From: Branchiostoma floridae
Taxonomy: Eukaryota; Chordata; Leptocardii; Amphioxiformes; Branchiostomatidae
DNA length: 64,000 nt
Assembly (NCBI RefSeq): GCF_000003815.2
Contig: NC_049984.1
Location: 10,676,234 to 10,740,233, forward strand
Direction: 5' to 3'
Positions 1 through 64,000 of this stretch are shown here, in pieces. The translations under genes were made by a program, and so were the position numbers. Position 1 is the stretch's first letter, and each line of letters opens with the position of its first letter. Under the pieces are notes generated by a model, which saw nothing but the letters and a program-made list of their open reading frames with translations, did no database searches and was not told the DNA's origin.

Positions 1-1204
1 TTCGGGTCCGATGCGCCCCAAACGATCTCCGCTTGAGTCACCCACGCACGTATAACGGTGGGGATTTTCACGTGGCTTTGTTAATTCACTAAACCAAGTT
101 TGAATAACATATACAATATGCACTTATCGCGATTATCACCCATGGAAACATTCTCCAAAGGGTTAGTACACGCTAACACGTTTTCTATAATCGATACACA
201 GTTGAAACTGGCGTGTAGCAAAATCATGTTGAACTTAACGTAATATTCGTATTTCTCAGCCCCAACCAAGAAACTCACTCCGCACAACGCAATTTTGTTT
301 TCGGTAGAAACGCAATGAACGTTCGCCCATGGGACCATGGCGTCCGGCGCTTCTGGCAATTTCCACATGCCGCAATCATAACTTACCTTTCTAAAGTGTG
401 CTTCGAAATAACGTAAATGAAAATTAATTTTACGTCGATACTTTACACACGATTCTCTAAAATCTAACCAATGATTTTACAAGTTTGTTACGTTTTGTGT
501 GAGGTTGATTTTTTCGGACGTGGCCATGATTATCGGGCTGTGTCGGGAGAACCCCTACCTTGCCATTGGGGACGCAATCAGCCGCACGCCGCATGATTTG
601 GCGGTTGAACCGCGGCCTTGCCATTGACAACCTTGATGAGAACGACCTCTGGTCTCCTGCAGTCTCTTATTTAGATATTGGAGCACTGAATAACCTCGCA
701 ACAAAGCAACTGGGACCTGGCCACGTGGGAAAATAAAGCGATTTGACTTTCCATATTCAGTCGACCGGGAAAACGGCGTACGTTTGATGAAGTTATCGAG
801 CGGAGGCCGGTCTAAGCATATGTGTTTCGAGGCGGGAAAGTGGCGGGGCGATTTCTGCAAGCATTATGCACGGACGTTTTCCCCTATATAATGACTACAG
901 TGCTTTCACGAATTGATCTTGAATCGAATTAGCGGTAAAGTCGATAATTCCCACGAGAACCTTTTATGTTCTTCCCGTACTAAATTATAGCCAGCTAACA
1001 TGAGAGTACGTTTATTGAAGTGTGTGTAGTTTGCAGGCAGACACAAACTGTACAAGTTGAGTACGACTGAGCGGGACCGCACTAAATTTGTATGCCGCTG
1101 GTGATCGCATATTTATAAACTTTGTGCCGACCTACGATTGCTGGAGCCGTGCACTGGGATACCAAACTAGAGCTGCAAATCATATCATTATCTGTCTGGT
1201 TGTG
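1..1204. other. Non-coding left edge, nothing assigned
   Basis: No recognisable gene. Minus-strand open frames at 366-81 and 860-555 have a somewhat protein-like composition, but I recognise no domain and see no convincing pair of splice sites. They could be exons of a gene running off the left edge. The base composition is CpG-rich, like the rest of the first 50 kb. Confidence 0.4.
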
Positions 1205-1920
1205 TTTAGTTTTATTGGCGGTCCTACACGTCAGGTCCAACCGACAATTCCAGCCTATTGTAGGCGGTGCGCCCGGCTCTCTGGCCGGCATTATTACGTA
1301 CATTGATCCCGCGACCTTTTGGTGGCTGCGATAAAAGGCCATTTTCTGCCTGTCGTTACCGTTCGGAGATTGCCTGAAAGACCGCCATTCCACAATATCA
1401 CAATTAATGGCCGCGCATATAGGTGCTTTATCCGCGCATGCAGAAGCAAGTTTAAGTTCTGCGTTTGTCTGGGTCGCGTCATTTAAAGAAAATGATTTAT
1501 CCATTTGCTTTATTCGAATTCTACTATGAGTTATGATCCGCTGATTTCTGTGGCTCCTCGGGCCAGTCCATTTATTATTCCCGTGTCTGAAGGGTTGATG
1601 AGGCGGATTTGCCCGGGGAGGAGCCCGGCTTATCCCGCCGGTCCACGCGTTTCGGCCCGGTACCGACAAGTCCGTGGCCTTGGGAGTGGGTGGTACGTCC
1701 CCAGAGAGGACCCACACACACAAACCTCTGCGGTGTAGAAAAATGGTGTGTTTTCCCGGGGGTTTTATGTACAGCCGGGCTGATCCGACTTTTCAGGGCT
1801 TAAAGTCGCGATCCTTTGATGTGGAACATTGTGATGGCGGTGTACAATCCATGTTCACACACACGGGAGCACCAAACAGCATTTTAACAGATGTTAGTTA
1901 TAATTCCCCATGTCGTTGCT
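1205..1920 (+). repeat. Duplicated non-coding element, copy A (inverted partner at 32765-33480)
   Basis: This stretch aligns colinearly with the reverse complement of 32765-33480, and both are about 715 bp long. Similarity is mosaic. The outer parts are clearly related but diverged, and they contain a 35-bp perfect match (1286-1320 against 33366-33400). The inner 359 bp are almost identical. Open frames run through it on both strands, but they do not stay aligned between copies outside the core, so a protein-coding role is unlikely. The related flanks argue against a simple transposon insertion, which would sit in unrelated DNA. The outer limits are approximate. Function unknown; a duplicated regulatory element is the leading guess. 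Confidence 0.75.
1525..1883 (+). repeat. 359-bp near-identical core of the duplicated element, copy A
   Basis: Aligned by eye base for base to the reverse complement of 32801-33159. Both are 359 bp, with no gap and three substitutions, at 1557 (C here, A in copy B), 1669 (A/C) and 1691 (T/C). The last 192 bp are identical. Identity falls sharply outside both ends. In the open frame starting at 1526 all three substitutions change the amino acid, so protein-level constraint does not explain the identity. The core contains ATTGT (1828-1832) and ACAAT (1844-1848) facing each other 11 bp apart, which resembles paired SOX-type sites. Confidence 0.9.
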
Positions 1921-2515
1921 ATCCAAACAAAAGTGAAGGTCTTTGCCGAAGAAATTACACATCTTGGCACTACAGGAATCAATCTGCAGTTCTTGTGTAA
2001 ACAGTGGGAGCAGACGGAGGGAGATATCAGTGACATCGCTTGAAGGTTGTTAAAAGAACTCTCGGAAACAACTGCCATTTCCTAAGGAGAAATCTGTCAG
2101 ACAAGTGACAAGAATCGGGGCTACTTCATATATGGTCTTGGGGACGGGAGGGGTGAATATTGAAAACATACGAAACACTTGTATGGACCATAGAGACGCA
2201 ACATTTCCTCGTCAACTGGAATGATGATGGTGGCTCAGTACATGTAGCTTGGTCCGGATTAGTGAGACGTTTATGGATACAAGTGGATATCAGATGGAAT
2301 GTTATTTGAAGAAATAAAAACAACATGGTCTTCTTATCGAATAAATACGAAGGGCGAACAATGATGCAATAATCCATGCGCTGACCTTGCCAAAATTAAA
2401 ATTAGTCTGATAGGTCTATTCAAGCAATGAAGAAGTCTAGGAAGTCGGGTATACCACTACTATAGACTTTCTTTGATAAGGTCTCAAAGTTTCATTTTGC
2501 AGGCGAGTTCACCTG

Positions 2516-2561
2516 TCTCACTCACTCACTCATTCACTCTCTCTCTCTCACTCTCTCACCC
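2516..2561. repeat. CACT/CT microsatellite
   Basis: Imperfect run of CACT units passing into CT dinucleotides on the + strand. No function inferred. Confidence 0.85.
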
Positions 2562-3847
2562 ACGCACCCTCCCACTCAGTCCCATAGCTAGGTCTGATGA
2601 CGGGACATCATCTTTCGGCAATCATCTCTGAGACCTCATCACCTCCCGAGAGGGCTGACACGTCACACCCCAGACAGACCAACATACCTGACCGACAAAT
2701 ACGACATCTCCGTCTGTCTATATAATCCAGGAATCTCTGGGACAGACATATCTGTGACCGGAATGTTGACGTCATAATTATTTCCAGGGGGAGTCCGGAG
2801 ATATTTTCTATTAACGCGTCTCAGGAAAGCGTGTCATCCAGATCTTGCTTCTCGCTGACTCTCCACATCTTCTGTGTTAGTTGTGCTGCATGCGGTAGAC
2901 CTCAGGCCTCGGCCTCTCCTCCCCATCGGAGCTCTCCTCACAGCCACAACCAGGGCGTGAAATGTGTCCAGACCACCGGCAAGCGACGCCTGCCGGGCCG
3001 GGCTGGTCGTAACAATCCTTCCCAGTGTGGCGTTCACCTTCGCACCAGCGTGACGTTCACCCCTGGGCGGTGGGGAGGGGGGACCACCATGGCACCGGCA
3101 CAGCAAGCTCATCCATCACGAACTTCCACATGGATACACTTCACACAGTTAAATAGGAGGAGACAGAACGGGCCATTATAGTCCGCTTCGATTTGGTGTC
3201 GGGGGTCTGCGTCGACACGCTGGGCGTCGCACCATAGGAATTTCCTGGGACACATGAAATGGGTCATACTGTATGGGCTTGTGTTTTCTCATTGTATCTG
3301 CCGAGTTCACTATGTAGGCCTGTTATGTAGTGCAAATATCATACAGTAACTGTATCAAAACATCATCCAAGTGGCGTTGTCGTGTCCTTGCGTGTCACCC
3401 TCCCTCTGGTGTTCGTCCTTACAGAGCTTTCCCTCTCGCCGTGTCGACTCACACAACCAGTGAGTGCTATTGTCCCTGATCTGACTTGACTTAACAAATT
3501 ATCCACCCAGCTAAGGCCAAGGACGTCGCAACCACACAATATATTTTTTTGTCAAACTGAATTTGAGATGTACAGAGAAAACGTTGTCCTGGCGCAATTG
3601 CACGGACACAAATTTGTTTCGGTGGGAAGTCGGTGATTTCACGCAGCGTGGTTAAGTTGGTAATGACTGCTTGAGTTCTCCACGCCACATGTAAACCATT
3701 TTCCGTCCCGTCCACCATGCGGCGTCTGTCCCCAGGCCACGTTCACCCCCATTTAGCAGCCGACTGACAGACAGGCCTGTTGTCAGTGTACACAACATCC
3801 TGTCCTCCACCTGCCTGGACCTGCCGCCACCTGGTGGAGCCTGCTAG

Positions 3848-3857
3848 TCTCGCGAGA
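3848..3857. promoter_or_regulatory. TCTCGCGAGA (CGCG-element) site
   Basis: Perfect copy of the self-complementary TCTCGCGAGA motif, known in animals as a promoter element bound by BANP-type factors. It is flanked by CTAG on the left and by a nearby ACTAG on the right. No exon was identified beside it, so the promoter role is an inference. Confidence 0.45.
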
Positions 3858-6800
3858 ACACACGAGGACTAGTCAGAGACCTCCTCACTACCCCAGACCC
3901 TCATTTGTTGTTCCCCCGTGACCTATGAAACGGTAATATGTGTAAGTACAAGGCCTGTAGTTGTGTTGTTACGGACTGGGTGTAGAAAGAACACAGTCGT
4001 CTGTTCTGTGCAGGCCCGAGCCGTGAAGAGGGGAAGCCTTGCTGAAGCAGCATGAGCTCCAGTCGGCTCCGTGGGACAGACCCTGGGTCCTGAACCAACC
4101 CAACATGTGTTGGACATGGCTTACAGCCCGTGGCAAGGGTCAGGGTCCCGCCGTGTACATGAACAGTCCCAGACACGACCATATATCACCCAGCAGGCTG
4201 CCCCCCTCCCCAACCCCTCAATGGCTGGATTGTTGCCGTTCTACCGAGACCCCGCCGTACGTTTCCACCCCTCACACCTTGGTCCTGTTTTACCTGACAA
4301 CCGTTTTTACTCCAGGACGGGTTCCCAGTCCGTTCTACCCCACAGACCGTGCGCTGTTTCCCTGTCTGTACACAAGGCCTGTAATGTTAGTTTGTCTCCT
4401 CCACACAATGTGCTATCAATTGTACAAAGCACACCGACCGCCGAGTATCAGACTCGCTCGTATGTCTTCTCGTGCCCAATCAGGATATATCAGATTCCTC
4501 ACGCGACCCTTGGCTGCTCTTTGGATGTTTTCCTTGTGTTTTCATACCCTCCTTAATTAGATACATGCTTGTCTCTGCACCTTTATGTAACTTTAATGTT
4601 CCCCAGGCGTCCCACAAGGTTAAATTTCTCAGATGCTTCAATTTCAAATTAATCGCTGTCTACCTTAATTCTCATTCTGTCGACCGTAGCAAATGTGAGA
4701 CAGTGATAATAATGAAAACAATTCCCTTAGACATCGGCCCTACGCAACACCCTTGCCTTTAGGCTAAAGGTGACGAGAACATAAATTACACCTTTTGAGT
4801 CAGTAGGTGGAAGTTGAAAATTAGAAGTCCATAGTGCGCAGCTATGTCTTGTCGTTCTTAGTGCATTACCCATTAGGGTAGGGATAGTTTGATGACATTG
4901 CTGGCATAACTTTTTCGGCCAATAAAGCAAGAGGTTTTGTGGTGTGAAGTGGTGCATATGTATACTGAATGTGTCATCTCACATAGTTCCAAAGTTTCTG
5001 ACAAGACTCGACGAGTGACAAAAAAGGTTGGCAACAAATTTCGGTTGACAGTACTGATCAGTATTGTTCTCTGTCCGCCCGCGGGTTTGTTCTAACTTTT
5101 ACCAAGAAGACGCGAGGTTACCTGATTCTTACCTGGTCTTTTTGTCCCCCGCAGGACAGGACACTAATTCTATTTATATAGTGGCTGCACAAGTTCATTG
5201 TGAAGACGGTCTCGGTACGTTTTCAGCGGGAAGATTGGTGGGCCGGGCAGGCTGATCCTGTGAGATTGTTGAGATTGTCCTGTCCCAAGTTCTGTCGTAT
5301 CCTCCCCCTGGAGGCATTCCTGTAGACACGACGTAGAACATCAATCATATCACTACCTGTCGCCCCGAACGTCTCCATTCCTTTGTACTGTAAAATAGCC
5401 CCTTATTACTTCGTGCCGTGATAACAGCGAGGTCGCCGTGTCACATTAGTGTATATCGCAGCTTTCAAAGCAGCCGAGAAAAGGGCCCAATTAAAGAATT
5501 ACAAGGTGTATACACGGTCTTTGTGGCGGGGAGAACGCGGCGAGGCCCGGACTGTCCGCGGGATAACCCCGGGCCCGACCAGGCTGGAGGTCCGCCGGTG
5601 ACCGTGACGGGACGTGCCGTGGTCCCGAGGTTATGTCACCTTCCCGACTGGGACATTTCAGCCGTACCACAAGTTTGTGTGCGACTTGTAAGCCCGGGCA
5701 CTTACACGGTTACATGCTCCCCAAACATGGGTCATTGGCGCGCAACAGCCGATGGCGGCAGTCGTGTGCATACCTACAAACAACCATTCAAAATCTAGAC
5801 AGGCGACAGAGAAAAGCAACTGTTTTGTATACATGTAGTTCAGCAATGACCAACGAAAGCTACGAATCTCAGTTAAGTTCATTTTTATGCTCAAAAAGGT
5901 TCAACATACTGCTGCTAAATCACTATCAATATTTCATTGATATGGCTCAACGTTATCGACATGATATAAGATCATACAAAACAATAACAGAATAGACACT
6001 GATATGGGAAGTTTATTATCTTTTTGCTATACTTGCTGATAAAAAGAATAGAGTTTTCGTCTTAAATTTCTTCTCATTATGGTTTCCAATGTTTTTCTAT
6101 CTTATCGTTTCACGCCGGTAACACACCATGACTTGTGTGCGTTGATATATATGATACAAATTTGTCCATCCTGTCTGTAATCGGTTTGAATCCTCTCCTT
6201 CTCGTCTTACAAGGTTATCAGAAGTTTGTACTTCAAGGAATTGCGTCTCAAGGACTATTCTTTAAGCCGACTTTGAAGGAACGCTAGCCGATAAACGTCA
6301 TCGTTTTCGTCACGGTCTCTTTCAGCCGATTATCGGCAGGGCGCTTCAAAGTTTTGCCGCATGCACCAAGCTCCTTTAGCGCTTGAAGGTTTGGCACGAC
6401 ACAACAGACACAACAGAAGCCTCATTACCCCTGGCTTAATGTCATTTGGAAAAGAGAACTCCTGATTGGCAAGCCATTTAATCCTATCAACTTTTAGACC
6501 AATAAACGCTTAACGTGATTGACTTTGTAGCCCGATAGGGCGAAGAACAAACAGCATCTCCCGAAAATAATCGAAGACCTCCGATAACAGTGGAATTCCA
6601 GACAGCCTTAAATCTACACATAGAATAAAGTTGGACTTGAAGATTTTATGACTTACTAAACTCAGGCCGATCTGACCATCGACTGCTGACTGCGTCCAGT
6701 CGTGCTGGCCATCTGAGTTTGAGCATGCGCACTGAGGCGTCTATGTCACTATCCGAGACACTTGTTTTTACCTGTGTTTTTCTGCTTGTATATCTGTGGC

Positions 6801-7734
6801 GGTAATGTATACACGATAAGGAGGAGTTGTTTTCTGGCTCTGTAAGCTTGACAATTGGCGCAGTCGCCCCTGTTATCTGCCGTGCCTGCAGGGTCGCGTC
6901 ATGAGGCATACCTGTGCCCTACACTTCCGTCCCGTATCCGTCACCATGGCGACGAAGGGCGGCGGGAGATAAGGGCGGAAAGGTGATCTGTGCGCAGAAT
7001 AGAAGCCAGAAATTCTCCGCCAACAGAGAGAACACGTCTCGGACTTGTGCTAACTGTGTTGGACACAAGGACATTGATAAGAGAGGGGAGCAGTGACACC
7101 TTGTGTGGTACAAACATGATGGAGGAACTCTTGGCAACTTTTATGACTTTTCTCCGACTCAGGTTAAGACTGTGACCTTCTTTCCATCTCATTTCTGACC
7201 ACAAGGATCTCAGAATAACCTGACAACGATTCCTTTTTTTTTCAGGTGAAAAAAAGAAAATACATTGGTAAATTCAACGCTATCTACTCGTACTAGTATG
7301 TAATGACTTCCCTTTGCAAAATACGCTTGAGGAAACTCTATAAATGAGGCAAAGCTCGTTCTTTGTTTTCATCTGTTTGTTTTCTTTGCTTATCTATTTG
7401 TTTTCCTTTGTTGAGGCAGAAACCACTGTTCGCTGGGGTTTTAAAAACATTTGTTCAGATGACAAAATAAAACATCAAGTGGCAGTGGAAAGTTTTTTTG
7501 TTGGATACGGAACTACATGATTGCAAATGTTCGTTTCATCGTAAATATTACCCGTACATACCAATAGTTGCTATAACTTTTATGAACATAAGTGTGTGCC
7601 TTAATCATTGGCCAATAGTACAGTACAGACGATAGCATCCTCTTTCCATTGTAGCTAAAGGCTGCGACCACGATGCGACTACTGAGCGATCAAACATTTG
7701 AAGAAATCTCTGAAGGATCGCTCAACGAATTCTA

Positions 7735-7903
7735 TAGCCTGGGTACCATCCGGGTAGTGAGTAGTTCGCTCCTATGCTCACTTCTGCAACCCAGAACAGC
7801 AGAGAAGTGACTGTATATAGTGTATAATAAAAGTCGGAGCGAGAAGCGACTGTATATAGTGCACTAGTATATGGTCGGTACAATCCGAATGGTACCCAGG
7901 CTA
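7735..7903. mobile_element. Short terminal-inverted-repeat element (MITE), about 169 bp
   Basis: The left end TAGCCTGGGTACCATCCGG is mirrored at the right end, whose reverse complement is TAGCCTGGGTACCATTCGG (one mismatch in 19). Flanking 7726-7734 (CGAATTCTA) and 7904-7912 (CGAATTTTA) look like a 9-bp target-site duplication with one mismatch. Inside, a 20-bp direct repeat (AGAAGYGACTGTATATAGTG) occurs twice. There is no coding capacity, so this is a non-autonomous DNA transposon. The TAG...CTA ends and the 8-9 bp duplication suggest a hAT-like origin, but the superfamily is not certain. Confidence 0.8.
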
Positions 7904-8438
7904 CGAATTTTAAAGATAAGGAATAAATCTTTTTACGCTTTGTATGTTTAGTTCTCTTACTTTTACATCTTGCAGCATATTCCAAATATATTAAAAGGGT
8001 CTCACAAATCCAACGTTTCACTCAGTCTAGTGTAGAGGGAGTCTTTTAAAGTCGGAGTTCAAACGAGAGCACGCACAACCACCGGCGCATACCTGCACGG
8101 ATCCCTGCAGACTTTGATTGACAAACGCCATTCTATCGATCGCGTCAATATGTGCACACTCAGGGATAACGCGCCCCTTTTTGACCTCACAGGAAGAGAT
8201 ACAGTCCGACAAGTGCCCGACAAGATCGGCTTATTTATTGTGTAGTGTTTGCCGACAGTTTGTCAGGTAAAAAAGTACTGTAAATATCCACTATTTGTTC
8301 CCTTTGTTTTGTGAGGACTGTGTGGCCCGCTGAAGATATAACGGGCCGGATGTTTGGTGAGGTTTGTTGTAAAGCGGGTTGTCGCCTGTACACTAAGAAA
8401 TAAACGGGCATATTGATTACTAAGACATATATCGGGAT

Positions 8439-8665
8439 GTCCCAGTAGCTTAACTTGTAGCAGCCTCACAGTTGAGCTCCTGGTTGCAATTAGCTGGTAA
8501 CTGGGAGACTCCGGTTCAATCCTGGGTGGGTCATCATCGATTGGGGCTGCACCCGTCTTCGGAAGGGACGTCCCATGTTCAAGGAAGTGCCTAGTACGTA
8601 AAGGGGAATAGATAGATAGCTCCTCCCTGTAACAATGTACCCTGCTACTAGAACAACTTGCTTAC
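8439..8665 (+). mobile_element. tRNA-derived SINE
   Basis: The 5' part has RNA polymerase III promoter elements: a box-A-like stretch from TAGCTTAACTTG at 8446 and a canonical box B, GGTTCAATCC, at 8513-8522, followed by a CCTGGGTGGG tail. The spacing between boxes (67 bp) exceeds that of a normal tRNA, so this is not a functional tRNA gene, although a long-variable-arm ancestor (Leu/Ser type) is possible. Downstream, CCCGTCTTCGGAAGGGACG resembles the conserved body found in many invertebrate SINEs. The 3' limit is approximate and includes a short GATA run near 8608. Confidence 0.72.
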
Positions 8666-10933
8666 CTATGTACCACTAGTCACCTCCAGAGTCTAAACGA
8701 AAAGAAATGTATTGATATATCATTTAGATGTAAACGACTACTTTCAGAGAGCGGCATTGAGTTGTTGGAACGATATTGAGGAGTAGGCGTTTATGAATTT
8801 GTATTGCGAGGGAACTTCAAAGTGTCATGTGGATATATTTCCCTGTCACAGTGGTTATAAGACCTGCCAAGCATAACTTTGCACAAGTTCCAAATTTTGA
8901 AATCCTGGACGAAATCCGATATGACTCAGTTTCTTCAAAGGTACCGCAGGCGACGACATGATGGCCGCTAGCCACACCTGTAGGATTCTTGTAGGATTAA
9001 CACAGGCGTCTTATCACCATGGGCAGAAAAAAACTATGTCAGAACACACATTCCGCCAGATATCTATTGTATAGACATTACTCCCGGACATGCATTAAGG
9101 GTGATTCCACAAATACTTCTTGTATCTCTCCGGCGTTTTTACATACTTTCTTCTAGTGATGATTGGAGCAGCGCAATTATAGAGATTTAGTTGCGACGGT
9201 GCCGGGTACCAAATACGGACTTGATGACAGACATCAAAACATCATTAGTCCTTACGATTATCCGCGAATGTTATTTACATTACGGTTGTTTACCAATCAT
9301 CGGATACAAACAAAATCTAAAATCACCGATTGAGTGACTGACGTAATACACTGATGTTATTAAGTTAATGCTGTAAATTGTTGTATTGCGCTTGTGTAAT
9401 GTCAACCACCGCGTGGCAGGATTTCGCTTGTCTTTTAAAGTCGGAGTTTAATGAATATTGAAAAATGGCGGTTTGTCCCACACCACTTTGTTGTAGTGTT
9501 TCTGTTAGTTTTGAAGACGCGTCTTCTGTGTTCAACCGCAGAGCGCTACACATCAACCAGTCGACTCTGGTGATACGGGATGGGAGGGTAGGGGGCTAGG
9601 GCAGGTCTAATTGGAACAACAGGAAGGCGAAAATCCCCAACAGAGTCTCCGTAATGCAACTAATGAGTAAAAAGGATTGGTGAAGGAGACCAGAACATGC
9701 TTTTAAACACCACGTTACTCTGTACCCGGGGGCACGGCCCGGCTCGCGGCTACACCGCGCCTGATCCGCTGACGCCTGGGCCGGCTACAAACCTACTTTG
9801 TTCGATTGTCTGGGAGGCTTGAGCAGGCTTAGCCGCGGCTTTACCTGTCTCACCAGCCAACACATGACACCTTCCCGGCAGCACCCACGGCGCTTTCTGC
9901 TTCTCCTCAACTCCAGCACGGCCACATTTGTGTGACTTCTCTTCCCCTCCGCATTCCTCAGCCCTCGTTATTTTCACTTCAGGTCTGAAAGGCGTCGTTC
10001 TGGTGACGCTTATTCGTCATTCCTCAACCCTGAAGTCTTTTTCCTGCTGTTTACCTGCTAATCTCAGGTGTTTACTTTGGTAAGATTCCTGATCGGAATA
10101 CCTTGTAAAGGTTAAGTCAGGGCAAGTTTTCCAGCCTTAATTCCCTGGAATAGCCTTTATCCAATAGCGTCGGAATGCAAGTGTTTTAGTAAGACATAAC
10201 AAAGCTAAGCGCACAGTCTTAAACAAAGAAGACAAGACCAGCGAACGACTTCCGAGAAAATCATTCTTTTGCAAACTTTGGCATACCTCCACAGGTTATC
10301 GCTGGTACGCATCGCATTTTTCCCAGGCGCGTCAGACAATGTTACCAACATTACAGACCCGCTTTTCTCCGGCTTCTCATAGCGGAGAAAATCCCGCTGG
10401 AGACAGGATGATCCGCACCTTCAAGGCTGATGCTGGGCACTGATACCGCGGGAACACCGGGGCTACCTTCTACAGAAGCTTCTTGAGAGACCTACGATCT
10501 TTTACGCACAATGTGAAATTTATGGCTTTCCTTTTAACTTTAGAATTGCTTATTGTCACTTATAATTTGTTCATCATCATCACGTAAACAATTTAACGTA
10601 TGGATGTGTAGCAAGCATTGGATAGTTAGGAGTCGTGGGACAGTGCTTTTCATTTCTCAAGGAGGAAACAGTCTATCAATCTCTTCCATATCTGCCTAAG
10701 GCGAGTCACAGTCAAGGATTAAGAACAACAGACCGCATAGCTTCAGTTTTGAGCCGCAAACTACACAAAGCCGAACCCGAAGTCTCAAACCCATACCTTG
10801 CCCTGTTACACCCCCCCCCCTCAACATTAGCCTAAAGTCACATGCCCTATCATACTGTCGGTGCTGTCAATCAAATGCTAGCGCGTACGTGTATACAACA
10901 GTAGCCACATTTCGGTGCTACTAAACATTACAT
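8666..10933. other. Intergenic DNA without recognisable genes
   Basis: No supported gene. The segment holds one copy (9430-9448) of a 19-bp sequence also present at 8041-8059, and a poly-C run near 10810. Confidence 0.5.
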
Positions 10934-11338
10934 GTGAGGCTACCAGATTCCCGGTGCCTGCCTGCATGCGAGGCTACAAGATTCCCGGGTGCCTGCCTGC
11001 ATGTGAGGCTACCAAATTCCTGGTACACCTGCCTACATGCGAGGCTACCAGATTCCCGATGCCTGCCTGCATACGAGGCTACCAGATTCCAAGTGACTGC
11101 CTGTGCGTGCGAGGCTACCAGATTCCCGGTGCCTGCCTGCATGCGAGGCTACCAGATTCCCTGTACTTGCCTGCATGCGAGGCTACCAGATTCCCGGTGC
11201 CTGCCTGCATGCGAGGCTACCAGATTCCCGGTGCCTGCCTGCGTACGAGGCTACCAGATTCCCGGTGCCTGCATGCGAGGCTACCAGATTCCCGGTGCCT
11301 GCCTGCATGCGAGACTACCAGATTCCCGGTGCCTGCAC
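10934..11338. repeat. 34-bp minisatellite, 12 units
   Basis: Twelve head-to-tail units of about 34 bp (30-36 bp), each built on GCGAGGCTACCAGATTCC followed by CGGTGCCTGCCTGCAT, with scattered substitutions. Because 34 is not a multiple of three, a reading frame cycles through all three phases of the unit. All three forward frames happen to be open, giving peptides of up to 142 residues that are almost certainly not genes. There are no unique spacers, so it is not a CRISPR array. Confidence 0.95.
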
Positions 11339-14300
11339 TGTAGACTAGACAAGCCCTGATGTCAGCACCGAGGTATTTCTGGCAGCGCCGTCGCCTTGTT
11401 TGGGCGGTCTCGGGATCAGAGAGGCTAATTTCTGGACTCAGGCCTCACACTTCGTGACGCCGAGCCGCAGACGCACAAGTCCCTGCGGTCTGCGTGATGA
11501 GAGCAGCTTAACTTTGGCCCAGTTGGTGACGTAGATGGCACCAGACAGACATAGCCACTTACTTAGAGAAGCCATTCTGTGCACATTCTTCAAGATTTGT
11601 CAGAGAAAGCGAAGGCAAACTTTTTACAGTCTGAAAGTTACATTCAGATATGTAACATTCGCGCATCTGTAAGTTACAAAAGTAGTATCAAACATGAATG
11701 TACATTACAATGGTTTTGTTGAAGAAATGCTGTATAACTCTATTCTAGACTCCATTGCTATTGACTTACTTTAATAAGAGTACAGAGATTAAGAAAGGTC
11801 AGCTATATTTAGTATGCGTTTTTTTTAAATCCGAGATGATATCTTTATTGATCATTTTGTGGTTACCTTGGCGCAAAGCAGATGTTTGTGGAAATGTCGG
11901 TATGAAAATCGGTCCTTAAGCGTTATTTTGTCGTATCAATGACTTTGCTTCTTCAATCCGCATCATTTTTTCGGCATCAACTTGACGCCAGACCAGCAAT
12001 TGCTGGTACATTTCCACTACTGTTGAAGCTATCGGCTCTGTGCAGTAATTGGCTCTTGTTAACGGGCCACATTTATCTGGAATTTCGTAATCAAGGAGTC
12101 CCCATATCTATCTGTATCATAGGGATTATGAGGACGCGACTAAAATGATCTATTGTCGGTGATCTGCAGGTGCTTACGAGATGCAGACACTTCTTTAAAC
12201 CATATCTTCTTGAGCTTTTTCTTCTAAGTCTCTTCAATTCTTAAATCTAGTACCATATAACATACAAGTAGCATACAAGCAATATGTCAACGCTGTGTCC
12301 TCGCTGAAACGTCTCCAAAGTTTCTTAATAAAAATAGTTTCTCCGATTACATATGATACAAGGCACGCGCCCTGTCATAATCACCGTGTAAGCTACACAC
12401 ATTAAGTGGCTCTTATTCACAATAGAAAAGTGACAACATGACGTGATCGGAGCCATGATACGTTCTCTGTCGTTGTCTATTAGTCTTGAAGTTTAACAGA
12501 CTGGGGTTTAACTCGGGTTATTCCATTGCTTAGAAGTCCAGAGGGGAGGACAATAGTTCAGCATCTCTCTCAGCGTTATTTTTTTTGTTAGATACTGCTC
12601 ATTGAATGAATGGAAATTTGGATACATGAATAAAACAAAAGTCAAGTTGTCTTCTTTTTTAAACGTCTCGTGAAGTTCTCAAAATTTCCATGCCCCTACA
12701 CATGAAATGGAATAACCCTCGCTACCATGACCCACATGCATTGTTGCACGCACGTTTGTAAGCTCGGACTTACATTTCTGACGCACAAACACGCGTATTT
12801 ACCCTTAATAGCTGTTACTTCTCCGTCCTGGCGACAGGCGGACTGTGCAGAGTGTGGTTAAACAAAGGTGCAGATCCTCCCTGACGTGTACAAACCTGTA
12901 ATGACAACCCCACCACGTCTCCTGAAAAGCGCGCCTAATTATAGCCAGTCCAAATATTAATCTACCAATACTCACAGTATGTACCGTTTACACACGCACA
13001 CACACACGCCCATGTACAAGAGGGAGGGGGGTTCTTCTAACAGACATGTCCCGGGGTTAATACTTGTACAACTAGTGTTCTGTGCCACAGCAAACATCAC
13101 TGCTTGTCCGGCAACTGTTTTCTTTTTTGACGCGAGTGTTGTTGCTGGCCGATGTACTTATTGTGTAGTTTAGTTTGCAATTCACCTTGTTGCCTTCCGT
13201 GCAGACTGGAAATATAGGCTGTTTATTCTGACGTGTCCACAAATGTTAAAACATGTGTACTGTCTGGGGCGAGACACAAGATGGCAGGTAGAAAGGTCTA
13301 GCTTGTTGTGACCACAGTGAAATGTAAGAGTAGGTAACGAAACCAGAAAGCGATCACAAGTGGAAAGTTGACGCGTTGTCCCTTGCGAAGGAAAATTGAT
13401 CAATATCGCTAGTTTATTTGCCACAATGGAACCATCTGTTGCATTTTTCCATGTATCAATTTATTACATATTCAATTATTATACTACCGAGGTTAGAAGT
13501 AAATGTCAAGCGGTGTTCAATAACGCTGCACTACGACTGAATAACCGAGGAGAGGATTAAGTATCAATCATTAATGATATATAAATGATCAGGTCATTCG
13601 GTATCATGATTCCGTATTACAATAATCTTGATCACAACGAAGCGACGCTGCGTATCAAAGGATAAAAGAAGCCGTTTGACAATATAAAAGAGAAACTGTA
13701 CACCTATCAAAGAGAGGTAATCAGTTATTGATATGCCCGTGTACAAATAAACATTAAGGCTGGACGGGAATAAAGCGGTCCATAATAGTACTCATCACAA
13801 ACCACTTAAGCTACGTGAATAGGGCATCAAGTTTCTCCTACAACTGCTGAATACAATATATCAGAAGTTCCTAAACTTCCCATTTTGACAAAACGCTCCA
13901 AAAAGACAAAAAAAGGATAGAACTTTGTCAGAATCTCTCCAAGAGAGAAATGCTAACAACAGCACTCTCGCCATGTACATGTTTTGTTCTTTGTTTCCCA
14001 GTCTTGTATAGAAGTTCCGTGAGGTCGGTGTTGTGGTGTAAGGGATATGGCGACGAAAGCATTATTCCTCCGGATACAGCTCGGTAGAACGTGTTGTGTG
14101 CGGGTTGTTTATCTAGCCACCTGTAGAGAAAGGAACGAGAAACCATTCTCTGTAGCAGAGCATAAGAAATTGATATATCGTATTTTGTTCTGTTACTTCC
14201 ATGTTGCAATGTGTCGTGTGGATTTTATGTTTTAATATATCTTGCGTATAACAATACAAATTAAATACGATGTACCATGATGTCGGCCTCCGAAATACTT

Positions 14301-16709
14301 TTCGTATTCCAGTTTTTTACCCTTTCACGGGAGACCAGAGACTTTATTTGTTCTGTTTAACACGGTGACAGTACCGACGAGGAGTGTTACTGATATGGTG
14401 ATTATAAAAATCCCACTGATGTAATGATAACTGTAAATAGCGCTGTTGCCGAGTTATTAAGGTACTCTTTCTCACCTGCGTAATCCGTAGTCACATACCT
14501 GTTGAATGTCACCTGGAAACGTAACACGTTATGCCGTGCAGTATTGCACTCTAATGTTCTATTTTTATTCAGTATTTCGAGTGAGTGAGTGAATAAGTGG
14601 GTGAGAATGAGTGAGGATATCAATGGACGATAAAAAAACTCCACAGCACCAATCAGCCATCAAGATTGATCGAGTATCAATTATCACTGGATTTTGTTGA
14701 CAAAATATTCACCATGCATGAATCGGAATAAAAGTTGCTGGTGTCAACACAACAGAGAGAAGCAAACGTTAGAACCAATATAACGCATGCAAATTAAGGT
14801 TAAAATTCTCAACCAAACTATGTGTCTGTGTTGAATGATAAGTTTATGAAAGAACCATGAAACTAGAAGTTGTTTCTGGTGAGAAAAGCCATTGATATGC
14901 TACTAAATGTTTCTGAGCCATTTGTGATCATTTGTGTGTCATGTAGTATCTATAACATCAAGAGGGAATGAAAAACTGTCAGTAAACTTGATCGATGTGG
15001 CGGTTCTACCGCCAGAACAAAAGACAACAACGCCGAGGTTTGCCTCAGAAAACTGTGATTATGTCGTAATTATCTGAACAACAAAAGAATTGGACCATTA
15101 GAGAGCCATACCAACCATGTCTTCTGCAAACAAACATTTACGCAACGATTTAAAAAGCTTGTTGGAAACTTTGTAATCGCAACTAGGTAGGGATGGTAAG
15201 GTCTTGTAATACTTACGCAAATGAATATTATAACGGCAATAACGAATCTTTCTAAACAGCACATATACACGTTGATCATAGGTTTTCTGTGAGAGAAATC
15301 ACAGTCAGTAATCAGAGAATGTAGTTGTATTGCTGATAACATCACGACACAAGAACACAAAAGGTACGCCAAGTCTGCACCTGAACGGCAGGTGTGGGAC
15401 AGCTCTTAAGGAGGGGAACCGTCTCACCTGGGCGCTGACATCACTGATATCTATCTGGAGAATGTGTCTGTCTTATCACCGGCGTCTCTAGGCACTGGGT
15501 ACCTGGATTATCCCTCACCTGGGGAACGGCAGGAATCATACCTGTACTCTTAAGTAGGCGATATAATTACACACCTGTATAAAAAAAATGAAATGACATC
15601 TAACTTCTTTCTTTGATACCACAAAACATCACTTCCCAAACCTACAATTATGATTTATGTATTATAGCATATCTGAACATCAGTGGTAGCATCTATACAT
15701 GTTGTTGATACAAATGATATGACACCATTTACTGCTTGTAAAAACAAATCAAATATATACAGTGTTTTAAAGCGTTTATAATATAACTTAAGTTTTAATC
15801 GAAAACATTTTTGTTTGTAATATGGTTTTGATGATTGATAACATTGCAAACTGTCGACACTTACGTTCATCGTGGCAAGACGTTACGATTGCGAGTGTTG
15901 TCGAGAGGTAAGGGTGTTTTGCTTAAAAGTTGTTTGTACTATTTTGACAACAAAGAAAAGACAATTTTGCCGTAATCTCTCCCATCGGAACACGGCGGTG
16001 CGGCCCTGAGTCGCGAGCGGGGCGGTGTTGGCCGTGCCCCGGGGGAGACAAGACGACCATTCCTGCCATACCGCGGGTTGTGTTTAATTAATGCCTTCTT
16101 TTCGTGACAACTGATCTTCTTGTCAGCGATTTGTCGCCTGCGGTGGAAGCATTGTTTTCGAAACACCTGTAAAGTTTGGAGACAGGAACTCAGGATTGGG
16201 GTACGGCTTCTTCTTACAGATAAAACTTCATAGAACGGAACATTATGTCGCATTTGTGATGTTAGCGTGGGATCTCCGAACCATATTTTCACCCGTACTA
16301 TCATTATCAAACTTTTTCTGAGAATCGATCAAAACCTTCAATCTACGATTATTTTGTCAGACAACTCTGAGCTCGGGTATCTCTTATAATTTTCTTTCAT
16401 ATGAACTTTACCGAAAAATTTTTGCTGCAGCGACAGTTTCTTAGGAAATCACAGAATGTAGCGTCAGTACAAATATGTTACCTGTACAGTAGAAGTAAGG
16501 ATATAATTTCTTTGGTTGCTATGGTGGATCTGGATAGAGCAACCTTTGCGCTAAACTTGTAAATCTTACTATGAGACAACACAACATCTTCAGGGTCTTT
16601 CTCTGAAGGAACGTTTGCAAACACATGTATGGGGCCATGTATCAGTGTCAGTTAGCCGCAGTGGTCGATGCCTCAGGGTTTCTATATCACCATGTATGGC
16701 TGACTTGTC
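11339..16709. other. Intergenic DNA, AT-richer, no recognisable genes
   Basis: No exon or RNA gene recognised. Short CA-rich stretches occur near 12990 and a degenerate GAGT repeat at 14578-14615. A GC-rich patch near 15980-16080 codes for nothing recognisable. Confidence 0.5.
14578..14615. repeat. Degenerate GAGT microsatellite
   Basis: Run of GAGT/GTGA tetranucleotides with interruptions on the + strand. Confidence 0.7.
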
Positions 16710-17606
16710 ATGCTAGTTCTGTTGTATCTAAACAATCAAGACGACAGGCGACAACGAGGTACTTTGTTGTTGGATGCTTGCAGGCCTGACGCCGATGACA
16801 TTGAAGCAAGGGCACTGAAAACACTCATAAACAGTTGCATAAAACCGATCTTACTTTATTGTGGCGAAGTCCTTGGAACAACTGTACAAGGAAGAGACCT
16901 TATTTTCTATGGGATAAAAGAATATGAAAATGAAAATACCAGAGAATCAATAAATAGGATTATCAGTACGTTACTGGGATCAGAAATTCATATCCTTAGA
17001 GCCTCTCGTGTTGGCAAAAAAGACCCTTCCACTACTCGCCCTGTCCTTGTCCGGTTTCAAAAATACAGCGACAAATTGAACATTATGTATCAATCAAACA
17101 CACTAAGAGACCAGGACATAACTTTTGAGCAACCAAAAATATCATATGAAATTTCTGATTTGGAATTTGTGCTTTTGAATTATTGCAAAATTTCACTCGG
17201 CGTACCCAAAAGCTCTGTCAACGCCGCGGTCAGGGGTGAGCTAGGAGTTTTCCCACTTTATATTGATTCACAGACACAGATGATAAATTACTGGCTTAGG
17301 TTACATAATCTCCCAAATGACAGACTTGTAAAGAAAGCATATAATACTTCTGTTGAGCTACAACAAGACTGGGCTGTGCATGTGCAAGATATGTTAAGTA
17401 GACATGGTTTCCAAAATTTTTGGCTTAATCCTGCTGTTAATGCCAACCGTTTTGAAAATATATTTAAGAACCGTCTGCAAGACACGTTTCTCTCTGGTTG
17501 GAGACAAGAATTAAGAAGTTTTAACAAACTCAGTACTTACTGTAAAATAAAAAAAAGAATTCTGTTTCGAAAAATATCTTTCATCTGTTCAAAACAAATT
17601 GTTTAG
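16710..17606 (+). pseudogene. LINE ORF2 C-terminal fragment with embedded ORF1-like segment
   Basis: Open for 298 residues. Residues 35-56 (ending KPILLYCGEVLG) match the region just after the reverse-transcriptase palm of many LINEs. Residues 148-183 (NYCKISLGVPKSSVNAAVRG and on) match the thumb-side segment that normally follows within a few tens of residues. Between them, residues 59-141 (nt 16884-17132) instead look like the RNA-binding domain of an L1-type ORF1 protein (LIFYGIKEYENENTRESI, RVGKKDPSTTRPVLVRFQKYSDK). The insert is in frame. The frame then leaves the LINE reading at an A-run near 17549-17556, giving a short wrong-frame tail. It is a fossil, not a host gene, unless transcription proves otherwise. 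Confidence 0.75.
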
Positions 17607-17916
17607 AAATGACCTACCGAGACTAAGGATTAGTGCACACACCTTACAAATTGAAAAGGGCCGACACTACAACATACCAGCCAATGAGAGACTTTGTCCC
17701 ACATGCCATAATGACATAGAAAATGTAATGGATTGTCCGACTTATGAAGAAGACCGTCAAAAGTTATTTCAAAATATTGTATGTAAGTCCGAAATTGTAC
17801 TACCACATGCTAGGTCAGAGGTATTCCATTTGATATTATCATGCCCTGTTCATATATCTGCCTACGTTGGCCAATTTATTTACAACTCATTGCAAAAACG
17901 AGATAATGCTTTATGA
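17599..17916 (+). pseudogene. LINE ORF2 C-terminal cysteine-domain fragment
   Basis: This frame continues the LINE protein after the frameshift. Its similarity extends upstream of 17599, and it has no ATG there (TTG). Residues 9-32 (LRISAHTLQIEKGRHY, then ERLC) and the pair CPTC at 33-36, followed by a further Cys at 46, match the CCHC-like end of many CR1/L2-type proteins. The His ligand and a few residues usually found between the second and last Cys are missing here, which suggests a small in-frame deletion. It ends with TGA at 17914-17916. Confidence 0.75.
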
Positions 17917-18405
17917 TACTCACTAGATTGTTTATACTGTTATATTATATTACATTAGTTGTTAGTTATTTGTATTAGTATATAGTTGTTCACATTGCCA
18001 TACATTGTAACTGTTACAATTGTTGCGCAATAAAGTTATTCTAAGTTATATCCGATTTGTATAACTGATACTGGGACTATCAAATAGTAAACAATGTCTA
18101 AAAGTGGACTAATTGGCATGTAATATGATTATTAAAAAAAGCAATTACTCAAGCAACTGGATATGATTTTGGAAACAGTGAGACGTTTCAGATGGCATCC
18201 ACCATCTTTCGAAAATTGAGACAAATTTTCTAGACAAGCATGCCTCAAAGTCAATGATGAAATCAGCTGATGAGATAAAAAGACATCATCTTCTATTTCT
18301 TATAGCGTTCTACTTTTCACAGAACACTGCATTCTTAGAATCATTTTTAATATTACATTATTTGGTACAATCTTCAGAACCAATAAAAAGTTCGATTCAC
18401 TACCC

Positions 18406-18421
18406 AAGTCTCGCGAGACTT
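18406..18421. promoter_or_regulatory. TCTCGCGAGA element in a 16-bp palindrome
   Basis: AAGTCTCGCGAGACTT is a perfect 16-bp palindrome containing the TCTCGCGAGA promoter element. A related CCCGCGAGA half-site follows about 15 bp later and CCGCGG after that. This could be a TATA-less promoter, but no adjacent exon was recognised. Confidence 0.45.
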
Positions 18422-21338
18422 CCACTCCGGTTCCCGCGAGATTTTTCACTCCGCGGGGTTCCCATGTCAAAAAAAGGGGGCCGTGTTTTATCTCTGCGAC
18501 TTGACAAGATAATCTCTTAATGGGGACGAATTACAGATGTATCTGAGAATGTTCCTCTGTGGAACTGGCCCCATTGTGTTTACTGGACATACTGACCGTA
18601 ATTCGGATGACCAGACACCATAATAACTAGTTTCGTTGATCCCCTCGGTTTTATGATTTTCTCACAAGTTTGGCCAACAATTCCGTTTTGGAAGGGATCT
18701 TTGCATCATAAGCCTTATAAAGGTGATGTAACGATGAATTGTAGACACCATTCAGGTCGACTGTACTGACAGTACAGACTAAAGAAGGCATGCCGTAGCT
18801 GGAGGCGCATGGTCTGCGAACAAAAGGGTCTTGTCTCCAATTCATCAAATTTTGTCGCAATTTTTCGTCGATGACACCGAGATACGTATAATTATCCGGA
18901 CAGACCGACTTGACGAGATCTGATTCCATCTCGCCATTATGCCAAATTAAAATGAGTCGTAATGACCGCGGGGCGCAACATATGCGGGGACAAAGGGGTC
19001 TGGCTGGGCCAGACTTTTGTTTGTGACACATTTGTCACCATTTGCCCAGTCCCAGCCATCTCAGTCCTTTCACTGACAAATCTAGAATTAACGAGGGCAC
19101 ATTTGCCTGAGAAACAAGGGCGTGAAAACAATTACCAGTGATAATAGCGAAGCAGGGCGCTAGTTTTACCTATCAGTCGGATACACAAAGTACCTGGTAG
19201 AAGCGATGTTTTTAGAGTGTGGAACAGGACGCAAAACCACAACAGAGACACAGGACGGAACTGCGCCGCCTGAAACTCCTAAAGGACCTGTTCAATACGT
19301 TCTTGTCATCCTTTCAGACGAACATGAGCGAGACAATAGTCGACATCTATCGGCTCCTTTGCGTCTTCCGTTCCGACATACGCCTTTTGCAAAATGCGTG
19401 TAGTGTCAGCATGCAAGCGTGTTTTCTCTTCTCCAAAGCGTGGCAAAAATGTTGTACAAGCTTTTTCACCCTGAGTCACAGTCGGGCGGCGTTTTTGCAC
19501 ACCCGTCAATTTTGTCTCTCCTTCTCCGGGTCGATTCTTCCATTCAAGGACAGCGAACCGGTGAAAACAAATGTATAATCAATTGAAAAGCACCCGTGTC
19601 GGGCTAAGTGGAAATTAAAAACACCACGGCCTTTGAACTCTGCGCCCGGCCGTAGCTCTCATGAAATATCAGCTATGGCAGTGTGTGTACAGTCATGACA
19701 GCCGGAATGAACCATGAACAGAATAATGGAATATTTACAGAAACTTAGTATTTCAAATTACCGTCTCTTAGAGCTTTTGAGTGATACGGCGATCAACTGC
19801 AAATTGCCAAAACAGATCAAGGGTTTACACTTAAGTAATTTCAATAAGTAGATTAAGCATATACATAAACATAAACGTAAGAACTACTTTACATAGTTGG
19901 TATATTACTAGGGAAATCAAATTCAATCAAAATGTCTTGCTGAATCAAACGTAAGATACCTGGGTACCTATGAAGGACAAACCTTCTTGTAATAACTTCT
20001 AAAGCTTGAAGGGAAAAACAGCAAAAGTTTTATATTGTTATCAACTATGTTAAAGATTTTCAACGCAAAAAATGTGCTTTATCGTAAGTCTATCATTCAT
20101 ACACGTCAGCGCTTGTCAGAGGCTAATTGTTGGCCATTTCAGTCAATAGAAAGAAGCCAAATTTGTTTGTCAAGAACGCAAACATCGCTTCCTGCCATCA
20201 AATGGGCCTGTAGAAAGGTACGACATGTAAAGAGGGCCCGGTAGATAAACAGTGCATCGTTAGGGGTAACCTGCCGCGTGATTTTGTCTTAATTAGCGCT
20301 TGATTGGCGGTTATTGTGTACGGTACATCTTTGATTGAAGATTGATCGTCTCTGCAGTAATGAAACGTGAGAATTGGGAGTTTTAGCAGATGAAGTCGGC
20401 GGGTTGTGTGCGAAGGGTTATTGTCCACCTTGTGTGTCTTTAGCGAGCCGCCCCGCCACGACACGGTGGTTGAACATCTTACTGAGTTTGTCTTGAACAC
20501 ACCTTTTTTGTTGTCAGACATTAGCGTAATGGCACGGGAACAAAAGTGGTCTCCATAAAACACCTGTACCGACATGTACGCGTATTCACGGGGTTAGACA
20601 CACTGCCTGACTTCATAAGGACCCCCTTTTTTACGGAGCACTGCTAGTGTATTAGAAACAAAAACTTAGAAACAAGTGAGAGAACATCAAGTACGCGGGC
20701 TTTCTCCTGGAGAGAACCTGTGGATTCTTTGTCTTGATGGGCAAACTGGGACGCGTCGGCCGGCGATCCTGTGGGGTAAAAATGGGCGGGAACAGGTCCC
20801 GTCGTGTCGTACAAATTGTACAAACAGTCGGCAGACAAACATGCTGTGTATAGGTGTGTTCTGTACAGAATGTTTAGCTTCCCATCAAGTTGTCGCTGAG
20901 AGACAACACGGTCCGGGCGGGCAGTGCTGGGGCCACGACAGCGCGCGGCTCTCACCCGCAGACTTACAGGCGCCGCAGTAAGCCAAAAGCGAACGGAACA
21001 TGTTGTTTCTTTTCACAAGGCACGCCGAGCGAAGACATACAGGCATAGGGTGGTCTTCACTGTCCTGTGGACTAAATTTGAAAGTCTTGATTACTCTACA
21101 AAAACGATTAGCTATTCCTGTATGTTCCTGATCTATTGTTACATATTTCAATCCTAAAATATAAGCATACGATGAAAATGTTTTACCAATGGACTTTTTA
21201 TTTAGATATTTACGTTATTCATATCTTTTACAGTTTTTAACATTTTTTGTAGACAAAAAGGTTTCTTGTCAATTAATTTACTCCGCTCAGCTTATATAGA
21301 TGTTGCGCATTAAATTTAAACTTAATTAACAAAAGTAA

Positions 21339-21377
21339 ACTTGTTCAGGTATTTCTAACTTGTTCAGGTATTTCTAA
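21339..21377. repeat. 19-bp tandem duplication
   Basis: ACTTGTTCAGGTATTTCTA occurs twice, head to tail, in AT-rich DNA. Confidence 0.9.
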
Positions 21378-21741
21378 CCCTAAGATATACAGCCCATGAC
21401 ATTCCTAACATCGATGCAAATCTAGATGGGACAGCGTTGTCGACAGTAGTACGAGATGACCAGATACGCCATAATTACATTCCGGAAGTGCGGCAGATCT
21501 ACTGTCCCGCGGTGTATGAAGTGACTGACGGCTGCCCAGTACGTGGAAAGATATGCGCGATAAAACAGGTCTGCGTCTTGTCATATCTGCACCGCGACTT
21601 GTTCTACATGTATCTCCACAGGTGTTTTCCTCTCCGCACATTTCCGGACCAGATTAGACACACTTCTTGCCTCGTGATAAGTTATCAGGTGTCCATTCTA
21701 ATGCTGTCTGTGTGTTGGTGGCGGCGATGGTCCCTGTATTG

Positions 21742-21815
21742 CAGTAACCGTCCCGTCACTCCCAGTAACCGTCCCGTCGCTGTGTGCTGGTGATGGTCCC
21801 AGTAATCGTCCCGTC
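21742..21815. repeat. Three CAGTAACCGTCCCGTC repeats
   Basis: CAGTAACCGTCCCGTC starts at 21742 and 21763, and a CAGTAATCGTCCCGTC variant at 21800. A GATGGTCCC motif precedes the first and last copies, which suggests a decayed longer unit. It ends about 40 bp before the X-box-bearing array. Confidence 0.85.
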
Positions 21816-21856
21816 ACTTCGCGGGCAGACATACCGTACAACAGGACAGTCCCTAC

Positions 21857-22306
21857 GTTACCATGACAACCCCAGATGGTGCATCCCGCAGTAAGATGGA
21901 CCGGCTATGGAGACCATCCGCATCCTCCATCACTATGGCAACCGCAGACAGCGCATCCTTCAGTATGATGGACCGTCTATGACGCTCATCCGCATCCTTT
22001 GTCACTATGGCAACCCCAGCGTCTAGCAGTATGATGAACCCGTTACGCAGACCATCTGCATCCTCTGTCACTATGGCAACCGCAGATGGAGAATCCCACA
22101 GGAAGATGGACCGGCTATGTAGATCATCTGCTTCCTCCGTCACCATGGCAACCCAGATAGAGCGTCCAGCGGTATGATGGACCGGCTCTGGAGACCATCC
22201 GCATCCTCCGTCGCTATGGCAACCCCAAGTAGGATCAGACCTCAGTATGGCGGCTGACAATGCAGATCCCCCTCTTCCTAGTTACCATATGAATAACTAT
22301 GGCAAC
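21857..22306. repeat. 72-bp tandem repeat carrying RFX X-box-like sites
   Basis: Six to seven diverged units with a 72-bp period. Matching points lie at 21857, 21929, 22001, 22067, 22139, 22210 and 22293 (steps 72, 72, 66, 72, 71, 83). Each period has a 14-bp site: GTTACCATGACAAC, ATCACTATGGCAAC, GTCACTATGGCAAC (twice), GTCACCATGGCAAC, GTCGCTATGGCAAC and ATAACTATGGCAAC. Five of the seven fit the X-box consensus GTHNYYATRRNAAC of RFX factors, or nearly so; two have A in place of the first G. The rest of the unit (GATGGACCGGCTATG, then ACCATCCGCATCCTCC) is less constrained. Because 72 is a multiple of three, the minus strand stays open for 135 residues of a 24-residue repeat. I judge that a by-product, but it cannot be excluded as coding. 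Confidence 0.85.
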
Positions 22307-25300
22307 CCAGCAGGACCATCCCTTGGACCGGCCATGTGTAGACTTTCTCACGGCTCCTCAATGGTCGATGTAGGTCAGAAATCGTGAAGAAATCTTGAAA
22401 AAATAAACTTTTCCCACTTTTTTCCAATTTTCGAAAAGCTGATCACAAAACGGCTAACTTACAACCAGATTTCATTTGTAAGAGGCTGTTCGTTTTCTTC
22501 AGCTAGTGGTTTTTCTTTTCTTTTTCTCTTTCCGCGATCCGTTGACTGAAGCACCTATCTTGTAATTAATGGTGCAAGGCTGGCGATTTCTATTCAAGCA
22601 CAACTTTTTCGCCTTTTTGACGGCTCAACATGACGGACCGTACGAGCGACCTCCCACCATGTTCTGCGCGCCTAGCCATTTGTTCGTGTAATGGGAGTCA
22701 ATGTGTACACGCATGTATCACTGCGCCCACCACCTGAGACAAAAACATTGGACGGTACCGTTACACCGCCGCATCACATGGCCTTGTGATGGTGACAAAA
22801 GACTCGCAGGAAGCGATGCACATCTACAGGATGTTTAGCGTTTATCACTACAAACAGTTTGACCAGTTTGACAAAGTTTACAGTTTGTGACGAAAGTCAG
22901 TATTAAGAGATCTTTCAGGGAAAAAATGCATAATTTTCGAAAGCAAATACCGTCTTCCCACTTTATCAATTCTTGTTGAACTTTTCACAACATACAAGTG
23001 CAAATGATTCATCTGCGTCTTCCCAATCACGGGAACACCTGTAACGTTCATGTCCGCGTCCACGACCTGCAAATAACCCCGTCTCTCGTCCCTAGAAACG
23101 GCTCGTTTTTCACAGCGCGCTGTGACACGTTGTCAGAGATTTTATCTGAGAGGTGTCAAAGTCGCCATTACCGTTCACCTGAGAGGGTGCCGGGTCGCTG
23201 GGGGAGACGGGAGAGCAAACTTGTACATCGGGACATTCCCGCTGCCCAGGTCTGCAACCCCACAACCCGGCACTACGGGACGTATTCAATCACGGGCGGA
23301 TCGGCGCTGGAGCCTGGTCCGGTCACATACCTCGTACGATCGTCGTACGACCGCAAAATGACGACATTCTTTGGATAACCGTCCAGGCGGCATACAAAAT
23401 TCACCTGTCTTGTTATGGATGAGGATATCATGTCGGGGGTTGGTGTTTGAAAATTTTATTGCATCAAAATCGAACGACGGCCTGCGACGAATGCGACCGC
23501 GCCCACCCAGACTTTCTCAATGGTTCTACACCCGTCGCAATCACACTGATGAAGAAAAGTTGGTATAGAAAAGTTACTACCAGTGAAAACTTGGACATAT
23601 CAAACTTTTAATGGTCAAAACTTATGCCTTTTAATGGTCAAAAGTACTGTCTGTCAGCAGTTTCTAAACCTTTGAATACTTTTTCTTGGAATTTTTATTT
23701 TTCTTAATCTCATCCTTTTTTTTTTGCATTTCTCTCATTGTCACACTCTCTCCGTTTGATCTTTTCTGTGTTTGTTTTATTGGTCATACCTTCTTGAATA
23801 TTGCACACTCTGCGTATCAAAGTAAAACGCACCACTGGAAGCCACAACAGAGCGCGGTAAGTTGGCAAAATGTTGTTTTTGCCCACCTCTGGATTTTTGA
23901 GGTTTGCCTTTGTTGAAAGTTGGGAGTGTTTCGCTCCATCCAGCTCTAAAGGAAGAAAATGTTGAAGACCTCGCGGTTCAGTAACGCGAATGAAGCATTT
24001 CTAGCATTCACTCCGATCTTTTCTTAAATACATCCTACAAGGAGACGAAGTGTTGCGTGGAAATCGTCGACTTGTGCCTCCACATAAAGCAGTTTTGTGC
24101 GGGAAGAATCCTGTATACAAATGATACGCGATTTAGTGGAACATTTGCAGGTATCCTGGCTACCACCTTCTCTGTGGCCCTTACAAGGTTGAATAGGTTG
24201 TCCGTGGGAGGCGGATCAGTGGGGGTACGGGCAGAAATTTGTTCCGATCCCAAAACCTTTGTTCCCCTTCACCCTTTTCTTGCAAGCGGCGGGGGAAAGA
24301 AAGACAAATGACAATTCTACAAGGCTCGGTCTCTCCGGATCACTGCGTATCAATCCGCCGTTGAGCGGGATTGACTCCCCGCGATTCTATCCAACTTGTA
24401 TGGCGCAAAGTGCCCATTGACGATCCCTCTGTGTCCGATTTGGCACGGCGTTTTGCCCGGCCGTTTTTTCTTGTCAGGGCAACTCAGCTTCAGAAAAAAA
24501 GGAAGATGGGAGGGGGCTTTCAATTCGCGGGGTCTTTTTCTTGGCGAGTGGTACTCCAGAAAACAATCACATCGCCGACGTTGTTACAACACCGCTACAA
24601 GAGTGGCTTTATACCGGGGCCTCCGCGCACTGATCGGTGACCGGTCCGCAAGAACACTATCCCCCGTCTAGAGTCACAGCCTCTCGGAAGTGAATACACT
24701 GTCTTACATTACTTTTGTTTGTGGGGACGCGGAGGGCTTTGTTCGCATGTCTGTGTTTACGCGTATAACGGTGCTAGCTGTCATGTAATACACAGCGCTC
24801 ACTTTCTTGAGAAAACTACATGAAAGGCGGTGCGAGGACGGGTCAGAAATGGATGACGGGTGTCTGTTTCAGACTTCCACCCCCCGCATGGTGTTCTCCG
24901 TGTGGAGTAATGTTTAGGTGCCACAATACCACACGTGCGACCACCGCTACCTGAGTCGCCAAAGGAGATACCTGGCGTAACTTCGATATCTTCCGACAAA
25001 GTGTCACACCAGTTGGTCTGCGCTTCTCCTACCTGCAAGTTTGAGTAAGGATGGTCCTTCCAAGTATTAGAATGGGATTATCACGGCGTTTGTGTAATGG
25101 ATGTCAAAGTTCAGGCGCTAACAGAAGAAAGAAGTGTCGAACAAGTCCGGGGCAGCGGCTCGCGTTGCCGGGCTTGATGTCAGCCCATTGTGCTGGTTGT
25201 TAGAACGGGCTTTCATTCTGATCCGTGCCTGTACGGCCTTCTGTAAAACCCAATCCTCTGAACATTGTGCACAAGTACCTACCGGGTATCCAAACACAAC

Positions 25301-28300
25301 GCTAACTTTTCAATCATAACATTTTCATTGCCTCGCTTAGAAGATCCACTTACTCGTGGCGCGGTTCTTAAGCCGCCCTCTCTTTGATAGCAGCCACCGC
25401 GGAGGCCGTGTTTCCAGTAAATTGACTTAAATATATTTAGGCGGCATCAATACGGCTGTAATGGGTTGTGTTGAATTTGTTCATGCGGCAGGCCAAATCG
25501 GGGTAGTGTACACGGAGGATTCCGTGTCTAGGCTCGCTAGCCTGGCTGGATTACATGGGCTTATATGATACACTCACATCTGCACTCCATTTCAACTTGC
25601 TCCGAACGTAATAAATTCCCATTAAAGCTGTAGTATTACGCTCGAATCGGAAGCCGAAAGGGACCCCAGATATAGTTTTACAGACAGAACTCAACCATTT
25701 TCCCGTTCCTTCCTAAAATACCTGACATAGCTGCAAGTCTTCAGCCCACTGATCTGTTAATACCGGCAGCTTGGCTTGAATGACACCGTGACAAGACGTT
25801 TGCTGTTGCACCAAGTTTAGCTTAGGCACACTTGGACGCTGTCTGAGGCCCCCCAGCTTTGATCACTTCTTCTTGGCTCTCTTCAGGGCTGTATGGTTAT
25901 TATTGTTGGCATTAGCCGCTACTTTCGCTGGAGCCGGGCGTCTCGGAGAGGAGACGAAGTTGGGACTAGGATTTCGCGCGCAATGTAAGTGAGAAGTGAG
26001 GCATGGGACTCTCCGCGTTCCTGCCTCCTGGAGGAGTGAACAGTTGACTCCCCGGACAAACCCACTGAGTAGAACCTGAAGAAAAACTGTCAAGAAAAGT
26101 AAACATACAGCCACATAAAACTAATAGGGAGGGGAAACATGAGACTTAGTTATGTAGGAAGGAAAAGTAAAACATTTCAGGACCTTGACGGACAAAGACA
26201 TATTACATGGTGAGTTATAGTCCGGTAGCGTTTGTGTGTCCGGTTGAGTTTGCCCAGCTCGAGTGAGGGTGGTGTCTTTTAATAGATATCTTCATGAGGA
26301 AGCGCCAGATTTGTAAGACCATTAAAAGTGAAAGTTAAGCATGCAATAAGATAAGGAAGAGAAAAGTTATAACTTAATTCTGTACGGTTTCTGTTATTTC
26401 CCGTGTACGTTTATTTTACGTAGAGTACTGACGCAGTCACATCACCGAACTGAGCGCGATGTGTGTTAGGCGGAATTTTAACGAGTTAGATATTGAATTA
26501 TTGATGTCCTTCTCTTCACGGGGTTTAGCGCCCGACTGTTGCAGTTTCAATGGCACTCAATCCGATTAAAAGTCCCCCGAAATCCCGCCAGCTTTAAAGG
26601 CTTACGGTATTTTCTGAAGTCCCGGTGTCTAAACGTGGCGCGCGCGTGCACATGTAAGTTTTGCAATTTTCGCCAATGTTCGAAATCGCTGACAGCGACA
26701 TATATGGCACTCCCCCTCTTTGTCACCCGTCTCTAAAATTGGATTATCACGTAGCTGTTTGCCGTGGAGTGATTAAGTTCGCTGGCAAATACCACAAATG
26801 TTACACGGCCTCTCTTTGCGTAAGAACTTGGTAAAACTAAAAGCAAACGGGATTCCGGCCGACGACAAACTGCGATCGGCGCTCCTCAAAGCGTTCTAGG
26901 CAAGCTGACAACTCTCGACCAGCAGACGTACAAACTTGCAAAATCTATCAAGTAACGACTTCATTTAGACACAGGGCGAGTCTATCGGCTGCCACCCGAG
27001 GGTGCCACATTTGACAAGTACTTGTCACTTTTTCGATTTACATATGTACCCCATGTATTACAAGCTGGGAATACAAATCCAAACTACGTATGGCTTGCTG
27101 GGCCCTCCCCTCATTTGTATGGTTTCCCGAATACGGACAAGGCATCCAGGAGCCGCCCGACATACTAATTTGGAGCTGGCGGCCTGGACGGCCGAAAATT
27201 CGATAAAAATATAACAGATTTGCAAGTTAAACACGAAGAGACTGTGTCGCGACTCCGTTTTTCAATAACCTGACTGTTACTCGCCCATTGTGCGCTCCCC
27301 CCGCCGCCAGAAACCCACTTATTTCCATCCTCCTCCTTTGTTGCTCTGTCCAAGCCGTTAATAGAAGCCGAAGCAGCGCAACAAAAGAGGCGTACGTGGG
27401 AATTATCGTCATTAAATTAACCCGGAGAATACCTAGGAGAAAATGCAATCATAGCCACTACAAATCCGAAGATTCCCCCGTCCCATAGCTCTCCTTAAAG
27501 CCGCCACCGGTCGCGACGAGACTGACACTAAGGAAATCAAGCTCGGCGAAGATGCGGACGTTTCTCCGGCAGCTTCTCCAATCTGTCGCCCACAGGGGCT
27601 CACCCTGTCAGTTTGCTGCCGATAATGATCCAACCTGCAGCGGTAAAATAAGCACACGGATCACGTGCCATCACCCCCGGGTCCCGCTGCCGTGGCGCTC
27701 TCCGCTGACAGGGGTGAGAGGAGGCGCAGTGGGGAGGGCAATTGGTCTGGACGGCCGCTCGGCAAAATCTCTATTTGTCCCTCCACAGGCCCCTGACCTA
27801 TCCAAGTCAAAGTTTTGTGGAGAACAGACGCAGCTGTCTGCTCAGGTTTATCGTAACGACTCCTGTGTGAACGTACCACAGCGACATACACAATAGAATA
27901 TGTGGAACTCTTCCTCGCAAAATTACGACAAGAGGATACATCACATAGACGTCCAGATAAACTTCTGAAAGAGGGAGCCGTCAACGTGTTTGCATATGAA
28001 TGGGTGAATAGGAAAAGAAAGCACTGGTTGGTTGGCTGGCAGACTATTTAGACTGATATGATTTTTCATTTTTTTTCCTTTTACAATTTCACACTTTCAT
28101 GTCCCACACCAAGCTGTCAGGACTGGGCATTGACCTATGGGGCCTTGGTTGTGCATTGAGTTTCAATATTTGATGAAAACTGTTTTTAAGACAACTGAAT
28201 ACATGGTATTCAAATCTACTCAACATCTGCGAACAAAGTGTTTTCAGTCTTTGGTATTTGTATTCGGTATTTAAATTGAATTTGTCAGCGCGCATGAGCA

Positions 28301-31300
28301 CGTGTACGCTTAGCCTTCTTTGCATTTGATTTGAGGATTACCATGGCGCATGCGTCAAGTGTACAAGAGTTAAAGTTTTCTTTGTTAAGTATTTTGAGCC
28401 AGGTGAACACAATCGTTAAGAACGTAAAAACCAATGGCATATGGCCACCGGGCGCTGAATGGACCCTTGCAGACATCTTGAGTTGGGAGTAAATATTCTC
28501 TTTATGCGGCGAAAGATTGACACAACATGGGAGCGAATGCCTGGCTATTTGTATGAATATAACGGAGATGAAAGGAGACATTTTACACCATCTAGTCAAA
28601 ACAAAGTGTCCCTGTTCCAGCTATAAACATGCCCCTTTTAAATCGCCCGTGGTTTGGTCAAGGCTCTCCTGCCAAGAAAGTTGACAGGGAACGCGAGCTC
28701 AGCTGACATTCGGACGCGCACGATCTACAACAACTTGTGCGAGTCGGGAATGTTCGGAGACCCGAGACGACCCTCAAACTCTCCCCCTTTGCCTTTCCTC
28801 CGGTTTGGGTGACCCCCACGCTATCCGGGTGGGATCATCGGTTCGTGTGGCGACATCGCCTTCTGCCTTAACCCCCTCATGCCTTTAATTGTGTTTGGGT
28901 TTCTGAATCCAGGTAGGGCATGTTGTTTTAAGTAAGTACGAAGCTTGTCATACTTGTCGCATCAAAACGTGATCCGGCTTCCCGGCGCGCTGCGCGGTAT
29001 CTTGTCACACCGCACACAAACCCCGCTTCTCGGAAAAAGGATCCAGTTTTTATCAGAAACTCGAGAATCTGTTGTTGATGACTTAAACCCCTCAGGTTTA
29101 AGGAGGGATTCCACAATATTTGGTCTGGTCTTCGCCTTATCGCAAGGGATCGAGGATTTGGCGACACCAGCTATAAGGGAAGCCTTCTTAGTCTTAGCCT
29201 TGTTCCTTAGCAAGAACACAGGTTTAAACTCTTGTTGTATACACTAGCATAAGGGGATTGGGAAGTTAAGAGTACGAGATTCCCCTCCGGAGTGGCGGGG
29301 ATACCAGGCCACGTACGTAACTCCTGTGGCTTGACAGGACCGGTGTTGTTTCTAATTGACAACCTTGGTGACTTCTTACAATATTTGGTCTGGGGAGGAT
29401 TTCATCTGGTTGGGTGGTGGCGCTGGGGCGTCGGGAGCTGACAGACAGGCCCGGCCTCTTTATCCCAGACTCCATTACATGTTTGGCAACAGGGTAAACA
29501 GTCGATCCGATCACCAACAGACACACGGGGTTTTCGCCACTTCAGTCTAGTTTCTCTGACAGCTCTGTCCCACAGGCGCACAACTAACGTCTGTCAACTC
29601 ATGAGGCGACTCGTATGGTGTTATTTTTACTGCGCTCTGTTGCGCGATCCTTGCGGTTTGACCTAAGGATTAATGGCCATAAACCAACGCATTAAATGAA
29701 TATGTAATCACGCAAAGCAAGCAAACTATTGGATCAAGGATTCGGTAGGTTTTTTTTACCTCCAGACTAGAACTACCCTCAAGTTTAGGAACCCAAAGTT
29801 CCGCGAAGTATTTTCTCTCCTCCTTGACTGGCCCTCTCTTTCTGCCTCTTGTATGATTTATTATTTCGGTGCTATTATTCTTGAGAAGGCATGCACGGAG
29901 TGGAAGTGGAGCTGCAGGAACTTGTACGGCACACGCCCTGTGTCGGTCCAGCGCGGCTGGTATGTAGCGAACAGGTCACACGAGCCGATCAACTCATCCA
30001 AAACTGGTCAGGAATGAAAATAATTATTCTGTGGCATTACTCACTATCATCCCGTGTCATCAGCACAGCCGCTCCAGACTATCCCAAGAATGGGGATTAT
30101 TTTACCTCTCCAAAAACACTTGTGCGCGCCCTCTTAGAGGTCAGGGTATTGATTTGGCCCGGGGATTACACTGTAGACTACACAGCTGTGAACAGGGAGG
30201 GGATGTCGGCAGTATGTACAACACATGTATCATACTTCAGCTAACATCTCGCCCGCGGCTCCACCGAGCCCGCCTCTACACATAGCTTAAGTCCTTACAA
30301 AAACAAACTCAGCAAATGTCTTTCTTGTTGGAAACTTTTCTCCCGGAGTATGAGGAAATGGAGATTTTCCACCCGTGTTCCCGCGCGCTGCGCTAAAAGC
30401 TACAGCAGGTGAATTAGACCCGGCCCCAAGGTAAGTAGTGGCCGGAGGGTTCGTCTGCAACTTGAATTACGGAAGACTCCACTATCTGCAGACTGGAAAC
30501 ACGCAGGGAGTGTGCCCTGGCCGTATTTCATCCCTGATGTGATGGAATCTACTCTGGAAGATGTCAGGCCGATGCCCCTAATCCTGTCTAACGTCTGTTT
30601 GTTTGGCGATGGCTCCCAGTATCATAGCCCGCTAATACCGGGCCGAAACTGACCCGGCTCTTCTAACTACAGTCCCCTCATAGGACTCACAGATGGTGGA
30701 AGATTGAGGCGAACAGTGCTGCACTCGTTAAACCTGACCACCAGCGGTCATACGCTTTGTGCGAGCTTAAGCCACTTGTATGCAGTATATGTATAGTCAT
30801 GGTAATCCAAGTTTAATTCACTGCGAGTTAACCAAACCGTGAAAACGCACACAAGAGAGACGACAAACTCTAGCAGATGTTCTGTCGCGTACGGTACAAT
30901 CGGCTCTCATTCAGGCCGCTCTACTTAACATACAGGACGGGCAGCAGATAAAGGGCCTATCGGAGCAGTTTAAATTGATGCCTCAGAGTTCAAGTCACCC
31001 CGTCTGCAGCCGTGCAGTACAAATGCAAGCTCTATCAACTTGGGCGATTGCCTCTTCGACGCCCTTTCAGTTCCCGTCTTTGTGCGGTGTTCACTTGCCT
31101 TGCTGAGTGCCTATCGGGTCACCCGTTAGCTTGACCAGCCGGAAGAGGTTTGCAGACAAAGAAACAAGAAAAAAGACACGAATGAAAGACTTTTGTTTCT
31201 GTGTTTCTCCTGTGTTTGATTTACCAGACTGTCTGTCTGCGCCAATGTTTCTTTTATTCAACTTCATTCCAAAGTCGTTACAAACATAACTTTCATTTCT

Positions 31301-32764
31301 TGAACATCGTCATTTCATTTTCAAGGAGTTAAGATGATCCGTTCTCACTGTTGTGTATGATAAAAAGAGGTTTGGGACAAGAGTATAGGCAGCTATAGGG
31401 CCGTCTGCACAGTAGCGTTAAGGTTATCACCGCTAACCTATGACCTCTCCTAAGGGTTTCCTGTTTTCAATACTTGAGAAGTGTTATCGCAAGGAAAGCA
31501 ATGGTAAAGTCTTAAATCTGCTAAAATGCGGGCAAGAACAACACAAGTAAACCCACAGGCGTCGAGGAAACGATTCCCGAAGAACCTGCGATCAGACAAA
31601 GAGAAGCAAGACTTCAACATAATTATGGGATTCCTTTAACTTTATGATCAGTGGTCTTCTCTACGATTTCCTTTTTACGAGACGTGTAGCGCCTATAATG
31701 AATAGCCAAATGGCGCAAAAGACTAAACAGCGATAACTCTATCACAGAGATACGGTGGTGAATTACAACTTGAACAAACGCTATCTCTGTGCACAGTAAT
31801 CAAACTGTAAAACGTCTACATTCTCCAGACGCTGGCTGTGGTTTTGCCCGCTTTAGGGAGCAGCACATCGCCACGGAGATCTAAATTTAGGCTGTTAATC
31901 ATCCTTCCCGCAGACAAATTGAATCAGGGGCAGTTCGCACCTCTCTTAATTGATATTAAGCACTTGGACGGCGTAATGTTTAGTTTTGCAGTTGATCAAA
32001 TTTCGATTAAAAGGATCCACAAATGAAGTCGTAATGACCACCATAATGATCCATTCATCTTGTGCCATTCAGGGGCTATCACCCGCTCGCGGTGAGGAGG
32101 AGCGCTGGCGGCGGCGCTTGGTGGTTCAAGGCGGGAGAAGTATGTATGGGCTGTTCTGCTGGAAAATCGTCTGTTTGTTTGTTGATATTTGTAGGAGGGC
32201 GTGAGGAAACACTGCATGCACACATACACACACCACCCGTAGTGTGTGAGGAGGCGGGGTTCACTGTACATACAGCTCATTCAATACGTTTACTGAAAAT
32301 ATACAGACTTTCTTGATAGTTGTAGATGCAAAATCATTGCGTGTCTTTCTCAAAACAGTTAGACCTTTGTTAGATGACGTGGTGCAGTAAGATTTCGGAT
32401 GGTTACACGCAGTTGTGACATCGTATTTTTGTAGCGACCTCGCACCAACGTACAAGTCAAACACCAGCGCGCTGCACTGTCGAGAAGGCAAACCTCACAA
32501 GCACACAATGGCGAGGTTACACACTGGCGAGAATTCAATTCAAAATCAAACTCTCTCGTGTTCATTTTTAGAAACGTAAATTAACTGTAAAACTGAATCT
32601 GTGATGTCGTCTCAATAATGTCGTAGATGATAATTTTCAGGTTGGACCATTTTGCGTATGTTGGTAACGGTCCCCGGTCAGGACATAAACCAGGGATAAA
32701 CTTGGAACCACCCGCAAGGATCACACGGATTTAAACGTGAATGTAAAATCCCTACATTATTCCA
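22307..32764. other. 10-kb intergenic stretch, CpG-rich, no recognisable genes
   Basis: No exon or RNA gene recognised in either strand. Several CpG-rich patches (about 23100-23500, 24350-24670, 27500-27750) carry only unrelated overlapping open frames. The segment 26400-26800 has a mixed AT/CpG texture with intact TAAT-type sites, as in developmental enhancers. A signal-peptide-like frame at 26114-25863 (-) lacks an ATG. A 16-bp sequence ACAATATTTGGTCTGG recurs near 29113 and 29378. Confidence 0.45.
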
Positions 32765-33480
32765 GTAGCAACAACAGAGGGGATAAGCCAACAACGGTTC
32801 AATGCTGTTTGGTGCTCCCGTGTGTGTGAACATGGATTGTACACCGCCATCACAATGTTCCACATCAAAGGATCGCGACTTTAAGCCCTGAAAAGTCGGA
32901 TCAGCCCGGCTGTACATAAAACCCCCGGGAAAACACACCATTTTTCTACACCGCAGAGGTTTGTGTGTGTGGGTCCTCTCTGGGGACGTACCGCCCACTC
33001 CCAAGGCCACGGACGTGTCGGTACCGGGCCGAAACGCGTGGACCGGCGGGATAAGCCGGGCTCCTCCCCGGGCAAATCCGCCTCATCAACCCTTCAGACA
33101 CGGGAATAATAAATGGACTGGCCCGATGAGCCACAGAAATCAGCGGATCATAACTCATACCCCGAACTGTACATAGCAGAAAACCTCACCCCGTTCTTTT
33201 ACGAACAACGAAACCAAGACGGACTATTATCCTGTGAATGAGGCAGTCATTTTTAGCATGACGTAAGTATCGACATCTGCGCCTACAAATATTAATTGTT
33301 GTGCTTTTGAACCAGACAATAATCCCTGAATGTAGAGGGAAAGTAGCCTTTTATCGTAGCCACTGAAAAGGTCGCGGGATCAATGTACGTAATAATGCCG
33401 ACCAGGCGCACAGAGGGCCGGTGGAACCGTCAGTTGCACCTGACGTGCAAATCGCCCAATAAAAGCGAATAGTCTGATTT
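32765..33480 (-). repeat. Duplicated non-coding element, copy B (inverted partner at 1205-1920)
   Basis: Reverse-complement counterpart of copy A, colinear over about 715 bp. A 35-bp perfect match lies at 33366-33400. The inner flank (33160-33345) and the outer ends are related to copy A but diverged by substitutions and small indels. It lies about 2 kb beyond the predicted 3' end of the Irx transcript. See copy A for interpretation. Confidence 0.75.
32801..33159 (-). repeat. 359-bp near-identical core of the duplicated element, copy B
   Basis: Identical to the reverse complement of 1525-1883 except at three positions, with no indel. The half nearest 32801 (the last 192 bp in copy A orientation) is perfectly identical. 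Identity drops abruptly beyond both ends. Confidence 0.9.
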
Positions 33481-35204
33481 GTAGTGAAGTCCGCGGCTTT
33501 GATCACGGTTATATTGTGGTATTGTGTATGACATCCTGGGTCCGAATTGTTGGGTTGGATTTGATGACTCCGCAATTGCGCGCAACCAGGTAGATTTGAA
33601 TACGACTGAGTATCTTCATCAGTTCGCACGATCTTGAAGTAATTTTCTATTTATCTGTAAATTTTCATAATCCCTTCAGCCTGACGACATTAAACAGATT
33701 TCCAAGTGGGGCCAGTTACAAAATCATAACAAATCAGGATACGAAAGAAAATATCTCAGTAGCGTACACTTTGCAAATCATATACAATCACAAATATACA
33801 AAAATAAAGTAGTCGCCATCGAACATAGGAGTAATAAGTCTAATAAACAACTCAAAATGATTACCTTATGTACATTTTCTGAACAATGACATGGTTACTC
33901 TGATCCGAATTTTTTAGTGTACACAGAATGACAGAAAATAGCTAGTAAAATGTTGCTATGTGTATACAGTCGTCTGCACTACGCACAAAAGTCGGCGGAA
34001 CTCCTCAGATGTAGCCAAATGTTTTCCCGGCAAGCCTCTTTACACTCCAGCTAGCCCCCACGTTCACTCTCAGGACGAGTGCCATGTTTTGTGAGGCGGG
34101 AAATATTTCACGGTTTGCACTAGCTCCAAACATACAAGCCAAACGCACCGCGCCTGTCAACGGCGGGACGCCCAGGACATGGGCCCAACATATTTATTCA
34201 CTTGACTGAACAAGACAGGAAGGCTTGCGCTCCTGAGGGAGAGATTTCGGGCGGGTGTTATCAATATGTGTGCGCTGACATATGAAGATGAAAGACCTCC
34301 ATCACCTCTAAGCATGATGAATCAAACACGTTAAAAACATGCACGTGATTATGTCCCATCCACCCCCTTCGCCAGCCTGTCAAACATGTCTATCTATGTA
34401 GGAACGGCTGGGGAATGGCAATTCTGCCTGTACTCTGCCGAATAAACACACAGTAATTACAGAAACAGTACATCGCTACGGGGGAATCATTACCAACAGT
34501 TAATCCACCCAATTTCAGAACATTACACTCAACCATTCTTCAGTGCCGACGTGGCTTGTCAAATGAAGTGTAGAATCACAATTGTTGTTGTTCTTCCGAT
34601 GATTCATCGTGACTTTTATCTTTAGAATTTAAACAGGGTATCATTGCCAGCGGTTTTTAGTGGGTGTTTACAAAACATTGGAGTCGTTCATTTATCCGCG
34701 AATGCCGTTGAAATAAAGGGACCACTGATGAAACCCCGCCTCATTTACCGCTCAGTGGCGAAGGATCAACAAGAGAAAGTCTCCCCAGAACTGCTCCTAA
34801 CCAACGGAACTGTTGTGACGACAAACATGTCTCTATTATTCCGACACTTCGGGTGGCCAAAGACCAAGGTCGGGAAATTAAATCGTAGGAATGAAGGGAG
34901 AAATGTATGGAGAAGAACTAGGCTCAATTTTGTATGTGGGAAGGGAAAGAAGAAGTTTTAAGTCTGCTGGAAATACAATGATGGCCATACTAACAAAAGG
35001 AATATATTCCCCATGTATATTCAAGGCCAAGTCCAACTAAGTAAGGAAAATGCACCTCGATAGTAAAAGCTATGTGGGAGGTTACGAAGTATAGAGTTCT
35101 CCCCGCCCATTGTACCAACAGATTATCTGACACGCACCTGACTAGACCTACACTACACAAAACCTTCCCCGCAACATCGCACAACAAAACACACCTCTCT
35201 CGGT
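33481..35204. other. Intergenic DNA between copy B and the Irx 3' end
   Basis: No gene recognised. The frame at 34644-34961 (+) has no recognisable domain. Confidence 0.5.
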
Positions 35205-35221
35205 TACATGTAACGTATACA

Positions 35222-35227
35222 TTTATT
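35222..35227 (-). terminator. Distal polyadenylation signal AATAAA for Irx
   Basis: TTTATT on the + strand is AATAAA on the gene strand. A GT-rich downstream element (GAGAGGTGTGTTTTGTTGT, 35199-35181) follows at the expected distance, which makes this the better of the two candidates. Confidence 0.55.
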
Positions 35228-36525
35228 TATGTTTGAATTTATATACAACGCAGCGGTACAATAGAAAATGGTAGGATACGTTACATAGAAACACCTGTTT
35301 TAGTGTATAAATCACAATGCTTTGCTTTCTACAGTCTGCGCACACGGTAATGTACATTTTCACAAAACGTAATGTATTCATTGGAAACTGGTAAACCATA
35401 ATGGATATACTGATGTGGAGGACGGAAACAAACAACACTAGAAAACAATAACACCTCAAACGCACACAAAATTAAATCTCAGTGATAAATACTTTAAACA
35501 CGATACAATCTTTACTCATAAATCGACAGAAAATGGCTTTTTGCTTGATGATATTCTCCAAATATTACTGTCGCAAAGATATGCTCACTTGTGAAAACCG
35601 CGTAGTCACGGTGGATAAACAGTTTTAACTGTAGACAGAACTCAATACAAAATCATACAAGCGCTCACGGCATGGCCAACATTTGTAAGACACTGCCCAG
35701 TACATAGAAATACACCAGTTACAAGATATCGCCGTTTCTAAGACACAATAGTTTAACGCATGACCTGTGCAACCATTTACTTATACATGATCGTTTTGTT
35801 GATAACACTGGAAAGTGTCGGTTTAACGTCCGAACAAAAATACATGACATATTGTACTCAATAAAACGTCCCTGAATTTGGAGCAGTACTTCCTATATTC
35901 ATTCTAACAAAAGAGAGGTAAATCTCTTTCTTTCCATTTCATTACATTGATGACCATTTAGTCGAATGAACACATTTCATTGGATTATACTGCAGCATCA
36001 ACTGAGGATTCCTATTATTATTAATATATCATGTTGCATGAACAAATACATTTTTCCAGTGACTGGGAGATCCGTCATGCGATCAAACCACAAATTCTCT
36101 TCCACGGCAATACATTTAAATAAACATTCGTGGAATGTAACAATCTATGCAAATGCCAATCAGCAAGAAAACAGTTGAAACAAACATAGGCTGTGCTTTC
36201 ATAATTCTCATAGTTTGTAAGCTGGTGTGTGCTATTTGAGGTGGGGCACATGCCTTGTGAGACCGGGTGGTGCGGGGAAGGTTGGCGGGGTCGGTGGGTG
36301 CAGGGGCCGCAGGTGGGCGGCTATCTGGACGATAGGCTGGTCAGCGCTACTGCGGCGTCAAACTCACGGGGTTGAGATTGGACGGGGATGCATCTGATGA
36401 GATAAAAAATTAACGCCTTTTAGATCCTGAAAATACCGGCATAATTTTCTACACAGGGAAAGCCACCATATGGCGTTCCCCCTACAGGTTAACAAACAAT
36501 CCTTTCCATTGAAACCCTCCTGCGT

Positions 36526-36531
36526 TTTATT
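36526..36531 (-). terminator. Proximal candidate polyadenylation signal for Irx
   Basis: AATAAA on the minus strand about 690 nt past the stop codon. The following sequence is only moderately GT-rich. It may be an alternative, shorter 3' end. Confidence 0.35.
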
Positions 36532-37220
36532 TTACGGTTCTATAGAAAACCTATTCAGTGTCCAGCGCAAGGTGGTAGATATAATAAGGACGGAAAACAG
36601 AAAAGAAAAATTTATCGCGGAAGTAATTATTTAAGAAGTGAAGGTGAGCACAGACAACGAAGTAGACAGACACACAGACCACAGTGCGAACAACAGCTAG
36701 AGAGACAAGAAAAGGGGCAATTTACCTCAATCTTACCTCTTTTGTACCGGTCTGAACGCTGTCCTGATCAGATCTGGTTCGGAAGATTGCTGTGCGACTC
36801 CTATCCTGACAGGGTCTACTGCAAGAAGCGAAAGCGAGAAGTGTGAATTTACAACGTTTTTACATGTTATTACCAACCCACAAGGGTTGTAAATGATGAC
36901 AAATTTACGGCCGTTGTCTCGGCAGTTTGACAGGTAGGCATGTTAACTAAGTCTCTACAAAGCCACATCTTTGTACCATCAAACTAGAATGGACGCATTC
37001 CGAAGAAAATGAAAGAAGCCTAGCTTGAGGCAGCGAGTCCTGCATAGTATCAATTGTGTGCTAGGATATAGGATTTCATTCAACAAGACAGAAATATAGG
37101 GACGTTTCGCTGAGGTTTAATGACTCCAATTTATCATTAACGAAAGTTTTAAAGAGCTGCGATAACCTCAAACATTTTTTAGAACACTAGGCCTCACACA
37201 ACACGACTATGCGACGAGTC

Positions 37221-37849
37221 TCAAGTTTTGGAAGAGAGGTTGTCCTCACCCTTTTCTGCTGTTGGGGAGGACGGTCTGGGCGCTCCTGTGTGTTCAGATT
37301 TGGAGAGAGGCGACGTTCCCGCCGGTGAGCTCCGAATCAAAGATCCGGCAGAGTACATTCCCGATAGAGTCACAGTGGAAGGCGGTTGCATCCGCAGTGG
37401 CTGTGAAAATCCATTCAGTCCGCTCACCCACCGCTGAAAGTTGGCTACAGAGTCGTACGGCCTGTCGTACGGTCTGTGCCGGGAGAACAAGCTGTGTGAT
37501 AGTCCGGTGGTCACGGCTGTTCTGGGAGCGTCCGGGCGCGCCGTCGGGCCGCTGCTGCTGGTCGCCGTGTCCGCGAGCGACCAAATTTTGGGTTTGGGTG
37601 CCACTGGGGGTGGCGAGTTCGTGGACGGGCTCGACGCTTGTGTTTCTCTCTGTCTCTGTATTTCACGAGTGTTGTCTTCGGTGGACTCCGAAGGAATTGT
37701 GCGGTGCTGCGGTGGGGATATGTCCGAACTGGAGCCAGTTTTGCGCTCATAATATTCATTGTCCTTGCTTTCCTCGCCCGGTGTTGTGGAATCTTCAAAA
37801 ACTTTGTCGTCGTCGACGTCAATATCGTCCAAATCCACGTCCTCTACAT
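37221..37849 (-). CDS. Irx: Irx coding exon 5 (terminal)
   Basis: From the acceptor CCCTACAG to the stop TGA at 37223-37221. It encodes Asp245 (split) to residue 453: acidic [14 protein letters not shown], a Pro/Ser-rich region, [20 protein letters not shown], and a Ser/Pro-rich tail ending NLSSKT. The antisense strand happens to be open for 197 residues; that is a shadow. Confidence 0.93.
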
Positions 37850-39342
37850 CTGTAGGGACCACAAATGGAAATCATATTATTAATAGTGGTAAACATACCA
37901 GACATAGGTTAATTACAAAAAGGTCGATCCACATAAAATATTTACCGCTGTACTGGAGCCCGTGCTCACAGCTGGGTCACAAATGATGCGAACCGATTTG
38001 GTTCCTAGCTTTACACACTGTCTTTAAACTTCAGTTGAGGAACACATAACACAGGGCTGCCTACTAACACTTCTAACCGTGACCCACCTTTGTCGCTACC
38101 GTGCCTGTCCCCGTCGCGACCCTCTCTCTCCGTGTCCTCGTCCCCTTCGATGTCGCTCCCCTCGCCACCTTCTGAGTCCCCGCTTCTATTCCGCGGTGAC
38201 CAGGTCATTTTGTTTTCCTTCTTGAGTCTCCTCCTGGCGTTCGCGAACCATGTGGACACCTGAGTTAGAGTCATTTTGGTGATGATGGCGAGCATGATCT
38301 TCTCGCCCTTGGTGGGGTACGGGTTCTTCCTGTGCTCCATGAGCCAGGCCTTCAGTGTGGCTGTGGTCTCTCTGGTGGCGTTTTTTCTCCGCGCGCCGTC
38401 CATTGCGGCATAGCTGGAACAACATAACAAAACGGTTTTACTCACTACATAAATATTCTTACGTATCGGCTCAGTTTAAGGTTTAAAAACACTTGAGAAA
38501 AACCCAATGGCATGCAGTGTTGCGCGGAGAAGAACAATGTAAAATGTAGCATACCTGCCGTAGGGGTAAGGCGCACCGCCGGCTAGAGTTGGGTCGTACG
38601 GGTAGTAGGCGGTGGGCTGCTGAAGATTTGCTCTCCAAGCCTCGGCACCTTCCTTCATGGCCTCGAACGGATTCCCCTGCACAGAACGGTCAAACACAAC
38701 GTTAGGAACACGGGTGCCGAGCACATGATGATTAACGGCGTCCGCCACATGGAGTAAACGGGGCCATACAAAGTCAATAGGAAGCCATACAACATTCGCA
38801 TGTGACAGAAATCCACCCATGGGGAAGTCAACCGTTTTTACTTACCAAGGGGGAGTAGAATGCGGAAGGGTCGCCACCGAAAGCAGCGATGTAGCCCTGG
38901 CCGGCGTACGGCGAGCCGTACACGCTGCTGAGGGACATCTCACCGACCCGTGGCGGCACCAGCCCGGCCACCCTGCCCTCGTACTGACAGGAGCACACGG
39001 CCTGGCCGGTGTGCGGGTCCGACATGATGGGCCGCCCGGCCTCGCAGCACGACGCGGCGTGGCTGGACATGAGCAACTGCCGTGGAGAGAGAACACAACA
39101 AAGAGTGAGTCGGGCCCGACTTCCTCGGGTCAGGCGATGCAAATGAGCAGCAAAAAATCGAAATGAGGAGGTGGTCTTATAGGTACGAGTTGCAGGGGTC
39201 GATGGGGGAGGGCAAATGGGTAAGATCACCGATTAAAATACTGCGCTACTAGAAAGTGACTCAGTGACGACTACCGGGCACCACTTACCGGAGAAGACGA
39301 CGGGTATGTGTACCCGAACTGTGCATAGGACATGCTGGACAT
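37221..39342 (-). CDS. Irx: Iroquois-class TALE homeobox transcription factor (five exons)
   Basis: Iroquois proteins are nuclear DNA-binding regulators that pattern neural, epidermal and other territories. Joining 39342-39289, 39076-38846, 38676-38555, 38413-38088 and 37849-37221 gives 453 residues. All introns are GT-AG (212, 169, 141 and 238 bp) with matching phases 0, 0, 2 and 1. The N-terminus ([10 protein letters not shown], then ASCCEAGRP) matches the family opening. The homeodomain lies at about 143-205 with the TALE loop PYP (167-169) and [13 protein letters not shown] (191-203) in helix 3. An acidic stretch follows (246-264), then the Irx-typical KPKIWSLA (330-337) and FQRWVSG (382-388). 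The start is the first ATG, preceded in frame by TGA three codons upstream. Lancelets have several Irx paralogues; I cannot say which this is. Residue 161 is Met where the family usually has a polar residue. Confidence 0.96.
38088..38413 (-). CDS. Irx: Irx coding exon 4 (homeobox)
   Basis: 326 nt from the acceptor TTGTTCCAG to the donor GTGGGT. It contains the whole homeodomain and the following Ser/Glu/Asp/Arg-rich linker. It begins with the last base of Ser136 and ends with the first base of Asp245, which is completed by exon 5. Confidence 0.97.
38555..38676 (-). CDS. Irx: Irx coding exon 3
   Basis: 122 nt from the acceptor TTCTGTGCAG to the donor GTATGC, phase 0 in and phase 2 out. It encodes residues 96-135 plus two bases of Ser136, rich in Tyr, Pro and Ala (AYYPYDP, PYPYG) and leading into the homeodomain. 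Confidence 0.92.
38846..39076 (-). CDS. Irx: Irx coding exon 2
   Basis: Seventy-seven codons between the acceptor ...CCACGGCAG and the donor GTAAGT, both phase 0. It carries the conserved CCE(A/S)GRP segment, a Tyr/Gly-rich stretch and DPSAFYSPL, as in the N-terminal half of other Irx proteins. Confidence 0.93.
39289..39342 (-). CDS. Irx: Irx coding exon 1
   Basis: Eighteen codons from the ATG at 39342-39340, ending CCG before the donor GTAAGT. It encodes the conserved MSYxQFGYxYP-type N-terminus. The in-frame upstream TGA fixes the start. Ends in phase 0. Confidence 0.93.
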
Positions 39343-40002
39343 GTTTCCTCACACTCAACACTCTCCAGAGTAGAATTCCCTAACCAGCGGCACTTGAACG
39401 TGTCACCGGCTTGGCTTCCAAGAGTTGTGGTTCTCGTGAGGTAGGCCGATTATGGGGAGCCCTCGGTGTACGGTCTATACCTCACGGCGAGATAAGTCGA
39501 ACTGATGCCTATCAACCCGAGAAGGCTGCAAAATACGCGCAGCGCGCCGGTGTTGATTTACAATGTAAACGATCGCTGTCGGTGCTCCTCACGCCGCACT
39601 ACACAGGGGCATCTTGGGTCCCAAGAACACGGCCAGGCGACTATGGGGATGGGGGGAGTTAACTAGTAGGGGTGCACGGCCTCCGACCCTCTCACAACAG
39701 TGGCCTGTCTCCCTGTGGTGTCGACATGCCTTACGTCACGAGGACAAGGGTCTGACATGACAGTTCCGCTTAACTTCGCCAATCGTATTAATTTATGTAC
39801 AACCCAAAACATTGGCGGACGCGCCAAAATGACTGGCAGGCGATGAGTTGTTAACATTCATTTATTGTGCATGACAAGCAGGGAACAGACGACGGGGACA
39901 ATGAGGCCCCGCCTCGGTGGGTGTGGGACCACTTCTGCTGATTGGCATTGTCTTGCTGGATCAGGCAGACGCCTCAGATAATCCAAGAGTCTTACTGTTG
40001 AG
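39343..40002 (-). other. Predicted Irx 5' leader
   Basis: Region between the ATG and a transcription start expected about 30 bp below the TATA box at 40034-40027. It is CpG-containing and without another ATG-initiated gene. An extra non-coding 5' exon or a start nearer the ATG cannot be excluded. Confidence 0.35.
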
Positions 40003-40026
40003 AAGGTAGGATAGGACGGTGCTTGA

Positions 40027-40034
40027 CTTTTATA
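40027..40034 (-). promoter_or_regulatory. Candidate Irx TATA box
   Basis: The minus strand reads GGAGTATAAAAGTC, a strong TATA box in the Irx orientation, with an inverted CCAAT (40185-40181) about 150 bp further upstream. It predicts transcription starting near 40000. Assignment to Irx rests on orientation and proximity. Confidence 0.45.
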
Positions 40035-40180
40035 CTCCAACCACACTCCGTTGGCCCTCTACTACAATGTAAAATGTTTCGATGGGAAGGTGGCAGAAAC
40101 GCTGCAGTACTAGGCCTCCCGGCAGAGGGCAGTGCGCAATTGTCTGCTACGAGTTTAGTCCCTAGGGTTGGACGGCTCGG

Positions 40181-40185
40181 ATTGG
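40181..40185 (-). promoter_or_regulatory. CCAAT box upstream of the candidate TATA box
   Basis: ATTGG on the + strand, in context GCGGCCAATCC on the gene strand, about 150 bp upstream of TATAAAAG. Confidence 0.3.
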
Positions 40186-40190
40186 CCGCT

Positions 40191-43100
40191 ACTGGGACAT
40201 CTGCGCAGAGTGCGTGGCTTGTGTTGACCAATAAGTGTCCTGTTTACTGTAGCCACACGACAAGGAGCCGTGGGGCACGTTCTGTTGATTTGCAGCCTGT
40301 TGGAAAATAACGGCTTGAAACTAAATTTTGTCGCATTTGTTGTCCCACACTCCGACGCTGAACTCCGTACAAGGCGTTGTCGACAAGGTGTGAACAAATT
40401 AACTGACGCGTCAGTTTATCTTTCTCCATTAAACAGTACCAAAATTACCCCCCTCATTATGACTTGACACCTTCTCAACTACGTGTGAAGTCATAACATT
40501 TTGTTGTCCGCGCCCCTTGATACATACAAATTGGCGCAAACAAAACAAATGCGTGTGTCCAAAAGGAGCTTTTTTGTAAATCTAATTAACACTTTTTGTT
40601 GTAGTTAACTAGATCCATTTGCAGAAATGGCAGCCATGATCAATCACAGGCTTATCCCAGAGGCGATCTGACAGGAGGTCTTGACAGCAGTAGAGAGGGT
40701 TCATCTCCTTTCTTTGGAGGTTCATCCTGTATCAAACTATAAACGACCTCATTGCCTTTGTAGCTGGAGGGAAATTTGGGATGAGCTGTGTCTCATCTCA
40801 GTGATGTACCCGGCAGGGCACGGTAGACTGATGACACTGTTGACGGTGGAGACGCCCGTGTCAGCGGTTTGTAGAGGTGTGCGCTGACTTCCTCCGGGCG
40901 CTTCTGTAGATTGACAAAATCAGGTAAAAAATGGCCGCATTTGCCGAAATTAATTAGCTCAGAATTTTTTGGTAGCCAATAAGCCGGGAGTGGTTCTAAC
41001 CATATAACCAGGTTGATGTATGACTAAGGTTTGACCAAAAGAAATCCTCTCAAGCCTCAGATGCCACGTCCTACCAAGCGCTTCTTTCAATCTCGCGATG
41101 CCAATCGCGGGGAAATATGATTAATATGCACCGCGGAAATAACGATACACATCGTACGCACGGCGAGATGTAATTGCGATCGATTACTGCCGATTAATAT
41201 GTCGCGGGCTCACGGGCAAATTCGGTTTGGTGTAGCCTGGCGTGGCCGCCTTTTGTCAACACGCTGTCGGCCTGTCACTGGGACATGTAAAGATTTTCAT
41301 GACCCTTTTTCCAGCATGCCATCTTTTTTTTCAGTAGCTGCTGTCAATGGGCTTGTTGTAGGGGTGACGGACAATGGAACTGTTTTTAAGTAATCGTATG
41401 CATCTGGCAAGTAGGAGCATAGTAAGTACCAAGAGTACAAGTCTACGTTTACGGCTATAAACAATACGAGGCCCACTATTTTTAGCGCATCTCCTTACAA
41501 TGTCATGCTCTTAGGAGGACTTTGAATGTCTTGAAAGGCACGATCCCACTTCGAGGGGGTACCAAACTTGTTACAAAACACGGCACAAACACTGATACTT
41601 TCCGCTCGGGTAACACGGGGTCCCCGTGGGGTTGGCAAAACTCCGCTCCCGTTACACCCACTCTGTGTCCCGCCGCCTCCCCGCACACAACTCACACTAC
41701 AATAAACAGTGGTGTACATTAGTGGAGAACAATGGCGGTACAAGCGGATCGGTTTTGGTCTTCGGTGTGCTTACTGTGTCATACAAGACACTGCCGCCTC
41801 CAGGAGTCACCCATTAAAGCAGAAGGGCGTACAGTCCATCTAGTACTACAAGATAAACAAGCCGGAGGTATTTATGCTACAAATACGCATACAAGGAGGA
41901 AAACTCCAGGGTATGACTTTACGGTATCTGTTTGTGTATTGTCTACGGTTTGTAAAGCGGTGGGGCGACATTCACCTGTGCCCCGGTGTCGGATATCCCC
42001 TCCCCAGCGCGGCCAGGTTCCGTGTCAGTCCCCCGAAGATAATCCAACGGGAGTTCGATCGCCCGCCGATTAAAAGCGAAGGGTCCGACGGGGTCAGCTA
42101 CAATCCTGTTTTTCTTTGGGATTCGTTCAGCAACACGATCTTCCACGGGACAGTGAATGGGTCGGATTGGGGAAAACGAGGATTAGAAATCAATTGTCGA
42201 CCTGACCTTTTGTGTGCTTACAGAATGTAGGGACCGCGCTGAGCCATGTTTATAAACAGATTTGCCAGGCTGCGTCTGCCGCTGAAAGAACTGTTGCTAT
42301 TCGGCTGTAACCACGCCCTCCCCCAACAAGAACTTATGTTCGTGGATACAGCCACTGTCTACACGACACTTCAGGTTCCACGACACTGTCTTGAGCTGTG
42401 TCATCTCCTTAAAGTCTTTGTAGGATAACCCTTGTTCAGCAAGGAAATTCAATCTGTACCAGAAAAGAAACTCCTCACAGATCCATGTTTTTTGCCTGTT
42501 GTCCCCCATCACACAGTGCTTACATGTCAATCCTCTTTCTTTTTATAACTAAGTACGTCCTACCAAGGCATGGTTGTTTAGTATAAACTATATACACTTG
42601 TATCTGATACCCTTTGTCCAAAATCGTGTAATGCAATAAAGCTATAATTGATTTGTGGAGCTTGCTACCCTGGATAATGGACGTGACAACAATGGACTTA
42701 ACCCGCTGACCCGCGTTAACGAGAGCCGTACACAAGTAACATACCTGGGACGCAGGAGACACCTGTTACTCGTGATGGGTGGCTGAACTGCCACCACTGT
42801 GAGTCATACAGAAACTTCTAGAGTGTATCTTCGAACTTAGCTGACAGATACGCAATGCCTTTGAACATGCTGAGCGTAATAATATAGATGTAAAAGTTGT
42901 GGAAAAACTTTTTTCTAATTGAAGAATTCTTCATTTTGTCGTGATTACAGTTTTTTTTACGTTGATTGGTTTAACTGCTTTGGTATACTAAGACATCTGC
43001 ATAAAATGCTGGGAAAGAAAGTGACCCACCGCACCCCTACACTTCAAGGGATGGGGTGGTCATGGGAAAGGGAAGGGGCAGCATCTTTGTGGTATATGAC

Positions 43101-44682
43101 CTGGTGTTACGATTCTTGTCAGCTAGTTCACAAGGTGCGATCCCTTTAAAAACTACAGGGCGGAAGAAGTGAATAAAAGAGTCAGCTTCTGCTTACATCT
43201 TCACGAGATGGCGTGTCTTTTGAGGTCTCCTAGAGTTACGACTAGTTACACAGTTACAGTTTCAGTCACATTCTGTTCAGTTTCAAAAGAGCGCAACGGA
43301 GTCGTGCGGCACGGGGCCGCGAGGCGGCAGGGGTCGCGGCGAGACCCTTGAAATTAAATCGGGCCGAACCGTCGGGCAAGGTACAGGTTAAGTCGCCCGC
43401 TTCCGTTTTACAAAGCGGCGGCCATGCGCCATTGCAAGTCTCTGTAAACTCACGCGGATTTTTGGACTTGCAAACAAAACACGATCCTGGTGGGAGTAAG
43501 CAGAATGTGTGCAGGCCACGACAAGATCAACAATGGGGGTAAACGAGGGGTGCACGATAGTCTTCTAGATATTCCAATAATCGGACTTTTAAGATCTTTG
43601 GCGATCGCGGGTACCGCTTGTTATCTGATGAAGGATGACGACATTTTCAAACCAGACTCAGAGCTTTTTTTCAATTTTTTTCATCCCTGACATACCGGAA
43701 AATATCAAGTTGTCGCACAAGAATTTTAATAAGACAGAGTATAGCATGCAGGCAATAAAATCGCCAATTCCCTGTAGTATGAAACTGCTGTTAATGCACT
43801 TTTGAAACTATCAACCTTACACGTAGCGGCATTGTGAAAAAAAATTTGGGTCAACAAAGAAACATTTCATATCTTGTTAACTCGATCATGTTACCTCGAT
43901 ATTGTTAACTCGATCGGACAGGTGTTCGTCAGAATGTGGCGAATGATTGTATCAATGGAAATTAAGTGGAAGTGCAAGCAAGTGCTTCGGAAAACTCCGT
44001 AAACCCAGTATTAAAAAACAATGATTCAAGAGGAGGCTTTGAAGTCAAGAAAGTGTCCCAAATTATGCACAACAATTCCACCTGAGGCTATTGTTGGCTT
44101 ATTCAATATAAAGTGGTATTCCAGATGAACGCACCGACGCACAATGTTGCAATGATACATTCTCGCATAGTTTGGGACCTTCGCTACATCCTGCAGACAT
44201 CTAAATTAGGCGCGCACTTGTCGGCCTGATCACCGCCATCCTTCCAGCCCTCAGGCTGAATTCTTCCCGCTGCTGCTTGCAATCTTTGCTTTATACAACA
44301 TGAACTTCTGAATAATCATGCAAAGATTGACGTGTTATGCGTATCCATATCCAGTTGTCAAAGTTTGAAGAAAGGTGGACATAGTGCACTAAGACCGAAT
44401 GTGAGTTTTCAAGGTTCAGAGAAAGGTATAACAACAACGTAGAGGCTTGAATTTTTTTTCGATAAAGTGAATATCATGTTCTTTTTAGTAACTTGTATGT
44501 TCTTTTTGTCTTAGCAACTTCGCCATGAAGTCTTTATGGTAGTCGGCAGCTGCAGCCATCTTCTTTTTGTGCGGCGACAGAAGTTTTATATCCGTCATCA
44601 TTGACATTAGCAGCAATGGTTTGAACACCGCTACGAATCCCTGTTTCCCACAAATCACTGACATATTTCTCTGGCGACCCAG
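40191..44682. other. Irx upstream DNA without recognisable genes
   Basis: CpG-rich non-coding DNA. Open frames such as 41874-42230 (+) have no recognisable domain and overlap others. A candidate enhancer near 41.1 kb is listed separately. Confidence 0.45.
41090..41215. promoter_or_regulatory. Candidate enhancer with twin GATTAATATG sites
   Basis: GATTAATATG occurs at 41119-41128 and again at 41192-41201, each followed within a few bases by a CGCGG stretch. Between them lie TAATTGCGATCGATTAC and further ATTA-type homeodomain cores. It is about 1.1 kb upstream of the candidate Irx promoter. The texture resembles conserved developmental enhancers, but conservation cannot be tested here. Confidence 0.3.
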
Positions 44683-44859
44683 CCAGATAGTAATCTGGAA
44701 AGCATCCGAGACATGATGGTCGCGTTCCGCGCTGCCATGGCGTTGTCGCGGGCCGTGAAAGTAGAGCCTCCCCAGGGCACGGGCACCAGGATGCGGGCTC
44801 ACAAGGAGCTCCTGTCTGATCTGTGTCTCACCGCTAAGTCCGTAATTATTGCTGATGAG
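44683..44859 (+). CDS. Orphan candidate exon, unknown protein
   Basis: A 177-bp, 59-codon stretch between a plausible acceptor (TTTCTCTGGCGACCCAG) and a strong donor (GATGAG|GTGAGG), both phase 0. The peptide starts PDSNLESIRDMMVAFRAAMA and ends LTAKSVIIADE, with a balanced, helix-like composition. I do not recognise the family, and no partner exon was found in the window. The opposite strand is also open over 141 residues (44910-44485), which weakens the case. It could be a single exon of a gene with long introns, an old pseudogene, or chance. Confidence 0.33.
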
Positions 44860-47800
44860 GTGAGGGTATACGTTACAAATTGGAATTTCTTGCAAACACC
44901 ATAACTCCACTATCGTTTCATAATCTAGCGGGGGACTCTGGAGTTGATTACCGAGTGTAGGGCAGCTGAGCCGGGGTTTGGCTCGGTGGTATGTTTGTTT
45001 ACTTTAGCTTCACGCCCCTAATTTTGGAAAACAATCGTGCATGGGGTACAAATTGATGAACGGAGAAGTATTTAAAAGATCATCAATCTGCTCTTGACGA
45101 GTCTTGGCTTGCGACAGATGCCGCTACTGTATCTCACGTCTTTGACATCCGTGATTGCCAGTACCAAGACTGAAAGAACTTTGTATACGGGGTGTAAATT
45201 AATTGTTTAAGTTTCAACACTGTCTTGCACAGCACACTCTGAGGCATACTCGATTCCTCATTTCTCCACCCCAGATGGATACAACAACACAAACATCACA
45301 TACATATGACCTTTGGCCTTTCAATTGTTTGAAAGTACTTCACCTATGCGCCATCAGTCTTGATATTCCAGACAAAGAGGATCCTTTTCACACAACACAA
45401 CACATACATCATTGCGTTGTACGTTTCCACAAACCTAAGACTGACATATTGTATTACCATGGCAACAAGGTGAATAGAACAACGATGATGTCATCATGTT
45501 GTCCGAGGTCATGGTCATTTCTGTCTGCCCACTATCCCATTAGGTAGATGAGTAGGTTTAGCCGGAAACTATTGTGGTTCGTCCTGTTATGTATCAGTGT
45601 AAACTACAATGTCTATCGGACCCGAGTAGTGGGTTAGGACCTAAAGCGGATGATATCCTGCTCGGAATTTTCCCCACATCCGTAAGCGCACCTCCCCTTA
45701 CACGTCCGCAAAGGAACTAGGGGGTCATAGGGGACTAATAGTTACATATTCTTGACTTGAACTTGGCAAATCTTACCTACACCTCCCCACCCCTACCCGA
45801 ACGCCTGTACCCGGCACTGGACCGAGTGGACGGGGTTGCGGTGAAACTGGGTGAAACCTATGGGAATGTTTAATATCAATGAAGCGTGCAAAAGTACACA
45901 GTAAATACAGTGCATGGAGGTATATTAGCCCCTTCTCTCCTGACGGACAGAACCAACTGCATGCCCCGTGCAATATGGCTCCAATCACGCGTCCAAAGGC
46001 AACAAATTTGCGGCGATGTCAGACATCTACCGGTGGGCAAAGTGCATTCCTCTGGACTTCTCCCCAAACTGTTGACAGTTCCGTCAAACTTTTCTTTCCG
46101 CCACTGGAAAGTCAAGTTTATGTAGGGCGGCGGCGCGGAACAGGTTTACCAGTGTGGACATTAAACAGAAGGGTTCAGTAGTAAATATCTGTGGGGTGTA
46201 AGGCGCTTGTCAAGATGTGGGGTCGGGTAAAACAGAAGGGCGCTTACAACCTCGCTAAGTAAACCATCCTGCGGAACAACGAAAGATGGTTGTCAGTGGC
46301 CCTTGCTGCTTAGAAAGGTCCAGGCTCCGGGTTCACAAACAATACACTTCTGCACTGCAAATGGATTCGACTGGTTTTAATCGACGAGGCGTCCTTGAAA
46401 TTTTTGTCGCAGGTTTGTTACTCTGACTTTTGGACCTGTCAACCTGACTTGATTTGTTGGATCTGACAAGCGGAAAAACGATTTGATGGACGAGCGTTGC
46501 TGACAGCAGGTCTCCTCAGGATCGCCCGGAATGCGAGAGGTGCTACCGATTTGTTCACCTTGTTGTTTCAACTCCTCACAAACTCCAAGGCCTGGCAAGG
46601 TCCACGTCGTCTCTTCCGGCTAGCGTGGTCCTTCAATCTGCGTGTTGTTTGCGTCTATCTGTTTCGACTTTTTAACGAGACTTAACAAGGCAAATATACC
46701 ACACAGTACAGGAGTCAAGGTTCGCAGCAGTAGGCCCGCGTCACGGGCGAGGTTTAAAACGGTTCCAACTCCTGGTACGTGTTAGGCACTGGCGTCGGCT
46801 GTCTGCGGTCGCCCCGTGCCATATGGACTACATGTGTTTATAGTCAGTGATACCCAAACGCAGCCAACCCTTGGCCGCTTGACGATAACTCACTGTCTCA
46901 ATGACCTAGTCACTGGAGCTCAATCATGATGCTCCTACTAACTTCCAAAATGAAATACCAAGATTTAATAATGATGAATGATAAAATTACCAACTTTTTT
47001 GTCCGTTATGCAATTTTGTGATTGCGGTCTGTTGCCTATGTACCTTTTAAAATGTTATGTCTAGACTATATAGACTGATAGCGACAAAGTTCATCATATC
47101 TGCAGGTGACCCGAAAAAGACGTCTTGGATGACAATAAGAGAGACGGCACTTCTATAGACAGGAAGAATTTTAGGACTCATCTTTAACGCGTTCTCTGGA
47201 ACTTCTGAATGATTTTACAATTCTGTTCTTTGAGTCCTTTGATTCATCAGTGGTGGATCACATAAACAAATGCGTGGAGATGTTTTCAAACATGCGGATT
47301 ACCATTGGACGCACTATGGGATAAAACAGACGCTTTATCCATCAGTATTTCATTTTTAATTGTTTAAACATTAGGACATTGCTAGTTTTTACCTAACGAC
47401 TCCATTGAGTAGAATTGCGGCCCCTCCTCTCCTGTTTTAAAAATGGTTTCGCCCTACGGACGGCTGGACTATGCGCAGGTGGGTGGGTACAAATAAGGAC
47501 TCACGAAATACACACTGATGCTTTGGGAAAACTACATGTTTTAGATATTGATAATGCCAGTACTAGTGTGGAAAAATGTATAGGACAAAAAATAAGTAGA
47601 ATAAAATGGACATGTTTTACCCCATGCTACATATACTTGGTTTATGTACAAGGTTTATGATTTATCACTTTAATTTTAATTTCATATCTTTGCCTGCTTA
47701 GCTTTGCAACTGCTGCCTTCGAAGCTTCCTTTTCCCTCTTTCTTCCCAGCAACAAAGTTTACTTTTCGCCCTATCCTCTAAACTTATCTTAGAAACTTAA

Positions 47801-48899
47801 CTTTGTCAGTAGACACGCGAGGAGCCATTCAAGGATGTCTTACATGGCAATTTCTGAATGCATTACGTATAATCTGTGTATTTACACGTCCCACTCCGAG
47901 TCAAAACCCCCGCTAAAAGGGAGCACCTGTCGGATCGCGAGATTTCAGGCGTCAAACCTCCCCCTCTTTTAACTGATGTCGACTAAAATAACAGCTCCAA
48001 AGACCCTCTAATGCGCTGTAATAACAGAGGATTCGCCAAACAGAATTAGTGAAAATCGCATTAGCACGAATTACCGGCGTGCCGGTTAAGTTGATCGGCT
48101 TACCGGGCTGTAAGCACCCGTGTCTATCCGAGAGTCAAGCACCGCTGCGAACATTTGGATCGAACCATTTATAGATTGGCTCCAGGGAAAAGATGATAAA
48201 AAATGGGCCGTGGGCTGTGGTATACCTATAACAAAGCTGAACGTCTTTGCTGCACGTCTTTTACGATTCACGAAAGGTAGTTGAACATATATACATCATT
48301 TTCAGAAAGCGGCAAATTATTAATATCTGAATGATATGTAAAAAGACTTTTCTTCTCTTATAGTTGAGAAGAGTTGTTGTCTGTATCTTTTATGATTACA
48401 AGCAAAGGAAAATGTCTAGAACCATAGGATACACTTTACAAGATTCGATTTAATTCTTGCGTAGCGTGGGAATACCTGAACTCGTTTTATCAGGAAGAGG
48501 ATTGTAAAGCTATCCGTTATATTAGGCCCGAAACAAACGTGTGCCTTGGGACACCATTGCGTTGGTTCCGAACAGAGTGGGCGCCATCTATCACAATCCA
48601 TTGCCATTCCAAACCCCGCGATTTTCGGTGTAGCCCAAATTGTTAAAAGCCATTACTACATTACTAGCTATCCGTGTTTCTTTGTGTCCCCGTCGTTTCC
48701 ACAAAACATCCCAATTTTACGTGCAATATCGTCTACATTGCATAAAACCCCTGCTAAGATGAGCTCTCCTTGATAACGTCTAAGTCATTTAGAAATCTAA
48801 AAAGGCTGGCGCGTGGGACAAACTGATAAACAGAACTAAAAGAGAGATGGTGACTCACAACGCTCTTCACTCTCCACGATCAGCGACATTACAGTGCGT
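44860..48899. other. Intergenic DNA without recognisable genes
   Basis: No exon or transposon recognised. The segment 47880-48080 (TAATGCGCTGTAATAACAG and neighbours) has an enhancer-like texture. Confidence 0.45.
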
Positions 48900-49300
48900 A
48901 ATACCCTAATGTTTCGTTTAATAGAATTTTCCCGTCCCGATACATTCGCTCATGATTACCATTCCAGAATTATCGATTTTTCTGGCCGGAAATAAATCGG
49001 CGGCTGACCGGGCCCAGCGGGGTAGACTCTCATCCGATGGCCTGGCCATTTGCTCCGCTCGGGAAGACCCTTAGCGGTAAATAGTACCAGCGGACAGACC
49101 GCACACACCTAATGCATCAATACAAATTTAATGGACAATGGACTGCGCAGTCCATACGGGGAGACATCGGGGTGCAATTCCCCCGCAAATTAATTGCTTC
49201 ACAAAGTAAACGCGCTTTTTCATTAAAGGGAGAAAAATTGAGACTTCAATTTCACGCATCCAGCCCCAAGGTTTAAAGCCATGTCTGGCGTGGTCTCATC
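48900..49300. promoter_or_regulatory. Candidate conserved regulatory element with an 18-bp palindrome
   Basis: Complex non-repetitive DNA dense in homeodomain- and SOX-like cores (ATGCATCAATAC, AAATTTAATGGACAATGG, GCAAATTAATTGC), with a perfect 18-bp palindrome ATGGACTGCGCAGTCCAT at 49138-49155. There is no open frame of note. It lies about 9 kb upstream of the Irx promoter. The enhancer call is an inference from texture alone. Confidence 0.3.
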
Positions 49301-50282
49301 TCAAACCCAATTTCCACCGGACCTGGCTGACACGGGCCTGTAAATATCCATCAAAACCCGATGTGACCTTTAGAACCGAACGAGGCAGGGGATGGAGGGG
49401 GGAGAAATAGGACATGATCTATGTTCAATCTGCAAAATTTCGATTTTTGGGTCCGTCAAATGGGACGTCAATGTTAAACGGGACTTCACAGGAGCTGCCA
49501 AAGACACCACTTCTCCGTGTAGTACATGACAAGAAGAAGTTGTTCAAGTCACTTGTAAGTAGACCTGCCCTTGGTCTAATGCGCGCTAGCTGGTCTGGTT
49601 TATAATTCATGATCATTCATGGTGGATTCTTGTTTTTAAAGCGAGGTGGATTGACAATAAAAAATAGGCCGTCAAGCCACTAATATACAGCTGAAAGTAT
49701 ATGTATGAACATCACTCTCATTGTGCTATGACATACCGATTGACTCCTTTTAATTGTCGCTGCATCGAGGTTGTATTGGTGTGTCTCGAAAGTGGCCAGG
49801 GTTTCCATATTCAGAACTTACTGGACGGATGGCTAACAGTGGAGGGCAGTTCAGCACCAAGGCAAGGGCTGGCAAACTCAAGTTTCGTTTGAAACGGCCC
49901 TCGGTTAATGCACAACTCACGACCGTTTAAATACTGTGGTTTCTGATTTGACGTTTTTTTTAGATATAATTTGTGATACAGACACGCCTGGACAAACACA
50001 CACACACGCACAAACACGCGCGTGAAGTTTGATACATTTCCCAGAATGCCTCTCCGTGAGCCACGGACATAGCGGAAGTGGACGGAAGTTCTGCATGCTG
50101 CATTTCCTCACGGCCAAATATGTACCACATCCGTCAGCTGGGGAAGTAACAGAGTCTCGTGCAGCACAGTCTAACCCAGCGGTAAGCACAAGTTGTGATG
50201 TTGACATGATTCCCAAAGGACAAAGTGTCTGTTTCGTGGGCACAAATAACGCTACACACGTGTACGCGCGCGCACACATGAT
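49301..50282. other. Intergenic DNA without recognisable genes
   Basis: Nothing recognised apart from CA/CG-rich dinucleotide stretches near 49990-50025 and 50260. Confidence 0.5.
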
Positions 50283-50293
50283 ATGTGTGTGTT

Positions 50294-50329
<36 letters not shown>

Positions 50330-50330
50330 T
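50283..50330. repeat. GT/GA compound microsatellite
   Basis: GT dinucleotides passing directly into a GA run on the + strand. Confidence 0.9.
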
Positions 50331-50539
50331 ATAACATATCAATAATTGTAATGCTATAAGTATGAGGCAGACAAAAACGGCGCCTTTCCATCAGATGGCC
50401 TGAAGTTTAAGCTTTATCGAGAATAAACCATACAAAGGAGAGAGGACCTACCCGATACCATGATGCCTCGTCTCCACGGCAACTGTCCAGCGTGCCTGTG
50501 GACTATACCAAGTCAGAACCTAGGTGGGTGCGCAAGTCT

Positions 50540-53500
50540 CGTCACCATAAATGTGAACATCAGTCAACACTTTAGCAACTTTCATTTTGCATTCAGACCA
50601 TATAATGATTTGATGATATGGTTGACATCATCAAGACATCTCCAAACTGATGCAAGAATGCAAAGAAAAAATGTTTAGAAGTCAAGGCCCCAAAATTGAT
50701 GATTTTTGTACCACTGAGCTATCATAAATTGATGAATTTTTCAATGTGTAAAAGCCAAAATTTATTTTTATCCATGCCAGCAGGCTTTTATGTACGGCTT
50801 TCCTGACATCATTTTGGGAAGGAACATGGTATACCAAACTATGCATTTCCATTTGCTCTTTCATATCTTCTTCTTTGACATTGGAATTGATTTTAGCATT
50901 CTTTGAGTTTGGCATTAGCATCCATTTTCCAAAATCCTTTTTTTTTGCATGGCATACATTTGCTCATTTTGCTGCAGCTTTGTAGGATTTACACTCTTGT
51001 TGCAAACTTTTTGTGTGTGTGTGTGTGGGGGGGGGGGGGATAAATGAAAACGATGCCTGTGTGGATGCCACCCATAAAATTAAATCAGCGTGGCCTCTAT
51101 GTGATTATAGTCAGGCGTACATTTTGTGAATAGAAGATCTTTTCATAAAATTGGTACATTTTTGTAGGTTTGGTTCAAGTAACTGCAGGCTGTGACAACA
51201 ATTGATTATTTGGTCTGCTGTTATATACCTTTATACAGCAGCTGCTGTTCTTTTCTTGGCTGGAAACACAAAGATCTCTAGGATACAAAAAGTCAAGGGA
51301 AAGGGAATTTTGTTGTTGAGAATTTCTATTTCATTTGTGGCCTTTGGTGCTTTTATCTCCCACAAGATTCTCACCTCAGTCCTGACAAGGGACCATAAAC
51401 TTGTGTCCTCATCATTGTAGCATGCATGATTATTGAGGTCGCAAGAATGCCTTAAATATCTAGATATCTGAAGCATATATACCTCGGAAATTACTGATAT
51501 TGTATTAGTTTATCTCTTCAAATTATTTTTTTTTTCAATTTGGCAATATTATTGTTAGTGGCAGTTTCAGGAGAGTGCTTTCTTACCCACCATATAATTC
51601 TATTTGGAGCTGTGCTGTGAAAAGTTACTAGTACATGATAGACTTTGATAGGAATGTAATGTTTGTTTCAGGAATTCTCTTTGAGCCATAACTATCATAG
51701 TTTGGCTTAAATGACACAATGGTAAGGCAAACAGACAACTGATCATTTTCTATTATTTGCAGTACCGTACTGAAACTCTAGAAACATAATTAGAAGACTT
51801 TTGCAATTAAAGGACAAGTTAGGTAGATGCCTGGAATTGCTTCTGTGGGCTTGTCTTACTCACCCAACAAGTGTCTAAAGTTGAGAATTTCTCTGCTGTT
51901 ACAGCCAAATTACAAGTCAATTTGCAATTTGTCGTTTTGTTGTACCTGTGTCGCCTCACATAGGTGCACAACTGTATCAAACTGCTCCCATGCTGTGATA
52001 ATGAATGTGATCCTTTGTAAAGCAAGTAGCTCTTTGTTCCATTCTGGGCTAGAGCTTCAGGGCAGGTTGTCAAATTGTTATCAAAGCATTCTTGTGTCAG
52101 GTGAGTTGGAATGTGTGATGAACACTGTTGTACTGTAACATTCTTTATTTTGTGTCCACAAAAAGTTGCTAATTATCATGTGCCATTCTCTATATTTTCT
52201 ACAGAATGCAAAATATGATTTGGCAAAAATCTCCTTCTCAATGTCACACATTTGATGTGAATTCCTCTTTCTCATGAGCTCAATATATATATCATTTTAC
52301 AAAAAGTCACAAATCTTTTGCATGTTTTTGTTAGGATATACTGGTGTCTTTTAGATCTTTTAGATAGGAATAGATCATGTCATTCTCAATGAATCCAAGG
52401 TTGTCGTTTGTGTAATTTGATAGAAAATGGATAGTTGAAAGAAACCTGATAGGCCAGGTGATCCTCCAGCTGCATTCTTCAAGAACAGTTCAACAGATAC
52501 ATGATTGTGACTTAAGGTGAAGGTAGTGTAAATAAATGCTACAGATCCCAGGTAATGAAAGGTGCCAAAAGGGACTGTCTATTTAAACAAAGGGAGTTAT
52601 GCTTTGATAAGCTGTTGGTGTGGCCGCCTCATAATGCCTTAAGCACAACGTGACAGGTCGTTACGATGATTAATGTATGTTAGGGCAGAGGTGATACCCA
52701 AATGAATGCTTGCTTGGATTAGTCAGTAACTAGTCCCTGTCTGTCCTCAAATGGTGAGACACAGGAAATAAGATGTCCTCATGCAATGTCTTTGCTGAGA
52801 TATTCAAATGCATTTTGCCTTGGAATACCTTATGTGAGATGTAACTTACAATTTCTGAGTAATGTTTGAAACAAAGGATCAGCTGGTTTGGAGGTGATGC
52901 AATACAATCTTGAAGAAATACTTTCAACAGATAACAATCTCAACATATCACCCTCTAGCATAAATAAAGAGAAAGGTGACATAAGAAAAGTGTTGAAACA
53001 ATGCAACTGTGCTTCCATCAATCTGAAACAGGAAGGGAACAACCATTGTACACATGCTGTCAGACCCAGGGCAATCACTTGGACAGGAAAACCTCTAAAT
53101 ATTTGTCAGTCATTCTTTTAAATGTCAGGTCTGAGTATGCCAGCAGTGTCTGAAACTAATCAGTTCCTTATGCAGCTAGCATGTACTCAAAGTATGGAGC
53201 TCCTGTGTTAATGTTATAGCATGTGGCAATATTCCAACTATGATCACATTTTTCAAATTCTGAAAGCTGAATTCCCTACTGATTCTTTCCAAGCCCATAG
53301 GCTGTAACATTACAGCTTATTCATATGACATCTTCAACATTTTGATTATTGAGAAAAACATGATGATGCAGTCTTCAGTGCTATGATACAAAACATTACA
53401 ACTACTGTTAGACTGGCCATCACTCCTTTTTGTTAGTCTAGAACATGCTGAGATGTGCTGTGGAGCACAAGTGAGTCAATTAGAACTTGTAAAGCTGGCA

Positions 53501-55564
53501 TCATGGCCTTTTTATTCTCTGCCAAGGCTGGGGTTGACAGGGTCATGAACAGTTTAGCAAGCCAGAGGAAACCAGCGGCGCCCGCTTTGTTTCTACACAA
53601 TCAGACGCAGCCTTTGAAATTTTGGTGGCTTCTGATGTTAATTGTTACCACTGGGGCTGTCTGTCTACAGACAATCAGGGATTGAGCTGGATTAAAGAGG
53701 CCATAAATCATTGGTAATGTTAGATGTGACGTGCCACTGACAGAGGCCTTGTCCACATTGATGGAGCAACAACAGGGACAAGCCACCTTTCATTCTACTT
53801 TCCCTGTAACAATGTGGTGAAATATGTTCCTATGAAAGCCATGCCAAAAATGTGACTTTGAAATTCTGATAGCATTCACAGGTCCTTATCTAATTCTTTC
53901 CTTCATCCTTAATTGATGTACATTCAAATATAACAATATCAAGCATTCTTACATCGTGCTTGAAAAATTCATGTGGTGTTTTTCCTTTTTCCTCATGAAA
54001 CTTTTGATTTTTGTGTCTTTTGATAGCATGAAGGCAAAGTTTACACCTTGAGTCAACTTTCTCTGTCTCCCACACGTATTAAGTTATGGATTGACTTTAC
54101 GAGGAATTCTTGTCATACACCGTGTAAGACCAGGCCAAACTCCTGATCACCAGGACCGTCTGCCAGCAGTGATTACACACACTGACAGGTTTTATCTCCC
54201 TGTTTGATGCCTGTGTTGGACAAGGGTTGCTGATTCCATACATAGGAATTCCCGTTCAATCCCAATCACATTACAAGTCCGAGGGACACCTCTGTTAGCC
54301 TGGCTTCTTTATGGGCGCTGCAATTTCCGGGGAGAAAGGGCAGGAAGATCAGGATAATTACGCCCAAAACACCTTTCCCCTCTCCCCATCAGATAGTAAC
54401 CAAATCACTCCGCTACTCTCATTTGCCGGCCTCCACGTTTAACAAGAGGTCCAACACTTTCTGTACACCGGTGTTTCACATCTAATCCAATACAGTTTGG
54501 GAACAGATTAGAAAGGGATCATCCCAAGGGTGGGGATTTCAGGGCCGAATGTTTCCACCACAAAGGGCACCGAGCAAAACCTCATTTTGTGAAGAAAAAT
54601 TGGATTACTCATTGTGTATATAGTTGATTGCATTTCATCAAATCCAATTATCTCCACAAATTACAGCCATATTACCTGGGCGCTTGGATCTATACATATG
54701 TAGGCATGTATTACTGGACATAATGAAGAGGTCATAATAGGGGACGTTACAGGCACCCAGGGTTCAGGTACATTGGTTTCCCTAATCAGAAAGAAGCAAC
54801 TGTGGTGAGCTGCAGAGTTCGTGGAGCGTATGCTCATTTCACAGACTATTACCAGGAGTCAAAGTAGTTTTGCCCTTAGGCCAAGCCAATTTCATTTGCA
54901 GTTTTGTGGTCGTGAGTATCAATTATTTCTTACGTCAAAATCAATCAAAAGTTTGTGTTGCATTACAGAGGTACAGAGTAAGGGTAAAAGATAGCAGATT
55001 TTTCTATTACGAAGGGCAACAGAAGTGAATGGTAGGAATGATGATAGTCACGGACAGACTTATTACCAACAGGTGTAACAAACTCTGGGATGACCACATC
55101 ACTTACTGTCCCATGTCTAGCAACTGCCTTTGTACATGGTTCAGTCTAGTTGTACATGGTACAACAATCCTATTCAATGTCGCTACCTTCTTTTTGTCCC
55201 TATCCATCTTGCAGGACCTGTGTCTAAACTGCTGTACTTGTGCCTAAAAGTTTGTTAGGTACATAGCCTTGTGAGTAACATTTGATAACTTTCATTAGGA
55301 GGTTATTCTTTAGTTAAGATGGATCTTATATTATTTGTTTGTGATGGGATAGAGTTGTTTTACCTAGTCTGTTTCTTTTTTTCTGTTTTCTTCCAGCTAG
55401 CAATATTCCATCCATTTCCACCATGTCAAGTGATGTTGTTTGCATTTTGAAAAAAAAATGCATGTTTTGGTCACCTTTGCAATGACAACAACAACAATGA
55501 ATTTTGAAAGCTGAAGTGCTAATGCTGATATTTCCAGATTTTTGCATTTTTGCTTTTTAGGGAA
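50540..55564. other. CpG-poor, AT-rich domain, left part
   Basis: From about 50.5 kb the frequency of CG dinucleotides falls sharply and TG/CA rise, while AT content increases. No exon was recognised. The change suggests a methylated, transcribed gene body (for example a long intron of a neighbouring gene) rather than the CpG-rich Irx regulatory desert. The segment about 54120-54720 regains CpG and complex sequence, and may hold a regulatory element. Confidence 0.4.
51012..51039. repeat. GT microsatellite followed by a 13-G run
   Basis: TGTGTG... runs straight into thirteen consecutive G on the + strand. Confidence 0.9.
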
Positions 55565-55569
55565 CAAGA

Positions 55570-56120
55570 CATGCCCGTAGCCAGGATTTTGGTTGGGGGG
55601 GTTCTTTTTAGTACTTGTGGGACCATCGAGCGCCTTCGGCGCGAGACTCACGCCGAAGGCGTGAGCTGCCTAGGGGGGTCCGGGGGCATGCTCCCCCTGA
55701 AAATTTTTAAAATATTGACCCTCTGAAACCCCATTTCCTGCATTTTGACGGGCAAAATTTGCTGGCTAAGGTTAATGGAATTTCTATCAAAATACACAAG
55801 GCTTTTGGCATAAGTCTTTGAGGCAGTTATTTTCACCAAGTCTGACACCAAAGGCGCGAGGCGTCGCAATGGACTGAATAGAGGTCCGGGGAAATTTTGA
55901 AATCTGGACCCTCTGAAAAGCCATTTCCTGCACTATATTGGGCAAATTTTGCTGATAGACTCACTAAGATTGAATGAAATGTCTATAAGTAAAAAATGGA
56001 AATCAGTCATGCCTTTGAAAAAAATTCTTGGACATGAAAAAGTGGACCTTCATGCATGAAAAAGCGGACCTTTTCAGCGTGTGGGGGGGTTCTTCCGAAC
56101 CCCCCCTGGCTACGGGCATG
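55570..56120. mobile_element. 551-bp MITE with perfect 16-bp inverted ends and 5-bp target duplication
   Basis: The left end CATGCCCGTAGCCAGG is exactly mirrored by CCTGGCTACGGGCATG at the right end, and both ends continue inward into a G7TTC-type stretch. CAAGA flanks it on both sides (55565-55569 and 56121-56125), a clean target-site duplication. Inside are two hairpins (GCGCCTTCGGCGC, 55630-55642; CTCACGCCGAAGGCGTGAG, 55647-55665). A block beginning GGACCCTCTGAAA/TGACCCTCTGAAA and containing CCATTTCCTGCA is repeated about 190 bp apart. There is no transposase, so it is a non-autonomous DNA transposon. Superfamily not assigned. Confidence 0.92.
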
Positions 56121-56125
56121 CAAGA

Positions 56126-59100
56126 CATCATAAAGAGCAGGTCGTAATACATTCTAAGTAAATCCCACACATAGAACTGTTAGCAAGCAGCAGGGGTGTG
56201 ATGTGGATTCCCATGGTACTTTTTACCCACTTAAATATCATACGTCAATGTCTATAGACCAACAGATCCAGAACATGCTTTCAAATCAATGCAGTGGCAC
56301 CTCGCCTACTTCCATGTAACTACTAATGATTTCTGCCACAGGATATACAGTATAGCTGTGGTGAGCCACTCCACATCTGCAGAACTTCCAGGTGTTAAAC
56401 AGGGTACTTCAGCAGCCCAGAGGTGCCTCCTGAGGTAATAGGAAAGGTCTCCCACACTGCCCCCTCTTCCTATCCCCAGTCAATTGGAGACCTTCTTTCC
56501 ACTCAGGCCTATAATCACTCGGTGACATAGGAGTCTTCTACAATTCATATAAATCAAATAAACCAAGCATCCTATTACCACATGTAATTTTTCTGCACTG
56601 GAGCTTATAATTAGTAATGGGTAGAAGATAAGTATTAATCTGCTTTTTGATCAGGATTGATCAATGGTAATATCAGTGTTCTACAGCATGAAATCGTGTC
56701 AGACAATCTTGTTCACACGGATCAGGGAACACAGGAACATGTGAGGGCAATGGCAGACACATTACACATGCAGGGCCTGTTCTGGGCATAGTGTTTTCTG
56801 TGGTTTCCTCAAAATGTCTTAATTTCATATGTATTTCTGTACATGTACTGCTTTCTTTTAAAATTGAGACTATTTTTATGTTCATCACTGTCTTTAATAA
56901 TGACCAATATTTCACATTCATTCCTAAAAAAAGGCTTGAAAGACTTTCGCAAACAACAATATATACAGGAAAGTACAGTATACAACAACACACAAGTTAA
57001 ACATACATAGCAGACAAAAGTCTTGTACGAACTAACCAACAGTCTCGCTGCTTTATACATGTGTATACATTGTATGTGGGAACAAATAATGTTTCCTACA
57101 CAAGGTTTGCTTACTGACCAAGGAGGTTATCTTCCTTTTGCCATATTGGTACAAGCATACCAAAATTTGCAGTGCAATTTGGAGCAATTATCAATAAATA
57201 TTGCAAAGTATATGAATAGTAACTGGCAGAAACAAATTTTCAAAACAACTCAATACAGGTAATACCCATGTGGCGCTGTATGGATTTTGCTAAACCATAT
57301 GTCACTATAGCTTGTCGACTTATTGGTAGAGCTACATGCATAATACTCTATTAATAGAAATACATGTATGCAAACTAATGCTATTGTATGATGTCAGCTT
57401 TCTGTAGCAGTCATTCATAGTCAAGCAAGACAAATGTTTTTGCATGTAGAGTAGTTGTCTACCTGGTAGGCAATTAGCATGATACCTATTCAAAAGAACC
57501 GAGTTTACACGTCTGGTAAAGCAATCCCCGCTGAAGAAATGGACCTTCCCGCAGAGCTTATGCGATACTTTAACACAGTGTTAACCATTATTCTGGGTAC
57601 CCCCTGTGTTATGTAATGAGGCCGCTCTCTTTCATACGCTAACCATGTAAATCAGCCCCCTTGTTCACTGACATCTGTCCCTGGACTAAATGGTAATAGC
57701 CATAATAAAAGCCCTGGGTGGGCAAGGGGGAAGCCATAAAAGTGTACACATTTAATGTCTCATTGACTTCACGCCATCAACAAAAGACTCTCATCATCAC
57801 CGGCCAATTCGCACCTACTTGGTAATCCCTCCCCTTCACTCAATGTTGGGTAATTGAGTGTCTTAGCAAGTCCATAAAAGGTTAGCTGGTCCTTCTGGTG
57901 ATTTGCCCGTACCCAGCTAATAGCTATGTTAGCTGTGAAATGCAGCACCTAAAACTGTTAATGATGGTGCAATAGGCAAGACTGTAGGTATTTTTTATGT
58001 AGATAGTGCTTTTGTTGTCCGTGAGAGAAGTTTCTTTCACAAGTTGCCTCTGTAGGATGTGAGAGCTATGATTTAGCCGTACTGTAATAGCCCCCAAAGA
58101 ATGCCAGTGCTGAGGAAAGTTGTGTTATCCTTTGGTCTGCTGCCATGGCAACAGGAAGTGTTTCAGGAAACATTCAGTCTTGCCCATTTTGATTTCCAGA
58201 GCAGCTCGGGAGGGGGGCGAGAGGAGGAGGGGTGGGACCTGTCACCTTCTGGACTTTCCACTGTCTGTGGGTGTGATACATGGTGGCTTCTTCATGGGAG
58301 ATGGCCCACGGCCCATCATCCCAGCAAGAGGGAAGGCTGGGATCCTCCAGAAACTCATTCATTAGCTACTACATTGCTTTCTTCATCTTTCTTGATCTAT
58401 GGACTCTAGAAAAGTAGTATCTACCCACACAAAAGATCCTATCCAATATTTACAGGCTTGACATGACATGAGAATGTGCAGAGCACTGTACGGTTTCCAC
58501 GTCCTCATAACTTTTTGTTGTTGACAAATCCTATGCAGAATTGTGCCCATAACAGTATATAGACAACAGTTTCATGGATGGAAATCAAATTTTATCATTT
58601 GTCTGTTTAGTGTTCGAGATTCCCTTCCCTCGTTATTGGTTGTTATGCAACTGTTTTGTACACAGATGTGGTGCCCGTCGGCACTGACTAGACTTTCGTT
58701 GTCCCCACGGAGGGGTAGTTATCATGGTTCCATGGTATATGCACATGCCATGCATTTTCTTCTCTGGTTTTGTAAATACAGTTGGAGACAGGATACTATT
58801 GATACACCACCAGATCACTTGTTTATGTGTTTGTATTTTTGCAAATTTGTACCAAAATGTGAGAGCCGGGGAGGGAAACAATAATTGATTGCAATAAATC
58901 ACAATGAAGACATTTATTGCTTTAGACGTTTTTTATTCTCACAGTTATCATTGGTTCAGAATGATCTGCTAGATTTCATCTGTAAGATTGTCTTATCTGC
59001 TCTGTAACCTTTTCTCCACCATTATATGCTATTTTATTTGTAGTCCTCGTGCATGACCCTGTAGTATGATGAGATGGTATTTATTCATAGCCCTAAAGAA

Positions 59101-62100
59101 TGTCTGTATACTGCAACTTTTGAAGTTTTGATTTTCCCACATTCTCAGCATGTGAATGTGTCGTTTGTATCACAATACGGGTAAAGATTCAGAAAAAGAT
59201 TATCAGACAATGATTTGGTGGATGGATGAATTTGACATATTCTTACACTATTTGTGTGATATTCTTGAGGCAGGATGATATAGGAGCACAATAATTGACT
59301 TTGTGAAATGTTGCCTCTCTTAATCTGTCATGATTATAACTGCTAATGGAACATGGTGACACAAACATATCATGTAGTACACAGGTAGGGAGTCTGTTGT
59401 TGTCATGTTTATCCTGATAACCCAGTAGGACAGAGTCGTTATACGGCTCCACCCACTGGGAAGGCAAGCCCCCTACAGGCACAAGGTGGAATCAAAACTG
59501 CGACTAACTGCTCTATTAGACAATGCTGCCATGTATCCCAGGCTAATCTTATGTTTGGTTATGACATCCAAATTTCTGAACTGTTTACAAGAGTAAATAA
59601 CTGTAGAGGGGCCGAACAAAGCTCTATCTTACATATAAGTTATATGATAATCTAGCCTGCTATGCCTAAAATTTAATCATTTCTTGACATAAAGTATTAA
59701 AAAAACTATTGTCAACTAATGGAAAAGTTTACTTGCACATAGTGTTACAAGAAATAATCCTGTGAACATTATCAAAGTGATACTACTGAATTCACAAGTT
59801 TCTTCCACCAGCTAAACACAAACCTTTGTTATGTGACAGCTTATCTGTGTCTTGTGTTATTCTCCTAATCTCTCTACAGGAGCCCCAAATCCCTGGCAGG
59901 GTGTATGTTAATGATCTAGCTGTGTGTGCATCAATTCCCCTTCCAGCTCTCCTGTGGTAAGACTTCCAATTAATTCCTGCTAGGACCTGTGTGTTATGGA
60001 AATGGGCAGGCAGGGGGAAGCTTTGATCACGCTGGAGAGGGATGATGAGATGACGCAAAGCCTCCAGCACATTCCCTGTACCGGCTAATTAATTGTTGCC
60101 AGGACTTGTCCATCCATTGTCTTGGAGAAGTCAAACATTCCTAAGGCAATTGATTCCGGACAACATCTTACAGCAAGTGTCCGAGAGCCGGGCCTTTGAT
60201 CATACTGCATGGATAACAGGATGACAAGTGAGCTCCCCATTCTCCTGGTACCCTGTAATTATCCGTCGCTGGAAGTTTTTTTCCTTTATCCTTCGACATG
60301 CTATAAACACTAAGATGACCTGTTTCCTTCCGACAGAGTGAGAGACACTTTGATCGGTAATCTTTAGGATCATAATTAGGGCATCTTTGCAAACCCTTCT
60401 TTTACTTCCGGCAGGAATTACAGGTATTGTTGGGCGTGTGCAACCATGCTAAATTTCCAACATGCTTAACATGCATATGCCAATCATTTATTGAGGGTGA
60501 AATTAAGGACTCTTTGATCACAGAATGAGAGATCACAGGAATGACAGATGCCTTCCTTGTACCTTGTAATCAACAAAGCCTCCCTAATCCCATTTCTGCC
60601 TTTGTTTCAAAAGATGCTGAAGGACACATCAAAGAAAACACTTATTAAAATTCTGTCTAGTAACTTTAGACATGGAAAATAAAAAACTTGACTTTTTCGA
60701 ACTTTCAAAATCCTTCTGGAATTTGAACACCTTTAAACTTTTGTGGGAGCTGAAAAGTAGACAATCATGTTTAAGACAAATAGATAAATAATGAACTTAA
60801 AAGGTCTGATGGAAAAAGTTGAAGTCACAAAGGCTATGTTTGACAGTGACTCCATCTAACGTTACATATTCCATTTCTGTATGAGTTTCCTCCAGAGTAA
60901 AGCAGAACCTGCCATCACCTATTAATCAATGAAACTTTGAGATACTCCTTGACAAGTCTGGGAACACGTCGGGCACCAAGAGATAGCGTTTTTCAGTCTA
61001 AATGGAATGGATTTATTCCATCATTATTATCGCGGTACAAATAATAGCAAGGTATTTACATGGAACCATACAAATTAAGAGACAAATGTCAAGCTATGTA
61101 TCAGGGCAGTGCAACTGGCAGGCTCTCATTCATATGGTGATTTGTGCCGTGGCAGTTGGAACACTCAGAGGAAATCAGCGCCCCACCGAGGAGATCCAAT
61201 CTATGCATTTTCACAAAACAACTGATCAGCGTTAATGAAAGCTCTCCGTTTCGCCTTTTGTAGCTGGGTTCTTCATTCGGGAGGTGAGGATGTGGTGTGT
61301 TACACTGTTGGGAGGAGACGATCTTCATCCTGGTATCTCTGCCCTTGTCCTCTTGCAAATATAAATTTACACCAAGTTTTACACCATGAGGTTTCAACCC
61401 TGGCATTCAGTCTGTCTAGTTGATTCATTCACAAGATTACTAGTTTGGTCGTCTATTGATACTGTTTGCATTCTATAATCAAGTGTCCACTTGCTTTCAT
61501 GGCTGCTTTCCTTACATATGAAAGCACAGTTCTATTATAGCTGTGCCTTACTGTTTCTAACAACCCTTTTATCTCTGGACAATAAATGCTAAAATATTGG
61601 CTCATTATCACCTAGGTGCGAAGACGGCCCCCCACATTATCACCTATAGTGGAAGTTCATCCCACCTCATTATACTGCACTCTGCTGCTGTACTGCAAAA
61701 CTGCTTTGCAGGCCAGACTTATCATATGTCTCTTAAAATATTTCAGAATACTTTGTACATTCTTGTATTTTCTGCTCATGCCAAACATCAGGACTGACTA
61801 GATATTTTGTTCCTTTTCCAACTGAATATCAATTTAAATAGTGTTTATTTAGAATTCTTGCAATTACCTCTGAAGCATAGATTTGAAGATAGCCTTTCCA
61901 TTCCTAATATTTCCTAATAGTTCAGAAAGGCATTTCCAAGTGGAAAATTCTTTGAGCTTTCCTGAGGCTTTCACCATAATCCTGTATGGATTAGAAGCAC
62001 CGCACCTGTAACATGGGTTTTGGATATATTTGGTTCTCCTGTAAAAAAAAAGACATCAGATATTTCACGCACACAGGCTGACCAACTGATCATACAGCAT

Positions 62101-63021
62101 ATGTATGACATCATTAATAAAAACCTCTGGGAGTCAGCCAGCCTGTAGGGATCACAGGAGAGCAGCTGGGCAGGTCAAGTTTAACCAGCTGGGGTAATCC
62201 CACATTCATTTGGCCTACTTAATTAAAGAACACTTCCTAATTAGAGCTCTGGAACTGGCAAGGAGCGTATGGCTCGTAGAATCTCATTTTCTATTTGGAT
62301 AGAAAATTTGTGTAATGAACAACTCTCCAAAGAAACAAAGTAATTTTCATTTAAAATTTTTTGGGTGGGCAGGAAGTATTGTTCATCTGCTGGTAAAGTA
62401 TATTTTTGTTCTTCAAACGTCCTAGGAAAGGTGGAACTATTTTTGATAACTATAAATATCTTGCCAATCAAAATTAAGGGAACACTTGGAGTGATGGTGC
62501 CAAATTTTTGAGTCATACATAATGAACTTTTTTTCACAAGACCCAACAAAAGAGATTTGCAACTCAAATAAGAATTGATTGATATATATGGGTTTTTCCA
62601 AATGTCTGTTTTTGTCAATTAAATATTAGTCACATCATGCCATCAACAGTTTTAATTCCTTGTAACAACAGATATTCTAAAATGAGAAATATTTCATCAA
62701 TGAAATTCCAATGATATTCTATCAAATAACAAAATCACACAAAAAAGTATTTCTACTTGTTGTTTGCTACAAATGGAACATTTCTCAGTCTCGTTAAGGG
62801 AACAGAACTCGAGAATTGCCTAACTTCACATCAGAGCATACAGCCTCTCCAGCATACCGGATTTTGGATCAATATCTTAAAACAAATTCATCTGTCATCA
62901 CACTGTCTTTTGTGACCAACTCAGATTATCCTATCTTTATCATCATTCCCTATTCAATTGGACTTGTCAGAACAATCTTATAAATGATGACAGCTTGCAG
63001 CGCCATCCATTCATATCCATC
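56126..63021. other. CpG-poor, AT-rich domain, right part
   Basis: No exon or RNA gene recognised. Islands with more CpG and intact TAAT/ATTA cores (about 57520-57900, 59880-60300, 61130-61250, 62100-62260) stand out from an AT-rich background and could be conserved elements. The 125-residue minus-strand frame at 62618-62241 has no recognisable domain. Confidence 0.4.
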
Positions 63022-63148
63022 CACGCACGCACACACATACACACACATGCCGCAGTACACACACACACACACACACTCTCTCTCACACACACACATGCAC
63101 ACACACATCCATCCATCCATCCATCCATTATTCCATCCATCCATCCAA
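63022..63148. repeat. Compound microsatellite (CA, CT, CCAT)
   Basis: ACAC runs, a short TCTC block, more ACAC and then CCAT tetranucleotides in series. The overlapping His/Thr/Pro-rich open frames are products of the repeat. Confidence 0.95.
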
Positions 63149-64000
63149 TCCCTCCCCTCTCCTATGACCTTTATAAGTCCTCCAGTCTAACCTTGTTCAC
63201 AGTTATCTAGTACTTGCACGGACATAGCATAACCGACACCAATTTGCAGTGCTGGACACCAGGCCCTTTGATCTTTCAGCTTTGGTGCTTCAGCAGATTT
63301 TTCCACAGCCTTTGGAGACCAGCATAGGGAGATGCTCACATGTAGCTTCCTCTTGGAATGATAAGTAGTGCCAAGGTTGTGAACTGTTTCCTATTACTCA
63401 CAACACATAGTAGAAATGTAACGTTATATCAATTATAGCAATTTTAAGAATGTCTAATACTAACATTTTTTTTTAAATTCTCTCTGGTTCATTAAAAGCT
63501 TTTGGTTACAAAAGTAGTATAGTTTGTGTTACTAATGTCAGACCAAAATAGATGTATCTGTATTCATATTGCCAGTTTCCATTACCAGTTTCCATCGTCA
63601 GTAACAGTAATATATAAGTTTGGGCCAGTTGAAAACAGAGTTGATGGTCGCCAGGTGGACATCAAAGCACCTCTGCATATATGAGTTATCCTATTAACAA
63701 ATACCTGCAAAGACAATAACCATCCCCATTTCCTTAATGAAGTGTACTGTGGATATTAACATAGCCCATAAAACCCTAATACATAACTGTTCTACTGTTT
63801 ACTATCTGTCCCAACTATATCGACAAAATGTGCCCATTAAGTTAACAGTATTGAGTAATCAGTTGGCAGAGAACAGTTTTATTCTGACTGGGCCAGAAGG
63901 ACATTCATTTGCTATAAGTACATTGTAAGTGTGTCCATAGTTATAATCTAAACTAAAGGTTTTATGTATTTTTTGTCATAAAAAGTTCTCTGAATTTAGA
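63149..64000. other. Right edge, nothing assigned
   Basis: AT-rich DNA with no recognised exon. Confidence 0.5.

Follow-up and report, generated by a model that had tools for sequence, protein, structure and literature searches.

The window analysed here is a stretch of 64,000 nucleotides of the Branchiostoma floridae genome (C6:10676234-10740233); positions are numbered within it, and C6 coordinates are given for features that lie outside it. A homeodomain search of the assembly identified three Irx homeoboxes on C6, designated hereafter as L, M and R, the next matches being far weaker and on other contigs. The Irx L homeobox (C6:10671169-10671366, plus strand) is 5 kb left of the window and the Irx R homeobox (C6:10790235-10790432, minus strand) 50 kb to its right. 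The Irx M homeobox, of 66 codons, was found inside the window at 38185..38382 (C6:10714418-10714615, minus strand), within an ORF with a Pfam match to Homeobox_KN. L and M are arranged tail to tail, a geometry that follows from the position of the second Irx gene, L, outside the window. The sequence from M to R contains a run of N (C6:10776800-10776899). The three Irx genes of Branchiostoma have been attributed to duplications specific to that genus (PMC2674049).

Exon and intron limits of the Irx genes were inferred from reading frames and alignments. The Irx M first exon together with its 5' flank (38839..39206, minus strand) includes about 320 bp that are nearly identical in L, M and R, synonymous sites included. 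The C-terminal region of Irx M (37224..37871, minus strand), a stop-to-stop frame without a Pfam match, is diverged from those of L and R and provides a third copy for judging the L-R tract described below. An element 3' of Irx M (35069..35328, minus strand) is 88.8% identical to Irx R in direct orientation and 82% identical over 158 columns to Irx L, with about 40 bp identical in all three. The region upstream of Irx M (39237..39927, minus strand) is common to Irx R, again in direct orientation, and largely without counterpart at L; a perfect M-R run of 243 bp was placed within it from alignment windows.

Two segments of 359 bp, core copy A (1525..1883, plus strand) and core copy B (32801..33159, minus strand), matched in inverted orientation with three mismatches (A/B: C/A at 1557, A/C at 1669 and T/C at 1691) and no gap, as had been predicted; the BLAST E-value of 0.0 excludes a chance match. 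Their divergence of 3/359 (0.84%) is below the polymorphism quoted for B. floridae, 4% (PMC8994340), and fits a recent event or strong constraint. Copy A is situated about 6.4 kb downstream of the Irx L homeobox and oriented as Irx L, and copy B about 5.0 kb downstream of the Irx M homeobox and oriented as Irx M. The original prediction had seen in the convergent orientation an argument for chromatin looping. That argument falls away, since each core copy is simply oriented as its own Irx gene and tail-to-tail duplication gives such opposed orientation.

The predicted diverged but homologous flanks, with a perfect block of 35 bp, were confirmed as well. Across 724 aligned columns, those of the core among them, identity was 79.6%, with an abrupt drop at each of the two core edges, and the flank block at 1281-1346 (against 33405-33339) was 91% identical over 67 bp, with the perfect 35-bp stretch inside it. 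A flanking element on the Irx L side (1097..1369, plus strand) has a partner at Irx R (C6:10784196-10783926) that is 90% identical over 274 columns and reaches 96% across 158 bp. The counterpart at Irx M (33331..33464, minus strand) is more diverged, comprising the 67 bp at 91% and a diverged remainder. The 35-bp block adjoining the core is identical in L, M and R, with the surrounding DNA in M mostly diverged. A search for a core remnant at Irx R yielded nothing beyond matches of 16-23 bp, and the alignment of Irx R to the flank ends past the 158 bp. Searching the whole assembly (513,431,437 bases) with the core returned two places, match counts in such searches being possible lower bounds for repeats; the six islands searched in the same way, the core among them, matched only C6 between 10.639 and 10.881 Mb. 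A dispersed transposon was rejected on these grounds, in agreement with the original prediction.

Self-comparison of 260 kb around the Irx cluster paired the L side (10639-10707 kb) with the M/R side (10709-10849 kb) through islands of similarity in inverted collinear order. Two items departed from this order: a block of L at 10660-10667 kb, which is displaced and matches 10745-10757 kb, and the core, which is paired with a segment at M. Trimming of 23 noncoding pairs by a scoring rule gave 23 tracts from 22 of the pairs and none from the pair at 10667014. Over a combined 12,558 aligned bp the tracts carry 201 substitutions and 23 indels, for a mean identity of 98.4% (range 90.6–100%), and their selection by similarity biases them toward high identity and sharp edges. 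They include stretches of 1,834 bp (98.2%), 1,250 bp (99.3%) and 542 bp (99.8%), as well as the core, of which 357 bp (99.2%) remained after trimming. One member of every pair is located at L because the pairs were chosen so. The partners (n=23) lie upstream of R in 12 cases, downstream of R in five, within the displaced block, which is between M and R, in five and, for the core, downstream of M. Segments common to M and R were found too, as were distal-proximal matches within the upstream arrays, for example between L 10639303-10639453 and 10748184-10748034 (96%).

Four of these islands in the window, all on the plus strand, illustrate the range. The tract at 3608..4569 (962 bp) is 98.5% identical to C6:10782076-10781115 near Irx R, and two places were returned for it in the genome. 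The near-identical segment at 25139..25429, with its partner at C6:10763614-10763324, contains a tract of 251 bp at 96.4%. At 27517..27717 all 201 of 201 bases are identical to the partner within C6:10761780-10761570, with about 50% identity to the left of the tract. Two tracts at 29981..30663, of 367 bp at 99.7% and 112 bp at 92.9%, are paired with C6:10760766-10760126. Paralogous noncoding elements are present at matching positions beside duplicated Irx genes.

Between the islands, little of the spacer DNA was aligned by BLAST at E 1e-6, and nothing in most spacers. The 60 bp outside 26 islands were 13–55% identical, and spacer lengths were unequal between the arms. Paired islands in unalignable spacers indicate that the regulatory landscape around Irx apparently underwent an inverted duplication long ago, and that only the islands stayed alike. 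In 50-bp windows over 28 inverted noncoding pairs, 195 of 296 were at least 98% identical, 27 were at 70–90% and 34 below 70%, whereas random pairs aligned within the 260 kb as background gave no window at 60% or above. Of the 37 windows from seven direct M-R pairs, 7 reached at least 98% and 12 were at 70–90%, and these pairs also contain perfect runs of 243 and 142 bp; in view of these runs we abandoned the notion that only inverted pairs are near-identical. Near-identical tracts with abrupt ends in diverged homologous sequence are present at the core pair, between Irx L and R, and in the step-like distribution of the windows.

Such sharp edges suggest that the copies were kept alike by copying of DNA, that is by gene conversion, as well as by selection. 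The best-supported candidate for gene conversion at the locus is a tract of roughly 400 bp between Irx L and Irx R that starts within an inferred intron and stops mid-exon. In its 87 codons, 3 of 63.7 synonymous sites have changed (dS 0.049) and there is 1 nonsynonymous change; both counts are small. In the 33 codons upstream, before the intron, dS is 2.9, and the 116 codons downstream have 71.7 changes at 91.2 synonymous sites, which amounts to saturation, in a protein alignment that is weak there (37/116 residues identical). The difference in synonymous change between tract and downstream codons was pronounced (3/63.7 against 71.7/91.2; Fisher p 1.1e-21). Across the same tract the comparison of L with M gave a dS of 2.9, so these codons were able to diverge. 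Within the tract, L differs from R at 4 positions and from M at 129; immediately beyond it the numbers are 181 and 162 (chi-square p 5e-23).

A noncoding element in four copies points the same way. Two of them, a and b, are in L, one is near R and one near M, and the four have no more than about their first 100 bp in common. Over 538 shared columns, aL and aR differ at 3 positions and bL and bM at 1, whereas a and b differ at 176–177. If constraint had been unchanging, the inverted duplication would have to be dozens of times younger than the split of a and b, despite saturated spacers and unconverted codons. Conversion that reset the inverted pairs would remove this conflict of ages. A reading by constraint alone could still be saved if a and b specialised early and were frozen thereafter.

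Signs of constraint were also evident. About 320 bp of the exon 1 region are almost invariant in L, M and R with edges alike in every pair, and about 60 codons are unchanged; DNA-level constraint explains this pattern at least as well as conversion. Exon 1 dS was 0.074 (L-R), 0.156 (L-M) and 0.135 (M-R), which, like the homeobox values given below, falls between that of the L-R tract and those of the codons beside it. The synonymous differences sit at the 3' end of the exon, for which reason filtering at the protein level was dropped as an account of the exon 1 differences. In the noncoding tracts, indels make up 23 of 224 changes against 22% in individuals of B. belcheri (binomial p 4e-6, with a yardstick from another species and tracts picked by similarity); the latter value corresponds to averages of 2.85 million indels and 9.92 million SNPs per individual (PMC7008246). 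The direction of this deficit suggests that the islands are not neutral and may be under purifying selection, and for some islands selection alone might account for the identity.

Based on the signs of constraint together with those of conversion, we favour the action of both forces, selection keeping homology and conversion keeping identity. An Irx gene and its regulatory landscape would have been duplicated in inverted orientation, with an extra copy of Irx to the right, at a date so early that DNA free of constraint can no longer be aligned. The islands that were kept, the core included, would be cis-regulatory DNA under purifying selection, and recurrent gene conversion would have copied a few hundred bases per event between the gene neighbourhoods. 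Limitation of conversion to homology preserved by selection would give sharp-edged islands in diverged flanks. We regard this combination of old inverted duplication, purifying selection and recurrent conversion as the probable explanation of the locus. The noncoding islands are putative enhancers, and the core pair and the other noncoding islands may well have been made by conversion. A broader reading, that the whole Irx cis-regulatory landscape is in concerted evolution, seems to us evenly balanced between right and wrong: conversion between the mirrored arms would edit enhancer after enhancer, so that the three genes keep common enhancer sequences while spacers and C-termini diverge to saturation.

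Gene conversion and extreme constraint on a duplicated regulatory element had both been offered in the original prediction as explanations of the core. Each gained ground for the locus, conversion through the Irx L-R tract of coding and intron sequence and the four-copy element, and constraint through the blocks identical in all three copies and the indel deficit. To the 359-bp core itself, which has no third copy at Irx R for comparison, conversion plus constraint is assigned presumptively, by its likeness to the neighbouring islands.

The most serious competitor to this combined reading is pure extreme constraint, in which the islands are paralogous ultraconserved elements, each copy frozen independently since the duplication and none converted. 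It would explain the blocks identical in three Irx copies, the exon 1 block with edges common to all pairs and the indel deficit in the tracts, and it has a parallel in the amphioxus Pax3/7 locus. There, 84 CNE pairs are reported and noncoding identity across cephalochordate species is at least 90% over most of 74 kb (PMC6010424), indicating that cephalochordate noncoding DNA can diverge slowly. We nevertheless consider it rather unlikely, as it has to accommodate a dS of 0.05 in the L-R tract beside saturated sequence in codons that M shows to be free to diverge, the 177 of 538 columns that differ between families of the four-copy element against 1–3 within pairs, and the step-like distribution of window identities.

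Much less probable is a recent inverted segmental duplication in which the spacers were replaced through insertions and deletions, an origin that would agree with the differing spacer lengths of the arms and with a mean substitution level in the tracts (1.6%) lower than the figure of 4% given for polymorphism in B. floridae (PMC8994340). A recent date conflicts with homeobox dS values of 0.158 (L-R), 0.321 (L-M) and 0.389 (M-R), with coding DNA beside the L-R tract that is saturated at synonymous sites and retains only 37 of 116 residues, and with the spacers, most of which lack a BLAST match and whose first 60 bp next to the islands are no more than 55% identical. In addition, IrxA, IrxB and IrxC are also recorded in a B. 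lanceolatum assembly (PMC9673378).

An assembly artefact, with two haplotypes laid down in inverted order, is very improbable. Lancelets are highly polymorphic (PMC8994340), the Irx cluster of B. lanceolatum needed manual curation (PMC9673378) and the N run noted above interrupts the sequence between M and R, but the L, M and R homeoboxes differ from each other at 6–13 of about 42 synonymous sites, their C-terminal parts are unlike, and the copies are on one 28-Mb contig whose sequence from core A to core B is free of N.

We place equally little weight on a structural RNA or protein-coding gene duplicated along with the Irx genes, an idea to which fold z-scores of -2.05 and -2.54 (no more than a mild gain in stability over shuffled sequence) and the open frames present in islands lend something, and against which stand the lack of any Rfam family match or ARAGORN tRNA over the window, the failure of five ORFs, taken from three islands in the window, to match Pfam, and substitutions spread roughly evenly over codon positions in most of 19 islands (a descriptive result, uneven in two with few changes). 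The structural RNA proposed in the original prediction thus finds little support, as does looping. A crude scan for CTCF sites with a consensus sequence, allowing at most two mismatches, gave none in the core or flank at L or M, which says little because 0.44 sites are expected by chance per 825 bp and the consensus may not fit amphioxus CTCF.

Identity between noncoding copies is often taken as extreme constraint, and the 23 tracts, three paralogous genes and coding neighbours of this locus offer a means of telling constraint from conversion. Should conversion homogenise enhancers, paralogues could remain co-regulated with no need for each copy to be selected separately, and sequence divergence would misdate paralogous CNEs. 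Inverted near-identical copies in diverged surroundings, homogenised by gene conversion, are familiar from Drosophila Amy and Hsp70 and from the palindromes of primate sex chromosomes. Unlike those systems, the near-identical DNA at Irx is mostly noncoding, is divided into about two dozen islands separated by unalignable spacers, and accompanies genes for developmental transcription factors. In vertebrates, duplicated CNEs are retained as paralogous noncoding elements beside duplicated developmental genes, Irx included, and are markedly diverged from one another. The Irx tracts described here (n=23) differ from these in their identity of 90.6–100%, with a mean of 98.4%, and in their step edges.

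Among the matches listed in a search of the open literature, judged by titles and the beginnings of abstracts, none described conversion or mirrored homogenised noncoding islands at amphioxus Irx, and a 2008 paper on Irx clustering may mention some of the elements. For the amphioxus Pax3/7 paralogues, nucleotide conservation was suggested to be possibly due to gene conversion (PMC6010424). The paper on Pax3/7a and Pax3/7b reports no recurring CNE in the stretch it analysed (PMC6010424), whereas many noncoding islands recur at Irx. In a B. lanceolatum assembly, IrxA and IrxB are on separate small scaffolds, the cluster having been curated by hand (PMC9673378), an outcome that near-identical arms would make likely. 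In the neural plate of amphioxus, expression of IrxA, IrxB and IrxC alike is caudal to the Fezf/Irx limit (PMC5396861).

The inferred first Irx exon and its 5' flank (window positions 38839-39206 in M, the Irx gene inside the window) were nearly invariant across the three paralogues L, M and R, with approximately 60 codons of the exon free of any change among them. On the L side, outside the window, seven of the nine islands listed at C6:10642-10656 kb (loci L012 and L013; C6 is the contig holding the window) had a CpG observed/expected ratio of 0-0.2, computed for the islands themselves, and a GC content of 43-53%. Islands closer to the gene differed from these, and the 10642-10656 kb region is possibly a methylated domain.

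Tandem repeats were common to both members of some island pairs, namely a 24-bp minisatellite (C6:10639447-10639696, 10.4 copies; C6:10848480-10848793, 13.1 copies) and a 122-bp repeat (C6:10654223-10654458, 1.9 copies; C6:10813654-10814142, 4.0 copies). With 76% similarity to a section of the C6:10653290 island (1.2 kb), window positions 56563-56709 (147 bp) may represent a further, diverged copy.

Two overlapping open frames on the forward strand at window positions 16704-17916, which had no Pfam matches, are reminiscent of the tail of a retroelement reverse transcriptase. Self-comparison of the window also revealed tandem arrays at 10925-11343 and 21852-22227, with offsets between best-matching copies of 69 and 72 bp, respectively.
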